Made by a program: the position numbers and the translations under genes. 64,000 bases of DNA from Cryobacterium sp. Y50 (GTDB lineage Bacteria > Actinomycetota > Actinomycetes > Actinomycetales > Microbacteriaceae). The stretch is from positions 1 through 64,000 of the forward strand of contig NZ_PJJM01000096.1 of NCBI RefSeq assembly GCF_002929805.1, written 5' to 3'. Positions within the stretch are counted from its first letter, which is position 1. Each line of letters opens with the position of its first letter. Under the pieces are notes generated by a model, which had not been told where the DNA came from, did not search any database, and saw only the letters and a list, made by a program, of their open reading frames with translations. Of this stretch, positions 1-64,000 are shown piece after piece.

Positions 1-57
1 TTCGCCATGCTGCGAGACGGCACCCTCTACGAAACTGAACACCAACTCGCTGCTTGA
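1..57 (+). CDS. C-terminal end of an unidentified protein (partial)
   Basis: The window opens inside a plus-strand reading frame that gives 18 residues ending FAMLRDGTLYETEHQLAA before a TGA. Too little is present to identify a family. The following gene starts 54 bases later on the same strand, so the two could be co-transcribed. Confidence 0.45.
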   Translation, partial: FAMLRDGTLYETEHQLAA

Positions 58-111
58 CAAAAACATAGGGGCACCCCCCCAGACCGGCTTGCCTGCACGA
101 TATGCTCAAAC

Positions 112-750
112 ATGGTTTCCCTGCCCACCCTCCTGACCTTCGCCCTCGCGTCGATCGCGCTCATCGTCATTCCTGGCCCGACCGTGCTGTTCGTGATCGG
201 GCGCTCGCTCGCGCTCGGACGCCTCGGCGGCTTTCTCAGCGTTCTCGGCAACGCTCTCGGACTGGTTCCGGTAATCATCGCGGTGTCGCTCGGACTCGGC
301 GCGATCGTGACCCAGTCCGTGCTGCTCTTCACGATCGTGAAGTTCGCCGGTGCCGCATACGTCATCTATCTCGGCGTGCAGGCTATTCGAAACCGACATA
401 AGGCGGCCAGGATGAGCGAAGCCCGCGTGGCGCGTAAAACCAAGTGGCGCCTCGTGCGCGAGGGGTTCGTGGTGGGGTTGAGCAATCCGAAGTCACTCGT
501 ATTCTTTATCGCGGTACTGCCGCAGTTCGTCAACTACCGGGCTGGCGATGTGCCGCTGCAGCTCGCAGTGCTTGGGCTGGCGTTCGTGGTGCTTGCTCTG
601 CTCGGTGACAGCACCTGGGCCCTCGCGGCCGGCACGGCGCGGGTCTGGTTCGCGAAATCACCGAAGCGCGTCGAGAACCTGTCCTCTGCCGGCGGCGTGA
701 TGATGATCGGCCTCGGCGGGGTGCTCGCCGCGACCGGCGCACGGTCCTAA
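112..750 (+). CDS. LysE/RhtB family amino-acid exporter
   Basis: A 212-residue integral membrane protein of the LysE/RhtB translocator family, which exports amino acids or related small metabolites across the cytoplasmic membrane. The N-terminus shows the family signature of a hydrophobic helix followed by IVIPGPTVLFVIGRSLALG (about residues 18-36), and the later GLSNPKSLVFFIAVLPQFV segment is the second conserved LysE motif. About five to six hydrophobic segments are visible and the length is usual. The stop overlaps that of the convergent hydrolase gene by two bases. The substrate cannot be read from sequence, and no adjacent LysR-type regulator is present to hint at it. Confidence 0.9.
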   Translation: MVSLPTLLTFALASIALIVIPGPTVLFVIGRSLALGRLGGFLSVLGNALGLVPVIIAVSLGLGAIVTQSVLLFTIVKFAGAAYVIYLGVQAIRNRHKAARMSEARVARKTKWRLVREGFVVGLSNPKSLVFFIAVLPQFVNYRAGDVPLQLAVLGLAFVVLALLGDSTWALAAGTARVWFAKSPKRVENLSSAGGVMMIGLGGVLAATGARS

Positions 751-1859
751 ACCGCGGCCACAGCACGCGGTGCGACCGCACGCACGAAGGCGCCGAGGCG
801 GCGGTAGACCTCCTGTGACTCTGGGTGCGAATCATCCTGCTGCCAGGTGTGCTTGGTGTTGACGCTGCGCCGACTATAAATGAGGGTGTCGACCCAGATC
901 TTGCGCGCGCGCAGCGCCTCGATGAAGTTGAGGTTAGCGCGGTAGAAATAGTCGCGCTCGGACGTCGTGACGAACACCGGTGGAAAGCCCCGGTCCAGCC
1001 ATTCGATTGGCGACATGAACCGTGCGGCGGTGCGCAGGTGCAGCCCTCGTCCTCGCTCGGGCAGCAGCATCCGCACGAAGTTGAGGCTCAACACGAAACC
1101 GCGGTCGAACAGCACCGAAAAGTCTGCAATGCTGCAATGCTGCACCAGACCGCGCAGATGGCGGGCGGCGATCCGGGGACGAATGCCGTAATGCGCGGCG
1201 AGTTCGGGCGCATAGGCGGCGGCCGTGATCAGCGCGGCGATGTGACCACCGGCAGAGTCGCCGCCGAGCACGATGCGCGTCGGATCGCCGCCGTAGGCCG
1301 CGACGTTGCGGGCGACCCAGTCGAGCACCGCGTTGCCGTCCTGCATCATATGGCCCAGCTGAAACCGGGTCGCCATGCGATAGTTGGCGTTGATGACGAT
1401 CATGCCCTCGGCGGCCTGGCTCGCACAGTACTTGGTCAGCGGATCCTTGTCGCCCGAGGTCCAGCCGCCGCCGTGAAAATACACGTAGACCGGCAGAGGC
1501 TGTGCAATGACGTCCGTGCGCTTGGGCACGATGACGTCGAGCCGGTGAATCTTCTGCCCGTCGCCGATGTAGTCAATATCGAGGTCATACTCCACGGAGT
1601 TGATCGGGTGCAGGTTGAACTTGTGCACCGGCGTCGCTCGACGCAGCATGAGGGCACGCCACGCCCAGACCGGCAGCCGACGGATGCCTGTCTCCCGATG
1701 CGCAGACCGGTCAACGGTCACCCCGTCGGCGTGCAGACGAATGCCGTGCAGCCAGGCCGGTGCCGAGCGGCCAGGGCGGGCACTGCCCACCGAAGTCGAG
1801 GTGTGTGCTGCGGGGGCAGTGGGACGAACAATGTCGAACACAGAACTTATATGACTCAC
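747..1859 (-). CDS. alpha/beta hydrolase, hormone-sensitive-lipase type esterase
   Basis: A 370-residue alpha/beta hydrolase. The oxyanion-hole motif FHGGGWTSGDK and the nucleophile elbow GGDSAGGH are both present, as in HSL/carboxylesterase-type enzymes that cleave carboxylic esters; a C-terminal His in the KHTW segment could complete the triad. The first 70 residues are weakly conserved in character, and a second start at MLRRATP (position 1649) is possible. I prefer the 1859 start because a plausible -10 (CATAAC on the minus strand, 1868-1873) lies about 8 bases upstream, consistent with a leaderless message. The upstream palindrome at 1896-1924 matches the operators of the sugar cluster at 5.4-22.8 kb. 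The substrate is unknown. Confidence 0.85.
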   Translation of the reverse strand: MSHISSVFDIVRPTAPAAHTSTSVGSARPGRSAPAWLHGIRLHADGVTVDRSAHRETGIRRLPVWAWRALMLRRATPVHKFNLHPINSVEYDLDIDYIGDGQKIHRLDVIVPKRTDVIAQPLPVYVYFHGGGWTSGDKDPLTKYCASQAAEGMIVINANYRMATRFQLGHMMQDGNAVLDWVARNVAAYGGDPTRIVLGGDSAGGHIAALITAAAYAPELAAHYGIRPRIAARHLRGLVQHCSIADFSVLFDRGFVLSLNFVRMLLPERGRGLHLRTAARFMSPIEWLDRGFPPVFVTTSERDYFYRANLNFIEALRARKIWVDTLIYSRRSVNTKHTWQQDDSHPESQEVYRRLGAFVRAVAPRAVAAV

Positions 1860-1867
1860 TAATTGAG

Positions 1868-1924
1868 GTTATGTCGACTCCCTCGAATCCCCGCTGGGAG
1901 TTTCCCCATTTGGGGGTAACTCCC
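1868..1924 (-). promoter_or_regulatory. promoter with cluster-type operator upstream of the hydrolase
   Basis: Positions 1896-1924 form a near-perfect 29-base inverted repeat (GGGAGTT at one end, AACTCCC at the other, CCCC-ATTT-GGGG inside). Read on the minus strand, GGGGAAACTCC is followed after 23 bases by CATAAC, a plausible -10. The same arrangement, with 24 bases, occurs before the importer operon at 11.7 kb. It is not followed by a T-tract, so a terminator for the gene at 1938 is less likely. Confidence 0.6.
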
Positions 1925-1937
1925 TGTTTCAGATCAC

Positions 1938-2462
1938 TCAGGCAGCGGATGCCCCGCCCGCGACCCCGGTCGCCTCCAGCACCGCACGCGCGAGTGTATG
2001 AAAGTGCAGGTTGAAACCGAGAACGGCTGGCGTTGACTGGGCATCGAGGTCGAGCAACGGCACGTCGACGGCGTGCACGATGAATTGGTAGCGATGGGTA
2101 CCCGTTCCCGGTGGCGGACCGGCACCGGAGAACGAGGTCAGTCGCTGTTCGTTGGGCAGCACGAGCGAGCCAGCCGGAAGGGCGTGAACTCCGGCAGAAA
2201 GCTCGGTCACGGTTACCGGAAGATTCGCGACGGCCCAGTGCCAAAATCCGGAGCCGGTCGGAGCATCGGGGTCGTACACGGTCAGGGCGAAACTCTCGGT
2301 CTCTGGCGGGAAACCGGTCCAAGACAGCTGGGGGGAAACATCCGCTCCCCCGGCGCCGGCGCCGTACTGAGCCGCCCGCAGCGGGCCGCCGTCGGTCATA
2401 TCGGTGCTGGTCAGAACGAACTGGGGCACCGCGCCGAAGCGGGCGAGCGGATCCTGGGTCAC
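1938..2462 (-). CDS. YbhB/YbcL family PEBP-like protein
   Basis: A 174-residue protein of the phosphatidylethanolamine-binding / Raf-kinase-inhibitor-like family (YbhB/YbcL). Visible family motifs are the [10 protein letters not shown] strand, the [20 protein letters not shown] core and [14 protein letters not shown]. The central DPDAP and HW residues line the anion-binding pocket in this fold. Bacterial members are small cytoplasmic proteins of unsettled function, so no specific role is proposed. It stands alone, divergent from the trhO gene 80 bases away, and its 3' end faces the hydrolase promoter. Confidence 0.9.
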
Positions 2463-2542
2463 AGCTGGTCTCCTTGATACGGTGGCTCTGTTGCAGTACA
2501 GACAGTGCGGCTAGCCTACGCGCGCTCTTCTAAAATGGGCTT

Positions 2543-3448
2543 ATGGCCATTGCGAAGATTCTTCTCTATTACATCTTCACGCCCCTGGCCGATCCCGATG
2601 CGGTGCGGCTCTGGCAGCGCGACCTGTGCGCCGGGCTCGGCCTGCGCGGGCGCATCCTGGTCTCCAAAGACGGCCTGAACGGCACGGTCGGCGGCGATCT
2701 GCCCGCGATCAAGAAGTACATTCGCAAAACCCGCGACTACCCCGCATTCAAAAACATCGACTTCAAGTTCAGCGAGGGCACCGGCCTCGACCAGAACGGC
2801 CAGAGCCTCGACTTTCCCAGGCTCGTGGTCAAGGTGCGCGACGAAATCGTGAGCTTCGGCGCCCCCGGCGAGCTGCGCGTCGACGCCGGCGGGGTCGTCG
2901 GCGGCGGCACCAAGCTGCAGCCGGCCGAGCTCAACGCGCTCGTCGCCGAGCGCGGCGACGACGTCGTCTTCTTCGATGGTCGCAATCGCTTCGAGGCCGA
3001 GATCGGTCATTTTCGCGATGCGGTCGTGCCGGATGTGGCCAACACCCGCGAGTTCGTGGCCGAGCTCGACAGCGGCAAGTACGACCACCTCAAGGGCAAG
3101 CCAGTCGTGACCTACTGCACCGGCGGTATCCGTTGTGAGGTGTTGAGCGGCCTCATGAAATCGCGCGGATTCGGCGAGGTGTATCAGCTTGACGGCGGCA
3201 TCGTGCGCTACGGCGAGGCTTTCGGCAACGATGGGTTGTGGTCGGGTTCGCTCTATGTCTTCGATCAGCGGATGTCCATCGACTTCGCTCCGGAGGCTGC
3301 CGTACTGGGTAGTTGTCAGGTCTGCGCGGCACCGACCACAAACATGCTCAACTGTCGCGATGCCTCCTGCCGGGAGCAGCTGGTGGTCTGTACCCACTGC
3401 GTCACCTTGGCTGCGCCGACCTGCGCAGAGCACGCCCTCACCAAATAA
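2543..3448 (+). CDS. trhO: tRNA uridine(34) hydroxylase TrhO (rhodanese-like)
   Basis: A 301-residue protein of the YceA/TrhO family, which catalyses oxygen-dependent hydroxylation of U34 in certain tRNAs as part of cmo5U/mo5U wobble modification. The N-terminal acylphosphatase-like region (about residues 1-95, with [16 protein letters not shown]) is followed by a rhodanese domain whose catalytic loop CTGGIRCE begins at about residue 192. A Cys-rich C-terminal region ([24 protein letters not shown]) is typical of the longer family members and may bind metal. Length and domain order are normal. Single gene. Confidence 0.92.
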
Positions 3449-3529
3449 ACCCCGGTCGGCAGCCTAAAACGACCAAGCGGGCAATAGGCTGGGAGCACTA
3501 TATCTTGAAGCAGCACAGAGGGGAGTCGG

Positions 3530-4432
3530 ATGCCTACCGGCGCGCTCATCGAGTTCACGAACATCAGCAAACGCTTTGGCGGTGTCACCGCGGTCAACGA
3601 TCTGTCCTTCACGGTCAAACCCGGCCGGGTCACCGGTTTTCTCGGGCCGAACGGCGCGGGGAAGACCACTTCCCTGCGTATTCTGCTCGGGCTGGTCGCC
3701 GCGAGTAGCGGAACGGCCACCTTCGGCGGCGTGCGCTATCGCGACTTGCCGCATCCGCTTCAAACGGTCGGCGCAGCCCTCGAAGCGGCGACTTTTCACC
3801 CGGGCCGCAGCGCCCGCGACCACCTCGGCGTCTACGCGATCGCCGCCGGACTGCCGCGTACCCGGGTGCTGGAGGTGCTCACCCAGGTGGGCCTTGCCGC
3901 CCATGCCGCGCAGCGCGTCGGCGGCTACTCGCTCGGCATGCGCCAGCGCCTCGGCCTGGCCTATGCCCTGCTCGGCGACCCGGGTGTGCTTGTGCTGGAC
4001 GAGCCGATCAACGGGCTGGACCCCGAGGGCATCCGCTGGATACGAGGGTTTCTCCGCGACATGGCCGCCGAAGGACGCACCGTTTTGGTTAGTTCGCACT
4101 TGCTTTCCGAGGTGCAGCAGAGCGTCGACGACGTCGTGATCATCGCCCGCGGCGAGCTGATTCACCTCGGCCCGCTCTCCAGCCTCGACACGGATGCCGC
4201 CGCCCAGACGATCGTGGATTCACCCAACCGCGACGCCCTAGCCGCCGCCCTGACGACGGCCGGCATCTCCTTCTCGATCGGCCGTACCGGTCTGCTCGCC
4301 GCAACGAGCGACCCGGCGCTTCTCGGCCACCTCGCCTTCGAAGCCGGGGTCGAACTCAGCGTGCTGCATCGGCAGAAAGCCGGCCTGGAAGACTCGTTTC
4401 TCACCCTCGTCGGTGGAGGCCACTCACTATGA
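3530..4432 (+). CDS. ABC transporter ATP-binding protein
   Basis: A 300-residue ABC ATPase of the exporter type (CcmA/DrrA-like). Walker A is GPNGAGKTTSLR, the signature is YSLGMRQRLGLA and Walker B is VLVLDEP, followed by the H-loop in VSSHLLSEV. The C-terminal 80 residues form the extension common to this subfamily. Its stop overlaps the start of the permease gene by four bases (ATGA), so the two are translationally coupled and form a two-gene exporter. The substrate is not evident; drug, lipid or bacteriocin-resistance exporters all look like this. Confidence 0.92.
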   Translation: MPTGALIEFTNISKRFGGVTAVNDLSFTVKPGRVTGFLGPNGAGKTTSLRILLGLVAASSGTATFGGVRYRDLPHPLQTVGAALEAATFHPGRSARDHLGVYAIAAGLPRTRVLEVLTQVGLAAHAAQRVGGYSLGMRQRLGLAYALLGDPGVLVLDEPINGLDPEGIRWIRGFLRDMAAEGRTVLVSSHLLSEVQQSVDDVVIIARGELIHLGPLSSLDTDAAAQTIVDSPNRDALAAALTTAGISFSIGRTGLLAATSDPALLGHLAFEAGVELSVLHRQKAGLEDSFLTLVGGGHSL

Positions 4433-5265
4433 TTTCGTTCCTGCGTTCCATTGCCGCCGAGTTCGCCAAGATTTTCACCACCCGCCTGTGGTGGATTCTC
4501 GCCCTCGTGCTGTTTGGATACATCGGCCTGCTGGCCGGCGGCCTCGCGGTGTTGTTTTCCGGGCTTCAGACCGGTGTGATCAGCCCCGATACGGTGAATA
4601 CCGGCGGCGGCGAGCTGAGCGGTTTCGGGAGCCTCCCACCCATCATCTATAGCTTCGCCTCCTCGATCGGTTATGTCTTTCCGGTGCTGATCGGTGCCCT
4701 CGCGACCACCGGCGAGTTTCGCCACCAGACGCTGACCCCGACGTTTCTAGCGACACCGCGCCGCGGGGTCGTGCTCGGCGCCAAGACGGTCACACTCCTC
4801 CTGGTCGGCGCGGCATTCGGACTCATCGCGCTGGCGGCATCCGTTGGCATCGGCGGCGGCATCATGAGCGCTTTCGGTGTGGATGCGCTGCTCCTCGATC
4901 CGGAAACCTGGTTGCTGGTTGCTCGTTCGGTGCTCGCCATGGCCCTGTGGGCGGCGATCGGCGTCGGCCTCGGCGTGCTCGTGCCGAGCCAGGTCGCCTC
5001 GATCGTGATCGTGCTCGCCTTCACCCAGTTCGTCGAACCGTTGCTGCGGCTCGCGGCCTCTTTTCTAGAGGTCACCGCGAAGATCGGCAACTTTCTGCCC
5101 GGTGCCGCCTCCGATGCCCTCGTCGGCGCGAGCATCTTCAACCTCATGACCCCGGCCGGCGCCGCGCCCCTGGACTGGTGGCAGGGCGGCCTCGTGCTGC
5201 TCGGCTACGCGATCGTGGCCACAGTCATCGGGTACGCGGTGAGCTGGAGGAAGGACGTGACCTAG
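4429..5265 (+). CDS. ABC transporter permease (ABC-2 type)
   Basis: A 278-residue membrane protein with about six hydrophobic segments: near the N-terminus (WWILALVLFGYIGLLAGGLA), in the middle (FPVLIGALATTGEF and LLVGAAFGLIALAASVGI) and at the C-terminus. The TGEFRHQTLTPTFLATPRR loop, linking a helix to a basic cytoplasmic segment, is typical of ABC-2 permeases that partner DrrA-like ATPases. It is coupled to the upstream ATPase gene. No regulator is adjacent. Confidence 0.88.
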   Translation: MISFLRSIAAEFAKIFTTRLWWILALVLFGYIGLLAGGLAVLFSGLQTGVISPDTVNTGGGELSGFGSLPPIIYSFASSIGYVFPVLIGALATTGEFRHQTLTPTFLATPRRGVVLGAKTVTLLLVGAAFGLIALAASVGIGGGIMSAFGVDALLLDPETWLLVARSVLAMALWAAIGVGLGVLVPSQVASIVIVLAFTQFVEPLLRLAASFLEVTAKIGNFLPGAASDALVGASIFNLMTPAGAAPLDWWQGGLVLLGYAIVATVIGYAVSWRKDVT

Positions 5266-5339
5266 GAGCGTGAGTCAGTAGTAGCAAAGCTTAAAACGCT
5301 GGAGGATTTCCCGGGCCTGGGGTTGGGGCTGGTGCCGGT

Positions 5340-5495
5340 GTGAATAAGAGGTTTCGAACGTTCGAGCCGGCGCCTGTGATGTTGGTACCGCCATCATTGG
5401 CAGAGTGGCTGCCACAAAACCACCTCTCTCGGGTCATCGACGTCGGCGTTAACCTCTGGATCAGCAAGATCCTGTCTCTTCGTACTGATCGATGA
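5340..5495 (+). pseudogene. IS1182-type transposase, N-terminal remnant
   Basis: From GTG 5340 the plus strand encodes about 50 residues starting VNKRFRTFEPAP and continuing with VMLVPPSLAEWLPQNHLSRV, then a TGA at 5493-5495. The LLPPSLxxWLPExHLAR pattern near the N-terminus is characteristic of IS1182-family transposases, which are normally 400-500 residues. The rest of the gene and both terminal repeats are gone. The remnant abuts and slightly overlaps, antisense, the 3' end of the RpiB-like gene at 5461. It marks the left edge of the catabolic cluster and suggests a past rearrangement there. Confidence 0.65.
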
Positions 5496-5934
5496 GTTGC
5501 ACTTTCTTCTGTGATGCCGAATTCTCATCAAATCGATAGGTGAGCCATTCTCGAACGAGGCGTCGAGCAAGTTCGATACCAATCACCCGCTGTCCCATGG
5601 TCAGCACCTGTGCGTTGTTACTCAGTACAAGGCGCTCGACCGAAAAACTGTCGTGGGCAGACGCTGCACGAATGCCAACGACCTTGTTCGCTGCAATTGC
5701 TACGCCGATTCCAGTTCCACAGAACAGCAGAGCGCGGTCAGCTTCACCACGTGCAACAATCTCTGCTGCCGCAACTGCAACCGTGGGGTACCCGGTGTGG
5801 CCATCATCATCGACGCCGACGTCAATCAGCGAACTCACTAGATTATTGGCCGAAAGGTCCATTTTGAGGACCTCTTTGTACTGATGTCCGGCGTCATCGC
5901 TGCCGATCACGATTCGTAATGGTTTTAGCGTCAT
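5461..5934 (-). CDS. RpiB/LacAB-type isomerase, probable D-erythrulose 4-phosphate isomerase
   Basis: A 157-residue RpiB/LacA-family sugar-phosphate isomerase. The start at 5934 gives the conserved [16 protein letters not shown]-terminus and follows an AAGAGA-like ribosome site. The loop [16 protein letters not shown] carries the catalytic Cys, and [22 protein letters not shown] is the phosphate-binding helix region. In erythritol and threitol degraders (EryI of Brucella, DerI of Mycobacterium) close relatives convert D-erythrulose 4-phosphate to D-erythrose 4-phosphate. The pairing with a TIM-like isomerase and a DhaK-type kinase supports that role, although a ribose- or other ketose-phosphate activity is possible. 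It is the last gene of the importer operon. Its final residues (YEETGSC) run into IS-derived sequence, so the tail may have been altered. Confidence 0.82.
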
Positions 5935-5974
5935 CCCTGGATCTCTTTTCTCTGCACAGTACCGATACGAGCGG

Positions 5975-6781
5975 TTAGGACACCTGGTTGGCAAGCGTTT
6001 GACTGAACTCCCATGCCTCGTCAAGGATCAACGCGAAGGCGTCGGGGTCATGGCCAAATCGGCCCAAGAAGAGTCCATCTACCCCGTCGCCGAGGCGGGT
6101 TAGGAGGCCGGGACCCGCGCTTCCCCCGTAAATCACCCGACTTCCCACCAGGCTCGCATCCGCGGTGAGGTAGCCACGAATGCGGCCAACGACGTCACGT
6201 ATATATTCGGGATGAGCGGATTCGGCCGCACCGATAGCCCATTTGGGCTCGTACGCGATAACGACCGGCCCGACTGCACCTGCCTCACGACTCTTTTCAA
6301 GTGAAGCGTCGAGCTGTCGGATGCACTCGAGGGACGCCGCGTCGGCGTTCACCAAGGAATCTTCACCGATGCAAAGAACGGGGATGAGTCCGTTGCGAAA
6401 TGTGGCATACGTCTTAGCCGACACGATCGCATCCGTCTCGCCCAGGACACGGCGTCGCTCGGCGTGCCCAAGTTCTATGTAGGTACATCCAATTTCACGC
6501 AACTGCGGGGCCCCCACCTCTCCGGTGTATGCGCCCGAGTCCTCCCAGAACACGTCTTGGGCACCCCATTTGATATCGGAACCGACCAGGATATCCCGAC
6601 TCGGAACGATCGCCGGGTGGCTGGGTAAGAGAAAAACCTCTGCCAGACCAGAGCGAACCGCTGGGTGGTTTTGGCAGGCGTCGCGCACGCCGCGCACCCA
6701 GTCCAAAGTCGACTGATGGCCCATATACATTTTGAGGCTGGAGCCCAGAATGAACGGGGCTTGAGGAATTTTGGCGCTCAT
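5975..6781 (-). CDS. TIM-like isomerase, probable tetrulose-phosphate isomerase/racemase (EryH/LerI type)
   Basis: A 268-residue TIM-barrel protein of the triose-phosphate isomerase family. It keeps the catalytic Lys (GSSLKMYMG near residue 17), the catalytic His ([10 protein letters not shown]) and the catalytic Glu (AYEPKWAIG). Housekeeping TIMs normally read GNWKMN, GHSERR and AYEPVWAIG at these places. The changed residues are the pattern I associate with the second TIMs of erythritol/threitol loci (EryH, LerI), which interconvert L- and D-erythrulose phosphates. GGSAGPG and [13 protein letters not shown] complete the phosphate-binding end. Its start overlaps the upstream permease stop by four bases. 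A plain TIM function is the alternative. Confidence 0.82.
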
Positions 6782-7860
6782 CGATCCGATACCAATATTG
6801 TCGAAGGTCGGGACTCTTCCTCGTCAATGGATGCCGGTGGCGATGGTTTCTCGGGAGGCTGCCGCAGCCGCCAGTGACGCACGTAGTGATTGAGCACCAT
6901 CACGAGCAAGAGAATGGCACCCCAGACAAAGTTCTTGGCGTAGGGGGAGAACATGAGCGCGTTGAACGCTGTCGACAACAGCTGCAGCAGAACGAGTCCG
7001 ACCGCGAGGCTGATAATGCGTCCTTTGCCACCGAACGGGTTGAATCCTGCCAACACGACGACGAGGATGGCTTGAAGCAGATAGGAATCGCCCACGCCGA
7101 CGCGCATCGAGTTCGCACGTGAGGTCATAATGATTCCTGCGATTCCCACGAGAATCCCGATAAGCGCGTAACTCATCAGAATAACTCGTTCACTTCTTAC
7201 CCCTGAGAACCGCAGCGCAACCTCATTCTCGCCGAAGAGGTAGATGCGGCGGCCCAACCGGGTCCGGCCCAAGACAAACGCGACGATGAGGAACGCGGCG
7301 ACCATCATGATGAAGATAATCGGAATGTTGCCGACTGCCGAGGTACTGAGTTGAGCGAAGGAGGGCACCAGGACAGGAACGCTCTGGCCGGTCGTGATGG
7401 CCATTCCAATCCCCGCGAAGAGAATCATCGTGCTGAGCGTTGCAAGGATCGGCGGCACAGAGATCTTCGCGATGAGGAAGCCGTTAAGAAGGCCGCATAG
7501 CAGTCCTGTAACGAGAGCGGCAACGATCCCGAGAGCAAATAAAATTCCTGAGTTTTCATCTGTCACGGGGATTATCTGGCCAGACATAACGAGAGCTGCC
7601 ATTATGCCGGCAAGGCTCGCAGCGGCGGCCACAGACAGGTCGATTCCCCCGGTAAGCATAGCGATCGCCATGGCGAGCGCTAAGAAGCCAAACTCGCTGA
7701 CTTGCACCGACATCGATTGCAGACCCGTGGGTGAGAAGAGCCGTTGGCCGAGCGTGATGTAGAGCACGAGGATGACGCAGGCTGTCATAAAGACGAGCAC
7801 GGCGAGTTCCTTGTCGCGGAGGACCAGGTTTCGTAGTGAGCGCATCGGGTTCCTATCCAA
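6778..7860 (-). CDS. sugar ABC transporter permease (RbsC type)
   Basis: A 360-residue inner-membrane permease of the BPD_transp_2/RbsC family with about nine to ten hydrophobic segments. The MLTGGIDLSVAAAASLAGIMAAL helix region and the cytoplasmic loop ENEVALRFSGVRSERV match the family's conserved ATPase-contacting loop. It forms a heteromeric importer with the neighbouring permease (7863-8894), the double ATPase and the lipoprotein. The C-terminal 30 residues are a charged tail. Start choice between 7860 and the Met codon at 7845 is uncertain. The substrate is inferred from the downstream isomerases to be a small ketose or polyol. Confidence 0.9.
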   Translation of the reverse strand: MDRNPMRSLRNLVLRDKELAVLVFMTACVILVLYITLGQRLFSPTGLQSMSVQVSEFGFLALAMAIAMLTGGIDLSVAAAASLAGIMAALVMSGQIIPVTDENSGILFALGIVAALVTGLLCGLLNGFLIAKISVPPILATLSTMILFAGIGMAITTGQSVPVLVPSFAQLSTSAVGNIPIIFIMMVAAFLIVAFVLGRTRLGRRIYLFGENEVALRFSGVRSERVILMSYALIGILVGIAGIIMTSRANSMRVGVGDSYLLQAILVVVLAGFNPFGGKGRIISLAVGLVLLQLLSTAFNALMFSPYAKNFVWGAILLLVMVLNHYVRHWRLRQPPEKPSPPASIDEEESRPSTILVSDR

Positions 7861-7862
7861 TA

Positions 7863-8894
7863 CTAATTCGACGAGAAGACAAGGGACCGCTTGTTCAGCT
7901 GTCGCTGGCGGTAGTACATGACGCCGAGGCTAACCATGAGCACGCTTCCAAAGAAGAGGTTGTTCCACGACGCGCCCAATCCGAGGAAGACCAGGGTGGA
8001 CTGGAAGAGCTGCACGATGATGATGCCAAGAACGGCGCCCAAGATCGTGCCCTCCCCGCCAGTGAGTTTCGCACCACCGATCACGACTGCAGCGATGATC
8101 ATCAATTCGGTTCCGATGAGTGAAACAGGATTGATGTAGGAGAGACCACTGAAATAGATGATGCCCATCAGCCCCGACAGAAACCCGGAGTAGCAATAGA
8201 CGAAGAGTTTGGTTCGGAGGAGGCTGATACCGATACGCGATGCCGACTCTTGATTGCTTCCAATGGCGAATACCGTACGACCCAACATGGTTCGGTAGAG
8301 CAAAAACCAGGTAAGCACGATGCAAGCGAGCACGATCAGAAAAAAGACCGAAAGTGAGTATTGCGAGCGTTCCGCACTGATCGTCAGGAGGCTCGTCGAG
8401 CCGAAGTCGAGCATCGACTGCGGAACATCGATCGCCGTATAGGTCTTCGTGCCGAGGACTATTGCCATGAGCCCATGAAAAGCGCTGGCCGTGCCGAGGG
8501 TAACAATCAGCGTTGGCAGCCGGAAGAAATGGATGAGAAGCGCGTTGATCGAGCCGAGCGCCGCCCCGATGACTACGGCAACGAGGATGACGAACAATAG
8601 GTTGTCGAATCCAAGTACTTTCATGAGCCGTACTGAGGTGTATCCCGACACGATTGCAATCGCTGTGAACGACACATCGATGCCACCAGAGATGAGAACC
8701 ACTAGCACCCCTAGAGCGAGGATCATGATTCCCGACCCGTTTCTGATCATGTCAAAAAGTGTCTCGAGGCTGAAAAACTGTGGGTTTTTCACGGCCACGA
8801 TCACGATGTAGACCAAGATGATCGCGAGGAGATACTTCTCCATGGAAGTCATCGGCCGATCGAATGCGCGCCGGAAGAGGGATCGTCGTTGCAT
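7863..8894 (-). CDS. sugar ABC transporter permease (RbsC type)
   Basis: A 343-residue permease, the second RbsC-like subunit of the importer. LISGGIDVSFTAIAIVSGYTSV and the loop IGSNQESASRIGISLLRTKL are the conserved family features, and about nine to ten hydrophobic segments are visible. GGAKLTGGEGTILGAVLG near the C-terminus is also typical. Two different RbsC-type permeases in tandem imply a heterodimeric membrane channel. Only two bases separate it from the downstream permease and six from the ATPase, a tight operon. Confidence 0.9.
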   Translation of the reverse strand: MQRRSLFRRAFDRPMTSMEKYLLAIILVYIVIVAVKNPQFFSLETLFDMIRNGSGIMILALGVLVVLISGGIDVSFTAIAIVSGYTSVRLMKVLGFDNLLFVILVAVVIGAALGSINALLIHFFRLPTLIVTLGTASAFHGLMAIVLGTKTYTAIDVPQSMLDFGSTSLLTISAERSQYSLSVFFLIVLACIVLTWFLLYRTMLGRTVFAIGSNQESASRIGISLLRTKLFVYCYSGFLSGLMGIIYFSGLSYINPVSLIGTELMIIAAVVIGGAKLTGGEGTILGAVLGIIIVQLFQSTLVFLGLGASWNNLFFGSVLMVSLGVMYYRQRQLNKRSLVFSSN

Positions 8895-8900
8895 GGGCTG

Positions 8901-10439
8901 TTACCTCTCACCCGCGGCCTGGTGAACCCGATATTCGGGATCGTTGATGATTTGGACGAGTTCGTCCTTGAAGTTGTCGGCTCGCACCTGTGACTCGTCG
9001 AATCTCTCGAGGATCTCGCCGTCGTGCATGACGACGATTCGATTGCAGTTCGCCACAATTTCTTCTGGCTCGTCGGAGATAAAAATTACACCCACGCCGC
9101 TCTCGGCGAGGCGATGAATCTTGTCGTAAATTTCCGATTTCGAGCCAATGTCGATGCCGACGGTAGGGCTGTCAAGGATGAAGATTTGAGGTTCGCGGGC
9201 GATCCACTTTCCAAGTACAACTTTCTGCTGATTGCCACCCGATAAATTGGCCACGGCGAGCGAAGTGTCCTTGTTGTTGACGCCCATCTCGTTGACCACT
9301 CGTGTCGCTAGAGCCTTCTCCGTCTTGTGATTGAGGATCTTCATTGGAGTCAGGATGCGGTCAAGCATCGTGACCGAGATGTTTGCTTCGACAGACTGTG
9401 TCGCGAAGAGGCCTTGGCTTCCCCGCTCCTCGGGCAGAAGGGCTATGCCGTGTTTCATAGCGTCCCACGGGGCTTTGAGGATAACCGGCTTGCCGTTGAC
9501 CTTGATCTCGCCACCGTCCGGCTTGTTCAACCCGAAGAGTGTCAGTGCAATTTCTGTGCGGCCTGAGCCGAGCAGTCCCGTGAGGCCTACGATATCGCCC
9601 GGGCGCACAGCAAGGTCGATGCCCGAATAATTGCCTTTGCGGCTGAGGTTACTGATTTCCAGCAGTGGTTCCGACTCGGGGCGAGTGCGATGGTATCTCG
9701 TGTACGTCACGTCGCGACCTGTCATATGACGACTCAGGCTGAGCTCGTCGAGCTCGTTCGCTTGAAAATCACCGACCTTTCGACCGTCGCGGAAAATGGT
9801 GATGCTGTCAGCGATCTTGAATACTTCGTCGAGCTTGTGACTGATGAAAACGATCGACAGGCCCCGCGCCTTGAGCTCGAGGATTATTGACAGCAACCGA
9901 GTGACCTCTCGCCCGGTGAGCGCGGTGGTTGGCTCATCCATAAAGAGGAGGCGCGCCTCCATGCTGAGCGCCCGACAGATGGCGACAATTTGCTTGTTTG
10001 CGACTGAGAGCGTTGATACGGGAACGTCTAAGTCGAGTTCGACGCCGACACGTTCTAATTGTTGGCGAGCGATGTCACGCATCGCCCTGCTCCGCACGAA
10101 CTTAGAGCCGTCGTGCATCATTCGATTGACAGCAATGTTCTCGGCCACACTCAAATGACCAAAGAGTGAAAGGTCCTGGTAAATCACCTGCACGCCTGCA
10201 GCGATGGCACTTCGCGGGGTCAAACTACCTACGGTCTCGTCCCCGATCTTAATTTCACCGGCATCGGGCGTGTAGACGCCGGAGATGATCTTCGTGAAGG
10301 TTGACTTTCCGCAGCCGTTCTCGCCGGCGAGGCAGAGAATCTCTCCCTCGCCGATTGTGAAATCCACGCCGCGCAACGCCTTGACGCCGCCGAACGAAAT
10401 AGAGATGTTTGAGGCTGTGAGTAGGGGCTTACCGATCAT
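8901..10439 (-). CDS. sugar ABC transporter ATP-binding protein (RbsA/MglA type)
   Basis: A 512-residue tandem ABC ATPase. The first domain has Walker A GENGCGKSTFTK, signature LSVANKQIVAIC and Walker B LLFMDEPT. The second has the degenerate P-loop GLLGSGRTEIAL, signature LSGGNQQKVVLGKW and FILDSPTVGIDIGS. This asymmetric arrangement is the RbsA/MglA/XylG pattern. I place the start at 10439 (MIGKPLLTASNIS), preceded by AGGA, and not at the upstream in-frame Met at 10526. It energises import through the two permeases, and is the second gene of the operon. Confidence 0.92.
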   Translation of the reverse strand: MIGKPLLTASNISISFGGVKALRGVDFTIGEGEILCLAGENGCGKSTFTKIISGVYTPDAGEIKIGDETVGSLTPRSAIAAGVQVIYQDLSLFGHLSVAENIAVNRMMHDGSKFVRSRAMRDIARQQLERVGVELDLDVPVSTLSVANKQIVAICRALSMEARLLFMDEPTTALTGREVTRLLSIILELKARGLSIVFISHKLDEVFKIADSITIFRDGRKVGDFQANELDELSLSRHMTGRDVTYTRYHRTRPESEPLLEISNLSRKGNYSGIDLAVRPGDIVGLTGLLGSGRTEIALTLFGLNKPDGGEIKVNGKPVILKAPWDAMKHGIALLPEERGSQGLFATQSVEANISVTMLDRILTPMKILNHKTEKALATRVVNEMGVNNKDTSLAVANLSGGNQQKVVLGKWIAREPQIFILDSPTVGIDIGSKSEIYDKIHRLAESGVGVIFISDEPEEIVANCNRIVVMHDGEILERFDESQVRADNFKDELVQIINDPEYRVHQAAGER

Positions 10440-10541
10440 AATCGACCGTCCTAATACTGTCGCGAAATGCGAGATTGGGAAGAGAAATAGGTTGCGGGGA
10501 GAGCCAGAAGACAGCCCTCCCCGCACGCGTGTGCCGTCTGG

Positions 10542-11597
10542 CTAGAAGGCGTATGGAGCTGCCGGGTCGCCTTTGCGAAGCTCCATCGTGGCGTTGCCCA
10601 GAATGAGCTGGCCGTCGACGGTGACGCTGTTGTAGCCGTCGTAGCCAAGGTCGTCACCGGTTGCCACCGTCTCGCCGTTGAGCATGGCGAGCGCGACCGC
10701 GTTGAGGGCGTAACCCCAGCCAGCCGGGTCCCAGGTCTGGGCGTAGCTCATCCAGCCGGCTTCGAGATCCGGCCCGGCAACAGACGGCAAGCTCAGGCTT
10801 ACGTTGGCGATGTCTGTAATGTTCTTCTCCTTGAGCACGGACGCCATGCCGGAGCCGCCAGACGGCGTCGTTGCGAGGAACCCCCTCAAATTGGGATACG
10901 CGTTTACTATCTCCTGGGCAGACGCACGCGACTTGGCGTCATCGTTGTCGTTCTCGTAGGGCTGTTCCGCCACAAGGTGCATGTCGGGGAAGTTCGTCTT
11001 GAGGTAAGCGACCGCCGAGTTGAACCAAGTCATGTGGGATTCGCTTGTCAATGAGCCAACGCTGCCGACATAGTCCCCCTCGCCCCCCATCGCTTCTGCC
11101 AGTCCCTTCGCGTATCCCTCACCGAAGGCCACATTGTCGAATGCTTCGATGTCGAAGTCAATGGAGTCGGTGCCGACGAGTGCGGCCGCCTCCGTCGTGC
11201 CGACAATGATTCCCTGGTCACGGGCCTTCTTCAGGGTGGGCGCGATTCCCAGCGGGTCGTTGGGCACAACGATGATGGCGTCGACCCCTTGTGCGATGAG
11301 GTCTTCGACGATGGCAACCTGCTTGGCAGAATCCCCCGTGTCTGGTCCCGTTTGCCACGCCTCAACGGTGGCAGAGTTGTCGTCATTGAACATGGTGACA
11401 CCCTCGCTCATTCGCTGGAACCAGGTGATGCCCTCGACTTTAGAGACGGTCGCGATGCGGAACGCGCCCTCCGAGTTGCCAGCGGCGGGCTTGGCTGAGT
11501 CCCCTCCCACGTCGCCGACGCTGCTGCAGCCGGCTGCCATAGCGACGGTAGCGAACGCGACCACCATTCCCGTGATTAGCCTACGCGTAGTGATCAT
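10542..11597 (-). CDS. sugar ABC transporter substrate-binding lipoprotein
   Basis: A 351-residue substrate-binding protein of the RbsB-like periplasmic-binding fold. The signal region ends in a lipobox (VAMAAGC, Cys at about residue 24), so the mature protein should be a membrane-anchored lipoprotein. Segments IVEDLIAQGVDAIIVVPNDP and GIIVGTTEAAALVGTDSIDF resemble the two sugar-binding lobes. A strong ribosome site (AAGGAG) lies nine bases before the ATG. It is the first gene of the operon SBP-ATPase-permease-permease-TIM-RpiB, controlled by the operator/promoter at 11668-11732. Confidence 0.9.
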   Translation of the reverse strand: MITTRRLITGMVVAFATVAMAAGCSSVGDVGGDSAKPAAGNSEGAFRIATVSKVEGITWFQRMSEGVTMFNDDNSATVEAWQTGPDTGDSAKQVAIVEDLIAQGVDAIIVVPNDPLGIAPTLKKARDQGIIVGTTEAAALVGTDSIDFDIEAFDNVAFGEGYAKGLAEAMGGEGDYVGSVGSLTSESHMTWFNSAVAYLKTNFPDMHLVAEQPYENDNDDAKSRASAQEIVNAYPNLRGFLATTPSGGSGMASVLKEKNITDIANVSLSLPSVAGPDLEAGWMSYAQTWDPAGWGYALNAVALAMLNGETVATGDDLGYDGYNSVTVDGQLILGNATMELRKGDPAAPYAF

Positions 11598-11667
11598 TCG
11601 AGTTCTCCTTTGAACTGTGAGTGTGGCCGTAGTCGACCGTTGAGGCCTCTTGAGTGCCTGAAATAAC

Positions 11668-11732
11668 GTTATGCATGCACGCGATCAGCCAAAATTGGGA
11701 CTTTCCCTATGGAGCGGTAGGGAACTCCCTAC
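11668..11732 (-). promoter_or_regulatory. promoter and bipartite operator of the importer operon
   Basis: The distal element GTAGGGAACTCCCTAC (11717-11732) has seven-base arms around a two-base centre. The proximal element near 11697-11710 has GGGA and TCCC arms. On the minus strand the proximal AGTCC is followed after exactly 24 bases by CATAACGTT (-10 at 11668-11673). The E1/E2 promoter aligns with it base for base in layout. Predicted binding site of the fused LuxR-type regulator at 16815-18668. Confidence 0.68.
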
Positions 11733-11769
11733 GTACTGACTCACGCCCGCTTCCTGCCTTAATTAAATA

Positions 11770-11803
11770 CAGCACGCCCCGATATGCCATTCGGGGCGTG
11801 CTG
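11770..11803 (-). terminator. intrinsic terminator of the E1-E2 transcript
   Basis: A perfect 13-bp stem (CAGCACGCCCCGA at 11770-11782 with its complement at 11791-11803) and an 8-base loop lie 37 bases beyond the E2 stop. On the minus strand it is followed by TATTTAATTAAGG, an A/T-rich run. Confidence 0.75.
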
Positions 11804-11839
11804 GAATATGGATATCTGATGCGCGGCGAGTTCCCCTGA

Positions 11840-13147
11840 TTAAGTGAGGATCAGAAGCGGATTCTCAATGAGCGCTTTAAACCGTTGCAGCCACCGCGCA
11901 GCGAGCACGCCATCGACCGGGCGATGGTCGACTGAGATCGTCACCGTGAGGGTGCTGCCTACTGTGAGTTCCCCGTCAACGACCACGGGCTGTTGAATCA
12001 CCGCACCGACCGCTAAAATTCCGGCTTGTGGCGGATTGATGATGGCCGAGAAACTCTCTACGCCAAACATTCCCAGGTTTGTAACGGTGAAGGAGCCACC
12101 TTCAAGTTCATTCTGCTTCAATCTGCCCTCATTGGCACGCACTGCGAAGTCACGTACTTGATTGGAAATCTCGGTCAGACTAAGTTTTTCCGCCGATCGA
12201 ATAACAGGGGTCACTAGCCCCTTTTCACTTCCGATTGCCACGGAGATATCGACCGAGTCGTACCGCCGGACGGCATCGTCCATCCAGATCACGTTCATCT
12301 CGGGGACCTCAGCCAGCGCCTTGGCGACCGCTTTCACGACGAAATCGTTGATGGATACGCGAACCATGGCATCCGCGTTGAGCTGATGCCGCAGCGTAAG
12401 CAGCGCGTCTACTCGGCAGGTCGCATTGAGGTAGAAATGCGGGGCATCACGCTTGCTCTGCGTCAAGAAGCGGGCAACCGCCCGGCGCATCCCGCTATGC
12501 GGAATATCGGTATATCCCGTGCCGAGCGCTTCGACTCGGGCCGGAGCCTTCTGGGACGGCGCTGCGGGTGTCAGCGGTGTCGTGATAACTGCTGCGTCAG
12601 GCGCTATGACTCGCTCAGCCAGGGCACTGATAGCACGGTGAACGTCATCTCGTACAATGCGCTGGCCAGGCCCTGTGCCCTCGATATCGGCAACATCGAC
12701 GTTGTTCTCCCGAGCGATCCTGCGCGCGAGGGGCGAGGCGAAGATGCGGTCGTGGGTGACCGACTTCGGCACGGTCGCAACCGACACAGCCCGATCAATC
12801 GGAGCGTCCGGAAGCGGGTCCAGTGCTGCCGACACCGTGGCTCCTGGGCCTCCTGGCACGGACAATCCGAGTGCAACGAAAACTGACGCGTCGTCAGCGA
12901 CGATTTCACCGACTGCGATGAGCACGGCGATCGGCGCGCCGACGGCAACAGAAGTACCGGGCTCGGCGAGGGTCCGCCACAGGACGGCGTTCTGGTCCGC
13001 CTCGATTTCAACGTTCGCTTTCTCGGTCTCCACTGTGGCCAACGCGTCGCCAGGGTGGAACTCTCCACTCTCCTGGATCAACCATTCGAGGAGGACGGCC
13101 TCTTCGGCATCCGCCGAAATGCCGGGCATGCGCAAGAGCGAAGCCAT
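11840..13147 (-). CDS. dihydrolipoamide acyltransferase (E2) of a 2-oxo acid/acyloin dehydrogenase complex
   Basis: A 435-residue E2 subunit with three parts. The lipoyl domain is at about residues 1-80, with the lipoylated Lys in VETEKANVEIEA. The peripheral-subunit-binding domain is at about 134-172 (ASPLARRIARENNVDVADI). The C-terminal catalytic acetyltransferase domain carries the SVDHRPVDG motif with the active-site His. E2 accepts an acyl group from E1-bound TPP on its lipoyl arm and passes it to CoA. Its start codon directly abuts the E1 stop (TAGATG). No lipoamide dehydrogenase (E3) is in the cluster, so E3 must come from elsewhere. PdhC, AcoC or BkdB relatives look alike; the acyl substrate is not deducible. 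Confidence 0.88.
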   Translation of the reverse strand: MASLLRMPGISADAEEAVLLEWLIQESGEFHPGDALATVETEKANVEIEADQNAVLWRTLAEPGTSVAVGAPIAVLIAVGEIVADDASVFVALGLSVPGGPGATVSAALDPLPDAPIDRAVSVATVPKSVTHDRIFASPLARRIARENNVDVADIEGTGPGQRIVRDDVHRAISALAERVIAPDAAVITTPLTPAAPSQKAPARVEALGTGYTDIPHSGMRRAVARFLTQSKRDAPHFYLNATCRVDALLTLRHQLNADAMVRVSINDFVVKAVAKALAEVPEMNVIWMDDAVRRYDSVDISVAIGSEKGLVTPVIRSAEKLSLTEISNQVRDFAVRANEGRLKQNELEGGSFTVTNLGMFGVESFSAIINPPQAGILAVGAVIQQPVVVDGELTVGSTLTVTISVDHRPVDGVLAARWLQRFKALIENPLLILT

Positions 13148-15340
13148 CTACTTCACGCCCTTACGTGCACCAAAAAGCTCGGTCAACAAGGCGATAACCG
13201 TGTCAGTGTCAGCGATCGCAGCTTTTTCGAGCACCTTACTGATACTCGGTGACGATTCAGCGCCGGTCACTCGGGCAATGGGGGAGTCCAGCCAGTCGAA
13301 GAATCGGCGCTGGATCTCATCACTCAGCCACGCACCGTAGGACGTCCCGTGCGACCCCTGCTCGACCAGAAGCACATTATTTGTCTTGCGTATGCTCTCG
13401 CCGATCGTGTCCCAGTCGATGCTGGCCGCGTCAAGCCACCGCAGGTCAATGACCTCCGCATCGATACCGGTAGCCTCAACCGCATCGAGCGACTGCTGCA
13501 CCATAGCTAGGTACGTGATGATCGTGACGGCCTTGCCTTCGCGCCGAACCGCGGCCGAGCCAATCGGGATATAGAAGTCTAGGTCCGTCTCCGGCACGTC
13601 GAATGACGTCTTGTAGAGGTCGGAGTCGTGCTCAAGCACAGCGACCGGGTCATTGCAACGAAGTGAGCTGTTCATCATACCGATGTAGTCCAAGGCCGTC
13701 GAAGGCGCGGCAATTCGCCAGCCCACTGACGTGTTCATTATTCCCGCCGGATCCATCGAATGCTGCGAGCCGTAGCCGGTACGCGTTCCAATTTTGATCC
13801 GCATCACGAGTGGCATGTCGTGCTTACCGCCAAACATATGTCTGGCCTTGCCGATTTGGTTGAAGATCTGGTCCGCTGCAACCCAGATAAAGTCGGCGTA
13901 CATCAGCTCGACCACGGGGCGGTAGCGCCCGTCGAGGGCCATGCCACCGGCAAGACCGGTAAACCCGGCCTCGCTGATCGGCGTGCCGAGCACCCGGTCA
14001 GGGAACGCATCTTTCAGCCCCTTGGTCGCACCTCGCGGCCCTCCGGACATTTTGTGCACGTCCTCGCCCATAACGACGATCGAGTCGTCCTTCTCCATCC
14101 GACGACCCATAACCGCAGCCACAACGTCGACGAACTTCTTCGTGACTGTTTTGCCAGCGAAGTCCTTCGCTTCCTTAAAATCGACCCCGGTAAACTCGCT
14201 CAGGTCGCCGCGGATTCCGGTGTCAATCAGGCTTGCATCGGGCCAGAGCTCTGGACGAAAACGTTGCGTTCCCTGACCGGCAGGATCTGCCTCAAGCAAG
14301 TTATTCGAGACGTCCGCCATGATTTTCTTGGCTTTTGCACGAAGCTCGGTGATTTCGTCCTCAGACAGCAAATTTCTCCGAAAAAGATGAGACTCGACCA
14401 TCCGCAAGGGGTCACGTTCACGCCACTCGGTCTCTTCGGCTTTCTCCCGGTAGCCGAAAGCGCTGCCGGGGAACGGACCGTTTTGGTGAAAGTACCTGTA
14501 GACATTGGCTTCGATCATGGTCGGGCCTTTACCGGCGCGCATGTGCTGAAGCGCCTCACCCATAGCGAGATGCACGGCCAAGGGATCCATTCCGTCAACG
14601 CGCCAACTCGCTATGTTGAACCCAAGCGCGCGGGCCGACAGCCGGGGCTCGCCGGTGGCCTCTTCGACAGTCGTCGACACGGCGTAACGGTTGTTTTCCA
14701 CAAAGAAGCAGACCGGCAGTTTCCAGGCAGAGGCCAGGTTGAGCGACTCCAACACTGAGCCGATGTTCATGGCGCCGTCGCCGAAATAGCTCACCGAGAC
14801 GGCATCGGTCTTCGCGTGCTTGCTCGACCAAGCAAATCCAGCGGCGAAGGGAACCGCGCCACCGACGATCGCATTGGTGCCCATCGCTCCCGCCTCGATC
14901 CACTGCAGGTGCATGGAACCGCCTCGACCACCGCAGTACCCATCTGCCAATCCGCAGATCTCGGCAAGGCCACGTCGCAACACAGTGCGTACGTCGTCAG
15001 AGAATTCTGCGGTGGGATCGAAGCCAGTGGGCGAGACAAAGCCCAACGCCTTAGCGAGGAACTGGTGATGGCCGCGGTGCGAACCATTGATCTGGTCGGC
15101 GGCCGTCAACCCTATGATCGAACCGACCGCGCCGCCCTCCTGACCGATGCTGGAGTGCGCTGGACCATTTATCAGCTTCTGCCCGGCGAGAACGAGCACG
15201 GTCTCCTCGAACGCCCTAACCAAGTGCATCTGAGTGAGCATGCTCTTCAGCAGTGCAGGGTCGGCCGCATCCCAATCTTTCTGCGTGGCCCGGAGTTCGA
15301 CCCAGGGGGACGCTGGCTGAAGGTTCTTAGTACTGGGCAT
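13148..15340 (-). CDS. fused E1 alpha-beta TPP-dependent dehydrogenase
   Basis: A 730-residue protein joining an E1-alpha-like half (about residues 1-380) and an E1-beta-like half (about 400-730), which are separate subunits in most pyruvate, acetoin and branched-chain complexes. The TPP/Mg motif is SYFGDGAMNIGSV ending in ENNRYAVST, and the alpha part also has HLVRAFEE and YCGGRGGSMHL. The beta part shows VMGEDVHKMSGGPRGATKGL, EAGFTGLAGGMALDG and FNQIGKARHMFGGKH. The start at 15340 follows GAGGAA. E1 would decarboxylate a 2-oxo acid, or cleave an acetoin-like acyloin, and hand the acyl group to the E2. With tetrulose enzymes nearby a hydroxylated substrate is possible, but this is inference. 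Confidence 0.87.
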   Translation of the reverse strand: MPSTKNLQPASPWVELRATQKDWDAADPALLKSMLTQMHLVRAFEETVLVLAGQKLINGPAHSSIGQEGGAVGSIIGLTAADQINGSHRGHHQFLAKALGFVSPTGFDPTAEFSDDVRTVLRRGLAEICGLADGYCGGRGGSMHLQWIEAGAMGTNAIVGGAVPFAAGFAWSSKHAKTDAVSVSYFGDGAMNIGSVLESLNLASAWKLPVCFFVENNRYAVSTTVEEATGEPRLSARALGFNIASWRVDGMDPLAVHLAMGEALQHMRAGKGPTMIEANVYRYFHQNGPFPGSAFGYREKAEETEWRERDPLRMVESHLFRRNLLSEDEITELRAKAKKIMADVSNNLLEADPAGQGTQRFRPELWPDASLIDTGIRGDLSEFTGVDFKEAKDFAGKTVTKKFVDVVAAVMGRRMEKDDSIVVMGEDVHKMSGGPRGATKGLKDAFPDRVLGTPISEAGFTGLAGGMALDGRYRPVVELMYADFIWVAADQIFNQIGKARHMFGGKHDMPLVMRIKIGTRTGYGSQHSMDPAGIMNTSVGWRIAAPSTALDYIGMMNSSLRCNDPVAVLEHDSDLYKTSFDVPETDLDFYIPIGSAAVRREGKAVTIITYLAMVQQSLDAVEATGIDAEVIDLRWLDAASIDWDTIGESIRKTNNVLLVEQGSHGTSYGAWLSDEIQRRFFDWLDSPIARVTGAESSPSISKVLEKAAIADTDTVIALLTELFGARKGVK

Positions 15341-15455
15341 CGATTCCTCGTTTACTCTCGGCGCTGCATAGTGAAGAAAGGTGGTGATTCGCAGTTCACG
15401 CGCAGGATGGGGACTCTGCGAAACTCGGCGACCTGATCGGTGCCGTTGCACCAAC

Positions 15456-15523
15456 GCTATAGGCGGGCGTGAGCGACAGAAATTAGGACTTCCCCCTATC
15501 TCTGACGGTAGGGAAGCCCCTAC
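15456..15523 (-). promoter_or_regulatory. promoter and bipartite operator of the E1-E2 operon
   Basis: Distal element GTAGGGAAGCCCCTAC (15508-15523) and proximal element at 15485-15500. On the minus strand AGTCC is followed after 24 bases by TATAGCGTT (-10 at 15456-15461). Spacing and sequence match the importer promoter, which supports shared control. Confidence 0.68.
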
Positions 15524-15539
15524 GTCATCGACTTCACCG

Positions 15540-16568
15540 CTATCCGAACAGAGTTAAGGCCTCGTCGTAACGGCTCTGCGGAACGGTCTTGAGCTGGCCG
15601 ATCGCCTCGCTGAGGTCAACCCGAACGATCTCGGTAGAGCGGACGGCCACCATCTGGCCCCAGTCTTCGTCGTGCGCTGCGTCGACTGCAGCCATGCCCA
15701 GTCTGGTAGCTAATACTCGATCGGAAGCGCTCGGTACACCACCGCGCTGGATGTGACCGAGAGTGGTGGAGCGGGTCTCGATTCCGGTGCGCTCTTCGAT
15801 GGTGGGGGCGAGAAATTCGCCGATTCCACCGAGACGGGGCCGAGAGAAGGCGTCGAGTCCGCGTGCGGAATGCGCGCGCGTCATGCCTTCGGGCACGAAT
15901 CCCTCCGCCACCACGATCAGGGGAGGACGGCCACGCTGGAATGGCTTGCCAACCCAATCGCAGATCTCGTCGATCGTCGCGTTTTGTTCGGGAATTAGGA
16001 TGGCGTGTGCGCTGGTCGCCATCCCCGCGTGAAGGGCGATCCAGCCGACGTGCCTGCCCATGACTTCGGCGATCATGCAACGATGATGCGACTCTCCCGT
16101 AGTCTTCAATCGGTCGATCGCTTCGGTAGCGATCTCAACGGCCGTATCGAAGCCAAAAGTGTAGTCCGTTGCTGAAATATCATTGTCCACGGTCTTGGGC
16201 ACTCCGATAATGCGCACGCCCTCATCGCTCAGCATTTTGGCCACCGTCAAGGTGCCTTCACCACCGATCACGATAAGTGCGTCGAGTCGCATTGAACGCA
16301 AGCTAGCCACAACCTTTTGGACGGTGCCTCCATCGTCGAACGGCGAGGTACGAGAGGTACCAAGAATGGTGCCGCCAAGCTTCGCGATGCCACGCACGCT
16401 TTTCCAGTCGAGTTCGATGGCGTTCTGCTCGACCACTCCCCTCCATCCATCGAGGAGCCCGAGGAATTCATCTTTGTGCCCCCGAATACCGCGCAAGACA
16501 CAGGCGCGGATCACCGCGTTGAGTCCGGGACAATCCCCGCCACTGGTCAGAATTCCTATGCGCGCCAT
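15540..16568 (-). CDS. 6-phosphofructokinase family kinase (ATP type by active-site residues)
   Basis: A 342-residue PfkA-family enzyme. ILTSGGDCPGLNAVIR is the N-terminal nucleotide-binding loop, PKTVDND holds the catalytic Asp, and EVMGRHVGW lines the sugar-phosphate site. At the position that separates ATP from pyrophosphate enzymes it reads GGEGT (Gly, ATP type), combined with the Lys of PKTVDND, as in the group III actinobacterial ATP-PFKs. It lies divergently from the regulator gene and shares an operator with it. Together with the aldolase and HAD genes it may phosphorylate a ketose phosphate other than fructose 6-phosphate; simple glycolytic PFK is the conservative reading. Confidence 0.88.
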   Translation of the reverse strand: MARIGILTSGGDCPGLNAVIRACVLRGIRGHKDEFLGLLDGWRGVVEQNAIELDWKSVRGIAKLGGTILGTSRTSPFDDGGTVQKVVASLRSMRLDALIVIGGEGTLTVAKMLSDEGVRIIGVPKTVDNDISATDYTFGFDTAVEIATEAIDRLKTTGESHHRCMIAEVMGRHVGWIALHAGMATSAHAILIPEQNATIDEICDWVGKPFQRGRPPLIVVAEGFVPEGMTRAHSARGLDAFSRPRLGGIGEFLAPTIEERTGIETRSTTLGHIQRGGVPSASDRVLATRLGMAAVDAAHDEDWGQMVAVRSTEIVRVDLSEAIGQLKTVPQSRYDEALTLFG

Positions 16569-16663
16569 CAGTCGTTACCCACTACTCTCTTGATACCGTC
16601 GTGGTCGCGACCTTCTGCGGCGGCGACCACGTCAGGTAACCACGTAGCTGAGGTTGTAACCAT

Positions 16664-16697
16664 GAGGAGTTCCCCGACCCAGCGATGAGGGTAAACC
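16664..16697. promoter_or_regulatory. operator in the divergent PFK/regulator promoter region
   Basis: GAGGAGTTCCCC (from 16664) and GAGGGTAAACC lie with the same two-arm layout as the other cluster operators but with more mismatches. On the plus strand TCTAATGTG follows about 18-25 bases later, a possible -10 for the regulator. The site could act in both directions and allow autoregulation. Confidence 0.5.
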
Positions 16698-16814
16698 AGC
16701 ACAACAATCAATGGTCTAATGTGAAAATAACGTAACGCTCGTTCTCCCGGCACCGAGGCCGTGAGGGATGTTCATCGTCCTCAACGCGTACGTCGGTCGG
16801 ATGGAACAGCAAAG

Positions 16815-18668
16815 ATGCAGAGCAAACTAGACGTGGACTCGGCTACCTTCGATAGCCTCCAGCAGCAGCTCGACACCGTGACCGAGCTAGCACGCGACCT
16901 CGCTGGACGTTTCGAACTCTCCCCGCTTCTCGAGCGCATCCTGCGCCACGCCACGATACTCCTAGGATGCGATTCGGGGTCAATCTCGCTCGTAGATGAA
17001 AAACTCGGAACTTACACGAAAAAGGCTGACGTTGGCGTCGGCTGCCAGGAGGGCCAGACATTCCCGCTCTCTGAAGGTTTCACGGGTGAAGTCGTGCGTA
17101 AACGAGGCACCATAATATTGGACGAATACTCGCAAGTACGCGCCGGACACATCTCCGCCGATGACCCGCGATGGCACTGCTCGGTTATCGGCGTGCCTAT
17201 TCTCTGGGACGACGAGGTGATTGGCAGCTGCATAATCTTCAGCGCGAGCCCTGGTCGCGTGTTCACCGAGGCAGATGCACGCCTGGCCGAGCTGTTCGCC
17301 AATCATGCCGCGATCGCGCTGGCTAATTCCCGCCTCCATAGCCGAGCTTCCGAGCGCGAACGTGAGGCTGCAATCGCGGAAGAACGCGAGAGATCCGTGC
17401 GTGATGTGCATGAGACGGTTGGCCGTTCCCTGGCATCACTCCTTCTCAGCCTTGATGAGGCCGAAGAGGACATTAGAGACGACAAACCGGCCAAGCAGCA
17501 CATTGGCACCGCACGCGCCATCGCACTGGATGCGCTGGCCGAGACACGGCGTACAGCGCTCGGTCTGGGTCCAACTTCCCTCGCCGGGCGCACTTTGGCA
17601 GAGGCAGTCGGGACGGAGCTGACTTGGGTCGAGTCAATGAGCGCTGCAGCGACAGCCCTCGTCGTTGTGGGCACCCCGCGCGAACTCCCGCCCGAGATCG
17701 CGCACCAGGCGTTCAAAATCGTCCAAGAAGCACTGAGTAATGTCGTCACGCACGCTAGGGCAAGTACCGTTCGAGTCGGTCTTATCTACAGAACACACGA
17801 GGTCTCTGTCCTGATCGAAGATAACGGCCGTGGCTTCGATTTGCAAGCTGCCCACGGTGACCATTCTTCTCTTCCCTCAGGCTGCCTCGGATTGCATGGG
17901 ATGGCTTCACGGGTTAGCCACTTGGGTGGAGAGCTGAACATCGAGACCACTCCCGGTTGGGGTACAAAGGTTCGGGCAACAATTCCGGATGTCGGGCCAG
18001 GGCCCGGCGGCGCGGTCCAGCCGCGTTGGAAAGTACTGATCGCCAATGACCAGCCAATTGTCAGTGCCGGCCTCGTGCGGCTATTACACCTCAATGAGCC
18101 CGCCATCAATGTAACCGCCGAGGTCAACACACTCGCCCAACTACTCGACGCCTACGAGCTTTTACGTCCCGACGTACTCTTGGTCGATCTTCAAATGCTC
18201 CAGAGCGACCTTTCCGGCACGATAGGCAAGGTCCGCGCACTTGACCCCGAGGTCGCCATCGTCGTGCTGACAGACAATCCAACAGCAGACCAAATGCGCT
18301 TCGCGACCCAAGCAGGTGTGCGGGGGTATATTAAGCGCGGGTCAAATGTCGACGCTATCGTGCGCATCATCGTGGCCGCAGCTCAGGGCGATGCATTGAT
18401 TGACGGCACCATGCTTGAGCACCTCAGGGAAACTTCGCGCGCCGGACTCGGCGGGACAGACACTCCCACTGCTCGTGAACGAGAAGTGCGCGAAATGGTT
18501 ACCCAGGGGCTGCCCGACAAGCAAATCGCGACCCTACTCGAGATATCCGTCAAGACCGTCGAGAAGCACGTCGGATCTCTGCTGCGAAAGACTGGAGCTC
18601 GCAATCGAACGATGTTGGTGAGCATGAACGGCTCGGCGATGCAGAACTCCGGCTACCCCGCCCTATAG
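16815..18668 (+). CDS. one-polypeptide two-component system: GAF sensor, histidine kinase, receiver, LuxR-type HTH
   Basis: A 617-residue fused signalling protein with no membrane segment, so it should sense a cytoplasmic signal. Domains in order: GAF (about 25-172); HisKA_3-type dimerisation helix with the candidate phospho-His 199 in RDVHETVGRSL; HATPase (about 290-392; EALSNVVTHA, DNGRGF, HGMASRV); NarL-type receiver (about 405-525, phospho-acceptor Asp458 in LLVDLQM, Lys508); and LuxR HTH (about 548-605, TAREREV and KTVEKHVGSLLRK). In the receiver the usual acidic pair is replaced by Asn-Asp (LIANDQP). A GTG at 16761 could add 18 residues. Kinase, receiver and DNA-binding output are normally on two proteins. 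It is probably the regulator of this cluster. Confidence 0.86.
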   Translation: MQSKLDVDSATFDSLQQQLDTVTELARDLAGRFELSPLLERILRHATILLGCDSGSISLVDEKLGTYTKKADVGVGCQEGQTFPLSEGFTGEVVRKRGTIILDEYSQVRAGHISADDPRWHCSVIGVPILWDDEVIGSCIIFSASPGRVFTEADARLAELFANHAAIALANSRLHSRASEREREAAIAEERERSVRDVHETVGRSLASLLLSLDEAEEDIRDDKPAKQHIGTARAIALDALAETRRTALGLGPTSLAGRTLAEAVGTELTWVESMSAAATALVVVGTPRELPPEIAHQAFKIVQEALSNVVTHARASTVRVGLIYRTHEVSVLIEDNGRGFDLQAAHGDHSSLPSGCLGLHGMASRVSHLGGELNIETTPGWGTKVRATIPDVGPGPGGAVQPRWKVLIANDQPIVSAGLVRLLHLNEPAINVTAEVNTLAQLLDAYELLRPDVLLVDLQMLQSDLSGTIGKVRALDPEVAIVVLTDNPTADQMRFATQAGVRGYIKRGSNVDAIVRIIVAAAQGDALIDGTMLEHLRETSRAGLGGTDTPTAREREVREMVTQGLPDKQIATLLEISVKTVEKHVGSLLRKTGARNRTMLVSMNGSAMQNSGYPAL

Positions 18669-18732
18669 AGGATTCCCCTACTCCGCACGGAGGGGGAACT
18701 CCTAATAGCCCCCGACTGGCTACCTCTCTTAG
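18666..18732 (+). promoter_or_regulatory. promoter and bipartite operator of the aldolase-HAD-kinase operon
   Basis: TAGAGGATTCCCCTAC (18666-18681) and AGGGGGAACTCC (18691-18702) form the two elements. Twenty-four bases after the second comes TCTTAG (18727-18732), in the -10 position defined by the other two promoters. The aldolase GTG follows about 30 bases later, after AAGGAGG. Confidence 0.65.
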
Positions 18733-18761
18733 TGTGAGGGCAGTCAAACAAGGAGGTTGCT

Positions 18762-19622
18762 GTGGGAGTCGTACCACTGAGGGAAATTCTGGATCGAGCA
18801 TTCAGAGAGCGGTATGGCGTACCGGCCATCAACATTTTCAACGATCTGACGTTGGAAGCTGTGCTGGCTGGTGCGGTCAGGGCGAACTCGCCCGTCATCG
18901 TCCAGACGTCGGTCAAGACCGTTCGTAGCATCGGTCCCAAGGCTTTGGCCAGCATGTGGCGCTCTATGACGGATGGCATCACTATTCCGGTCACACTGCA
19001 CCTGGATCATTGCCCCGACCGTGAAGTTCTCTCGACCTGTCTCCGTGAGGGCTGGAATTCCGTGCTGTTCGATGCATCGGAACTGCCCGTTGCTGAGAAC
19101 CAACGCCAGACGATCGAGGTCGTTAAGGAGGCTCGGTCATTCGGCGCAGACGTTGAAGGCGAAATCGAGGCGATTACGGGAGTCGAAGACGGACACGGCT
19201 CCGATACCGAGGCTGCCCGCGAATCACTCGAAACTTCGTTGCGCTTCATCGAAGCTACCGGAGTCGACGTGTTTGCCCCATCCATCGGTAATGCCCATGG
19301 CAGTTACAAAAGCGCCCCGGTCCTAGACGTCCAGCGCGTAACCGACATCGTGGAGCGTCGCCCGATCCCCATCGCGCTGCACGGCGGCAGTGGGCTGACC
19401 ACGGAGCAGTTCCAGGACTTAATCTCCCGGGGTGCCGCCAAGGTCAACATCTCTACCGCCATGAAAGAGGCATACATGAAGGCCAACCTTTCATTCCTTC
19501 GAGAGACAGAAAAAGCCAATAAGTGGGACCCGCCGTCGCTGTTTACGTCGGTAAGCCGCGACCTCACCGACCTCGTAGAAGGCCTCGCCCAGCAGTTCGG
19601 CAGTGCAGGAAAGGCCTGGTGA
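18762..19622 (+). CDS. class II fructose-bisphosphate-type aldolase
   Basis: A 286-residue zinc-dependent class II aldolase of the FbaA/GatY family. VTLHLDHCPDREV carries the first metal-binding His and the catalytic-side Asp, VEGEIEAITGVEDGHG the Glu-rich loop, PSIGNAHGSYK the second His, and ALHGGSGL the third His with the phosphate-binding Gly loop. It reversibly cleaves a ketose 1-phosphate or bisphosphate to DHAP and an aldehyde. The GTG start follows a strong AAGGAGG site. It is the first gene of an operon with HAD phosphatase and DhaK-DhaL genes. Whether the substrate is fructose 1,6-bisphosphate, tagatose bisphosphate or a shorter ketose bisphosphate cannot be decided here. Confidence 0.9.
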   Translation: MGVVPLREILDRAFRERYGVPAINIFNDLTLEAVLAGAVRANSPVIVQTSVKTVRSIGPKALASMWRSMTDGITIPVTLHLDHCPDREVLSTCLREGWNSVLFDASELPVAENQRQTIEVVKEARSFGADVEGEIEAITGVEDGHGSDTEAARESLETSLRFIEATGVDVFAPSIGNAHGSYKSAPVLDVQRVTDIVERRPIPIALHGGSGLTTEQFQDLISRGAAKVNISTAMKEAYMKANLSFLRETEKANKWDPPSLFTSVSRDLTDLVEGLAQQFGSAGKAW

Positions 19623-20452
19623 CAGCGGTGCCCACGCTTATTTTCGACTGCGATGGCGTTCTCGCCGACACCGAGCAAGATGGCCACCTCAGAGCCTTCA
19701 ACGAGACATTCGCGTTCTATGATCTACCAGCGCGTTGGAGCGTCGTCGATTACGCCGAAAAGGTCCGCATCGGCGGAGGCAAGGAACGACTGAAGAGTCT
19801 TCTCACCCCCGAGTTCGTTGTGGATGCCGGCTTGCCCCGCGACATCGCCGGTCAGACGGAAATTGTCGCGGCCTGGCACCGCAAGAAGACCGAGATCTAC
19901 ACGAGCCTCGTCGCGGACGGAGTGATGCCGCCCCGCCCCGGCATCGCGCGGATTGTGCATGCGGCGAGCACGGCCGGCTGGAATCTAGCCTGCGCCTCAA
20001 CCTCTGCAGAAGCTTCCGTTCGCGCCGTGCTCTCGCATGCTGTTGGGGCTGATCTCGCTGCACAGTTTTCGGTCTTCGCCGGGGATGTCGTGCCAGCCAA
20101 GAAGCCTGCCCCTGATATCTACCTGCTTGCCATTAATGAGCTTGGAGTTGATGCCGACGATGTGATCGTCATAGAAGACAGTAACAACGGTCTGAGGGCC
20201 GCCGTTGGCGCGGGTCTACGCACCGTCGTCACGGTGAGCACTTTTACCGTAGATGAAGACTTCTCCGATGCATCGCTCGTCGTATCCTCGCTCGGTGATC
20301 CGTCACCTGGCGAAACGACTCGAGTACTCAATGATCCATTGCGGATAGGGCCCGGAGCCCTTGTCTCGCTCATTGATCTCAGCCGAATCCTCGCTGCACC
20401 TCGTTTCAAGCATGAAACGCACGTTCACTACAACAGGAAGGTCGCGTCATGA
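19619..20452 (+). CDS. HAD family sugar-phosphate phosphatase (CbbY/beta-PGM-like)
   Basis: A 277-residue HAD hydrolase. Motif I is FDCDGVLADTE (nucleophile and acid/base Asp), motif II is in ACASTSAEAS, motif III Lys is in AKKPAPDIY, and motif IV is VIEDSNNGLRAA. I use the GTG at 19619, which overlaps the aldolase stop (GTGA), because the longer frame would lie inside the aldolase gene. Relatives include CbbY, a xylulose 1,5-bisphosphatase, and beta-phosphoglucomutases. Coupling to the aldolase suggests removal of a phosphate from an aldol product or from a dead-end bisphosphate. It overlaps the kinase start by four bases. Confidence 0.85.
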   Translation: MTAVPTLIFDCDGVLADTEQDGHLRAFNETFAFYDLPARWSVVDYAEKVRIGGGKERLKSLLTPEFVVDAGLPRDIAGQTEIVAAWHRKKTEIYTSLVADGVMPPRPGIARIVHAASTAGWNLACASTSAEASVRAVLSHAVGADLAAQFSVFAGDVVPAKKPAPDIYLLAINELGVDADDVIVIEDSNNGLRAAVGAGLRTVVTVSTFTVDEDFSDASLVVSSLGDPSPGETTRVLNDPLRIGPGALVSLIDLSRILAAPRFKHETHVHYNRKVAS

Positions 20453-22179
20453 CGCGCCTAGTTAACAATCCCGCGGACTTTCCGGCTGAACTTGTCGAGG
20501 GATTCATTGAGTCGAATTCGCGCTACGTGCGCAAAGTCTTTGGGGGCGTCGTTCGCGGCACGGAATCACGACCGGGAAAGGTGGCCGTCATCTCCGGCGG
20601 TGGCACTGGACACTACCCGGGGTTCCTGGGGTGGGTTGGCACCGGTCTGCTCGATGGTGCCGTCACTGGCAACATCTTCTCCTCCCCCTCCGCCTCTCAG
20701 GCTTGCAGCGTGGCCAGGGCCGCCGATCAAGGTGGCGGCGTAATAATCGCCTTCCTTAACTACGCGGGCGATGTTTTGCACTTCGGTCAGGCAGCAGAGC
20801 GGCTGCGAGCCGATGGTCTCGAGGTGCGAACCTGCGTCATTACCGACGACGTCGCATCCGCCACTACAGAGAACCATGCCAAACGCCGCGGCATCGCGGG
20901 CGGACTGGCCGTACTGAAAGTCACTGCTGCTGCCGCTGAAGCTGGGCTCGATATCGACGAGGTCGTGCGGGTTTTCAATAACGTTAACGACCGCACACGT
21001 ACTTTCGGCGCTGCCTTTTCCGGCTGCACCCTCCCCGGCGCTGACCACCCCCTGTTCGAAGTGCCCGAGGGTAAAATCGGTGTCGGCCTCGGTGTACACG
21101 GCGAAGCTGGCATCTACGAAACTGATCTCGGCACTGCCGACGACGTGGCTAAACTCCTCGTGGATAAGCTTCTCGAAGACGTCCCCGCGAACCCAGGAAA
21201 GCGCGTTATCGCCGTTCTCAATGGTCTTGGGTCGGCCAAGTATGAAGAGCTGTTCGTCACCTACCACTCAGTGAATGTTCGACTAAAAGCTGCTGGGCTC
21301 GACGTTGTCGACGGTGAAGTCGGAGAGTTCATGACGTCGCTCGACATGGGTGGGGTATCACTTTCGCTGATCTGGCTCGACGATGAGATCGAAAAGTATT
21401 GGTTTGCGCCGTGCGACACGCCAGCAGTGCAGCGTTCCCCCATGACAGCGAATCAGCTGCCCGCTGACCGCATTTTCAACACAGCAGCGGAGCCGCTGAA
21501 AGTACACACGCGGGGAGGAAACCAATCCTGCACGGCCGCCGCTTTCATCTCCGTAGGCCTTAGTCGGGTGAGAGATCTCATCGCCGAAAATGCCGAGATG
21601 CTCGGTGACTTGGATGCAATCGCGGGCGATGGCGATCACGGCATAGGTATGACTCGGGGATCCCACGCCGCCGCCGAGGCTGTTCAGTGGCTGGTATCAG
21701 AGGGTGCCGGCGCTCAGACTGCTCTTGTAGGCGCTGGTGATCGTTGGTCTGAACAAGCCGGTGGTGCATCAGGTGCTTTGTGGGGCGCCGCACTTACCGC
21801 CGCCGGTAACGCACTGGGCGATGATGCGCTGCCGGACGCTGCAGCCCAATCCCGCGCGATCCGGGCATTCGTCGCCTCGATCATTCAGCTTGGAGGCGCA
21901 TCCATCGGTGACAAAACGATGGTTGATGCCCAAGTTCCGTTTGCCGATGCCTTCGAGTTGGCAGTTGCGCACGGCGCGTCCGCATCCGATGCGTGGAAGG
22001 TAGCAGCCAAAACGTCTAAGGACGCAGCGGACGCCACAGCAGCGCTCGTGCCACTCATTGGACGAGCAAGGGTACTGGCAGAGCGATCGGTCGGCTCTGC
22101 TGACCCGGGTGCAATCTCATTCTCGATGATCGTCTCGGAAATTGCTGAATTGCACGCAGCATCTGTGGCCCGGAAATAA
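20449..22179 (+). CDS. DhaK-DhaL fused ketose kinase, probable erythrulose/dihydroxyacetone kinase
   Basis: A 576-residue ATP-dependent ketone kinase with the DhaK domain at about residues 1-330 and DhaL at about 365-575. DhaK has the substrate loop VISGGGTGHYPGF, GNIFSSPSASQ, and the His that forms a covalent hemiaminal with the substrate in GLGVHGEAG. DhaL shows the ATP-Mg motif AIAGDGDHGIGM and GGASGALWG. Dihydroxyacetone kinases usually have Glu where this has Tyr (GGGSGHEP versus GGGTGHYP). I recall Tyr in the tetrulose kinases (LerK/DerK type), so erythrulose is a good candidate substrate. The TIM-like and RpiB-like isomerases in the cluster would take its product to erythrose 4-phosphate. 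Plain DHA kinase is the alternative. Confidence 0.87.
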   Translation: MTRLVNNPADFPAELVEGFIESNSRYVRKVFGGVVRGTESRPGKVAVISGGGTGHYPGFLGWVGTGLLDGAVTGNIFSSPSASQACSVARAADQGGGVIIAFLNYAGDVLHFGQAAERLRADGLEVRTCVITDDVASATTENHAKRRGIAGGLAVLKVTAAAAEAGLDIDEVVRVFNNVNDRTRTFGAAFSGCTLPGADHPLFEVPEGKIGVGLGVHGEAGIYETDLGTADDVAKLLVDKLLEDVPANPGKRVIAVLNGLGSAKYEELFVTYHSVNVRLKAAGLDVVDGEVGEFMTSLDMGGVSLSLIWLDDEIEKYWFAPCDTPAVQRSPMTANQLPADRIFNTAAEPLKVHTRGGNQSCTAAAFISVGLSRVRDLIAENAEMLGDLDAIAGDGDHGIGMTRGSHAAAEAVQWLVSEGAGAQTALVGAGDRWSEQAGGASGALWGAALTAAGNALGDDALPDAAAQSRAIRAFVASIIQLGGASIGDKTMVDAQVPFADAFELAVAHGASASDAWKVAAKTSKDAADATAALVPLIGRARVLAERSVGSADPGAISFSMIVSEIAELHAASVARK

Positions 22180-22221
22180 CCCGCTACTTCTGATACAAAT
22201 ACGAAACATGACTAGGAGCTA

Positions 22222-22779
22222 ATGATGGCAATCCCAGGTATTCGCGGCATGGAACACATCGGTTTTACGGTCCCCGACATCAACGAGGCGTGTGATTTCT
22301 TCGAGAAGATTCTTGGAGCTCAGACGCTCTTTGTTGCAGCAACGGATTTCCGGAACGACGACACTGACTGGATGGCCGAGCACCTTCGGGTCAACCCGCG
22401 CGCCGTCATCAAAGAGTTTCGGTATCTGCGTCTAGGGAATGGCAGCAACCTTGAGGTCTTCGAGTACGAGTCCCCCGACCAGAACCCGATCCAGCCGAAG
22501 AATAGCGACATTGGTGGACACCACTTGGCCTTCTACGTTGACGACATCTCCGCGGCTATTAATTACCTCAAAGAGAACGACGTCACGGTCTTGGGTGAGC
22601 CGACCGTCTATGATTCCGGTCCCAACCTAGGGCTCACGTGGTGCTATTTCATGGCTCCGTGGGGGATGCAGCTGGAGATCGTTTCGTCGCCCGACGGCAC
22701 CGCCTACGACGATCAGGCCAAAGCATCTGGCGGAGCCCGCTTGTTCCACCCCGCACTGGTCGCCGAGACCGCGTACTAG
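22222..22779 (+). CDS. VOC family (glyoxalase/dioxygenase superfamily) protein
   Basis: A 185-residue protein of the vicinal oxygen chelate fold. GMEHIGFTVPDINEACDFFEKILGA opens the first beta-alpha-beta module, GGHHLAFYVDDISAAINYL the second, and WGMQLEIVSSP ends it. The HIGF and HHLAF His residues and the LEIV Glu are in metal-ligand positions. It follows the kinase by 42 bases after AGGAGCTA and is likely the last gene of that operon. Possible roles are epimerase, lyase or glyoxalase on a reactive sugar-derived aldehyde; the sequence does not decide. Confidence 0.8.
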   Translation: MMAIPGIRGMEHIGFTVPDINEACDFFEKILGAQTLFVAATDFRNDDTDWMAEHLRVNPRAVIKEFRYLRLGNGSNLEVFEYESPDQNPIQPKNSDIGGHHLAFYVDDISAAINYLKENDVTVLGEPTVYDSGPNLGLTWCYFMAPWGMQLEIVSSPDGTAYDDQAKASGGARLFHPALVAETAY

Positions 22780-22795
22780 GACCAACGAAAACACT

Positions 22796-22820
22796 GGTCG
22801 AGCCATGCCGGCGCTCGACC
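22796..22820 (+). terminator. hairpin after the VOC gene
   Basis: GGTCGAGC (22796-22803) pairs with GCTCGACC (22813-22820) across a 9-base loop, 17 bases after the VOC stop. There is no T-tract, so it may be a Rho-independent-like weak terminator or mRNA end stabiliser. Confidence 0.4.
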
Positions 22821-22906
22821 GATACTGATAGCTGGCGATGTTAGACATGAAGCAGCGTTTTTGACACCTAAATCCCCGTCGACCCTCCGGGTGCTGCCCG
22901 AGGGGG

Positions 22907-23257
22907 TCAGGCTGGAAGTTTGAGCGAGTCGACGAAGTCGGCTGCGTGCTGGCTGGTCAGAATGACGCGGGCGAATTCTTCGTCGACCAAGTCGATCACC
23001 ACGGCCGGGCGGTGGCGCTTGATCGAGACGAAGTCCTTGCCACCGTGAAACTTCCAGGTTCCGGCCGCCAGAACCAGCGGAATCATCGATCCGGGCGAGC
23101 GGATGCCGCGCAGCCAGATCCACGGATCCGCGGTGATGATCACCGAGCGGATGTTCTCTCGTTGCACCACGATCGAGTCGCGCCGCAGCGCGAGCGTTCT
23201 TTCCGCGCGCGTCAGGTGGATCTCGAGCCGGTCGGAATGCACGCTCAGGGAAGCCAT
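22907..23257 (-). CDS. small conserved-type protein, possible PH-like fold
   Basis: A 116-residue soluble protein, unrecognised by name. It starts MASLSVHSDRLEIHLTRAER, alternates beta-strand-like stretches (IRSVIITADPW, IPLVLAAGTWKFHGG, VVIDLVDEEFARVIL) and ends in one helix. This pattern resembles bacterial PH-like proteins found in actinobacteria, but that is a guess from strand layout. It is next to but separate from the heme operon (128 bases from the hemL end). Confidence 0.6.
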   Translation of the reverse strand: MASLSVHSDRLEIHLTRAERTLALRRDSIVVQRENIRSVIITADPWIWLRGIRSPGSMIPLVLAAGTWKFHGGKDFVSIKRHRPAVVIDLVDEEFARVILTSQHAADFVDSLKLPA

Positions 23258-23384
23258 TGTTCCAGTCTGCCCGTTCCGGCCCGAAAACCCGTTGTCTTTA
23301 ACTCACAAAGCAATAACGTCCCAGCGCAGGAACTCCACAACTGAATCGTCATACTCCCGGCCGGGCCGCGATCGTGACGCTCAA

Positions 23385-24758
23385 TTAGGACTGTGGCTGG
23401 GCAGCCGCTGCAGCTTTGGCTGCGGCGGGCAGTGCCTCGAAGATGCGCCCGATCGCGCTCTCATCGTGTGCATCGGAAACGAACCAGGCCTCGAATACGC
23501 TCGGCGGCAGCGAGACGCCGCCATCGAGCATTGCGTGAAAGAACGGGGCGTAGCGAAAAGCCTCCTGACGCTGCACGTCGGCATAGGTGCGCGGAGCTGA
23601 ACCCTGCGCCTCCTCGCCGAACACGAAGCTGAACAGGTTGCCGGCCCGCTGCACCCGGTGAGCGACGCCCTCGGCGGCCAGCGAGGCAGAAACAGCCTCA
23701 GAGAGGATGATGGCGGTTGCGTTGAGCCGGTCGTAGACGCTCTCCTCGAGCAGGTTGAGAGTCGCGATGCCGGCCGCAACGGCTACTGGGTTGCCCGACA
23801 ATGTTCCGGCCTGGTAGACCGGGCCGGTCGGCGCTAGAAAGTCCATCACGTCAGCCCGACCACCGAGGGCGGCAACGGGAAGGCCACCGCCGATGATCTT
23901 GCCGAAGGTGAGCAGGTCAGGCGTGTAAAACTCTTCACCGGCCGACTCGAGACTGCTGGTCTCGAGGCCCCAGAAGCCCGAGCGGCTCACCCGAAAACCG
24001 GTGAGCACCTCGTCGAGGATGAGCAGGGCGCCGTTCGAGTGCGCGATCGCCGACAGGGCCGCGTTGAAGCCGGCATCCGGTGCTACGACGCCCATGTTGG
24101 CGGCGGCAGCCTCGGTGATGACGGCGGCGATGCGGCCGGGGTGCGCCTCGAAGGCGGCGCGCACGGCATCGAGGTCGTTGTAGGGCAGCACGAGGGTCTG
24201 CGCGGCGGTCGCGGCCGTGACGCCGGCCGAACCGGGCAGGGCGAGGGTCGCGAGACCGGAACCGGCCTGCGCGAGCAGCCCATCGGAGTGACCGTGGTAG
24301 TGCCCGGCGAACTTGATCAGCAGGTCCCGACCTGTGAAGCCGCGGGCCAGTCGAATGGCGGTCATAGTCGCCTCGGTGCCGGTCGACACCAAGCGCAGCT
24401 TTTCGACCGCGCCGACCCGCTCGGCGACGAGCTCAGCCAGTTCTGTCTCGGCGGGCGTCGACGCGCCAAAGGATAAACCGAGAGCTGCGGCATCCTGAAC
24501 GGCCTTGATGACTTCGGGGTGGGCGTGGCCCAGAATCGCCGGTCCCCAGGAGTTGACGAGGTCGACATATTCGCGGCCGTCGGAGTCGGTGACGTAAGCA
24601 CCAGCGGCCTTCACCAGAAACAGCGGGGTGCCGCCGACAGAGCCGAAGGCTCGCACCGGTGAGTTAACCCCACCGGGGATGACTCGCCGAGCGCGATCGA
24701 ACAGCTCATCGTTATGGCTGGCTTGGTGTTGCATGGGGTTCGACATCGTGTCGGTCAT
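23385..24758 (-). CDS. hemL: glutamate-1-semialdehyde 2,1-aminomutase
   Basis: A 457-residue PLP enzyme that converts glutamate-1-semialdehyde to 5-aminolevulinate in the C5 heme pathway. [36 protein letters not shown], the PLP Lys in [12 protein letters not shown] and [12 protein letters not shown] are all present. The ATG at 24758 overlaps the hemB stop (ATGA) and is preceded by GGAGGAG; the upstream in-frame Met lies inside hemB. The C-terminus has an Ala-rich tail. It is the last gene of the minus-strand heme operon. Confidence 0.95.
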
Positions 24759-25738
24759 GCTCGCTCCTCCTTGAGCCAAGTGGCCAATTCAACGGCCCAA
24801 TAGGTAAGTACAGCGCCGGCGCCGGCCCGACGGATGCTCAGCACCGACTCCTCAACGGCTCGGCGCCGGTCAATCCAGCCCTGTGCAGCTGCAGCTTCGA
24901 TCATGGCGTACTCGCCGGAAACTTGATATGCCCAAACCGGAATATCACTCATAGCGGCGACCTCGGCTAGGACGTCGAGGTAGCTGCCGGCCGGTTTGAC
25001 CATGACGATGTCGGCGCCCTCGTCAATGTCGATCTGCGCTTCGCGCACGCCCTCGCGGCGGTTCGCGGGGTCGAGCTGGTAGGTACGGCGATCGCCGACC
25101 AGGGTGGAGGCGACGGCCTCGCGGAACGGGCCGTAGTAGGCGGAGGCGTACTTGGCCGAGTAGGCCAGCACCGCGGTGTCTTCGAAACCGTTGGCGTCGA
25201 GGGTTTCGCGCACGGCGGCGACCTGGCCGTCCATCATGCCGGAGAGGCCGAGCAGCGCTGAGCCAGCCGTCGCCTGGGCCAGCGCCATATCGCGGTAGCG
25301 CTCAAGGGTCGCGTCGTTGTCGACGTGGCCATCGACGGCGAGTACGCCGCAGTGGCCGTGGTCGGTGAATTCATCCAGGCACAGGTCGGTTTGCACCACG
25401 AGCGCGTCGCCGATCTCGTCGACCAGGGCGCGGGTGGCCAGGTTAAGGATGCCGCCCGGATCGGTCGCGCCGGTTCCGGTCGCGTCGCGCACTTCGGGCA
25501 CCCCAAACAGCATCACGCCACCGATGCCTGCTGCGGCTGCCTGTACCACAGCGCGACGGGCACTGTCGATGCTGTGCTGCACCACGCCCGGCATTGAGCT
25601 GATTGGTCGCGCCTCATCGCCTTCGTGCACGAACATGGGGAGCACGAGCTCCGCCGGATGGACACGAATCTCACTGGCCAGACGACGAAGCGCGGGGCTG
25701 GTGCGCAGACGTCGTGGGCGTATAACGGGTTTGGTCAC
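24755..25738 (-). CDS. hemB: delta-aminolevulinic acid dehydratase (porphobilinogen synthase)
   Basis: A 327-residue enzyme that condenses two 5-aminolevulinates to porphobilinogen. The two Schiff-base lysines are in [17 protein letters not shown] and [11 protein letters not shown]. The metal-binding segment reads [17 protein letters not shown]: two of the three zinc cysteines of the E. coli/yeast type are present and the middle one is Asp, a mixed pattern. The start at 25738 gives the usual [15 protein letters not shown]-terminus. It is translationally coupled to hemL. Confidence 0.95.
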
Positions 25739-25849
25739 CCGTTCAGCCTACGCTGCCAGGCTGTGCGTTTCGTTATCCGCTCGTTACCTCTACGCCCCAG
25801 AAGGCGGCACACGCCTGCGGCACGGCCTGCGCGGATGCCGCCACCCTGG

Positions 25850-26638
25850 TCACGCGGCCGGCGTGCTCCCAGCGAGCGCCGCATAGACGAGCGCCTCGAT
25901 AAGCGACTCGGCGCTACGTTCCGAGGCGACAACGTCAACGCGCAAGCCCAGAGCCCGGGAATCCTTGGCGGTCTGCGGACCGATGCAGGCCACGAGAGTG
26001 CGCTCGGGAATGTCCCCGAACTGGTCGCGCACCTGGCGTGCCACGCTGCCGCTCGTCACGAGCACGGCGTGCACGAGGCCGGCCTTAACGTCGGCGACGA
26101 CCTGATCGCTGACCGGAACACCTATGGTGCGGTAAGCCACGACCGATTCCACATCGTGCCCGACACGACGCAGTCCCTCGCTGAGCAGTGGCTTGGCGAT
26201 CTCGCTGCGCAGGGTCAGCACGCGCAGGGGAATGACGCCCGCGGTGGCCGTCTCCCACTCCTCGAGCAGGCCGCGCGCCGAGTTGTCCTCCGACGGAACG
26301 ATGTCCACGTGGTAGCCGGCCGCGATGAGTGCGGCCGCGGTGGTCTCACCGACGGCAGCGATACGGGTTCCGGGCGCGACAACGGCGCGGTGCGACGACA
26401 GAACGTCCACGGTGGTCGCGCTGGTGATCGTCATCCAGTCGAAGTCGCCGGCGGCGAGGCGGGTCAGCGCCGCGTCGAGGGCTGGGGCGTCGTCGGTCGC
26501 GGCGAAGTTGATCATGGGAGCGACGATGGGATGCGCACCCTTGGCGCGCAGGTTTGCTGCGACCTGGTCGCCCCAGGGGCCGCCTCGCGGAACGAGAACT
26601 CGCCAGCCCGCGAGGGGCTTGGTCAGTCGATTAGTCAC
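25850..26638 (-). CDS. hemD: uroporphyrinogen-III synthase
   Basis: A 262-residue HemD-family protein that cyclises hydroxymethylbilane to uroporphyrinogen III with inversion of ring D. Sequence conservation is low in this family, but LAGWRVLVPRGGPWGDQVAANLRAKGA, the two-lobe length, DWMTITSATTV and TLVACIGPQTAKDSRALGL fit well. Position directly after hemC (4-base gap) makes the call secure. A 111-base gap separates it from hemB, where a second promoter could lie. Confidence 0.92.
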   Translation of the reverse strand: MTNRLTKPLAGWRVLVPRGGPWGDQVAANLRAKGAHPIVAPMINFAATDDAPALDAALTRLAAGDFDWMTITSATTVDVLSSHRAVVAPGTRIAAVGETTAAALIAAGYHVDIVPSEDNSARGLLEEWETATAGVIPLRVLTLRSEIAKPLLSEGLRRVGHDVESVVAYRTIGVPVSDQVVADVKAGLVHAVLVTSGSVARQVRDQFGDIPERTLVACIGPQTAKDSRALGLRVDVVASERSAESLIEALVYAALAGSTPAA

Positions 26639-26642
26639 GTGG

Positions 26643-27596
26643 TCACTCAGTCACTTTCAGGGGAGCGAACTCGGCCGCGCCACCGGCCAGAAGATCTATG
26701 GACACACGTTCGGCCACGTCGAGCGCGGCGTCAGTGAGATGGAGGGCAGAGTGGGAATCCGGCGTCGCCGCGTGCGAGCTGGTGATCTTGCGGGAACCAT
26801 CCGGGCTATACACGGTTGCGGTGAGAAAGAGCAGTCCATCGTCAACCACGGCCGTGGCGCCGATCGGCGCGGCGCAACCGGCCTCCAGGCGGGCCAGCAC
26901 GGTACGTTCGGCGGTGGTTGTCGCCTGAGTAGAGCCGTGGTTCATCGCCGCGAGTGCCACGCCGAGCAGGCACTCCGGCTTGCCGTCACGAACCTCGATC
27001 GCGAGCGCACCCTGGCCGGGAGCGGTCGGCCAGGCCGACAGCTCGAGAAACTCCGGCGCGAGGAATTCCAGACGGCCGAGTCGGCCGAGTCCGGCCGCAG
27101 CCAGCACGACGGCATCGAGGTCGCCCTCGGCGACGCGCCCAATGCGGGTGTCGATGTTGCCGCGAATGTCGACGACGGTCAGGTCGGGGCGACGTTCCAG
27201 CAACTGGGCGACGCGGCGGGGCGAGCCGGTGCCGACCCGGGCACCCTCGGGCAGGGTGTCCAGAGTGAAGCCGGCGCGTGCGACCAGCACGTCGCGGGCA
27301 TCCGCTCTCTTGGGGGTTGCGCCGATACGCAAGCCAGGGTGAGGCTCGGTAGGCAGGTCCTTGAAGGAGTGCACGATGACATCGCACTCGTCATTCAAGA
27401 GGGCTTCGCGCAGGGCGCTCGCGAAGACACCGGTACCACCGAGGCTCGAGAGCGGCGCGGTCGAGGTGTCACCGTGTGTGGTGACACGCACGATTTCAAC
27501 CTCTACACCGGCCGATGCCGCGATGCGGTTCACGATGGTCTGGGTCTGCGCCAAGGCGAGGGCACTCGCACGCGTTCCCACGCGGATCACGGTCAC
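26643..27596 (-). CDS. hemC: porphobilinogen deaminase (hydroxymethylbilane synthase)
   Basis: A 317-residue enzyme that polymerises four porphobilinogens. The start is the GTG at 27596, which overlaps the cpfC stop (GTGA) and gives the family N-terminus VIRVGTRASALALAQT; the longer frame is an artefact inside cpfC. SFKDLPTEPHPGL, GTGSPRRVAQL and RGNIDTRIGRV are conserved. The cofactor Cys is in LEAGCAAPIGA, where dipyrromethane is attached. Confidence 0.95.
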   Translation of the reverse strand: MTVIRVGTRASALALAQTQTIVNRIAASAGVEVEIVRVTTHGDTSTAPLSSLGGTGVFASALREALLNDECDVIVHSFKDLPTEPHPGLRIGATPKRADARDVLVARAGFTLDTLPEGARVGTGSPRRVAQLLERRPDLTVVDIRGNIDTRIGRVAEGDLDAVVLAAAGLGRLGRLEFLAPEFLELSAWPTAPGQGALAIEVRDGKPECLLGVALAAMNHGSTQATTTAERTVLARLEAGCAAPIGATAVVDDGLLFLTATVYSPDGSRKITSSHAATPDSHSALHLTDAALDVAERVSIDLLAGGAAEFAPLKVTE

Positions 27597-28717
27597 GGCG
27601 CCATTCCCGCGACGGCCGGCTTGAAGCCGAGCCGCACGTTTTCGCAGCAGCCGGGGCGGCACACGTCGTACCAGGGGCCGAGGTCGGTTTCGGCCGGACG
27701 GTCTTCGCTCGGGGTGTCGTTCAGGCGTTCCTCGATCAGATCGACGAGGCCGCTGACAAAGTCGGGCGAGACTCCGGGGGTCGGCACCCGCACGGCGTGG
27801 ATGCCGAACTTCGCACTCGTCTCCATGGCCTCGTTGTCGAGATCCCACATGACCTCCATGTGGTCGCTCACGAATCCGAGCGGCACAATAATGACAGCAC
27901 GGATACCTTGTCGCGGCAACAGGGCGATCGCATCGTTGATGTCGGGCTCAAGCCACGGCATGCTGGGCGGGCCGCTGCGGGACTGATAGACGAGCTGCCA
28001 TTGCGTCTTGAGCGGGGTGGCCGCGTCTCCAGGTTCCACGAGGGCATCCATAACGACCTGGGCGACGGCGCGGTGCTGCGCCTCGTAGGCGCCACCCTCG
28101 CCGAAGCCGCGCTCGGCAGGGCCGCTCTTGTTCGCGTCCGTCATCGGGATCGAGTGGGTCGAAAACAGAATCTCGACCTCGGTGTCGACGTCGATACCGG
28201 GCATGGCTGCGACGACATCCTTGAGTCCCTGGGTGACACCGGTGATGAACGGGGTGACGAAGCCGGGGTGGTCGAAAAACTGGCGGATCTTGTCGATGTG
28301 GACCGTGTCGTTCAGGCCCTTGTCAGTCAGCGCTGCAGCGAAGTCTTCACGGTACTGGCGGCATCCGCTGTAGGAACTGTAGGCACTCGTCGCGATCGCG
28401 AGCAGGCGATTTTGGCCGACTTCGTGGGCGTCGGAGATTGTGTCGCGCAGATATGGTGCCCAGTTGCGGTTGCCCCAAATGACGGGCAGGTTGATGCCGC
28501 GACGGTCGAGTTCGACCTGCAGGGCCGCCTTGAGCACCCGGTTCTGGTCGTTGATCGGGCTCACGCCACCGAAGTGGCGGTAGTGGGTGGCGACCTCTTC
28601 GAGGCGAGCCTCCGGGATGCCGCGACCACCGGTGACGTTACGCAGGAACGGAATCACGTCGTCCTGGCCCTCTGGGCCGCCGAAACCGGCCAGCAAAACG
28701 GCGTCGTACTGGGCCAT
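27593..28717 (-). CDS. cpfC: coproporphyrin III ferrochelatase
   Basis: A 374-residue ferrochelatase. AVLLAGFGGPEGQDDVIPFLRNV is the N-terminus, EILFSTHSIPMTD carries the catalytic His, and VVPLGFVSDHMEVMWDLDNEA carries the conserved Glu/Asp pocket. In Actinobacteria the enzyme inserts iron into coproporphyrin III, not protoporphyrin IX, and the adjacent ChdC supports that. CRPGCCENVRLGF near the C-terminus has three clustered Cys, compatible with the [2Fe-2S] cluster known from actinobacterial ferrochelatases. The ATG is adjacent to the chdC stop. Confidence 0.94.
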   Translation of the reverse strand: MAQYDAVLLAGFGGPEGQDDVIPFLRNVTGGRGIPEARLEEVATHYRHFGGVSPINDQNRVLKAALQVELDRRGINLPVIWGNRNWAPYLRDTISDAHEVGQNRLLAIATSAYSSYSGCRQYREDFAAALTDKGLNDTVHIDKIRQFFDHPGFVTPFITGVTQGLKDVVAAMPGIDVDTEVEILFSTHSIPMTDANKSGPAERGFGEGGAYEAQHRAVAQVVMDALVEPGDAATPLKTQWQLVYQSRSGPPSMPWLEPDINDAIALLPRQGIRAVIIVPLGFVSDHMEVMWDLDNEAMETSAKFGIHAVRVPTPGVSPDFVSGLVDLIEERLNDTPSEDRPAETDLGPWYDVCRPGCCENVRLGFKPAVAGMAP

Positions 28718-29469
28718 TACTGCAGAACCTCTACGAGCTCGGCGGTCGAGATGCGGCGTCCGGTGTAGAACGGGATCTCTTCGCGCACATGGCGACGCGC
28801 CTCAGTGTCGCGCAGGCCACGCATGAGGTCGACGAGCTCGGTGAGCTCGTCGCTCTCGATCGGCAGCAGCCACTCATAGTCGCCCAGGGCGAAGGCGGAA
28901 ACGGTGTTCGCGATCGCACCGCGATAGGCGGCGCCCTTGCGTCCGTGATCGGCGAGCATGCGGCTGCGGTCTTCGTCGGGTAGCAGGTACCACTCGAAGC
29001 TGCGCACGAAGGGGTAGACGGTCATCCAGGCCTTGGGCTCGAGTCCGCGCAGGAATCCGGGCACGTGGCTCTTGTTGAACTCGGCGTCGCGGTGCACGCC
29101 CATGGCGTTCCAGGTCGGTAAGAGGCTCTTGAGCAGGCGACTGCGGCGCAGCTCACGGTTTGCCCACTGCAGGGTCTCTGCCTCGGGCGCGTGGGTCCAG
29201 ATCATGACGTCGGCATCGGCCTTGAGGCCGGAGACATCATAGAAGCCACGCACGGTGACGCCCTCGGCTTCGATCAAGGCCACCACGTCGTCGAGCTCGT
29301 TCACGGCGTGCGGAACATCGCGGCCGTCGAGGTCGTCGGGATTGTGCGGGTCCCTTCGCAGCACGGTGAAGAGGGTGAATCCTTGCGGCGAAGCCGCGGG
29401 TAACTCGGAATCGGTGGGGGTGGTGGGCTGAACGCTGGTTACTGCCTCTCCGGCAGCCGGGTGAGTCAT
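28717..29469 (-). CDS. chdC: coproheme decarboxylase (HemQ/ChdC)
   Basis: A 250-residue chlorite-dismutase-fold protein that oxidatively decarboxylates coproheme III to protoheme, the last step of the coproporphyrin-dependent pathway. MTVYPFVRSFEWYLLP contains the catalytic Tyr, GRKGAAYRGAIANTVSAFALGDYEWLLP is the heme-pocket region, and the RRSRLLKSLLPTWNAMGVHRDAEFNKSHVPGF segment is typical of the actinobacterial proteins. The first 30 residues are a variable Pro/Thr-rich extension. The stop overlaps the cpfC start. Confidence 0.94.
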   Translation of the reverse strand: MTHPAAGEAVTSVQPTTPTDSELPAASPQGFTLFTVLRRDPHNPDDLDGRDVPHAVNELDDVVALIEAEGVTVRGFYDVSGLKADADVMIWTHAPEAETLQWANRELRRSRLLKSLLPTWNAMGVHRDAEFNKSHVPGFLRGLEPKAWMTVYPFVRSFEWYLLPDEDRSRMLADHGRKGAAYRGAIANTVSAFALGDYEWLLPIESDELTELVDLMRGLRDTEARRHVREEIPFYTGRRISTAELVEVLQ

Positions 29470-29541
29470 GGGTCTAGTTTGCTCTGTATTGCCCCCGCTA
29501 CCAAAATGAGCCGTGCGGTTGCTGTGAACCGATCCTGGTGG

Positions 29542-29790
29542 TTACCGGTTTTTGGCCACCGCGGAGGCACCGAACCAGACGATGACACCGACGACGGTCG
29601 CCGCGCCGAACGCAATGCCCACGAGGGCGCCCGGGCTGTCTTCGCCGAGCTGGCGCAAGGCGTGGGTCAGGCGGCGGCGCTTGATGCGCAGTTGCTTGGG
29701 AATATTGAGCTTGTACTCGATCGCATCGAGCGTCGAGGCGAGCTCGGCGCGAGCGTGCCGGGCTTCGGCGCGCAGGTCATTTGTGGTCAT
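29542..29790 (-). CDS. DUF3618-type small membrane protein
   Basis: An 82-residue protein with an amphipathic N-terminal helix (LRAEARHARAELASTLDAIEYKLNI), a basic segment (RIKRRRLTHALR) and one C-terminal transmembrane helix (ALVGIAFGAATVVGVIVWFGA). This is the DUF3618 pattern. The ATG at 29790 overlaps the end of the holin-like gene by 14 bases; a Met eight codons upstream is possible. Function is unknown; the group is common in actinobacteria next to holin-X proteins. Confidence 0.78.
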   Translation of the reverse strand: MTTNDLRAEARHARAELASTLDAIEYKLNIPKQLRIKRRRLTHALRQLGEDSPGALVGIAFGAATVVGVIVWFGASAVAKNR

Positions 29791-30196
29791 ATTCGCCAAC
29801 TCCCTTGAATGCATCGACGTCGTGACGGATGCTCGCGTGCACGCCCTCCGGGTCGGGTTTCGTTGCCGCCTTCACCCGGTTGACGCCGATGAGCACGAGG
29901 ACTGCGGCAATGAGCAGGAGCACGACCAGCACGATGAGCGTGGCAAGCCAGAGCGGCAGCACGAGGGCCAGCAAGATCACGAAGAGGGCGACGAGCACCC
30001 CGAGCGCGAAGAACAGAAAAGCCCCGGCCACGATGAAGAGGCCGGCACCGATGCCGAAGTTCTTGGCTTTGGCCGTGAACTCGGCCTTGAAGGCATCGAG
30101 TTCGGCTTTCACGAGGGCGCTGATCTGGCCGGGCAGTTCCCCGATCAGCGCGAGCAACGGACGTTTGCTCTTCGGGTTGAATCCACTGCTAGTCAC
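29777..30196 (-). CDS. holin-X / DUF1469-type membrane protein
   Basis: A 139-residue protein with two long hydrophobic helices (about residues 50-75 and 78-105) after an amphipathic helix that ends in DAFKAEFTAKAKNFGIG. It resembles the 'phage holin family' (DUF1469) of actinobacterial chromosomes. It is not part of a prophage here. Coupled to the DUF3618 gene by overlap, and probably involved in the cell envelope; the role is unknown. Confidence 0.78.
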   Translation of the reverse strand: MTSSGFNPKSKRPLLALIGELPGQISALVKAELDAFKAEFTAKAKNFGIGAGLFIVAGAFLFFALGVLVALFVILLALVLPLWLATLIVLVVLLLIAAVLVLIGVNRVKAATKPDPEGVHASIRHDVDAFKGVGEYDHK

Positions 30197-30271
30197 GAAT
30201 TGCCTTCCCTGTCTTCGGGTGTCGCCGGGTTGTCGCGCCTGGCGGTGTAACGAGTGTCGGAATGCTACGAG

Positions 30272-30685
30272 CTACTGGGCGTCGTCAGCCGCAGGCTTGG
30301 CCTTGGGCGTCGGCTTCTCGGTCAGCGTCGGCTTCTCGCTCAGCGTTGGCTTAGCGGCGGCCGCGCGGCTCGTCGTGGTGCTGGCCTTGCCGGCGGGGGT
30401 GAGAGCATCTGCTTTTGCTGACGTTGTCGAGGTCTGGGCAGCCGCCTTCTTCTTGGCGACAGCCTGCGTGACGGCCTTCTTTCCGGCGTTATACACCGCA
30501 ACGGGAACGTCGCCGACGAGTTCGAGGGCGGCGTCGCGCACCTCGGTCACCCGGCGTTGCACGGGTTTGGCGTTCCAGAGGTCATTGGCGGCGGCGGCGA
30601 TCTGGTCGTAACGTTTGCGGCCGGCGCGTGCACCGAGCACATAACCAACGAGTCCGCCCGTGATGAACAGAAGCTTTCCGCGCAT
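30272..30685 (-). CDS. YtxH-like membrane-anchored protein
   Basis: A 137-residue protein beginning MRGKLLFITGGLVGYVLGARAGRKRYDQI, an N-terminal Gly-rich transmembrane segment with the YVLGARAG turn typical of YtxH-like proteins. It continues with an amphipathic helix and a low-complexity Ala/Lys/Thr/Pro tail containing the repeats KPTLSEKPTLTEKPTPKAK. The start at 30685 is preferred to the longer frame (30868), which adds 61 residues without a clear domain. It is the third of the three small envelope-type proteins inside the heme gene run. Confidence 0.75.
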   Translation of the reverse strand: MRGKLLFITGGLVGYVLGARAGRKRYDQIAAAANDLWNAKPVQRRVTEVRDAALELVGDVPVAVYNAGKKAVTQAVAKKKAAAQTSTTSAKADALTPAGKASTTTSRAAAAKPTLSEKPTLTEKPTPKAKPAADDAQ

Positions 30686-30898
30686 TGAGTCTCCACTTTC
30701 GTAAGGTCTTCCCAGAGTAACCCGGTTCGCCGTTTCGGTCTCGGTGGTGTTCGGCAAGTCTGCACCGGTCGTGTCAATACAGGAAGTGCACAGTTTGGGG
30801 TACCTGCGCGCCGACCGTTCGGGGGCACTGTGCGTATCTGCGGAGACACCGGTATCCGCGCTGCTCAACGGAAGAATCTTGGCAGTTCGGTACCGGGA

Positions 30899-32518
30899 CT
30901 ACGCGTCCGGCGCAGCGATGGTCAAGCCGAGCGCAGCGTGCCGAATACGGTCGCCGGCGGCGAGAGCGTGCGGAATGACCGAGGCGAGGCCGGTACCGGC
31001 CAACCAAGCGCCGGTGATCTCGAGCGCCGGGGTCGCCATGACGGCCTCGCGCACCTGCTGCGCACGCTCTGGCGCGCCGAGCGTGGCCGGTGACAGGGCG
31101 TCACGCCACTCGGTGCGGGCGAATGCGCGCACCGAGGCCGTTGCCAGCGGCACACCGAGCAGGGCGCTCGCGTCGTGCAGGGCGAGGGCCTGCAACTCCT
31201 CATCGCTCAGATCGTCGGTCGGGTTGGGCTGGCCGGCGCGGCCGTAGGACAGCCGCACGACGTGGCGGCCGGGGCCGGCCGCTTCGGCGACCCAGGCCCA
31301 CTTCGCCGTGACGTGGGTGAGCGCTTTCGCGGTGACGTCGGGGGCATCGGCCGAGACGAGCACACCGGTGCCGCGTGGGTGAGCGTCGAGGGCTGGCGCG
31401 TCGAGCACGAGCGTGGTCAGGGTGACGGCGGTCGGTGCTGGCCAGTCGAGCTCGGCGAGGGCGTCGAACTGGTCACCGAGCGGGTTGACCAGGCGCAGTG
31501 CCTGCGCGCCCTGGGTCGCAACGATGAGGTAACGGGCGGTGAGGATGCCGGTGGTTAGCTCGGCGGCGGGCTCGGTGCCGTCGGTGTGTGTGCGTGCGAT
31601 CGGTCGAGCAAGCGACGCGGTGGAGCCGGTCGGCGCACCTGCGTCAGTGGGCGCGGCGCCGTCGGTCGGGACCACCTGCGGGTCGGTGGGGGCGGCATCC
31701 GCTTGCCGGGTGACTGTGACAGACCAGGTCGGCGTGTCGTCGGTGCCCGAGCGGGCCAGTGCTGTGGCCGTGGTTCCGGTCAGAATTGCCACGTCGTGGC
31801 GTTGCAGGGCGGCCACGATCGCGGCGGGCAGGCTGGCCATTCCGCCGAGCAGTCCGCCGACGTTGGACCCGGCCGGGGCGCCAGTGCGCAGGGCCGAAAC
31901 CGCGCCAGAGAGCGAGCCGGCCGTGGTGAGGGCACGGTTGAGTCCTGGGGCGACCACATCGATTTCGAGGTCGACAGCGCTCGTCGTGTAGACGCCGGAC
32001 GCGACGGGTTCCACCAGCCGGTCGAGCACGCGCTGGCCCATGCGTTTCTTCACGAGGTCGCCGAGGCTGTGCTCGCGGCCGATCGTGAGCACGGGCATGA
32101 GCCGGTCGGCGTAAGCGCGCAGCGACCCCTTCCAGCCGATGACCCGGCGTACATCGTCGGCGAGCGGTGAACCGGGGATTCCGAGAACGCCGGCTTTGGG
32201 CAGCGGAACGCTCACCGCGGCATCCGCTTGCTTGAGGGCCGGCAAGTGCAGCCATGCCCCCGCGACGTTGGGCGCCACGACCTGGTCGGTGAGCCCGAGA
32301 TCCTCGATGAACGACGCGACCGTGCCTCCGCGCACAGCGAAGCTCTCGGCACCGCTGTCGAGGGTGAGCCCGTCGAGAACATGGCCGACGACCGGGCCGC
32401 CGACTGCATCCGTTGTTTCGATAATGGTCACGGCCAGGCCTACTTGGGCGCATTCGCGGGCGGCGACCAGGCCGGCCACTCCCCCGCCGATGACGAGAAC
32501 GTCGATTGGTCTGGTCAT
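30899..32518 (-). CDS. cgoX: coproporphyrinogen III oxidase, FAD-dependent (CgoX/HemY)
   Basis: A 539-residue flavoprotein with the N-terminal dinucleotide motif VLVIGGGVAGLVAARECAQVG and the family segments TLDSGAESFAVRGG and SGVYTTSAVDLEIDVVAP. At the C-terminus GAWLAGTGLASVIPHALAAG is the FAD-binding end. It oxidises coproporphyrinogen III to coproporphyrin III. It is longer than the usual 450-480 because of a low-complexity Ala/Pro/Thr insertion at about residues 275-320 (PTDGAAPTDAGAPTGSTAS). Its position between hemE and chdC fits the pathway order. Confidence 0.93.
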   Translation of the reverse strand: MTRPIDVLVIGGGVAGLVAARECAQVGLAVTIIETTDAVGGPVVGHVLDGLTLDSGAESFAVRGGTVASFIEDLGLTDQVVAPNVAGAWLHLPALKQADAAVSVPLPKAGVLGIPGSPLADDVRRVIGWKGSLRAYADRLMPVLTIGREHSLGDLVKKRMGQRVLDRLVEPVASGVYTTSAVDLEIDVVAPGLNRALTTAGSLSGAVSALRTGAPAGSNVGGLLGGMASLPAAIVAALQRHDVAILTGTTATALARSGTDDTPTWSVTVTRQADAAPTDPQVVPTDGAAPTDAGAPTGSTASLARPIARTHTDGTEPAAELTTGILTARYLIVATQGAQALRLVNPLGDQFDALAELDWPAPTAVTLTTLVLDAPALDAHPRGTGVLVSADAPDVTAKALTHVTAKWAWVAEAAGPGRHVVRLSYGRAGQPNPTDDLSDEELQALALHDASALLGVPLATASVRAFARTEWRDALSPATLGAPERAQQVREAVMATPALEITGAWLAGTGLASVIPHALAAGDRIRHAALGLTIAAPDA

Positions 32519-32605
32519 TTCAGAGTTCCTTCTTGTTCAGCGCCCGGCGACTCCCTCCAAAATTACAGGACGAATACTACGTTGCCCGCAAATGGTGGGA
32601 CCGGG

Positions 32606-33733
32606 TTACTCGGCCGCGCTCACGTCGTGCACGAGGCTGACCAGGCGGGTGAGCACGTCGGGGTCGGTGTCGGGCGGAACGCCGTGACCGAGGTTGAGCA
32701 CGTGCGAGGGCGCGCTGCGTCCACGTTCGAGTACGTCGCGCACGTGGGCTTCGAGCACGGGCCATGGCGCCGCCAGCAGGGCCGGGTCGACGTTTCCCTG
32801 CACCGGAACGGCTCCGCCGAGTCGGCGGTTGGCCTCATCGAGCGGCACCCGGTAGTCGACGCCGACGACGTCGGCGCCGATGTTGTGCATTTCCTTCAGC
32901 AGTTCGCCGGTGCCCACACCGAAATGCACGATCGGTACATTGCCTTGGACGTTGTTCACGCTGTAAGTCAGGTCGCGCACGTGCGCGATCGCCGCCGCCG
33001 AAGCTGGCGCAACGGATGCCGCATAGTCGGCCAGCGAAAGCGCGCCGGCCCACGAGTCAAACAGTTGCGCAGCGCTGGCGCCGGCGAGCACCTGGGCGCG
33101 CAGGAACCGACCGGTAACGTCGGCGGTCCACGCCATAAGCCGCGCCCATGCTTTGGGCTCGGCGTGCATGAGCGTGCGGGCGTGGATGTGGTCCTTCGAC
33201 GGACCACCCTCGACCAGGTATGCGGCCAGGGTGAACGGCGCGCCGGCGAAGCCGATCAGCGGGGTCGATCCGAGTTGGGACACCGCGCGGGACACTGCGT
33301 CGCGAATCGGCGCGAGGGCCTCGTCGAGAATGGCGGGGTCCAGAGCGGTGAGTTCGTCGACATCCGCTGACGTGCGCACCGCCTTGCCGAGCACCGGACC
33401 CTTGCCGGCCACGATCGCCACGTCAACACCGACGAGTTTGAGCGGAACGACAATGTCGCTGAAGAAGATTCCGGCATCGACGTTGTGGCGCCGCACCGGC
33501 TGCAGCGAGATTTCGCTCGCGAGTTCGGGGTCGAGGCACACGTCGAGCATGCGCGTGCCGACACGCAGTTCACGGTATTCGGGCAATGATCGCCCGGCCT
33601 GACGCATGAACCACACCGGCGTCACGTCGGGCCGAACGCCTTGATAGGCCTGAATTAGGCGGGAGTCGGCGGTGAGGCCGGAGGAGAGTGGATGCTGCGC
33701 GTCGAGGATCATCCCGCCCATTCTCTCAAACAT
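32606..33733 (-). CDS. hemE: uroporphyrinogen decarboxylase
   Basis: A 375-residue enzyme that removes four acetate carboxyls from uroporphyrinogen III to give coproporphyrinogen III. Both family signatures are present: PVWFMRQAGRSLPEYRE with the essential Arg residues, and GFAGAPFTLAAYLVEGG. Start Met choice among residues 1, 5 and 8 is open. It is the first gene of the minus-strand heme run, divergent from hemA with 51 bases between them, so the two probably share a promoter region. Confidence 0.95.
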   Translation of the reverse strand: MFERMGGMILDAQHPLSSGLTADSRLIQAYQGVRPDVTPVWFMRQAGRSLPEYRELRVGTRMLDVCLDPELASEISLQPVRRHNVDAGIFFSDIVVPLKLVGVDVAIVAGKGPVLGKAVRTSADVDELTALDPAILDEALAPIRDAVSRAVSQLGSTPLIGFAGAPFTLAAYLVEGGPSKDHIHARTLMHAEPKAWARLMAWTADVTGRFLRAQVLAGASAAQLFDSWAGALSLADYAASVAPASAAAIAHVRDLTYSVNNVQGNVPIVHFGVGTGELLKEMHNIGADVVGVDYRVPLDEANRRLGGAVPVQGNVDPALLAAPWPVLEAHVRDVLERGRSAPSHVLNLGHGVPPDTDPDVLTRLVSLVHDVSAAE

Positions 33734-33784
33734 CCCTGACGATGTGTGCCGGGAGCGTACAGCAATAAGTCGTAGAATCGGCTA

Positions 33785-35158
33785 GTGCTCATTCTTCTGT
33801 CGGCCAGTCACAAAAACTCCACCTTCGATGTGCTGGAGAAATTGTCTGTCGGCGGCGGCGCTTCGGCCATGCGCATGGTCGAGCAGTACAGTCCGCTCAG
33901 CGGTGCGGTCGTCGTCGCCACCTGCAACCGTTTCGAGGCCTACCTCGATCTCGATGAGCCCTATGGCGTGTCACCGCTGCCCGCCGTGTACGCCGCGATC
34001 GAGGCCGTCAGCGCCAGCACTGGCGTCACCGAAGACACCCTGCGCGACAATCTCACCCTCGTGCACGGCAATGGCGTTGCCGAGCACCTGTTCGCCGTAA
34101 CGAGCGGCCTCGAATCCGTCGTTGTCGGCGAGGTCGAGATCGCCGGCCAGGTGCGCCGCGCGCTGGAGCAGGCTCGCGCCGACGGCACCACGAGTCCGGA
34201 ACTGGAGCGTCTGTTTCAGCGGGCTTCCCAAACATCGCGCGGAGTCAAGAACCGCACCGGCATCGGCTCAGCCGGGCGTTCGATCGTGCGTCTCGCCCTC
34301 GAACTAGCCGAAAGCCGGGTCAGCGACTGGTCCAGCGCTCGAGTATTGCTAGTCGGAACCGGCCGCTACGCCGGCGCCTCCCTCGCCGCGCTGCGTGACC
34401 GCGGCGCCGAGAACGTGCGCGTCTACTCGCCGTCCGGTCGCGCCGTCGGGTTCGCCACCTCCCATGACATCGACGCCGTTGCCACGGCCGATTTCGCCGC
34501 GGAAGTCGCCCGTGCCGACGTCGTCGTCACCTGCACACTGCGCGACGATCACGTCATCGATGCGGCCCTGATCACCCGCGGCCGCGCCGAGATCGGCGTG
34601 GATCCGTTCGCGATTGCCGGCGCCACCGCCGATGCCCCGGCCCGTCTCTGCCCGGCCGATACCGGCCCCGAAGCGCCGCCACAGCTCATCATCGATCTCG
34701 GCCTGCCCCGCAACGTGGCGCCGGACGTGACCCTGGTGCCCGGCGTCGAGCTGCTCGACCTCGAGACCATCAGCATCCATGCGCCGCTCGAAGAGCTGAA
34801 CGCCACGACCGAGGCCCGCGAAATCGTTGGCAAGGCCGCCCGCAAGTTCTCGGATGTGGCCGAGGAACAGAGCCTTACCCCGGCTGTCGTCGCCCTGCGC
34901 AGCTATGTGTTCGAGCTGCGCGACGCCGAAATCGCCCGGGCCCGCAACCGCGGCGACTCGAGCGAGGCGACCGAGTCGGCCCTGCGCCACCTGGCCGGCG
35001 TACTACTGCACACCCCCATGGTGCGCGCCCGCGAGCTCGCCCGGGCCGGCGAACAAAAGGCCTACCTCACCGGGCTCGATGCCCTGTTCAGCATCGACGT
35101 TACGCTGCCCGCCGCCGGCGCAGCGGACGCCGGAGGCACCGAGGAGCTCGCCTCCTAG
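33785..35158 (+). CDS. hemA: glutamyl-tRNA reductase
   Basis: A 457-residue NADPH-dependent enzyme that makes glutamate-1-semialdehyde from Glu-tRNA, the committed step of the C5 pathway. The catalytic Cys is in VATCNRFEAYL. GLESVVVGEVEIAGQVRRA and GVKNRTGIGSAGRSIV are conserved, and VLLVGTGRYAGASLAAL is the NADPH-binding loop. The GTG start at 33785 follows TAGAATCGGCTA closely, without a ribosome site, so the message may be leaderless. Divergent from hemE. Confidence 0.95.
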   Translation: MLILLSASHKNSTFDVLEKLSVGGGASAMRMVEQYSPLSGAVVVATCNRFEAYLDLDEPYGVSPLPAVYAAIEAVSASTGVTEDTLRDNLTLVHGNGVAEHLFAVTSGLESVVVGEVEIAGQVRRALEQARADGTTSPELERLFQRASQTSRGVKNRTGIGSAGRSIVRLALELAESRVSDWSSARVLLVGTGRYAGASLAALRDRGAENVRVYSPSGRAVGFATSHDIDAVATADFAAEVARADVVVTCTLRDDHVIDAALITRGRAEIGVDPFAIAGATADAPARLCPADTGPEAPPQLIIDLGLPRNVAPDVTLVPGVELLDLETISIHAPLEELNATTEAREIVGKAARKFSDVAEEQSLTPAVVALRSYVFELRDAEIARARNRGDSSEATESALRHLAGVLLHTPMVRARELARAGEQKAYLTGLDALFSIDVTLPAAGAADAGGTEELAS

Positions 35159-35189
35159 CTCACCCTGACGACCGGTCACCGGCGCTTCC

Positions 35190-35287
35190 TGTGGCTATTC
35201 AGGAAATCGGCCCGGTACAGGCTGATCAACCCAGGAGTCAGGGCACTCGACCGCACACGGTGACCCGCATTGCCTGAATTAGCCACA
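35190..35287. repeat. inverted repeat between hemA and the alcohol dehydrogenase gene
   Basis: TGTGGCTATTCAGG (35190-35203) is repeated inverted as CCTGAATTAGCCACA (35273-35287), with one extra base, separated by about 70 bases. The left arm also sits in a small hairpin (TTCCTG...CAGGAA, 35186-35205). It lies between two convergent genes and may act as a bidirectional terminator; a small transposable remnant is possible. Confidence 0.4.
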
Positions 35288-35306
35288 CAGCGCGGGCCGG
35301 ACTGGG

Positions 35307-36356
35307 TCATATCGGGCTGGCGACCTCGATCAGGGTGACTCCGGCGGGCGCCCCGGGCGATGACATTGCAGCGAGGGCCTCCGGCGCTTCAGCGAGGCTG
35401 ATTCGGCGGTTGATCAAGTCCCCCGGGCGCAATCGTCCGTTCAATACGAGTTCAAGCAGCGCCGGATAGTCCCGGGCGGGCATGCCGTGGCTGCCCAGCA
35501 CAGTCAGTTCGCGCGCGATCACCGTGCCGAGCGGCAGGCGCGGATCGTCGGCAAGCAGGCCGATCTGCACGTGCCGTCCGCGCGTAGCCAAAGAACGGAT
35601 GCCGATGGCGACCGTATTCTCCCGGCCGAGCGCCTCGAGGCTCACGTCTGCACCCCCTGATACGAGCGCCCGAATGCGCGCGACCACCTCGTCGTTGGGC
35701 AGCCCGGCCGAGTTGACCACGTAAGCGGCTCCCACCCGGCTCGCCGCTCCGAGCGCGTCGGAATTGATGTCGACGGCGATGACGATCGCGCCGAGCGCCT
35801 GCCCGATCATGACCGCACTCAGGCCGACTCCGCCGCAGCCGACGACCACGAGAGTTTCACCCGCCTGCAGCCCCGCCTGGTGCACAAGTCCGCGGTATGA
35901 GGTGGCGAACCGGCAGCCGAGAAGCGCGGCAGCGCCGGCGTCGAGGGCATCGGGGATGGCGATGAGATTCACGTCGGCGTTGTGCAGCGCGACCCGCTCG
36001 GCGTAGGAACCCCAGTGGGTGAATCCGGGCTGGGTCTGGTTGCGACAGACCTGCCCGTTGCCGGCGTCGCACTCCGGGCACTCGCCGCAGGCGCAGACGA
36101 ATGGCACGGTTACGCGCTGACCAATGCGAAATCGGCGCACGAGCGGCCCGACCGCATCGATCACGCCGACCAGTTCGTGGCCGGGTACGTGCGGCAACGC
36201 GATGTCGGCGTCGTGGCCGAGCCAGCCGTGCCAGTCACTGCGGCAGAGTCCGGTCGCCTCGACCCGCACGATCACGCCGGCTGCGCTGAGCAGCGGCTCT
36301 GGTACCTCTCGCAGCACCGGAAGCACACCGAATTCTTCGAAATAGACCGCTTTCAT
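35307..36356 (-). CDS. zinc-dependent alcohol dehydrogenase, medium-chain family
   Basis: A 349-residue MDR protein. Catalytic zinc ligands are Cys in TGLCRSDWHGW and the GHE motif (PGHELVG). The structural zinc cysteines are CACGECPECDAGNGQVC. VVVGCGGVGLSAV is the NAD(P) loop, followed by VDINSDAL with the Asp that favours NAD. Full-length and intact. It probably oxidises a primary or secondary alcohol. Single gene convergent with hemA. Confidence 0.9.
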   Translation of the reverse strand: MKAVYFEEFGVLPVLREVPEPLLSAAGVIVRVEATGLCRSDWHGWLGHDADIALPHVPGHELVGVIDAVGPLVRRFRIGQRVTVPFVCACGECPECDAGNGQVCRNQTQPGFTHWGSYAERVALHNADVNLIAIPDALDAGAAALLGCRFATSYRGLVHQAGLQAGETLVVVGCGGVGLSAVMIGQALGAIVIAVDINSDALGAASRVGAAYVVNSAGLPNDEVVARIRALVSGGADVSLEALGRENTVAIGIRSLATRGRHVQIGLLADDPRLPLGTVIARELTVLGSHGMPARDYPALLELVLNGRLRPGDLINRRISLAEAPEALAAMSSPGAPAGVTLIEVASPI

Positions 36357-36423
36357 GGTTTACAGTCTGCCCGACGGATGCTGGCGGCCAGACTCGGCCG
36401 CCAGCATCCGTTCTCAAAGCGGA

Positions 36424-37809
36424 CTAGGCGCCGCGCAGCCGCACGGTCAGGTAGGCCTCAAGCTCAGCGAGGGGCACGCGCTCCTGTGCCATCGTGTCGC
36501 GATCACGTACGGTGACGGCCTGATCGTCGAGGGAATCGAAGTCGACCGTGATGCAGAACGGTGTGCCGATCTCGTCTTGGCGGCGGTAACGGCGGCCGAT
36601 CGCTCCGGCGTCGTCGAAGTCGACGTTCCAGAGCTGGCGCAGGCTCGACGCGAGCTCACGCGCCATCGGCGACAGGCGCTCGTTGCGCGACAGCGGCAGG
36701 ATCGCGGCTTTGACCGGTGCCAGGCGCGGATCAAGCTTGAGCACGGTGCGCTTGTCGACACCGCCCTTGGCGTTCGGAACCTCTTCCTCAACATAGGCGT
36801 CGACCAGAAAAGCCATGAGCGAGCGAGTGAGGCCAGCGGCGGGCTCGATCACCCACGGCGTCCAGCGCTCGTTCTTCGTTTGGTCGAAGTAGGACAGATC
36901 TTTACCGGATGCCTTAGCGTGTGTCGACAGGTCGAAGTCGCCACGGTTTGCCACGCCCTCGAGCTCGCCGAACTCGGTGCCGGTGAATCCGAAGCGATAT
37001 TCAATGTCGACTGTGCGCTTGGAGTAGTGCGAGAGCTTCTCGGCCGGGTGCTCGAACAGGCGCAGGTTCTCGGGGTTGATACCGAGGTCGGTGTACCACT
37101 TCATCCGGGTGTCGATCCAGTACTGGTGCCAGGTCTCGTCTGTGCCGGGCTCGACGAAGAATTCCATCTCCATCTGCTCGAACTCGCGGGTGCGAAAGAT
37201 GAAGTTTCCCGGAGTGATCTCGTTGCGAAAGCTCTTACCGATCTGGCCGATGCCGAACGGCGGCTTGGAACGCGACGCCTGCAGCACGTTGGCGAAGTTC
37301 ACGAAGATGCCCTGCGCGGTTTCGGGGCGCAGGTAGTGCATGCCGGCCTCGTCATCGACCGGGCCGAGGTAGGTCTTGAGCAGACCGGAGAAGGCACGTG
37401 GCTCGGTCCAGATGTGACGGTTGCCGCAGTTGGGGCAGGCAATGTCATCGAGACCGTTCTCGGGCGGGCGGCCCTTCTTCTCTTCATACTGCTCTTCGAG
37501 GTGGTCAGCGCGAAAACGCTTGTGGCAGCTCGTGCACTCGATCAGCGGGTCGCTGAAAACCTCAACGTGACCGGATGCTTCCCAGACCTGGCGAGGCAAA
37601 ATAACGCTCGAGTCGAGGCCGACGACATCGTCGCGGCTCGTGACCATCGAACGCCACCACTGCTTCTTGATGTTCTCTTTGAGCTCGACACCGAGGGGTC
37701 CGTAGTCCCAGGCGGAGCGGGAACCGCCGTAGATCTCGCCGGCCTGAAAAACGAAGCCACGGTGGCGGGCGAGGGCGATGACGGAATCAAGATGAGTGGG
37801 TGCGGCCAC
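36424..37809 (-). CDS. glyS: glycyl-tRNA synthetase (dimeric class II)
   Basis: A 461-residue class II aminoacyl-tRNA synthetase of the eukaryote/actinobacterial alpha-2 type. [27 protein letters not shown] is the family N-terminus. CTSCHKRF and [10 protein letters not shown] form the zinc-like insertion. Motif 2 is [25 protein letters not shown] and motif 3 is [14 protein letters not shown], followed by the C-terminal anticodon-binding domain. Length is normal. Confidence 0.95.
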
Positions 37810-37972
37810 GGTGGCTCCAATGGTCGAAGGCGCAGAATGCGGGCGAGTGCCCGGATGTCCATTTTACGCGCTCACGTCGCCCGTCGTTCCCGCGCCGCCT
37901 CTGGGCGGGGCTCCGGCCGCAGTGACGTAAGAGTGCAGATTGACAGTATCTGTCTTGGCTCAACGAGGAGAA

Positions 37973-39292
37973 ATGGGCGCCACGTCCAGCACGACTGAAT
38001 CACCGACCGCTCTGAAACGGATTCCGCACGACCTCGCGGTCGCCCTGAATCCGGAAGAACTTGAAGCCCACAATCGCCAGTGGACGCCGCTGAAGAACGC
38101 GATCTGATCGGTCATTTCTCTGCTCGGCGGCCTCAGCTGGGTCATGCTCGCCGTCGTGCGCGGTGAGACCGTGAACGCGATCTGGTTCGTGTTCGCCGCG
38201 ATCTGCACCTATCTCATCGGCTACCGCTTCTATTCGAAGTTCATCGAGAAGCACATCGTTCGCCCCGACGACCGCCACGTTCTGTTCGGTCACCACTTCG
38301 CCGCCATCGCCGGCTCTGGCCCCCTGGTCGGCCCCGTGTTGGCCGCCCAGCTGGGTTATCTGCCGGGTACGATCTGGACCATTGTCGGCGTAGTGCTTGC
38401 CGGCGCCGTACAGGACTACCTCGTACTGCACTTTTCCATGCGGCGCGGCGGCCGTTCCCTCGGACAGATGGCCCGCGACGAACTCGGCGTGATCGGCGGC
38501 ACCGCTGCCCTCATCGCGACCCTCGTGATTATGGTCATCATCGTTGCCATTCTCGCGCTCGTTGTCACCAATGCCCTCGCCGAGAGCCCGTGGGGCGTCT
38601 TCTCGGTCGGAATGACCATCCCCATTGCGCTGTTCATGGGTTGCTACCTGCGCTTCTTCCGCCCGGGCAAGATCACTGAGATCTCCATCATCGGCTTCGT
38701 GCTGCTGATCGCCGCCATCGTTGGCGGCGGCATGGTCAACGGCACCGAATGGGGCCAGACCTACCTGCTGCTCGACAAGGTTACTATCGCCTGGGGCATC
38801 ATCATTTACGGCTTCATCGCCGCGATTCTGCCCGTGTGGCTGCTACTCGCACCGCGCGACTACCTGTCAACCTTCATGAAGATCGGTACGATCGGCATGC
38901 TCGCCGTGGCGATCGTCATCATTCGTCCGGAAATCAGCGTGCCGGCGGTCAGCGGCTTCGCCACCACCGGCACCGGACCCGTCGTGGCAGGAACGCTGTT
39001 TCCGTTTCTGTTCGTGACGATCGCCTGCGGCGCCCTCTCCGGTTTCCACGCACTCATCGCCTCTGGCACCACGCCCAAGCTCATTCAGAAGGAACGCCAG
39101 ACTCGCTTCATCGGCTACGGTGGCATACTCATGGAGTCGCTCGTGGCCATCATGGCCCTCGTCGCGGCGCTGTCGATTGACCACGGCATCTACGCCCCGG
39201 CCGGATTCATCATGACTGCGCCAGAGAAGGTGCTGCAGGCAGAGTGGGATGCCCTTCCGGTCGAAAAGAAGATCAAGGTCAAGGGCCGCTGA
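37973..39292 (+). pseudogene. cstA: carbon-starvation protein CstA (peptide/pyruvate transporter), inactivated
   Basis: The ATG at 37973, after GAGGAG, starts a CstA-like N-terminus (44 residues to RQWTPLKNAI), then an in-frame TGA (38105-38107) interrupts it where relatives carry Trp. The frame continues as typical CstA (VLFGHHFAAIAGSGPLVGP, LLAPRDYLSTFMKIGTIG, GFHALIASGTTPK) up to YAPAGFIMTAP. It then jumps to a short C-terminal tail and stops at 39292. About 440 codons are present versus about 700 in E. coli CstA, so the second half of the membrane domain is missing. A nonsense mutation plus a large in-frame deletion indicate a dead gene. Re-initiation at 38144 would still give a truncated transporter. 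Confidence 0.85.
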
Positions 39293-39519
39293 TGACCGTT
39301 CTGGCGGGCGTCCGCAAGGGCGCCCGCGGCGTGATCTGGTATCTCAAGGGCGTCCTCGGTGAGGACGCCTACGAGAAATATGTGGCGCATCACGCGGCCT
39401 GCTGCGAAACGGATGCTGCCGACTTTGACGGCGCGCAGCATCCGCTGATGACGGCGCGCGAATTCTGGCGGGATCAGACCGACCGGCAGGACCAGAACCC
39501 GCAGGGGCGCTGCTGCTAG
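39292..39519 (+). CDS. YbdD/YjiX family protein
   Basis: A 75-residue protein: MTVLAGVRKGARGVIWYLKG, then a Cys/His-rich middle (YVAHHAACCETDA) and HPLMTAREFWRDQTDRQD. The YbdD/YjiX family (DUF466) is nearly always downstream of cstA/btsT-type genes. Its ATG overlaps the cstA stop by one base. The reading frame is intact although its transporter partner is broken. Confidence 0.85.
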   Translation: MTVLAGVRKGARGVIWYLKGVLGEDAYEKYVAHHAACCETDAADFDGAQHPLMTAREFWRDQTDRQDQNPQGRCC

Positions 39520-39624
39520 CTTTGCTGCTTGATCGGATGCGGCCCACCCAGCCGCACGTCGGTCGGGTGGCCCGCGCTCGCCCGCCGCGCCGCTAGTCTG
39601 GGGCGATGACGAACGGGGGCAGGG

Positions 39625-40806
39625 GTGCAGCGCCTGCGCGCGCTGCACCCCTGGCTCGGCCGGCTACCGCCGTGGGGGCTCGTGCTGCTGATCTGGGCCG
39701 GCTCGCGGCTGCTCACAACGACACTGCTAGCCACCCTGTTCGCCGTCGCGACTCGTTTGGACTGGCCCTTCGCGAGCTATCGGAGCGACCCGAATTTCTT
39801 CACCTTCTCGGGTTCCTGGGACAGCTCTTTTTACCGGCAGATTGCGCTGCACGGGTATCCCAGCGAGCTGCCAACGGATGCTGCCGGCCAGGTCGAGCCG
39901 AATGCCTGGGCCTTTCTGCCGGTGTTTCCGTGGCTCGTGCGCGGCGTCTCGGCGGTGACCGCCCTCGATTTCTACGTCGCTGGCACGCTCGTGGCGATTG
40001 CGTTCGGGGTCGGAGCGGCGCTCATGCTGTACCGGCTGCTCGCCCCGCGGGTGGGGGAGCATTGCGCGCTGTGGGCAGTCGCCCTGTTCTGTTTCGGGCC
40101 GCTGTCGTTCATTTTGCAGGTAGCCTACGCCGAGAGTCTGTTTCTGTTCCTGGTCTTTGCGAGCCTGGGCCTGATGCTGTCGAAGCGCTATCTGCTGATG
40201 ATTCCGCTTGCGGTGGTGGCCGCGTTTACTCGGCCAGGCGTGCTCGCCTTGTCGCTCGCCCTCGCGATCCTGCTGGTGCTGCGCTGGCGCGAGCGAGATC
40301 GCTTTGCCTGGCGCGAGCGCTGGTCGATCGTGGTCGCGGGGCTGGCTATCGCCGCGGCCGGGCTGGCCTGGCCGCTCGTGGCCGGCGCAGTCACCGGGGC
40401 GTCCGACGCGTACCTCGATACGGAGCTGTCCTGGTGGACCGGTTTCGTCGGCCGGGTCGAGTTCGTGCCGCTCACGCCGTGGTTTCTCATGGCCGGACAG
40501 TACCTCGGCGTGGCCGGCACTGTGCTGGTGCTCGTGCTCGTGGCCGGGTTTGGGTGGTGGTTGTCGCGGCGAGCGCTGCATCCGCTTCGACCGGAAATCG
40601 TCGCGTATTCGGCGAGCTACGGACTCTATTTGGTGGCCGTATTTCTGCCGCAGCAAAGCCTGTTTCGGCTGCTGCTGCCACTCGCGCCGCTGCTCGGCGA
40701 CCCGGCGATCGCCAGGTCGAAGCCGCTGCGGCGTGGGCTGCTCGCTGTTTCTGTCGCGCTACAGCCGGTCGCGATTGTGCTGCTCTGGTTTGTGGGGTAC
40801 CCCTGA
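39625..40806 (+). CDS. PIG-V-like membrane glycosyltransferase
   Basis: A 393-residue protein with about ten hydrophobic segments and the GT-C hallmark of a loop after the first helix containing acidic residues (WDSSFYRQIALHGYP; Asp in the WD motif). It continues NAWAFLPVFPWLVRG and AYAESLFLFLVFASL, both typical of the PIG-V/mannosyltransferase group that uses polyprenyl-phosphate sugars. Start is a GTG at 39625. It is followed directly, tail to tail, by the HAAS-type gene. The acceptor (glycolipid or protein) is unknown. Confidence 0.82.
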   Translation: MQRLRALHPWLGRLPPWGLVLLIWAGSRLLTTTLLATLFAVATRLDWPFASYRSDPNFFTFSGSWDSSFYRQIALHGYPSELPTDAAGQVEPNAWAFLPVFPWLVRGVSAVTALDFYVAGTLVAIAFGVGAALMLYRLLAPRVGEHCALWAVALFCFGPLSFILQVAYAESLFLFLVFASLGLMLSKRYLLMIPLAVVAAFTRPGVLALSLALAILLVLRWRERDRFAWRERWSIVVAGLAIAAAGLAWPLVAGAVTGASDAYLDTELSWWTGFVGRVEFVPLTPWFLMAGQYLGVAGTVLVLVLVAGFGWWLSRRALHPLRPEIVAYSASYGLYLVAVFLPQQSLFRLLLPLAPLLGDPAIARSKPLRRGLLAVSVALQPVAIVLLWFVGYP

Positions 40807-40811
40807 GCTCG

Positions 40812-41585
40812 TTAGCGCTCGAGCGGCTCACCCAACAGCGCGAACAGCCAGACAACAATCGACAGGTTCACCATCGACCAGGTCATCATCCCGAGGAACA
40901 GCCGGGTCGATACCGTGGGGCGAAGTTCCGCTGCCCCACCCGGTTCGATGATTGGGTCATCGTGCGGAGAGTGGCGCATCTGGCTCCAGATCGCTGGAAC
41001 AAGCACGAGCAGCGTGGAAACGATCACGATTGGCAGTGCGGGAACGGTGAAGAGCACCCTTGCGCCGCCCCACAGGCTGAGCGCAATGGAGGGACCGAAA
41101 CCCAGGACGGCCGCGACCACGATCATCCAGATGCGCAGGCGCATCCGCACGAACACCTTGAGAAATGTCGGGAGGAGTACCGCGACGATGCCCACGGCAG
41201 CAACGACCACAAGTGTTGCCGGGTCGATCTTTACCGCCTTACCCTGCACGAGCGGCAGCGCCGAGAGCGTGAAGCCGAAAAGCCCCAACACCCCCAGACC
41301 GGCCCGAAGGCCTAGACCGTTCACCGCTTTTAGCGGAACGGTCGACAGGTTGAGCTCGGCGGCATAGCGCTTAGGGCTGCCGAAGCATTCCTCGGCGCTC
41401 GACCCTGCATCGGCGAGAAACTCCCGGGCGCTGGCCACGGCGTCGCCAATGTCGTTGCCGCGCACGGCGAGCAGCCGCAGTTCGATCGTGAATTCATCGA
41501 ACCAGGTGGCATCGTTGGTGGCCGTCTGTTCAGAGCGGATGCCCCTTCGGCCACTTTCATGATCGCGTGAAGTGCTGGTCATCAT
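40812..41585 (-). CDS. HAAS-type membrane protein, paralogue 1
   Basis: A 257-residue protein. The N-terminal soluble helical region (FDEFTIELRLLAVRGNDIGD through ECFGSPKRYAAEL) resembles the HAAS signalling domain that often travels with PadR regulators. Five to six hydrophobic helices follow. I start it at MMTSTS (41585) because the paralogue also begins MMTSN; a start overlapping the upstream stop (41621) is possible. Third gene of padR-HAAS2-HAAS1. Function unknown; a membrane-stress or antibiotic-stress role is typical of such operons, inferred only. Confidence 0.72.
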   Translation of the reverse strand: MMTSTSRDHESGRRGIRSEQTATNDATWFDEFTIELRLLAVRGNDIGDAVASAREFLADAGSSAEECFGSPKRYAAELNLSTVPLKAVNGLGLRAGLGVLGLFGFTLSALPLVQGKAVKIDPATLVVVAAVGIVAVLLPTFLKVFVRMRLRIWMIVVAAVLGFGPSIALSLWGGARVLFTVPALPIVIVSTLLVLVPAIWSQMRHSPHDDPIIEPGGAAELRPTVSTRLFLGMMTWSMVNLSIVVWLFALLGEPLER

Positions 41586-41620
41586 GCTTGGGCCGAGCCT
41601 TTCGATTGCGAGATCGGGCA

Positions 41621-42532
41621 TTACTGGTTGTCCGGGTAGAGGACGAAGACGAGGACGATGCTGACGGCGCCATAAAATACGAGGATCCAGTTCGTGACCA
41701 CGATGAAAAGGCGCGACCCCAGCGATGGGCGCTGATCAGGCTCCGCGCCCGGTTCCAGAATGGGGTCGTCACTGAGATTGTGACGCACCTGATTCCAAAT
41801 GGCAGGCACCACCAGCAGAATTCCGGCGGCGATGGCAACCGGCAGCGCGGGAACGGTGAACAACACCGTTTGGCCCTGCCACACGCTGAGCAGAACGGGA
41901 CCGGCACCGCCAAACACAATTCCGGCGAAGATCATCCCCAGCACTAAGGGGCGTGAACGCGCGCGCAGCAGCACCGGAATGGCTCTCGGTATCAAGGACA
42001 ATATCAAAGCCATCGCCACGAGGGACACGAGCAACCACACTCTGACAACTAGGCCGTCGTCGCCGCCCGCGAGGGGGAACGCAGTTTGGCCGAGAACGAC
42101 CAGCCCGATCACCCCGATGCCGCTCATCAGCAAGACTTCATTGGTCTTGGCTTTCGCAACGGCCGGCAGGTCGAGCTCGGCCGCGTAGCGCTGGGCGCTG
42201 CCAAAAGACTCCTCGGCCGTCGTGCCGGAATCTTCGAGAAACTCCCCCGCACTGGCCACGGCATCGCCGATGAGGCTGCCGGAAACCTCGAGCAGGCGCA
42301 GTTCGATCGTGAAATCATCGAGCCAGGCCGCGTTTGCGCTCTCGCGCTCGGTTTCAGCCGAGCGGATGCCCGCCGGGCCGCTGATCGAGCCCGCACTACC
42401 AGCAACGGCGCGCTCCTCGTTAGCTGTGCTGTAAACGACGTCACTCGCAGCGGCGCCGCCTGAACCAGCGGGGCCTCCCTCAGTTCTGCCCGAATCGCTG
42501 CTGTCGTGATCGTGGTGGTTGCTGGTCATCAT
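41621..42532 (-). CDS. HAAS-type membrane protein, paralogue 2
   Basis: A 303-residue paralogue of the preceding protein. After an acidic, Ser/Gly-rich N-terminal stretch of about 65 residues comes LDDFTIELRLLEVSGSLIGDAVASAGEF, then about six hydrophobic segments and a tail (DDPILEPGAEPDQRPSLGSRLF) matching paralogue 1 (DDPIIEPGGAAELRPTVSTRLF). The tandem pair therefore arose by duplication. Its start overlaps the padR stop by four bases. Confidence 0.75.
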   Translation of the reverse strand: MMTSNHHDHDSSDSGRTEGGPAGSGGAAASDVVYSTANEERAVAGSAGSISGPAGIRSAETERESANAAWLDDFTIELRLLEVSGSLIGDAVASAGEFLEDSGTTAEESFGSAQRYAAELDLPAVAKAKTNEVLLMSGIGVIGLVVLGQTAFPLAGGDDGLVVRVWLLVSLVAMALILSLIPRAIPVLLRARSRPLVLGMIFAGIVFGGAGPVLLSVWQGQTVLFTVPALPVAIAAGILLVVPAIWNQVRHNLSDDPILEPGAEPDQRPSLGSRLFIVVTNWILVFYGAVSIVLVFVLYPDNQ

Positions 42533-42870
42533 GCAGCCGGCCCTTTCTGCAAATGGTCATGCACGGTGGTAGCGAAGAGCTTCCACTGACCGGATTGGTC
42601 AGAGAGCTCGTGCTGCCCGGAGTCGGTGAGCGCGAAGTATTTGCGGCCCGGTCCCCCGGCGCCCGGTCGCCACTCGGCGGCGATCCAGCCCGCGGCTTCA
42701 AAGCGGGTCAGTAGCGGATAGAGAGTGCCGCCCTTGATAACGCCGAAGCCGGCGGATTCGAGCGCCGAGGCGATCGCGTAACCGTAGGTCGGGCCGGGCG
42801 CGAGCGTGCGAAGCACGCAGAGGCCGAGGGCGGCGCGCATCCACTCGGCTGGCCAGGATTTCGGTTGCAT
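42529..42870 (-). CDS. PadR family transcriptional regulator
   Basis: A 113-residue winged-helix PadR repressor: LGLCVLRTLAPGPTYGYAIASALESAGFGVIKGGTLYPLLTRFE is the family core, followed by GPGRKYFALTDSG for the wing. It is a single short PadR without a long C-terminal helix. It is the first gene of the operon, just downstream of a 22-bp inverted repeat, and so probably autoregulated. PadR-HAAS pairs are common in Firmicutes and Actinobacteria. Confidence 0.9.
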   Translation of the reverse strand: MQPKSWPAEWMRAALGLCVLRTLAPGPTYGYAIASALESAGFGVIKGGTLYPLLTRFEAAGWIAAEWRPGAGGPGRKYFALTDSGQHELSDQSGQWKLFATTVHDHLQKGPAA

Positions 42871-42878
42871 GACTACAT

Positions 42879-42900
42879 AGTCTCACTAGTTAGCCAGACT
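42879..42900. promoter_or_regulatory. probable PadR operator
   Basis: AGTCT (42879-42883) and AGACT (42896-42900) flank a partly symmetric CACTAGTTAGCC centre. This lies nine bases upstream of the padR start. A related palindrome (GTTAGTCAGACTAAC) stands at the equivalent place before the decayed copy at 47.5 kb, which supports both as PadR sites. Confidence 0.55.
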
Positions 42901-43020
42901 GTCTACTCGAACCATGGCCTCGGCACCCCTGCCCGGCTCGGCTTTCGCGCGCCGAGCCCGGGCCACCAACCTTTGCGACCTCGACCCGGCTAGGGCATGC
43001 CATACTTGCGTTGTATCAAC

Positions 43021-43146
43021 ACGGGAGTCCGATTAATCGGGCTGAGAGGAAGCTGCAGAGGCTTCGACCGTCGAACCTGATCTGGATCATGCCAGCGCAG
43101 GGAGGCTGACTCGTCATTCCCGTGCCCCCACGAAAGAAATGGGCAC
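43021..43146 (+). ncRNA. TPP riboswitch (THI box) with translational expression platform
   Basis: The aptamer spans about 43021-43112. GGGCTGAGAGGAAG and CTGATCTGGATCATGCCAGC are the two highly conserved TPP-binding strands, and P1 pairs GAGTC (43025-43029) with GACTC (43108-43112). Downstream, GTGCCC (43122-43127) can pair with GGGCAC (43141-43146) around the ykoF start codon. Alternatively TCCCGTG (43118-43124) can pair with CACGGGA (43020-43026), overlapping P1. This gives a simple switch: TPP-bound P1 favours the start-codon hairpin (off). Confidence 0.92.
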
Positions 43147-43771
43147 GATCATTCCAACTCCAATTTTCACCGCCACCCCGGCAGAATTCGGCATTGGCGC
43201 GCGCCTCACCCTCGCCGTCATGCGCGACGACTATGCCGCCGTCATTCTCGGCGCTTTGAAGGCGGCCGACTCCACCGGGCTCACCACCCAGACCGGCGTC
43301 GTCAGCACCTACCTATCGGGCGCCGAACCCGACCTGCTGCGTTACGTCAGCCAGGTCGTGGCGGGCGCAAGCCGCAGCGGCGCCCACGTGACGGCAACGG
43401 TGCAATTCTCCCGAGGATGCCCCGGCGAGGTCACCTGCGCCCTGCCGCCCACCGGCGGACTGTTCGCCGAGGTCGTGGACCTCGCCCCCACCGGCGTGCA
43501 CGCCGTCGCGGAATGGGCACTCTATCCACTGGAAGACGACGCCGGTTCCGCAGATCACATGCGCGACATCTACGCTGCGATCGACAGCGCCAAGACCTCC
43601 GGGCTCGCTGTGCACAGCGAACACTTCGTCACCCGGCTCGAGGGCGACCTCGCCCTGGTGCTGCAGGTCATCGCCGCCGGCTGGATCGTGGCCGGCCGAA
43701 CCGTGCAGCACGTGGCGACCCACGCGACGATTTCCATCAACAGCCCGAGCGTGAATTCCAATGCGTCCTGA
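43139..43771 (+). CDS. ykoF: YkoF-family thiamine/HMP-binding protein
   Basis: A 210-residue protein of the YkoF family, two repeats of a ferredoxin-like fold that bind thiamine or hydroxymethylpyrimidine in Bacillus. Repeat 1: GIGARLTLAVMRDDYAAVILGALKAAD with GLTTQTGVVSTYLSGAEPDLLRYV. Repeat 2: AEWALYPLEDD, then HMRDIYAAIDSAKTSGLAVHSEHFVTRLEGD. No signal peptide is visible. It sits directly behind the TPP riboswitch and overlaps ykoE by 11 bases, so thiamine-dependent control of the whole transporter operon is strongly supported. Confidence 0.9.
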   Translation: MGTIIPTPIFTATPAEFGIGARLTLAVMRDDYAAVILGALKAADSTGLTTQTGVVSTYLSGAEPDLLRYVSQVVAGASRSGAHVTATVQFSRGCPGEVTCALPPTGGLFAEVVDLAPTGVHAVAEWALYPLEDDAGSADHMRDIYAAIDSAKTSGLAVHSEHFVTRLEGDLALVLQVIAAGWIVAGRTVQHVATHATISINSPSVNSNAS

Positions 43772-44375
43772 CCTAAGCCGGCCGGCATCCGCTCACAATA
43801 AGCGTTGGAGCCTGAAAGATCTCGTTCTTGTCGTCGTGCTCGGTGTCGTGTTCGGCTTTCTGTACTGGATTTTCGTGCAGGCCTGGACCGCCCTGTCGAT
43901 CGCGATGGGTCCGGCCGGCGACCTCGCGCAGCACTTTCTGCTCGGCTCCTGGCTGCTCGTCGCCCCGATCGCGATCGCCATCGTACGACGCCCGTTCGCC
44001 GGCATCTTTGCGGAGGTGATCGCTTCGGTGATCGAGGTCGTCTTTCTCGGTTCCATGGTTGGGCCGCTGCTCTTCGTCGGCGCCGCCATTCAGGGCGCCG
44101 GCAGCGAGATTCCGTTCGCTCTCACCCGATACCGCAACTACAGCTGGCGAACCTACGCGCTCTCGGGGCTGCTCGGCGCCGGGCTGGTGTTCTTCTACTC
44201 GGCATTTCGCTCTGGCTGGTACGGCCAGGAGATCTTTTTGCTGCGCCTCGCCATCCAGCTGATCTCCGGCGTGATTATCGGCGGGCTGTTCGCCAAAATC
44301 ATCGTCGATGCCCTCGACAAGACCGGCGTCGTCGACAACTTCGCGATCGGCCGCGACCGTCTCGCCCGTGCCTGA
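43761..44375 (+). CDS. ykoE: YkoE, substrate-binding (S) component of thiamine-precursor ECF transporter
   Basis: A 204-residue membrane protein with about six hydrophobic segments. SLKDLVLVVVLGVVFGFLYW starts the first helix; GSEIPFALTRYRNYSWRTYALSG is the conserved cytoplasmic helix region of the YkoE family. This S component confers specificity for hydroxymethylpyrimidine or thiamine. The C-terminal basic tail overlaps the ATPase gene start. Complex: YkoE (S), YkoD (two fused ATPases), YkoC (T). Confidence 0.92.
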   Translation: MRPDLSRPASAHNKRWSLKDLVLVVVLGVVFGFLYWIFVQAWTALSIAMGPAGDLAQHFLLGSWLLVAPIAIAIVRRPFAGIFAEVIASVIEVVFLGSMVGPLLFVGAAIQGAGSEIPFALTRYRNYSWRTYALSGLLGAGLVFFYSAFRSGWYGQEIFLLRLAIQLISGVIIGGLFAKIIVDALDKTGVVDNFAIGRDRLARA

Positions 44376-46050
44376 GACCGATATCCTGACGCTGCAGGAC
44401 GTATCGGTGCGATTCCCGCGTCGGCAGGATGCGGTACTGACCGACGTGTCGGTGCGCCTCGCACCGGGCGAGCAGCTCATCGTGGTCGGCGCCTCCGGCT
44501 CGGGTAAATCAACCCTGTTGCAGACCATCACCGGTGTCATTCCGCACTCGGTCGTGGCCTCCCTCGGCGGCAGTGTGCGCTTGGGCCGGACGTTCACCGC
44601 CGATACCTCCGTCGTCGAGCTGTCCCGGCTCGTCGGCGTGGTCGCGCAAGACCCCTCGTCGTCGGTCTGCCTGCCCGATGTCGAACAGGAACTCGCGCTG
44701 CCGCTCGAAAACCGCTGTATCGACCCGGCGCTCATTTCAGCTCGCATCGATCGCGCGCTTGACGCTGTGCAGGCACGAATGCTGCGACACCGGTCCACCG
44801 CGCAGCTGTCCGGTGGGGAAGGCCAGCGCATTGCCCTCGCCGCCACCCTCATCGCCGAACCGGCCGTGCTCTTGCTGGACGAACCCACCTCGATGCTCGA
44901 CGCGGCGGGCCTTGGCGCCGTGCGCCGCGCCATCCGTTCGGCCGTCGACACCTACCGGCCGGCCGTCGTGCTGGTCGAACACCGCATCGACGAGTTCGCA
45001 GGCACGGGGGGTATCGCTGGGCTGCCGCCGCGCGCCCTCGTGCTCGGCGAGGCCGGAACCGTCATTGCCGATGGCCCCACGGTCGACGTGCTCGCCCAGC
45101 ACGGGCCGTCGCTTAATCGAAACGGATGCTGGCTGCCGCTCGAAACTGAATTGCTCGCCGTCACCGGTTGCTCCGGCGGGTTGGGGGAGCCCGCCGTGCG
45201 CGCCGGCATTCGGTCACTCGGCGAGCCGGTCAGAGCTTTGGGGAGACGCCAGAACTTCGGCCGGAACGTTCTGACCGCTACGGATTTGACCATTGATCGC
45301 GGAGGTGGAGCTTGCGTCCGCGCGCCGAGCGGGACGGCTACACCGGTTCTCGCCGGGGTGAGCCTCACCCTGCGGGGCGGCGAAATCGTGGCGGTGCTCG
45401 GCGGCAATGGCGCGGGCAAGACCTCCCTGTTACTCACGCTAGCGGGGCTGTCCCGGCCATCGGCCGGTACCGTCACCGGCGCCCGACCCGGCATGATTTT
45501 TCAGAATGCCGAGCACCAATTCGTGGAACACACCGTGCGCGCCGAGATCCGGCATGGGCTCACTCTGGACGATGACGAACTGCGTGCCATTTTGCAGCGG
45601 CACCGATTGACGCACCTCGCCGAGCAGAGCCCGTTTCGGCTGAGCGGCGGCGAGAAGCGGCGACTCAGCGTTGCCGCCATGCTCGCCCATGATCGGCCGG
45701 TGCTGCTCGCCGACGAACCCACCTTTGGACTCGACCGACGTGACACCATCGCAACCCTGGCAGCGCTCGGCCGGGCGGCCGACGCGGGGTGCAGCATCCT
45801 CTTTTCAAGTCATGATCTGCGCACCGTTGCGACCCTGGCCGACCGGGTGATCGTGCTGGCCGACCGCACGGTGATCGCCGACGGGCCGGTGTTCGAGGTG
45901 CTGCGCTTGAATGAGGTACTGAACCGGGCCGGGCTCGTGCTGCCGCCGCTGATTCGGCATTTGCTCGAAGAATTTAGCTCCGATGCGCAGATTCGGCGCG
46001 TGCTCGGGCAGCTCGATGCTGCCGTTACCACGGGCGAAGGCACTAAATGA
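44368..46050 (+). CDS. ykoD: YkoD, fused double ATPase of thiamine-precursor ECF transporter
   Basis: A 560-residue protein with two ABC domains. First: Walker A GASGSGKSTLLQ, signature LSGGEGQRIAL, Walker B VLLLDEPTSML. Second (from about residue 315): Walker A GGNGAGKTSLLL, the Q-loop region IFQNAEHQFVEHTV, signature LSGGEKRRLSV and Walker B VLLADEPTFGLDR. The GTG start at 44368 overlaps the ykoE stop and gives the natural N-terminus ETDILTLQDVSVRF. The two domains take the place of separate EcfA1 and EcfA2. Confidence 0.93.
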   Translation: MPETDILTLQDVSVRFPRRQDAVLTDVSVRLAPGEQLIVVGASGSGKSTLLQTITGVIPHSVVASLGGSVRLGRTFTADTSVVELSRLVGVVAQDPSSSVCLPDVEQELALPLENRCIDPALISARIDRALDAVQARMLRHRSTAQLSGGEGQRIALAATLIAEPAVLLLDEPTSMLDAAGLGAVRRAIRSAVDTYRPAVVLVEHRIDEFAGTGGIAGLPPRALVLGEAGTVIADGPTVDVLAQHGPSLNRNGCWLPLETELLAVTGCSGGLGEPAVRAGIRSLGEPVRALGRRQNFGRNVLTATDLTIDRGGGACVRAPSGTATPVLAGVSLTLRGGEIVAVLGGNGAGKTSLLLTLAGLSRPSAGTVTGARPGMIFQNAEHQFVEHTVRAEIRHGLTLDDDELRAILQRHRLTHLAEQSPFRLSGGEKRRLSVAAMLAHDRPVLLADEPTFGLDRRDTIATLAALGRAADAGCSILFSSHDLRTVATLADRVIVLADRTVIADGPVFEVLRLNEVLNRAGLVLPPLIRHLLEEFSSDAQIRRVLGQLDAAVTTGEGTK

Positions 46051-46871
46051 CCTCCGAACTCATCACCACGCGAACCGGCGCTGCCCCGACGAGGCCGCCC
46101 GGCAACCTGCTCTCACGGCGCAACCCGACCATCAAACTCGCGCTACTGTTCATCGTGTCCCTGGTGCTCATGTTCATTTTCGATCCGATCACACCACTGG
46201 TGCTGTACCTGCTCGCGCTGGGTGCGATCGCTGCAACCGCTCGCATTCCCGTAAAGGCATTCGTTTTGGCGCATATTCCATTTTTAGCATTCGCCCTCGG
46301 CCTTTTGATCGTCAATGCCCTCAGCCGTCCCGGAGACGTGCTCTGGCAGGCCGGCGCGTTGCGCGTGACCACCGAGGGGCTGCTCGTGGGTGCCGCTCTC
46401 GCCCTGCGCACCCTCGTCATCGGCGTGCTCTCGATCGGCTTTGTCCTCTCGACCGACGGCGTCGCCCTCATGACCAGCCTGCACCAGCACGCCCGGCTCG
46501 GCTCGCGCCTCACCTACGCCGTGCTCGCGGGCTACCGCATGCTCGAGGACCTACCGAGGGAGTGGCAGACTATCCGCCACGCGCACGCGGTGCGCGTTCC
46601 CCTCCGCGCCAATGGCAAGCCGCCTCGCAGCCTCCGTCAATACGGCCGGGCGGCCTTCGCCCTGCTGGTGCTGTCGATTCGTAAGGGCGAGCGGATGGCG
46701 CAATCCCTCGAGTCGCGCGGCCTCGGCCTGACCCCGCGCAGCACCTGGCGGCGTATCCCCCTCACCCGCACCGACTGGGCCATGGCCGCCGCGGTGCTGA
46801 CCGTGCTCGGCGTGGTTGTCGGGCTGAGTGCGCTGCTGGGCGTTCTCCGCGGATATCAGGTCCTGGGTTAG
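46047..46871 (+). CDS. ykoC: YkoC, transmembrane (T) component of ECF transporter
   Basis: A 274-residue EcfT-family protein with about five hydrophobic segments (LALLFIVSLVLMFIFDP onward). Coupling-helix motifs have the Ala-Arg-Gly pattern: VLAGYRMLEDLPREWQTIRHAHAVR and LVLSIRKGERMAQSLESRGLG. ATGA overlap with ykoD. It ends the riboswitch-controlled operon. Confidence 0.92.
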   Translation: MTSELITTRTGAAPTRPPGNLLSRRNPTIKLALLFIVSLVLMFIFDPITPLVLYLLALGAIAATARIPVKAFVLAHIPFLAFALGLLIVNALSRPGDVLWQAGALRVTTEGLLVGAALALRTLVIGVLSIGFVLSTDGVALMTSLHQHARLGSRLTYAVLAGYRMLEDLPREWQTIRHAHAVRVPLRANGKPPRSLRQYGRAAFALLVLSIRKGERMAQSLESRGLGLTPRSTWRRIPLTRTDWAMAAAVLTVLGVVVGLSALLGVLRGYQVLG

Positions 46872-46977
46872 CACCGACCCGTGACTTTGCCGTTCAAATC
46901 GGGGTCAAGCACACGGCTTGGCGGCTGCATCGGAGTGAAACTCCGGGCTCGGTGGAGGCTTCCCCGGCCACGGACGC

Positions 46978-47499
46978 CTAGCACTCGAGCGGCTCGCCAA
47001 AGAGCGCGGGCACGGTGAAGAGCGACTGCGCAGAGTCCGTCTACAGGCGCAGGACGATGGGGAGGGCGAAGCCCCGCAAGACGGCAACCACGACCATCCA
47101 GGCGCCGAGGGCGCACCCTCACAAGGGAGGACAAAAAAGTCGGAATCAGCATCGCGCCGATGATCACGACCGCGAACATCGAAAGTGTGGGCAGGTCGAC
47201 GCTGACCGGCTCACCCTGCACGAGAGGCAGAGCTGAAACCATGAACCCCAGGAGTCCGAGCAGTCCGAGACCCTCCCGCAGTCCCCACTATTCACGGTGC
47301 GTTGCGGAATGGTCGGCAGGTTGAGCTCGGCGGCGTAGCAGTTTGGGACTGCCGAAGCATTCCGCGGCACTGGTGCCGGCATCGGCGAGAAACTCCCGGG
47401 CGGTGGCGATCGCGTACCGTAGATCGAGCCGGGCGCGAGCGTGCAGAGCACGCCGAGGGCGGCGCGCATCCAATCGGCTAGCCAGGGATTGGGTTGCAT
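46978..47499 (-). pseudogene. decayed third copy of the padR-HAAS locus
   Basis: From 47499 the minus strand reads MQPNPWLADWMRAALGVLCTLA, which matches the intact PadR (MQPKSWPAEWMRAALG). At about 47410-47420 it switches in a different frame to HAAS sequence (IATAREFLADAGTSAAECFGSPK). It then passes through at least two further frame changes to YAAELNLPTIPQRTV and SALPLVQGEPVSVDLPTLSMF. It ends in a fused remnant, SLFTVPALFGEPLEC, before a TAG at 46978. Thus a deletion joined the PadR start to the HAAS domain of a downstream gene and frameshifts destroyed the rest. Similarity is closest to paralogue 1. Confidence 0.8.
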
Positions 47500-47517
47500 G
47501 ATTATATTGTCATGCTG

Positions 47518-47532
47518 GTTAGTCAGACTAAC
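47518..47532. promoter_or_regulatory. PadR-type palindrome before the decayed copy
   Basis: GTTAGTCAGACTAAC, a perfect 15-base palindrome with a single central base, lies 19 bases upstream of the remnant's ATG. It corresponds in place to the operator of the intact operon. It could still bind the functional PadR. Confidence 0.45.
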
Positions 47533-47906
47533 TACTCGGGTTGCCATTGCCGGCAAGCCAAGACTCCGCCAACCCGAGCGAAGCGCATGGCGGGGGTCGC
47601 TGCGCGTCATGCGTTCGTTTGCGGCGATGCCTTGAGCGTCGGTTGAGTCTTCAGGACCACGGGTTTGGCCAAACCATTACCAATGCCGGTCAAGAACGAA
47701 GCGCAGTTGCTCCCGCTGCTGATGCTCAACGGGTGGGTCAGTCGTCGCAGTCACCCGGTCGCAACGATCGACCGCGCCACCATCGCCGGAATGGTGATGG
47801 CCTGTGCGCATACCCGGCGATCGACCGAGAGTACGGCTGAGCTAAAGGGCAACAAACTTCGACGGGGGGGATGCGGGGACACTGCGTAAAGGGTTCTCCA
47901 ACTTCT
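47533..47906. other. stretch without a recognisable gene
   Basis: Short frames exist on both strands (for example from ATG 47683), but none has a ribosome site, recognisable domain or compelling codon use. It lies between the decayed padR copy and the promoter of the alpha-galactoside operon. Confidence 0.4.
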
Positions 47907-47931
47907 AAATAATTTTGGTCCAAAACTATTT
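47907..47931. promoter_or_regulatory. ROK-type operator 1
   Basis: A 25-base near-perfect palindrome (AAATA-ATTTTGG at the left, CCAAAAC-TATTT at the right). Its core TAATTT-N7-AAACTA (47910-47928) matches two other sites in this locus. About 160 bases before the importer gene. Confidence 0.65.
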
Positions 47932-48003
47932 ACCCTCTGTTAATGTCGAATCTCCCCGATCCAGGAAGAAATAAGTCAGAATATAGAGCCTGATCCGGTC
48001 GCA

Positions 48004-48024
48004 ATAGTTTCAAATCAAAACTAT
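48004..48024. promoter_or_regulatory. ROK-type operator 2
   Basis: ATAGTTT (48004-48010) and AAACTAT (48018-48024) flank seven bases. Same core spacing as operator 1, 65 bases before the substrate-binding-protein ATG, a position suited to blocking transcription. Confidence 0.65.
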
Positions 48025-48088
48025 CGGCGAAGGCCGCCGGGCAACCGGACATCCGTTCGCCACCGCTTGCAACATTCGAAGGACAACA

Positions 48089-49366
48089 ATGACATCTCGA
48101 CATTCACTCGCCGCTGTCGCCGGCCTCGGCGCACTCGCGCTGCTGCTCAGCGGATGCACACCGGCTAGCTCGACTGCCTCTTCGGGTAAGGGAGACAGCA
48201 CCCTCCGTTACCTGGTCGAGCAGCAGGAGGACCCGGAGTTCTTGCCGATGATCGAGGCCCGAATCGCGAAGTTCGAGGAGAGAAACCCCGGCATCCTCAT
48301 CGAAATCGACGCGATGCCCTTTGACACGATGCGCACGGTTCTTCAGACTCAACTGCAGTCGGGTGACGGACCGGATGTTTTCAACTGGGGCTCGGGTCCC
48401 ACCTTCGCCGGCAGCCTCGCCGACGCGGGGCTCCTGTATGACCTAACGGAGAGCTACGAGAAGAACGACTGGCAGATCTACGACTTCGCGAAGGACCGCG
48501 TCACAGTCGATAGCAAAATAATCGGAGTTCCCGGCGACATCGAGACCGTCGGGGTGTATTACAACAAAACGATGTTCGATGACCTCGGCATCGACCAGCC
48601 CGAAAACCTTGGTGAACTCGAGGCTGCAGCCGCCAACATCAAGCAGTCCGGAGTCATCCCATTCGCAGTGAGTGACCAGGAAGGCTGGCAGGCAGGTCAC
48701 TTGCTGAGCATGACGCTCGCGAGCCGAGTGGGGTCTCAGGGTGTCGCCGACCTAATCGACGGTAAGGCCTCATGGACGTCGCCCGAAGTAATCGAATCGC
48801 TGGCGCTCTGGGCCGGTTTCAACGACGCGGGCTACCTGCCGGAGTTCCCCACTGCAATCTCCTACGACGGCGGTGCCGCACTGTTCTACTCCGAAGAGGC
48901 GGCCATGTTACCGACCGGTAGCTGGTTTATCCCGGAGGTCGAGGCCAACACCGACTTCGAGGTTGGCTACATCCCATTTCCCAGCGAAGACGGCGCTGGA
49001 ATCTTCACGGCCGGCTTGGGGTCCGGTCCACTGGTGTCCGCAAACACCGACAACCCGGAGGCGGCCATCAAATTCATTGATTTCCTGGTCTCGGAGGAGC
49101 ACGGCCAGTGGGCAGTGGAAAATCTTGGAACCATCCCTGCTTTCCCGATCGAGACCAAGGATCTCGAAGTGTTGCCGCTGCTCGCCCAGGTGATCGAGGA
49201 CACCGCGACCTTCGCCGCGGGCAGCAGTGATCTCGGAACGAACATCGACGTGGTCGCCAGTGATCTCTTCAACCAGACCATGTACGACGGATTCCAGGCA
49301 CTGTTCACCGGGCAGAAGACTCCCGAGCAGGTCGCCGAGGAACTCGAAGTAGCGGCACGAAACTGA
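48089..49366 (+). CDS. ABC sugar transporter substrate-binding lipoprotein
   Basis: A 425-residue extracellular binding protein of the family-1 (MalE/MsmE) type. Lipobox LLLSGC places the lipidated Cys at about residue 23. Family features are GPDVFNWGSGPTFAGSLADAGLLYDL, IIGVPGDIETVGVYYNKTMFDDLG and AAMLPTGSWFIPEVEA. An AAGGA ribosome site precedes the ATG. It likely binds an alpha-galactoside (melibiose, raffinose family) or a galactosylated polyol, inferred from the GH36 gene downstream. First gene of the operon. Confidence 0.9.
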   Translation: MTSRHSLAAVAGLGALALLLSGCTPASSTASSGKGDSTLRYLVEQQEDPEFLPMIEARIAKFEERNPGILIEIDAMPFDTMRTVLQTQLQSGDGPDVFNWGSGPTFAGSLADAGLLYDLTESYEKNDWQIYDFAKDRVTVDSKIIGVPGDIETVGVYYNKTMFDDLGIDQPENLGELEAAAANIKQSGVIPFAVSDQEGWQAGHLLSMTLASRVGSQGVADLIDGKASWTSPEVIESLALWAGFNDAGYLPEFPTAISYDGGAALFYSEEAAMLPTGSWFIPEVEANTDFEVGYIPFPSEDGAGIFTAGLGSGPLVSANTDNPEAAIKFIDFLVSEEHGQWAVENLGTIPAFPIETKDLEVLPLLAQVIEDTATFAAGSSDLGTNIDVVASDLFNQTMYDGFQALFTGQKTPEQVAEELEVAARN

Positions 49367-49398
49367 CGAACGTGAGGGGGAAGAGGCAGAACAGAACG

Positions 49399-50322
49399 AT
49401 GAATCCACCGACCAGAAGTCACTCAGCACCCCGCGTTACCAGGCGAGCGCAGGCCCGCCTGGGCGTCGCCCTCGTGGCACCGCTGCTCGCGTTCGTAACC
49501 GTTTTTTTCCTCTTCCCCCTCGGTAACGCCATCTACTACTCGATGCTCGACTACAACGGAGTCGACCCCTCGCCGGCGTTCGTAGGCCTCGGCAACTTCG
49601 TCGAACTCGCCACCGATCCCGCACTCGGCCCAGCATTCATGAACAACATCATCTGGATCGTTCTCGGCACGGCAGCACCGGTGGTCATCGGACTTTCGCT
49701 GGCCCTACTGATGTGGACGGTGCGCCGGGCCAGCACGCTGTACCGCGTCGCTCTCTTCATTCCGTATATCCTCCCCGCCGTTGCGGCCGGAGTGGTGTGG
49801 AGCTGGATCTACGATCCGATGCGTGGTTGGCTCAACCAATTGCTTCGATCGGTCGGCCTCGATGCTCTCGCGACAGGGTGGCTCGGCAACCCGAACACCG
49901 CCCTCTGCGCAGTTCTTGTCACGGCGGTCTGGGCGACGACAGGGTTCGTCTTCGTCGTGTTGCTGTCATCGTTGCGTAACGTCGATGCGGAGTTGCTCGA
50001 TGCGGCACGGATGGACGGTGCCAACTCGCTACAGCGCGTCTGGTACATCGTTCTCCCGCAAATCATGCCAGTATTCCTGATGATCGTCACGCTGACGCTC
50101 GTCGGCGGATTCAGCGTCTTCGACATCGTTTTCATCATGACCGGTGGCGGCCCGTCGAACGCGACGGAAGTTCTGGGAACCTATGCCTACAGCAATGCCT
50201 TTCAGCTCAACCGCATCAGTTACGGCACGGCGCTCGCGCTCGTGATCACCGTGCTCGCCATTCCCTTCGCCGTGGCACTCAACCGCCTGCAGCGTAGGCT
50301 CTCGTTTCAGGAGTCCGTATGA
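49399..50322 (+). CDS. ABC sugar transporter permease (MsmF/UgpA type)
   Basis: A 307-residue permease with about six hydrophobic segments. The EAA loop ELLDAARMDGANSLQRVWYIVLPQIMP contacts the ATPase. It starts MNPPTRSHSAPR (49399); an in-frame GTG at 49372 is possible. No ATPase is in the cluster, so a shared MsmK-like ATPase encoded elsewhere must energise it, as for many family-1 importers. Overlaps the next permease by four bases. Confidence 0.9.
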   Translation: MNPPTRSHSAPRVTRRAQARLGVALVAPLLAFVTVFFLFPLGNAIYYSMLDYNGVDPSPAFVGLGNFVELATDPALGPAFMNNIIWIVLGTAAPVVIGLSLALLMWTVRRASTLYRVALFIPYILPAVAAGVVWSWIYDPMRGWLNQLLRSVGLDALATGWLGNPNTALCAVLVTAVWATTGFVFVVLLSSLRNVDAELLDAARMDGANSLQRVWYIVLPQIMPVFLMIVTLTLVGGFSVFDIVFIMTGGGPSNATEVLGTYAYSNAFQLNRISYGTALALVITVLAIPFAVALNRLQRRLSFQESV

Positions 50323-51170
50323 GTATTTCGAGGATCCGCCTCTCGCCTCGCCAGCGCGCGACTCGCGCCTCGCACCACCTGCTGCTCGTTGTGCTTTCGC
50401 TCCTGTCGTTGTTCCCGGTGATTCTCATCCTCTCTACCGCTCTCAAAACCGAGCAGGATGTTAAGGTCAATCCGTTCGGCCTCTTCTCGTCGTTCTCGTT
50501 CGAGAACATCGTGCAGGCCTGGACCGTCGGCGAGTTCGGCTCACACCTGCTCGACAGCGTGCTCCTCACGATCCCGAGCACCGTGCTCACAGTTGTGCTC
50601 TCCACCATGGCGGGATATGCGTTCGCCCGATTGCCGTTTCCTGGTCGAAACATCCTGTTCTACGCGGTGGTGCTCGGCTTGCTCGTGCCGTTCTTCGCTT
50701 ACATGATTCCGCTGTATTTCCAGCTGCGCACCATGGGAATGCTCGACACTCTCGTCGGCACGATCCTTGTGCTCAGCACGACCGGGCTCGCGTTCGGCGC
50801 CTTCTTCATGCGCGCATTCTTCTCTGACCTGCCTGATGAGCTCGAGCAGGCTGCCCGAATCGACGGCGCGTCGGAGGCACGCATCTTCGCGCAAGTGATG
50901 TTGCCGCTGGCCACCCCGGGGATCGGAACCCTGACAGTCTTCACGTTCCTGCAGAACTGGAACAACTTTCTCGTGCCCCTCCTGTACCTGCCCAGCGGCG
51001 AATACCGCCCGCTGACCACGGGACTGTATCTTTTCGTCGGAGGTCGGTCCGTCGACATCGGACCGTTGGCGGCCGGGGCGCTCATTACAATCTTGCCGGT
51101 CGTGCTCCTGTTCATCCTGTTGCAACGTCAAGTGACCGAGGGATTCCTCTCCGGCGCAGTGAAAGGTTAA
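50319..51170 (+). CDS. ABC sugar transporter permease (MsmG/UgpE type)
   Basis: A 283-residue permease, second membrane subunit. The EAA loop DELEQAARIDGASEARIFAQVMLPLATP and the ending GAVKG are typical of the MsmG/MalG group. About six hydrophobic segments. Three bases separate its stop from the ADP-ribosylglycohydrolase-type gene, so all four genes are one operon. Confidence 0.9.
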   Translation: MSISRIRLSPRQRATRASHHLLLVVLSLLSLFPVILILSTALKTEQDVKVNPFGLFSSFSFENIVQAWTVGEFGSHLLDSVLLTIPSTVLTVVLSTMAGYAFARLPFPGRNILFYAVVLGLLVPFFAYMIPLYFQLRTMGMLDTLVGTILVLSTTGLAFGAFFMRAFFSDLPDELEQAARIDGASEARIFAQVMLPLATPGIGTLTVFTFLQNWNNFLVPLLYLPSGEYRPLTTGLYLFVGGRSVDIGPLAAGALITILPVVLLFILLQRQVTEGFLSGAVKG

Positions 51171-51173
51171 GAA

Positions 51174-52469
51174 ATGCACAACGTACTCGATCCCCGGGAC
51201 CTCGTGCCTGACGAGGCCGAAGAATTACAGGTGAGCGGCTATCCCGTCGGGGACCTCCTCGAGGAAGCCAAACGGGCGGCAGCAGACGGTGATCTGGAAC
51301 ACCTCACGGCGGTCGAGGTTCGGCTCGCTGAGTTGCGGCCCCTGCCCGACTGGCCGTACGACGAACCACGGGACGAGCACGTGCTTTACGCACTCTGTGA
51401 CGCTGCACCCCGCACCGAGTTCGACGCCGCGGTGCTGCCCGAACGGATTCGCGGCGCGTGGCTCGGACGTGTGGTCGGCAACACGCTCGGCAAGCCAATC
51501 GAGGGTCTCGCTCGAACCCAGGTGGAAATTTACCTGCGTGCCGCGGGTCACTGGCCCCTCCGCGGATATCTCCCGCTTCTGAGCCCACTGCCCGACGGTG
51601 TCGCCCACCTGCATCCCTCTGCTCCCATCGCAACCGAGGGCCGGTTCCAGGATGTTCCCCGCGATGACGACATCGACTGGACGATCCTCGGGATGCTCGC
51701 GCTCGAACAGCACGGCCGCGAGTTCACCACCGACCAGCTCGCCGCTCTCTGGCTCGACCGCATGCCGTTCACTCAGACGTACACTGCGGAGCGCGCCGCT
51801 TACCGCAACCTCCTCGCCGGCCTCGCCCCGCCCGCCACAGCGACCCACCGAAACCCGTACCGGGAATGGATTGGCGCCCTCATTCGCGTCGACACCTACG
51901 GTTACATTCATCCGGGAAATCCGGGGCCGGCCGCTGCACTGGCCATCACCGACGCCCGACTCTCGCACCTCGGAAACGGCATGTACGGAGCAATGTGGGC
52001 GGCGGGCCTGGTAGCGGCGGCGTTCGCCGCGTCATCCGCCCGCGAAGCGCTCGACCGCTCCCTCACCGTCGTGCCCAGCGGATCACGCCTTGCCGAGGCG
52101 CTTCACCGGATGCTTGACCTCCACAATCAGGGCGAGACCCACGTCGTCGCACTCGACACGATCGACCGGGAGCTCGGGCACTATAGCTGGGTGCACACAA
52201 TCAACAACGCCGCACAGATTACGGCAGGGCTTCTGTGGGGAGAAAACTTTCTCAGCGCGGTGGGCATTGCCATCGAGGGCGGCCGTGACACCGACTCCAA
52301 CGCGGCCACCGTCGGTAGCGTCTTCGGTGCCTTGCATGGCTCGGCCGCCATCCCGGAGTCCCTGCTCATCAGCGAACCCGTTCGCGTTCGCAGCGCCGTG
52401 CGCGACTTCGACCGCATAACAATCGACGAGCTGACGGCGCGAACGCTGCGGCTCGTCGAGAAGGAATGA
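51174..52469 (+). CDS. ADP-ribosylglycohydrolase family protein
   Basis: A 431-residue protein of the ADP-ribosylglycohydrolase/DraG fold. IRGAWLGRVVGNTLGKPIEG opens the catalytic domain at about residue 89, DDDIDWTILGMLALEQHG gives the first Asp cluster of the di-metal site, and GGRDTDSNAATVGSVFGALHG gives the second. The N-terminal 85 residues are an extra acidic helical region. In transport operons such proteins may hydrolyse an N- or O-glycosidic bond of an imported compound, not ADP-ribosyl-proteins. The metal-binding motifs look intact, so catalysis is likely; the substrate is unknown. Confidence 0.83.
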   Translation: MHNVLDPRDLVPDEAEELQVSGYPVGDLLEEAKRAAADGDLEHLTAVEVRLAELRPLPDWPYDEPRDEHVLYALCDAAPRTEFDAAVLPERIRGAWLGRVVGNTLGKPIEGLARTQVEIYLRAAGHWPLRGYLPLLSPLPDGVAHLHPSAPIATEGRFQDVPRDDDIDWTILGMLALEQHGREFTTDQLAALWLDRMPFTQTYTAERAAYRNLLAGLAPPATATHRNPYREWIGALIRVDTYGYIHPGNPGPAAALAITDARLSHLGNGMYGAMWAAGLVAAAFAASSAREALDRSLTVVPSGSRLAEALHRMLDLHNQGETHVVALDTIDRELGHYSWVHTINNAAQITAGLLWGENFLSAVGIAIEGGRDTDSNAATVGSVFGALHGSAAIPESLLISEPVRVRSAVRDFDRITIDELTARTLRLVEKE

Positions 52470-52828
52470 CAGGGCCTCCCTCTACACCAACGGCCCTGTG
52501 CCATCCGGAGCACTGGGCATCAAATCAGATCCGCCTGTGCGTCTCAGCACACTCAGCGTGAGCCCGGTCATGGACGCTGCGACTTCGGCGCCCCGCACCC
52601 TCGAACTGGGGCAGCCGTTACGGTCGACGGGACGAATTCGGCGTGTTGCGCGCAACCTCAGACGCCCATTCGGTCTCTTGATATAGTTTTATTATGAAAC
52701 TAAAACCGTCACGCACAGGCCTTCACTGCAAACAGCTACGACGGTTCACGCCTGAAAATGAGGGACCCCTGCCCGCGCTCGCGGAGACGGCAACCACTGT
52801 CGGTGCGACACTAATGCCGGTCAGATGG
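52470..52828. other. gene-free region between convergent genes, with one operator
   Basis: No convincing reading frame is present. It lies between the stops of the glycohydrolase gene (+) and the ROK gene (-), and contains the isolated operator at 52684-52702. Otherwise nothing is recognised. Confidence 0.4.
52684..52702. promoter_or_regulatory. ROK-type operator 3, isolated
   Basis: TAGTTT (52684-52689) and AAACTA (52697-52702) around seven bases, matching the core of operators 1 and 2. It is between two gene ends and not near a start. It may be a relic of a deleted promoter or a distal looping site. Confidence 0.55.
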
Positions 52829-54040
52829 TTACTCAGAGTCGATTACAGCTGTCGAATACGCTACTGAGGCGACTGCTTCGCTGCCCGCAGTCCCACCGGG
52901 TGAACTTCTAGGAAACGTTTTTTGAATAGCAATAACGGCCGCGCCTCTTGCCCATTCGGTGAAGTCCATGGGACGCACAATGAGTTCGCTGTGGAGGGCA
53001 CTGTCGGTGTCATATTCAGACAGACCCTCGTCAACGCTCGATCGCGCCGCCTCGGCGAGGTGGATTCCTTCGCCCGAAAGAATGATCCGCTTCACACCGG
53101 TAAACGCCGTAATAGCGGATGCTGCACGGCCGAGGGCTCGAGCGGCTTCCTGGACGACACGAACAGCTGGCGCATCCCCAGACCTGGCCATCTCGAGAAC
53201 ATCGTCGTATTCGATGAAACGGCCATGTGCGGCAGACACCGCCGCGGTGATCGAGCTCGAGGACAAGAATGCCGTCATGCAGCCCCGATGCCCGAGCGGA
53301 CACAGCGGTCCCGACGGATCAACGGGATAGTGGCTAAGAGGGTTTAGAGAAGTCGGAATCATCAGGTCATTGATGACGAGGCCATATCCAACTCCGGCAC
53401 CAACAGTAAGCAAAGCGAAGCTCGAGTACCCCTTGCCATGACCGAACCATTGCTGGGCCTTGGTAAGGCCGACAACGTCGTTATCCAGGTAAACGGGAAC
53501 TCTGAGGGCCGCCCCCAATAGGGAGCGAAAGGGCACATCGCGCCACTGGAGGAAGGAAGAATCCGCAACAATCTCACCCTCATCGACCCGGCCGCCTACC
53601 GTTACGCCAACAGCATCGAGGGGCTGGTCCATGCCCGACTGGAAGTCCATGACAATGTCGTGCACGGCAGCCACGACATCCGACACGTCAAGGGAGCCGA
53701 GCGGCACACGAACCTGATCGCTGATGCGCGACCGCACGTCAGTGACGACGGCGTAGATGGCTTCCTCGGTGAGCTTCACGCCAACGAATTTGTACCGGTC
53801 AGGGACCACATCAAGGGGAAGGGAGGAACGTCCTCGACCGGGAGAACGGACGGCGTCCGACTCAAGGAGCACGCCCCCTTCGAGCAGAGGCTTTACGAGT
53901 CGCGTGAGGGTCGCTGGCGAGAGCCCCATACGGCGCGCGAGCCGAGCTCGAGACTGGGCGCCATGCACGAGAACCTCAATCGCAACGGCCTTCGACGGCG
54001 CGGAGAGCAGCGAGCTGACGTCGGATTCGACACCGTCCAT
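52829..54040 (-). CDS. ROK family transcriptional regulator
   Basis: A 403-residue regulator with an N-terminal winged helix (VLVHGAQSRARLARRMGLSPATLTRLVKPLLEGG) and a C-terminal ROK sugar-kinase-like domain. The zinc-site sequence is degenerate but recognisable: LCPLGHRGCMTAF. The start at 54040 has a GGAG ribosome site seven bases away; longer frames run through the promoter region and have none. It is divergent from the alpha-galactosidase gene and probably controls the importer and glycosidase operons through TAGTTT-N7-AAACTA sites. It would be released by a sugar inducer. Confidence 0.85.
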   Translation of the reverse strand: MDGVESDVSSLLSAPSKAVAIEVLVHGAQSRARLARRMGLSPATLTRLVKPLLEGGVLLESDAVRSPGRGRSSLPLDVVPDRYKFVGVKLTEEAIYAVVTDVRSRISDQVRVPLGSLDVSDVVAAVHDIVMDFQSGMDQPLDAVGVTVGGRVDEGEIVADSSFLQWRDVPFRSLLGAALRVPVYLDNDVVGLTKAQQWFGHGKGYSSFALLTVGAGVGYGLVINDLMIPTSLNPLSHYPVDPSGPLCPLGHRGCMTAFLSSSSITAAVSAAHGRFIEYDDVLEMARSGDAPAVRVVQEAARALGRAASAITAFTGVKRIILSGEGIHLAEAARSSVDEGLSEYDTDSALHSELIVRPMDFTEWARGAAVIAIQKTFPRSSPGGTAGSEAVASVAYSTAVIDSE

Positions 54041-54130
54041 CGCCAAACTCCGATCTTCTCCAAGAATTATCTGACTTGCCATGTTCGCGGCCGTGGTCGC
54101 GCCGTTTGAGTATGCCATACTTTGGTTTAA

Positions 54131-54150
54131 TAGTTCCAGCATGGAATCTA
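54131..54150. promoter_or_regulatory. degenerate ROK-type operator 4
   Basis: TAGTTCC and GGAATCTA flank a short centre between the ROK and alpha-galactosidase genes. It resembles the TAGTTT-N7-AAACTA core with changed arms. The position fits control of both divergent genes. Confidence 0.4.
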
Positions 54151-54172
54151 AAAGAGTGAAAATGGGGCGCGG

Positions 54173-56374
54173 ATGAGTGTATCGACAGCAGTAAACGTGG
54201 CGCAGCTGGTCACGCTCGAGGCCAGCGGAACGTGTGTAATGATCGACGTGTCCTCCGGCATTCCACGCATCCTCCATTGGGGCGCTCCCTTCACTGCGAC
54301 CTCCACCGACCAAGCCTTCCTCCGCTCCCTCGCCGAGACCCAGGGTGGGGCCGATCTGCTTGAGACCCGACGGTCGCCGACGCTGCTTCCCGAGCAGTCA
54401 GCGGGATGGATGGGCACCCCGGGTCTGGAGGGGCATCGAAGTGGCACATCCTTCTCGACGGCGTTCACGGCGTCGAGCTGGCGCATCGACGGATCGGCTG
54501 GCTCGATTCAATCCCTGGTGGCCGAGGCAACGGACACCGTCGCTGAGTTGCAGCTCACAACCACGATCACACTCCTGCCGTCCGGGCTGCTCCGTCTCGA
54601 GGCGCGTCTAACGAACATCGCACAGGACAGCGATTACTCGGTCGACGCACTCCGCGTCGTCCTCCCTGTCCCTGCCGAAGCCGGCGAGCTCCTCGACTTT
54701 GCGGGTCGGCATCTTCGAGAGCGTACTCCCCAACGCCATCCCTTCGTGGTCGGCACGCATCTCCGGGAAGGACGGCGCGGTCGCACTGGCTCGGACGCGA
54801 GCATCCTTCTCGCAGCCGGCACGCCGGGCTTCGGCTTCCGCTCCGGCGAGGTATGGACAGTTCACACCGCCTGGAGCGGCAATCACTCCACCTTCGCCGA
54901 GCTAGGAATCACCGGATCGCGTGTGCTCGGCGGCGGTGAACTTCTTCTGCCCGGAGAAATGATCCTCAAGCCGGGTGCCACTTATTCTTCCCCGGCAATT
55001 TACGCGGCGTATGGGAACGGTCTTGACGACATCGCCGCGTCGTTCCACGAGCATCTTCGCGGAAGAGCGTCGCACCCGGTGAGCCCCCGGCCGGTTGTAC
55101 TTAACACCTGGGAGGCAGTGTACTTTGACCAAGACCTCGACTCACTGGCGAGGCTCGCCGAGCTCGGTGCACACGTAGGCGTGGAGCGGTTCGTCCTCGA
55201 CGACGGCTGGTTCACCCACCGCCGCCACGATCGAGCAGGGCTCGGTGACTGGCAAGTTGACCGCAACATCTGGCCGGACGGACTCGGCCCCCTCGTCACG
55301 GTCGTGCGCTCCCTCGGTATGCAGTTCGGGCTCTGGTTTGAACCGGAGATGATCAACGAAGACTCAGAGGTCGCCCGAGCGCACCCCGAATGGATTCTCG
55401 CGCCAGGTAACAGACTCCCCATCCCTGGCCGCTCGCAGCAGGTTCTCAACCTAACGATCCCTGCGGCGTTCGAATACATTCTTGAGTCGATAAGTTCCCT
55501 GATAAACGAGTACGACATCGACTACATCAAGTGGGACCACAACCGCGACCTCGTGGAAGCTGGTGATCGCCTGACAGGCGCTCCACGCGTGCACGCACAG
55601 ACCCTCGCGACGTATGCGCTCATGGACGAGTTGCATCGGCGACATTCAGGACTTGAGATCGAGTCGTGCTCATCCGGCGGTGGTCGAGTCGACCTCGCTG
55701 TGCTCGAGCGCACACAGCGCGTGTGGGCGAGCGATTGCATCGACGCCCTCGAGCGCCAGCAGATCCAACGCTGGACGGGGCTGCTCCTGCCCCCGGAGCT
55801 TGTTGGGTCGCACGTCGGCGCAGCGACGGCGCACACGACCCACCGCACCCACGCGCTCGCGTTCCGCGCGGCCACGGCGCTTTTTGGGCATTTTGGGATC
55901 GAGTGGGACCTCCGCGACGCATCAACCACGGAGCTTGACCAGCTCGCGGCCTGGGTTGACCTCTACAAACAAGAGCGGGAACTCATTCATACCGGCACTG
56001 CCGTGCACAGCGACTACCCGGATGAGGCGTACTGGGCACACGGCTACGTCGCCCCCGACCAAGACCGCGCGATCATCTCATTCGTCGCACTCGCCACAAG
56101 TGTGGCTGTGCACCCCGGTCGCATCCGAATCCCCGGTCTGCGCGACGAAGTCACCTACCGCATCGAACCGATTGAGCTGTCCGCTTCAGCTCTCATGCGC
56201 GTAAAGGGCGGAGCACCGTCGTGGTGGACGGAGCCCGTAGCCCTCTCCGGAAGCGTCCTCGGTCGTATCGGGCTCCCGGCGCCCATGCTGTATCCAGAGC
56301 AGGCCCTGCTCTTCAGGCTTGTCGCCGTTGATCGTGCAGACTTACTCACCAACCTCACAACCGAAAGGAACTGA
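54173..56374 (+). CDS. alpha-galactosidase, GH36
   Basis: A 733-residue family GH36 alpha-galactosidase. The N-terminal beta-sandwich domain (about 1-330) is followed by the TIM barrel. FVLDDGWFTHRRHDRAGLGDW and GLWFEPEMINEDSEVARAHPEW are the substrate-binding segments. The nucleophile Asp is in IDYIKWDHNRDL and the acid/base Asp is in VWASDCIDALERQQIQ; SCSSGGGRVDL lies between. It has no signal peptide, so it acts on an imported alpha-galactoside. It starts a second operon with two oxidoreductase genes. Confidence 0.93.
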   Translation: MSVSTAVNVAQLVTLEASGTCVMIDVSSGIPRILHWGAPFTATSTDQAFLRSLAETQGGADLLETRRSPTLLPEQSAGWMGTPGLEGHRSGTSFSTAFTASSWRIDGSAGSIQSLVAEATDTVAELQLTTTITLLPSGLLRLEARLTNIAQDSDYSVDALRVVLPVPAEAGELLDFAGRHLRERTPQRHPFVVGTHLREGRRGRTGSDASILLAAGTPGFGFRSGEVWTVHTAWSGNHSTFAELGITGSRVLGGGELLLPGEMILKPGATYSSPAIYAAYGNGLDDIAASFHEHLRGRASHPVSPRPVVLNTWEAVYFDQDLDSLARLAELGAHVGVERFVLDDGWFTHRRHDRAGLGDWQVDRNIWPDGLGPLVTVVRSLGMQFGLWFEPEMINEDSEVARAHPEWILAPGNRLPIPGRSQQVLNLTIPAAFEYILESISSLINEYDIDYIKWDHNRDLVEAGDRLTGAPRVHAQTLATYALMDELHRRHSGLEIESCSSGGGRVDLAVLERTQRVWASDCIDALERQQIQRWTGLLLPPELVGSHVGAATAHTTHRTHALAFRAATALFGHFGIEWDLRDASTTELDQLAAWVDLYKQERELIHTGTAVHSDYPDEAYWAHGYVAPDQDRAIISFVALATSVAVHPGRIRIPGLRDEVTYRIEPIELSASALMRVKGGAPSWWTEPVALSGSVLGRIGLPAPMLYPEQALLFRLVAVDRADLLTNLTTERN

Positions 56375-56376
56375 AC

Positions 56377-57423
56377 ATGGGACGGCTCGTTCGTTTTACT
56401 TCACCCGGCCTGGCAGAAGTCGTCGACTTTGAGGACGCTCCCGTTGGCGCCGGCGAGGTGCGCCTCGAAACCCTGTATTCCGGCATTTCCGCCGGCACGG
56501 AGCTCACCGCGTACCGCGGTAGCAACCCGTATCTTAACAGCGAATGGGATGCTCGCCGCCGGTTGTTTGTACCGGGCGACTCGACGCACTCCTACCCGCT
56601 CGATGCCTGGGGTTATGAAGAGGTTGGCACCATCACAGCGGTCGGCGACGGCGTGGACACAGGGCTGATCGGCCGCCTCGTATGGGGAACGTGGGGCCAC
56701 CGGTCGTCCGTCGTTCGCCCCATGCCGTGGGTCATGGACCGCCTCATGCCAGACGGACTCGATCCCGTCGCAGGCATCTTTGCGAAGATCGGAGCGATCG
56801 CTCTCAATGCCGTACTCGACGCCGACATCCACGTCGGCGAGACTGTTGTCGTATTCGGAGCCGGCGTCCCCGGACAAATCGTGGCACAACTTGCTCGGCT
56901 CAACGGAGGGCGCGTGGTCTCCGTCGACCTGCTCCCGGGGCGCCGAGAACTCGCAGAGCGCCTCGGCGCCTCCCTCACGCTTGACCCGGCCGCCGACGAC
57001 GTGGCAGAGCGAGTCCGTCAGCTCACGGAGAATCGTGGGGCCGATGTAACTATCGAAATGAGTGGCAGCTATCATGCACTTCACGAGGCCGTACGCACCG
57101 CGGCATACAGCTCGCGCGTCATTGTCGGAGGGTTTTTCCAAGGCGCTGCGACCCCCGTTCAACTCGGCAACGAATTCCACCACAATCGCATCTCCATCAT
57201 CGGATCCCAGATTTCAGGTGTCTCACCAGCGCTTCAGCACCGCTGGAACGAGTTACGCATGTCAACTACGGCGCTCCGACTTGTGAGCGACGGCCAACTC
57301 GACGTCACCTCGCTCATTACGCATACGATGCCAGCGGAGGACGCTCCTGCCGCCTTCAAGATGCTCGACGCGTCGCCGGAGGACGCGCTGCAAGTAGTCC
57401 TCGATTACCGGGCGGCGTCGTGA
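56377..57423 (+). CDS. medium-chain dehydrogenase without canonical zinc ligands
   Basis: A 348-residue MDR oxidoreductase. It starts two bases after the alpha-galactosidase stop. The N-terminal segment ETLYSGISAGTELTAYRG is typical of the BchC-like subgroup, in which the usual catalytic Cys-x-x-Asp and the four structural Cys are absent. The cofactor loop is VVFGAGVPGQIVAQL, with VVSVDLLPGRREL placing an Asp for NAD preference. It probably oxidises a hydroxyl of a sugar or polyol; coupled to the following Gfo/Idh gene by overlapping stop and start. Confidence 0.85.
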   Translation: MGRLVRFTSPGLAEVVDFEDAPVGAGEVRLETLYSGISAGTELTAYRGSNPYLNSEWDARRRLFVPGDSTHSYPLDAWGYEEVGTITAVGDGVDTGLIGRLVWGTWGHRSSVVRPMPWVMDRLMPDGLDPVAGIFAKIGAIALNAVLDADIHVGETVVVFGAGVPGQIVAQLARLNGGRVVSVDLLPGRRELAERLGASLTLDPAADDVAERVRQLTENRGADVTIEMSGSYHALHEAVRTAAYSSRVIVGGFFQGAATPVQLGNEFHHNRISIIGSQISGVSPALQHRWNELRMSTTALRLVSDGQLDVTSLITHTMPAEDAPAAFKMLDASPEDALQVVLDYRAAS

Positions 57424-58430
57424 GGATGCGGGACCCATTCCCACGATCTGACGGGATGATTGGCTGGGGGATCCTCGCAACGGGGGGCGTCGCCGGAGCG
57501 TTCACGAAAGACCTGATCGCCCACGGCCACCGGGTGACGGCAGTCGGGTCGCGTTCTCTCGCGTCAGCCGAGGCTTTCGCGGCAACCCATGGAATTCCCC
57601 GCGCCCATGGTTCGTATGAGGACCTCGCTGCTGACCCGAACGTCGACGTGATTTACATTGCAACGCCACACAACCTGCACCACGAAAACGCAACACTCGC
57701 GCTAGAGCACGGCAAACACATCCTCGTCGAGAAGTCGTTTACTCTCACCCAAGCAGAGGCTTCCAACGTCGTCGAACTCGGCCTGCGAACGGGCCTCGTA
57801 GTGGTCGAAGCCATGTGGACGCGGTTCCTCCCACACATGGCACACGTGCGCACATTGATCGCGGCGGGCCGCCTCGGGGAGATCCGTTCCCTCCACGCCG
57901 ACCACACCCAGAACCTTCCCCGTGAAGATACCCACCGCATCAACAACCTGCATCTAGCCGGTGGCGCTCTCTTAGACCTCGGCATCTACCCCATTTCCTT
58001 CGCACACGATGTTCTTGGTGAACCCGTCGACATCGACGCTCACGCAACGTTCACACGATCGGGAGTTGACGCGTCGGTCGCGACGATCCTCACTCACGAG
58101 AACGGCGCGATTTCGACATCGTTCTCATCACTCCAGACGCGAGGACCCAACCGAGCCACAATCCTTGGCACCGAGGGCCGCATCGAGATCGCGGACACCT
58201 GGTACGCACCAACCACGATGTCGCTTTACGACGCAAGGAATTCACTGATTGACGTCTATGACCAACCAGTGTCCGGACGTGGCATGCAGTTTCAAGCGGC
58301 CGAAGTGGAACGCGTCATCCGAGACGGCAATCAACGCAGCGCCCTGATCACTCCCGAGGAATCGGTGACGATCATGCGCACAATGGATGCTATCCGGGCA
58401 AAGATCGGTCTACGCTACCCGAACGAATAA
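57420..58430 (+). CDS. Gfo/Idh/MocA family oxidoreductase
   Basis: A 336-residue NAD(P)-dependent sugar oxidoreductase. GWGILATGGVAGAFTKDL is the Rossmann loop, DVIYIATPHNLHHENATLALEHGKHILVEKSFTLT contains the conserved EKP-like Lys motif (here EKS), and GGALLDLGIYPISFAHDVLG matches the C-terminal domain. Starts: GTG 57420 overlapping the dehydrogenase stop, or Met codons at 57426 or 57456. The EKS variant replaces Pro of the usual EKP. With the MDR protein it may form a two-step redox or epimerisation on the released aglycone or galactose. Confidence 0.88.
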   Translation: MRMRDPFPRSDGMIGWGILATGGVAGAFTKDLIAHGHRVTAVGSRSLASAEAFAATHGIPRAHGSYEDLAADPNVDVIYIATPHNLHHENATLALEHGKHILVEKSFTLTQAEASNVVELGLRTGLVVVEAMWTRFLPHMAHVRTLIAAGRLGEIRSLHADHTQNLPREDTHRINNLHLAGGALLDLGIYPISFAHDVLGEPVDIDAHATFTRSGVDASVATILTHENGAISTSFSSLQTRGPNRATILGTEGRIEIADTWYAPTTMSLYDARNSLIDVYDQPVSGRGMQFQAAEVERVIRDGNQRSALITPEESVTIMRTMDAIRAKIGLRYPNE

Positions 58431-58675
58431 CACCTTCGTACACAAATCGTGCCCGGGACGTGGTCGCCGCAAGCATCCTCATCATCGAAGGCTAACGACA
58501 CGGCGGGGCACAGGACACCGCCACCAACCGGCAATGTCCACAGGTGTCGTCACACACATTGACGCCCTGCCACGGATCGTAAAGTCCGGTATGTTCGCAG
58601 TCGCGCACCGAGGTGTCAATTCGACCCAGCAAAGCGTGTGAATTCGTCACGGACTCACACCTCGCCGCAGCAGCG

Positions 58676-59569
58676 TCACGCCAGGGTGCCGTCGACGAGC
58701 TTCACGATCATCGAGCAGTCTTTGCCGCCCTGACCCTGGTCGACCAGGCGCTGGAACAACTCAGCCACGTGCTTGCCGATCTCGAGCTGCGTGTCGGTGG
58801 CGACCGCGGCGGCGACCGCGAGGCCGATGTCCTTATTGGCGAGCTCGGCGGTGAAGGTCGGCGCGAAATCACGGTTCACGGCCGCCGACGGCACCACGCC
58901 CTCGATCGGATACCAGGTTCGCAGCGCCCAACTGTCGCCCGATGATACGGATGCGATATCCCAGAACACCTGCGGGTCCAGTCCCAGCCGCTCGGCCAAC
59001 ACCGCCCCCTCGGAAGTTGCGGCGAGGTTGATGAACAGCATGAGGTTGTTGCAGATCTTCGCCGCCTGACCGGTCGTTGCACCACCGGTCGGAATGATGT
59101 TCGCCGCCATTGGCTGGATGTAGGTGGTCGCGGCGGCGACCGCATCCGCTTCACCGCCGACCATGAAGGTCAGCGTGCCGGCCTCAGCACCGGTGATGCC
59201 GCCGGAAACAGGGGCGTCAACGAGGCGAAAACCCGCCGCTATCGCCGCGTCATGCAGAGCCTGGGACGATTCGATGTCGATCGTCGAGGACTCCACCAGA
59301 AGCGTTTTCAGGTCGGCGTTGGCGAACACTCCCGCTTCGCCGAAGTACACCGCGCGGGCGTGCTCGCCTTTGGGAAGCATGGTGAAGACGACCTCGGCAC
59401 CTTCAACGGCGTCCTTGATGCTCGTCGCGCGGGTCACGCCAGCGGCGACTGCGGCATCGAGGGCCTCGGCGTTGAGGTCGAAGCCGCGCACACTGTGGCC
59501 CGCCTTTACCAGGTTCGCCGTCATGGGGCCACCCATGTGGCCGAGTCCAATCCATCCGATAACCGCCAT
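58676..59569 (-). CDS. NAD(P)-dependent 3-hydroxyisobutyrate-dehydrogenase-type reductase
   Basis: A 297-residue beta-hydroxyacid dehydrogenase. The start at 59569 after AAGGAG gives the cofactor loop VIGWIGLGHMGGPMTANLVKAG. VDAPVSGGITGAEAGTLTFMVGG is the substrate motif, and the catalytic Lys lies in GQAAKICNNLML. Substrate could be 3-hydroxyisobutyrate, tartronate semialdehyde or a relative. Not in an obvious operon. Confidence 0.9.
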   Translation of the reverse strand: MAVIGWIGLGHMGGPMTANLVKAGHSVRGFDLNAEALDAAVAAGVTRATSIKDAVEGAEVVFTMLPKGEHARAVYFGEAGVFANADLKTLLVESSTIDIESSQALHDAAIAAGFRLVDAPVSGGITGAEAGTLTFMVGGEADAVAAATTYIQPMAANIIPTGGATTGQAAKICNNLMLFINLAATSEGAVLAERLGLDPQVFWDIASVSSGDSWALRTWYPIEGVVPSAAVNRDFAPTFTAELANKDIGLAVAAAVATDTQLEIGKHVAELFQRLVDQGQGGKDCSMIVKLVDGTLA

Positions 59570-59722
59570 GGCATAGCTCCTTCGCTCAGGTGACGGGCGT
59601 CGATGCCCGTCCTGTACACGATGGCACAACTTGGCGGGCTGCCCGGTCGCTGAGACGTGAATTTAGGGCCGACAAATTATAACCGATCCAAGTTTCACGT
59701 CTCGGCGAACGCCCTGAATGCT

Positions 59723-60706
59723 TCAGTGCACGTACTCCAGCAGGTCAGCCCCGACAGCGCGCATCCCGTCGAGCACCGCAAGACGGGCCATCAGCAGGGC
59801 GTCGTCGAACGCCATCGACACGGCGTAAGTCGCACCGGCCCGAGGGCCACGGAGGATACCCACCTCGCTGCGTACCCCGGCGGTAGCCCCGGTCTTGTTG
59901 ACCATCAGCAAACCATGGTCGCTCTCCCGGTGCGCCAGGGGATCCAACCCAAAGGCACTCGCCACGAGCGACAGGTCGGTGTTGAGCGACAGCCAGCCGA
60001 TAACGCGCGCACTCGTCTCGGCGTCCACGATCTCGCCGCGGGCGAGCGCGGTGAACAGCCAGGTCAGTTCCTTGGCGCTGCCCACCGACAGCTGGGGTGC
60101 GTCATCCGGCCCGCGTTTGTCGCGTACCAGGTCGAGCAGTGCCGTGCGGCTGAGGCCGAGCTGCTCGGTGCGGGCGCGCACCGAGTGCAGCCCGACGGCT
60201 CGAATGAGCACATTCGTCGCGAGGTTGTCGCTCGTCGCCCCGACGAGGGCGGCAAGGTCGGCCACGCCCAATCGGGCCACCTGCAGGTGCTGCCAGACGC
60301 CGGAATCGCTCACGGCATCGACATTCGTTCGCTCGAGCATCGTGGCCATTCCGAACTCGGCGTCTTTCAGGCGCGCGGCCACCTCGATCAGCAGCAGCAC
60401 CTTGCCGATACTTGCGGTCGGCATCGAGACGTGGTCGTCGACCGAGAACAAGACCCGCCCGGTCGCGAGGTCGGTCGCCCGGGCCGAGACCTGCACACCG
60501 TTCAAGGCGAGATCGCCCAGTGCAGCGAAGCCGCGAGCGAAGCTTTCTGGAGCCTCGGCACCACGGTGTTTACCACCGGGCGCTGCGGCGTGGCGGGAAC
60601 GCACGAAGCCGCCTGAGGCGACGGCATCGCCCGCATTCTGGCCAGACCGATGCCCGCCGCCGTCGCTAGAACCAGAACCGCCCGCAGAACCACTGGAGAA
60701 GACCAT
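59723..60706 (-). CDS. class A beta-lactamase-like serine hydrolase, N-terminus possibly frameshifted
   Basis: A 327-residue protein. The catalytic Ser-x-x-Lys is in MPTASIGKVLLL, the SDN motif is in GATSDNLATNVL, and the KTG box is in MVNKTGATAGVRSEVG. These three motifs define the class A serine beta-lactamase/PBP fold. The domain starts at about FARGFAALGDL. The 60 residues before it are low complexity with no signal peptide, whereas the adjacent frame encodes MRQRWSSPVVLRAVLVLATA from 60717, a good signal peptide. A frameshift near 60530-60560 is likely. Activity on beta-lactams is not shown by sequence. Confidence 0.78.
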   Translation of the reverse strand: MVFSSGSAGGSGSSDGGGHRSGQNAGDAVASGGFVRSRHAAAPGGKHRGAEAPESFARGFAALGDLALNGVQVSARATDLATGRVLFSVDDHVSMPTASIGKVLLLIEVAARLKDAEFGMATMLERTNVDAVSDSGVWQHLQVARLGVADLAALVGATSDNLATNVLIRAVGLHSVRARTEQLGLSRTALLDLVRDKRGPDDAPQLSVGSAKELTWLFTALARGEIVDAETSARVIGWLSLNTDLSLVASAFGLDPLAHRESDHGLLMVNKTGATAGVRSEVGILRGPRAGATYAVSMAFDDALLMARLAVLDGMRAVGADLLEYVH

Positions 60707-60967
60707 CGTTGGCGCATTCCTCCCTCGGTGCTGCCGCTTACTACAAAACCGGACTGCGCCCAACTGAGTCCATCGGCTCAGCGCTAATCTGCTCAGCCAG
60801 CGCCAAACCGCTCAATGTCAGCCTCTGGTCGGACCAAGGCGCACGGCCAACCCTAACCCAGGCGGAGACGCACGGACTGGCCGAGGTCAAAAGCCCCGAC
60901 ACTAGGTCCTGACACGCCACCCGGGCCCCGGCGCGCCAACGCGACTCGCCCGCCACTGACAGTGCCG

Positions 60968-62932
60968 CTACCAGATCGTGACGCGCTTGTCGGGGGCAAG
61001 CCAGAGGGCATCCGCTTCGGAAACGTCGAACGCCGCGTAGAACGCTGGAATGTTGCTGACGATCTGGTTGCAGCGAAACTCGTTCGGCGAGTGCGGGTCG
61101 ATGGCCAGCAAGCGGATGGCCTCAGCGTCGCGCAGCTTCATTTGCCAGGCCTGGGCCCACGAGAGGAAGAACCGTTCGGCACCGGTGAAGCCGTCGATAA
61201 CCGGGCTTTCCTGGCCGTCGAGCGAGAGCAGGTAGGCCTTCCAAGCGATGGAGAGCCCGCCGAGGTCGCCGATGTTCTCGCCGATTGTGAGCGCGCCGTT
61301 CACTGTGTTGCCCGGGATAGCCAGCGGTTCGAGGCCCTCGAATTGTGCGATGAGCGCCGTCGTGCGCAGCTCGAATGCGGCTTTGTCGTCGGCGGTCCAC
61401 CAGTCGGTGAGCCGGCCGTCGCCGTCGTACTTGGAGCCCTGGTCGTCGAAGCCGTGGCCAATCTCGTGGCCGATGACCGCGCCGATCGCGCCGTAGTTGG
61501 CGGCCGGGTCGCGCGCGTCGTCGAAGAACGGATACTGCAAAATTGCCGCCGGAAAAACAATCTCGTTGAATCCGGGATTGTAGTAGGCGTTGATGGTCTG
61601 CGGGGTCATGAACCATTCGTCGCGGTCGAGCGGCTTGCCGATTTTGCCGAGCTCGCGCTGAAACTCGAACTCTCCGGCGGCTTTGACATTGCTGATCAGG
61701 TCGTCGGCGTTGATCTCAAGGCTTGAATAGTCGCGCCACTTCACCGGATAGCCGATCTTCGGCGTGAATTTGCTGAGCTTCTCGAGGGCTCGTGTGCGTG
61801 TCTCTTCGGTCATCCATTCGAGAGTGCTGATGCTGTTTTCGTAGGCCTGCACAAGATTGGCCACGAGCACGTCCATGCTGGCCTTGGCGCTTGGCTTGAA
61901 GTGGCGCTCCACGTAGATGCGGCCGACAGCCTCGCCGAGTGCGCCCTCCACGAGTGAGACGCCACGCTTCCAACGATCTCGCAACTGCGGGGTGCCGCTC
62001 AAGGTGCGACCATAAAAGTCGAAGTTCGCCTCGACAAATTCGCCGGACAAATACGCAGCACTCGAGCGGATGACCTGCCACCGCAGCCAGTCCTGCCATG
62101 ATTCCAGGCGGTCGTCGGTGAGGGTGGCGGCGAGTCCGGCGATGTAGCTGGGCTCGCGCACGACGACCTCCTCGAGGGCGCCGGCCGGGGCGTCGAGGCC
62201 CGCAAGCCACAGGTCGACATCGACGCCGGCGGCTAGCGCGGAGACCTGGCCCCAGGTGCGCAGGTTGTAAGTCTTCTCACTGTCGCGAGTAGCGACCTTG
62301 TCCCAGTGGTGCGAGGCGAGTTCGGTCTCGAGGTCGAAAACACGCGCTGCGCGGGGGGCGGCGTCGGTGAAACCGGCGAGGGTGAGCATTCGCTCGAGAA
62401 ATTCTTGGTACTTGGTGCGAATGTCTGCGAACTTTTCTTCACGGTAATAGGACTCGTCTGGCAAGCCGATGCCGCCCTGCGCGATGAAGACGAGGTAGCG
62501 TTCTGGGTTGCCTGGGTCGTTGTCGACGTAAAGGTGGAAGGCTCCGGCAACTCCGCCACGTTCAAGGCGGCCGAGAGTCGCGAGCAGTTCGGAGATGGTG
62601 GTGATCGCGTCGACCGCTGCAAGGTCTTCTTGCAATGGTGCCGCACCGAGCGCTTCGATGCGTTCCTCGTCGAGATAGCTCGTGTAGAGGTCGCCGAACT
62701 TGCGCTCGAGGCTGCCAGCCGGCGCAGTCTGCGCCTCGACGATGATCTCGCGCACGGCCTTCTCAGCGTCTTCGGCGAGCATCATGAAGGAGCCCCAACG
62801 GGCCTTGTCGGCGGGAATCTCGCTGCGCGCGATCCACTGGCCATTCACGTGCCGAAAGAGGTCGTCTTGCGGGCGCACCTCCGGGTCGAGTTCGCTTGTG
62901 TTGATTCCGGATGCAGTCGCCAGCTCAGTCAT
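60968..62932 (-). CDS. M13 family metallopeptidase (neprilysin-like)
   Basis: A 654-residue zinc peptidase. VIGHEIGHGFDDQGSKYD contains the HExxH zinc motif, and ENIGDLGGLSIAWKAY carries the third ligand Glu. NAYYNPGFNEIVFPAAIL is the substrate-binding segment, and the protein ends IW as in the family's short C-terminal pattern (CRVW-like). No signal peptide or transmembrane segment at the N-terminus, so it is probably cytoplasmic. Full length, single gene. Confidence 0.92.
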   Translation of the reverse strand: MTELATASGINTSELDPEVRPQDDLFRHVNGQWIARSEIPADKARWGSFMMLAEDAEKAVREIIVEAQTAPAGSLERKFGDLYTSYLDEERIEALGAAPLQEDLAAVDAITTISELLATLGRLERGGVAGAFHLYVDNDPGNPERYLVFIAQGGIGLPDESYYREEKFADIRTKYQEFLERMLTLAGFTDAAPRAARVFDLETELASHHWDKVATRDSEKTYNLRTWGQVSALAAGVDVDLWLAGLDAPAGALEEVVVREPSYIAGLAATLTDDRLESWQDWLRWQVIRSSAAYLSGEFVEANFDFYGRTLSGTPQLRDRWKRGVSLVEGALGEAVGRIYVERHFKPSAKASMDVLVANLVQAYENSISTLEWMTEETRTRALEKLSKFTPKIGYPVKWRDYSSLEINADDLISNVKAAGEFEFQRELGKIGKPLDRDEWFMTPQTINAYYNPGFNEIVFPAAILQYPFFDDARDPAANYGAIGAVIGHEIGHGFDDQGSKYDGDGRLTDWWTADDKAAFELRTTALIAQFEGLEPLAIPGNTVNGALTIGENIGDLGGLSIAWKAYLLSLDGQESPVIDGFTGAERFFLSWAQAWQMKLRDAEAIRLLAIDPHSPNEFRCNQIVSNIPAFYAAFDVSEADALWLAPDKRVTIW

Positions 62933-63393
62933 GGGTTCAGCTTATCTGGGGCCGGTGGCTGGGAGCCGTGCAGGCGTGCCGCGGGCGCGGCCACGCCGCG
63001 TACTCATGTTCCGGGGTATACATGCCGCCGACACGATCGGTCTGCCACTAGCTTTCGGCATCATCGCAGTCGTTTACACGCCCATCACCCTGAGCCCGCT
63101 TACGGGCGGTTCCTGGAGACGGATGGAGCGACGGCCCCGTGCGACAGCCGCGATCGACGAGTCGGACACCCGTTGAACGACCCCAATGATCGCGGCAGGC
63201 GTCTTTCAACCTATGTGTTCCCACACGTAGGTTTCGAGCCACCACAAACACGAATCGAAATGCGAGACGCGTTGAGACTGGATGCGGGATCGCTCGGCGC
63301 TGCCCGATCCGGTTGCCCTGCGGAAGGATTGTGCAGACCCACGGACAGTCACCGACGCCTGCGATAAATCACCGGACGAACCTGAGTTGGGTC
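62933..63393. other. region without a recognised gene
   Basis: The short frames here (for example from ATG 63007 on the plus strand) lack ribosome sites and recognisable domains. One possible remnant peptide, FRGIHAADTIGLPLAFGIIA, does not match a family I know. No tRNA or hairpin of note was seen. Confidence 0.4.
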
Positions 63394-63696
63394 TCAGAAT
63401 TTCTCAGGTCGGAGTACTTCAATATCACTTACGAACAGGATCATGGCGTAGTCGTCGTAGTAATGCTCTTGAAAATAGGCGGTGATATTCACAGCTGTCG
63501 CTGTGTCGCACACCACCTCGATGCGGATGTTCCCATTCGCTTCCCAGCCTGCGTTGCGAGTACCACGGCTCCCCTTGCCGCGAGCGTCAGTGATGGTATA
63601 CCCGTGGGCGTGAAGCCGATCGATATCCCGAACGAGAGTGCTCTCGAGAGCGGCTTCGGTGATGACGGTCAACAGCTTGCGTGTATGGCGGTGCAT
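63394..63696 (-). CDS. sbtB: SbtB-like PII-family protein
   Basis: A 100-residue PII-like trimer-forming protein. KLLTVITEAALESTLVRDIDRLHAHGYTI is the ferredoxin-like half, DARGKGSRGTRNAGWEANGNIRIEVVC covers the T-loop region, and AYFQEHYYDDYAMILFVSDIEVLRPEKF is the C-terminus. This matches SbtB, which in cyanobacteria binds cAMP/AMP/ATP and controls the bicarbonate transporter SbtA. Start at 63696 follows AAAGG. It lies five bases after the sbtA gene. The C-terminus lacks the CGPxGC redox element of many cyanobacterial SbtB proteins. Confidence 0.87.
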   Translation of the reverse strand: MHRHTRKLLTVITEAALESTLVRDIDRLHAHGYTITDARGKGSRGTRNAGWEANGNIRIEVVCDTATAVNITAYFQEHYYDDYAMILFVSDIEVLRPEKF

Positions 63697-63701
63697 TGGG
63701 T

Positions 63702-64000
63702 TCAACCTTTCGCGAACGTGTGAGCCCACACGGCGAGTGCGTGGTAGAGCGGAATTCCGATCATGACGTTGAACGGGAATGTTATCCCGAGTGCACCGGC
63801 CAGGGACAGGGTGGGGTTGGCCTCGGGTACAGAGGTGCGCATGGCTGCCGGTACCGCAATGTAGGACGCACTAGCCGCCAGAGTCGCCAGAATGGTCGTT
63901 CCTCCGATGGAGAGGCCCAAAGACCACCCCAGCCACGTTCCCACCAACGCCGAAAAAAGCGGCATTGCGATTGCAAAGACCACCAGAAATGGGCCGTGTC
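63702..64000 (-). CDS. sbtA: SbtA-type sodium-dependent bicarbonate transporter, C-terminal part
   Basis: The frame is open to the window edge and gives the last about 98 residues of SbtA: FAIAMPLFSALVGTWLGWSLGLSIGG, then ATLAASASYIAVPAAMRTSVPEANPTLSLAGALGITFPFNV and IPLYHALAVWAHTF. These are the hallmark C-terminal helices of SbtA. SbtA is a Na+/HCO3- symporter of the inner membrane. Found here in an actinobacterium with its regulator SbtB; the rest of the gene lies outside the window. Confidence 0.88.
   Translation of the reverse strand, partial: HGPFLVVFAIAMPLFSALVGTWLGWSLGLSIGGTTILATLAASASYIAVPAAMRTSVPEANPTLSLAGALGITFPFNVMIGIPLYHALAVWAHTFAKG

Follow-up and report, generated by a model that had tools for sequence, protein, structure and literature searches.

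A gene island in Cryobacterium sp. Y50 with a possible route for ketose breakdown through a fused E1 and lipoyl E2

Gene content and extent of the island

The window, a 64,000-nucleotide stretch of a Cryobacterium sp. Y50 contig, contains a 17-kb block (5461-22779) in which all 14 predicted genes are present, each matching its assigned family in profile searches. The gene inventory of the original prediction (importer, isomerases, E1/E2, PFK, aldolase, HAD, kinase, VOC protein and regulator) is thereby confirmed.

The minus strand carries an RpiB/DerI-like sugar-phosphate isomerase (5461-5934, in an ORF open to 6024), a LerI/EryH-like TIM of the tetrulose-phosphate isomerase type (5975-6781; PF00121) and the importer, which consists of two sugar ABC permeases (6778-7860 and 7863-8894) and a sugar ABC ATPase (8901-10526), all assigned by profile matches, and a RhaS/LsrB-like substrate-binding protein (10542-11597). 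The last scores 95.6 bits against TIGR02637, below the cut-off of 342.25, and its nearest PDB entries are 5bra, 3d02 and 9i1m. On the same strand are an E2 acyltransferase with lipoyl, E3-binding and catalytic domains (11840-13147; PF00364, PF02817, PF00198), with a terminator-like inverted repeat of 13-bp arms 3' of it (11770-11803), a fused, TPP-dependent E1 alpha-beta (13148-15340, in an ORF open to 15454; PF00676, PF02779, PF02780) and a 6-phosphofructokinase family kinase (15540-16568; TIGR02483, 446.8 bits, cut-off 430.55). The plus strand carries a single-protein sensor-regulator with GAF, HisKA_3, HATPase, receiver and LuxR domains (16761-18668), a class II ketose-bisphosphate aldolase (18762-19622; PF01116, 259 bits), a HAD phosphatase (19619-20452), a fused DhaK-DhaL kinase of the ATP type (20449-22179; PRK14479, 690.7 bits, cut-off 492) and a VOC protein, a proposed hydroxyketone epimerase (22222-22779; PF13669/PF00903). 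When the ORFs are read against relatives, the listed starts are probably too early for RpiB (5934 instead), E1 (15340) and HAD (a GTG at 19619). The 14 genes include no E3 gene, no RuBisCO, no gene yielding a 2-oxo acid and, as originally claimed, no polyol dehydrogenase.

In seven relatives the flanks lie 1-5 kb apart, compared with 18 kb in the window, which argues that the block is an island. The joint occurrence that a genome-neighbourhood search was meant to reveal is also found: in Salinibacterium 13 of the 14 genes lie within one block, and in a Nitriliruptoraceae genome each of the 14 has a homologue, the set being spread over three contigs. Sequence analysis demonstrates four features of the island: its set of genes, their conservation as a group, an operator found at two promoters and the enzyme families.

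Shared operator

Perfect copies of a palindrome, GTAGGGAANNCCCTAC, precede the importer operon (11717-11732) and E1 (15508-15523). With up to three mismatches and both strands counted, there are eight matches, four of them being two sites counted once per strand; 2.08 ± 1.45 would be expected, and none of 100 shuffles reached eight. This statistic is partly circular because the pattern was derived from the sites themselves. Independent support comes from Salinibacterium, where the palindrome recurs at the same two promoters (L045, L046 and L089, which are one genome). It is also matched in L085, a near-identical genome, and is absent from 10 of the 14 loci scanned. A related inverted repeat, GGATTCCCC...GGGGGAA-TCC, lies 5' of the aldolase (18668-18703); by eye, it can also be recognised in Salinibacterium and L092. 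Judged from these sites, the shared operator is real, and the earlier claim of shared control is supported.

The aldolase, phosphatase and kinase core

Aldolase and HAD were found in all of the best 80 of 336 relatives' loci, and DhaK/L in 79 of the 80. The original prediction had assumed two separate branches; these three enzymes instead form one conserved unit. Aldolase, CbbY-like phosphatase and DHA kinase are, by this survey, a widespread actinobacterial module. Since the pair is kept with or without E1/E2, the three can be regarded as the core, and E1/E2, the kinase-TIM-RpiB trio and VOC as additions. In 73 of the 80 loci, those cut off by a contig end among them, no window-type E1 was found, and the core must therefore serve a wider job.

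The aldolase has HLDHC, NAHG and HGG motifs, with the class II catalytic Asp/His pattern. It falls under the cut-offs of both the FBP-aldolase and the tagatose-bisphosphate-aldolase models (223.7 and 196.7 bits). FBP aldolases carry Asp where its NIST motif has Ser.

The HAD, until now labelled only generically, is specifically CbbY-like. It matches the CbbY XuBP phosphatases 4uav (198.7 bits) and 4uar (138.9 bits) over its full length, with the GGKER motif, and the next HAD scores 44.5 bits. It may be selective for XuBP. In the part of PMC10212915 available, CbbY-type phosphatases prefer XuBP over RuBP about 5000- and 1000-fold, and XuBP is obtained from DHAP and glycolaldehyde phosphate. Unlike CbbY, the island enzyme has an aldolase and a kinase as partners, and no RuBisCO is encoded by the 14 genes; it could also act in mere metabolite repair.

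Other clusters surround the core with different partners. For example, pA10BH1 encodes aldolase, HAD, DhaL, DhaK, an aquaporin, a TPI-type TIM, RpiB and a split transketolase. In Shinella p1 an acetoin-dehydrogenase-type E1/E2/E3 adjoins homologues of the aldolase and HAD, which are 38% and 47% identical to those of the island and keep their motifs, and in L101 a transketolase gene adjoins the module. In pA10BH1 and Shinella p1, a split transketolase and an acetoin-dehydrogenase-type complex, respectively, take the place of the fused E1/E2.

Fused E1 and lipoyl E2

E1 falls in a seven-row clade of sugar-cluster E1s (support 100/100). Window-type E1s (71-97% identical) occur in 7 of the best 80 loci of the 336 relatives; two further genomes carry one on other contigs, whole in L101 and in pieces in L093. 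Surroundings were covered for 37 of the 66 E1 places besides that of the window. The three most similar E1s (77, 69 and 69%) have aldolase-HAD nearby, as do none of the 34 others; all 34, one of them a 3.3-kb contig, have VOC nearby. The fused E1 is part of a clade tied to the aldolase-HAD-kinase module, within a broader VOC-paired family.

None of the NCBIfam models listed for E1 and E2 is matched above its cut-off. Against pyruvate dehydrogenase equivalogs, E1 reaches 244.4 of 393.85 and 232.8 of 454 bits and E2 402.1 of 445; against the AcoC-type PRK14875, E2 reaches 59.6 of 307. A transketolase identity for E1 was rejected, as it has E1_dh (PF00676) and lacks Transketolase_N (PF00456). In PDH and BCKDH the E1 alpha active-site His lies on a loop that is of the GHS type in PDH. 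The equivalent loop here reads HQNGPFPGSAFGYR, with HQN in 16 of 17 fused-family rows and HQS in L015, so ordinary transfer to lipoate by E1 is an assumption.

E1 and E2 have the domain families of 2-oxo acid dehydrogenases, and E1 may act on a 2-oxo acid. Of the two substrates originally suggested for acyl-CoA formation, this one loses ground because no 2-oxo-acid-producing gene is present; the formation of glycolyl-CoA from a keto sugar is retained.

The acetoin dehydrogenase system (AcoABCL) likewise has a TPP-dependent E1 and a lipoyl E2, and both would convert an alpha-hydroxyketone to an acyl-CoA and an aldehyde. The island differs in a fused E1 from another family, the altered active-site loop, and sugar-phosphate and VOC partners.

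Kinase, TIM and RpiB

TIM groups with LerI/EryH-type tetritol and apionate isomerases, not with triose-phosphate isomerases. It lies in a ten-row clade with tetritol-/apionate-type TIMs (support 96/92, rising to 99/98 after five rows were added), apart from the TPI clade (itself supported at 100/100), and SLKM, GHAERR and GGSAGPG consistently replace the TPI motifs. Its score against the solved L-erythrulose-1-phosphate isomerase 11ef (115.9 bits) is no better than that of several TPIs. A separate TIM on C104 of the genome is 36% identical. RpiB, the only one in the genome at E<=1e-8, exceeds the TIGR02133 RPI_actino cut-off (194.8 against 168.2 bits) and falls below that of the DerI model NF051858 (148.1 against 240). 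DhaK-DhaL meets the wider family PRK14479 and scores 338.7 bits, under 574.95, for glycerone (DHA) kinase TIGR02361.

Salinibacterium has a second kinase-TIM-RpiB trio, next to which lie an importer and an SDR; the 20 kb examined there contain no aldolase, HAD, E1/E2 or VOC of the island kinds. The original tetrulose proposal is partly supported: this second trio and the clade and motifs of TIM indicate a trio of tetrulose type, and the RpiB score against DerI counts against a tetrulose. Four genomes of the epimerase type discussed below (G304, G305, G306 and G308) have a TIM-RpiB pair and importer genes on another contig, with DhaKL opposite the pair in three. The TIM of this separate pair in the marine genomes belongs to another clade, about 32% like the window TIM, and no TIM was found in the marine E1 loci seen, so E1 and the tetrulose entry are not linked in these genomes.

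The Pantoea At-9b plasmid cluster (L216), which we take to be a D-apionate pathway, shares adjacent DhaKL and LerI-type TIM with the island and has RpiB and transketolase nearby. Unlike the island, it has lactonase-like and dehydrogenase-like genes, and in its 16.7 kb, for which the gene table is incomplete, no aldolase-HAD, E1/E2 or VOC is annotated.

VOC protein and PFK

Ten E1-bearing genomes were searched for VOC and ketose 3-epimerase. Four of four with VOC in the cluster have no epimerase at E<=1e-20; all six others have a ketose 3-epimerase, seen in five to adjoin the aldolase or E1, and their sugar-type E1 has no VOC next to it. We infer that VOC may epimerise a hydroxyketone and be swapped for a ketose 3-epimerase in marine relatives. 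G173 and G026 remain unexplained by this swap, as neither VOC nor a named replacement lies near their E1. The predicted VOC structure is weak (pLDDT 64.7), with unspecific fold matches.

PFK is present in L085 and L101 and absent from the Salinibacterium block and from the marine loci that contain the E1 clusters. A second PFK on C95 of the genome is 64% identical. If both use hexose phosphates, PFK counteracts the phosphatase.

Proposed pathway and alternatives

The favoured, tentative reading is a horizontally gained island that catabolises a small ketose, with a tetrulose as the likeliest candidate, via an E1/E2 oxidative ketolase. The importer would take up the ketose and DhaKL would phosphorylate it; the LerI-like TIM and RpiB would turn L-erythrulose 1-phosphate into D-erythrulose 4-phosphate and D-erythrose 4-phosphate. 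E1, E2 and an E3 encoded elsewhere in the genome would form the ketolase, in which E1 splits the C2-C3 bond of the ketose or ketose phosphate as a transketolase does, and the two-carbon unit passes to lipoate and then CoA, yielding glycolyl-CoA and leaving an aldose (phosphate) shortened by two carbons. The aldolase would join DHAP to the shortened aldose phosphate and the CbbY-like HAD remove the 1-phosphate, taking glycolaldehyde phosphate to xylulose 1,5-bisphosphate and Xu5P or, alternatively, E4P to sedoheptulose bisphosphate and S7P. The rebuilt ketose phosphate would enter the next E1/E2 cleavage, while VOC would epimerise the carbon adjoining the keto group. On paper, one tetrulose phosphate would give two glycolyl-CoA, with DHAP/G3P catalytic. 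That the new-family E1/E2, aldolase-XuBP/SBP-phosphatase and VOC epimerase do all of this, with no CO2 loss and no housekeeping transketolase or transaldolase, is unlikely as a complete scheme. No matching route of keto-sugar breakdown was found in the literature searched. Non-oxidative glycolysis and phosphoketolase cycles likewise combine ketose-phosphate cleavage, aldolase and bisphosphatase to give only C2 units; the island would produce glycolyl-CoA and NADH, not acetyl phosphate.

The tetritol/erythrulose pathway, described in part in PMC10733421, uses LerK-LerI-DerI and EryH/EryI. The island shares its DhaK-type kinase, TIM-like and RpiB-like isomerases and RbsABC-type importer, lacks a polyol dehydrogenase, and adds aldolase, CbbY-like HAD, E1/E2, VOC, PFK and sensor-regulator. 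Plain use of tetritol or tetrulose, which is improbable, would have the trio form erythrose 4-phosphate, aldolase and HAD turn this into S7P by way of sedoheptulose bisphosphate, and E1/E2 serve as a co-regulated 2-oxo acid or pyruvate-type dehydrogenase handling the extra flux. It fits the E1/E2 domains and the same trio in bare tetritol-type clusters; those clusters, however, lack E1/E2, aldolase and HAD, the genome already has several other E1 pairs, and neither the sub-cut-off E1 and E2 scores nor the missing 2-oxo acid gene agree with it.

Assimilation of DHA or formaldehyde of the xylulose-monophosphate type is less probable still. DhaKL would make DHAP, aldolase and HAD a hexose or heptulose phosphate, and RpiB and the TPP enzyme would rearrange it; the LerI/DerI version would amount to the synthetic erythrulose monophosphate cycle occurring in nature. 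The gene set of pA10BH1 and the transketolase gene in L101 favour it, as does the cycle itself, which in the available part of PMC10733421 employs a DHAP aldolase, LerI and DerI, as the island does. That cycle was engineered for formaldehyde, lacks E1/E2, CbbY-like HAD and VOC, and was not supported in vivo by FbaA (same source, same part). Moreover, none of the 14 genes produces formaldehyde or DHA, the importer suggests a sugar, and E2 is left without a role.

Use of a rare ketohexose, with RpiB as an aldose/ketose 6-phosphate isomerase, PFK and a tagatose-bisphosphate-like aldolase giving two triose phosphates and E1/E2 and VOC serving the end product, would suit the NIST Ser, the close FBP and tagatose-bisphosphate scores and the PFK retained in L085 and L101, but is very doubtful given the PFK-free Salinibacterium block and marine loci, the lack of a hexose kinase, and a HAD, DhaKL and LerI-like TIM with no job.

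Significance

Glycolyl-CoA is of interest for synthetic carbon-saving pathways. If the oxidative ketolase reading is true, the conversion of a ketose to glycolyl-CoA via a lipoyl complex would be a new type of reaction in central carbon metabolism. It would also give functions to a widespread, so far unassigned fused E1 family, to its VOC partner and to the aldolase-phosphatase-kinase module, which spans the Actinobacteria, small-genome aquatic lineages included.

Gene block and operator

Four apparent operons, with 14 genes in all, make up the block at 5461-22779: E1-E2; binding protein-ATPase-permease-permease-TIM-RpiB; PFK alone; and sensor/regulator-aldolase-HAD-DhaKL-VOC. All 14 genes match their families, as the original prediction had it. 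The inverted repeat with 13-bp arms that follows the E2 gene (11770-11803) is terminator-like, so a separate promoter for the importer operon is probable. A minus-strand small ORF (116 aa, 22907-23257) with no NCBIfam match is found between the VOC gene and a hemL-like gene.

The palindrome GTAGGGAANNCCCTAC precedes the importer operon and E1 alike. With up to three mismatches on both strands, its pattern has 8 matches in the window, four of which are two sites counted on both strands, versus 2.08 ± 1.45 in shuffles (0 of 100 shuffles reach 8). Since the pattern was derived from these very sites, recurrence in other genomes is better evidence. In Salinibacterium the palindrome occurs at the same two promoters as in the window. 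Of 14 loci scanned, it is present in L045, L046 and L089 (all one genome) and in L085, and absent from the other 10. L085 comes from a genome near-identical to the host (93-98%) and is not an independent witness.

Genomic setting and recurrence

The GC content in 2-kb windows is 0.55-0.61 over 6 to 24 kb and 0.605-0.69 elsewhere. In seven of eight same-genus genomes, compared at this site only, both flanking genes were found, spaced 1.08, 1.56, 1.57, 1.58, 3.88, 3.89 and 4.60 kb apart, compared to 18.1 kb in the window; the eighth (G317) had no match to the left flank. No fused E1 was detected at E<=1e-200 in five same-genus genomes of the family sample. Among named records, Cryobacterium sp. 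Y11 comes nearest.

A search for joint occurrence of the gene families, suggested with the original prediction, recovered the set in Salinibacterium amurskyense and in a Nitriliruptoraceae MAG. S. amurskyense (L089, from the genome listed as G197 and G302) has one block with 13 of the 14 genes, and its sole PFK match is outside the block. In the Nitriliruptoraceae MAG, homologues of all 14 genes are spread over three contigs: L101 carries the regulator, aldolase, HAD, DhaKL, VOC, PFK and binding protein, and its regulator is flanked on the other side by a transketolase; L195 carries E1 and E2; and L210 carries the ATPase, permeases, RpiB and TIM along with a DeoC/LacD-family aldolase. These contigs presumably adjoin in the genome. 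A chance neighbourhood of unrelated operons is rejected on account of this recurrence and of the position of the island between conserved flanks. An ordinary glycolysis cluster is likewise rejected: besides those of the block, the genome has another TIM, another PFK and two further matches to class II aldolases.

The aldolase-HAD-DhaK/L core

GTDB genomes scanned with the aldolase alignment yielded 336 relatives, of which the best 80 were retained. Those 80 loci contain aldolase (80), HAD (80) and DhaK/DhaL (79), and because these are near-universal they are taken as the core; the sensor-regulator (53), PFK (11), E2 (8), binding protein (4), VOC (3) and RpiB (1) are less frequent, all counts being lower bounds since many loci stop at contig edges. 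E1 occurs in nine and is of the window's type in seven, the matches in L134 and L144 (32-37%) being ordinary E1s. DhaL and DhaK are mostly separate in core loci and 30-40% like the fused kinase of the window. A small protein family, whose one scanned member (L097) is HbpS-like, occurs in 22 core loci; such neighbour families, here and around E1, were derived with a rough ORF caller that did not work at low GC content.

The HAD is CbbY-like, matching the Arabidopsis enzyme with 198.7 bits and CbbY of 4uar with 138.9 (next HAD, 44.5). In PMC10212915, two plant CbbY-type enzymes strip the 1-phosphate from xylulose 1,5-bisphosphate, which they favour over RuBP ~5000- and ~1000-fold, and this substrate is prepared by aldol addition of DHAP and glycolaldehyde phosphate. 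Because the phosphatase substrate arises in that way, an aldolase and a CbbY-type phosphatase make a natural pair. The predicted aldolase structure matches sulfofructose-phosphate, FBP and tagatose-bisphosphate aldolases equally. Homologous aldolase-HAD pairs with the motifs HLDHC, NIST and GGKER extend to Shinella and were present in 8 of 8 variant loci checked.

Organism names are out of place on two contigs. Under the title Vibrio cholerae 35D, L114 (WNZI01000021.1) has a regulator, PFK and an aldolase-HAD-DhaL-DhaK module of Arthrobacter type; the assembly is most likely mislabelled or contaminated. The MAG contig titled Rubrivirga sp. NP52 (L096, PBTV01000032.1) has a gene order similar to Micrococcales L095 and L140 and is probably mis-binned. 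In a marine Nanopelagicales locus (L090, 906-8957), genes named by eye as RpiB, DJ-1-like, FAD-linked oxidase, isomerase, Tm-1-like and creatininase-like are next to the module.

The fused E1 family

Fused E1 (E<=1e-200) occurs in 66 of 299 family genomes, at 67 places in total; surroundings were retrieved for 37 of the 66 places outside the window. The three E1s most similar to the window's (77, 69 and 69%) have aldolase and HAD alongside. The other 34 places (one on a 3.3-kb contig) all have VOC, usually divergent beside E1, with aldolase or HAD in none and DhaKL in one. In the tree, built without G026, L085, L095 and L140, the sugar-cluster E1s form a single clade (100/100, 7 rows). In the loop where ordinary E1 alpha has GHS, 16 of the 17 rows of the fused family have HQN and the remaining one has HQS.

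Neighbourhoods were surveyed in 47 regions (40 retrieved stretches plus 7 plasmid loci). Of these, 18 contain a family including SSADH-like aldehyde dehydrogenase, 19 a GntR family and five an SDR family. Such neighbours would fit an acyloin pathway, with a diol dehydrogenase, hydroxyketone cleavage and aldehyde oxidation. A DddP-like M24 hydrolase (111.5 bits, cut-off 600) is also frequent (14 regions). The fused E1 + E2 module (L051-L084, L009-L014) is accompanied by VOC at each of the 34 Microbacteriaceae places retrieved, some of them in 1.2-1.8 Mb genomes. It is also plasmid-borne in Caballeronia, Pseudomonas, Rhodococcus, Rhodovulum, Citricoccus and Paenarthrobacter; the Rhodococcus and Rhodovulum stretches examined have no VOC annotation.

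VOC and ketose 3-epimerase

The sugar-type E1, the clade tied to aldolase and HAD, is carried by 10 of 15 genomes searched. In G000, G299, G302 and G307 the block includes VOC, and these genomes lack a ketose 3-epimerase at E<=1e-20. An epimerase 71-100% like the L090 protein occurs in G301 (there a contig-edge fragment), G303, G304, G305, G306 and G308, whose clusters contain no VOC. This epimerase adjoins the module on the same contig in five of the six; in G304 the pieces are on separate contigs. VOC genes in G304, G305, G306 and G308 adjoin a second, broad-type E1, and G301 and G303 have no VOC at E<=1e-8. Few independent events are represented, G299 being a near copy of G000 and the marine genomes being related to one another. 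Neither gene was found within the 37 kb fetched for each of G173 and G026.

The nearest solved relatives of the epimerase are 7cj4 'Epimerase' (404 bits) and 8yeb 'Ketose 3-epimerase' (302 bits); its score of 168.6 is below the psicose 3-epimerase cut-off of 300. The VOC protein is read as a hydroxyketone epimerase, an analogous replacement of the ketose 3-epimerase. Its solved relatives include, weakly, methylmalonyl-CoA epimerase (29 bits), and its predicted structure is too weak to single out a relative.

The putative tetrulose part

The TIM of the window clusters with TIMs of tetritol-type clusters (Salinibacterium, an Arthrobacter plasmid) and of a Pantoea cluster that we take to be an apionate cluster. 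Support for this fork is 96/92 (99/98 with more rows), and TPIs fall apart from it at 100/100; the tree is open at many inner nodes. Besides the full block, Salinibacterium has a bare kinase-TIM-RpiB trio with an SDR, and the full block is therefore not simply the tetritol route of this group. Marine E1 loci lack a TIM of the window's type. On another contig, G304, G305, G306 and G308 have importer ATPase genes, a third-clade TIM (~32% like the window's) and RpiB (48-50%), with DhaKL (35%) opposite in G304, G306 and G308. In the marine genomes a tetrulose-type trio thus coexists, unlinked, with the E1 cluster.

Other TPP enzymes beside the module

Cryobacterium plasmid pA10BH1 carries aldolase-HAD-DhaL-DhaK-aquaporin-heme-binding protein-TIM-RpiB-split transketolase, the TIM being of TPI type in the tree. 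This version resembles a xylulose-monophosphate cycle. It is a mobile one, next to a Tn3 transposase (L217, 11980-20809). On Shinella plasmid p1 (L219, 8001-16828), an FGGY kinase and an importer with a DUF2160 gene accompany the aldolase-HAD pair, a transaldolase, a split E1, E2 and Lpd, the E1/E2/E3 set being of acetoin-dehydrogenase type; a similar pathway seems to have been put together independently here. G026 has E1/E2, aldolase-HAD, an iron-type dehydrogenase, NagD-type HAD, FGGY kinase and zinc dehydrogenase, and G173 has the same set (by eye) with a divergent TIM ~13 kb from the aldolase. RuBisCO-like proteins adjoin glycerol-kinase-like FGGY genes in both genomes (L050 12816-14093, L048 12294-13574); for that of G026 the MtnW-type model scores best, under all cut-offs (OiaX, 190 vs 700). 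The main reason for reading E1/E2 as a ketolase is that a ketol-cleaving role would unite these variant TPP enzymes.

Proposed pathway

Formaldehyde assimilation is rejected for the window, which has no source gene. A hypoxia regulon, considered from the GAF-kinase, was not adopted, nor was the shared operator as a DosR box. An Arthrobacter oxygen study (PMC5775200) gives a DhaK spot, copy unspecified, with a 4.18-fold change taken as high versus low oxygen, which is not decisive.

Tetrulose catabolism with E1/E2 cleavage to an acyl-CoA, as first proposed, is partly supported and can be extended; the TIM, of tetritol-cluster type and apart from TPIs, adds to it. The kinase would convert a ketotetrose to L-erythrulose 1-phosphate and the TIM would give D-erythrulose 4-phosphate, which E1/E2 may cleave to glycolyl-CoA and glycolaldehyde phosphate. 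The aldolase would join the latter to DHAP, forming xylulose 1,5-bisphosphate, and the HAD would release Xu5P. Cleavage of Xu5P by E1/E2 would yield glycolyl-CoA and G3P, from which TPI would restore DHAP. Alternatively, via RpiB, E4P may lead to sedoheptulose bisphosphate and S7P, which would be cleaved to glycolyl-CoA and R5P; R5P would return through Ru5P and the epimerase to Xu5P. On paper, either route would convert C4 to two C2. Within the block, the scheme leaves PFK, E3 and the further use of glycolyl-CoA unaccounted for. The open PMC literature, among the matches listed, has no description of such a pathway. There is a real chance that the block represents a new reaction type within an otherwise known sugar catabolism.
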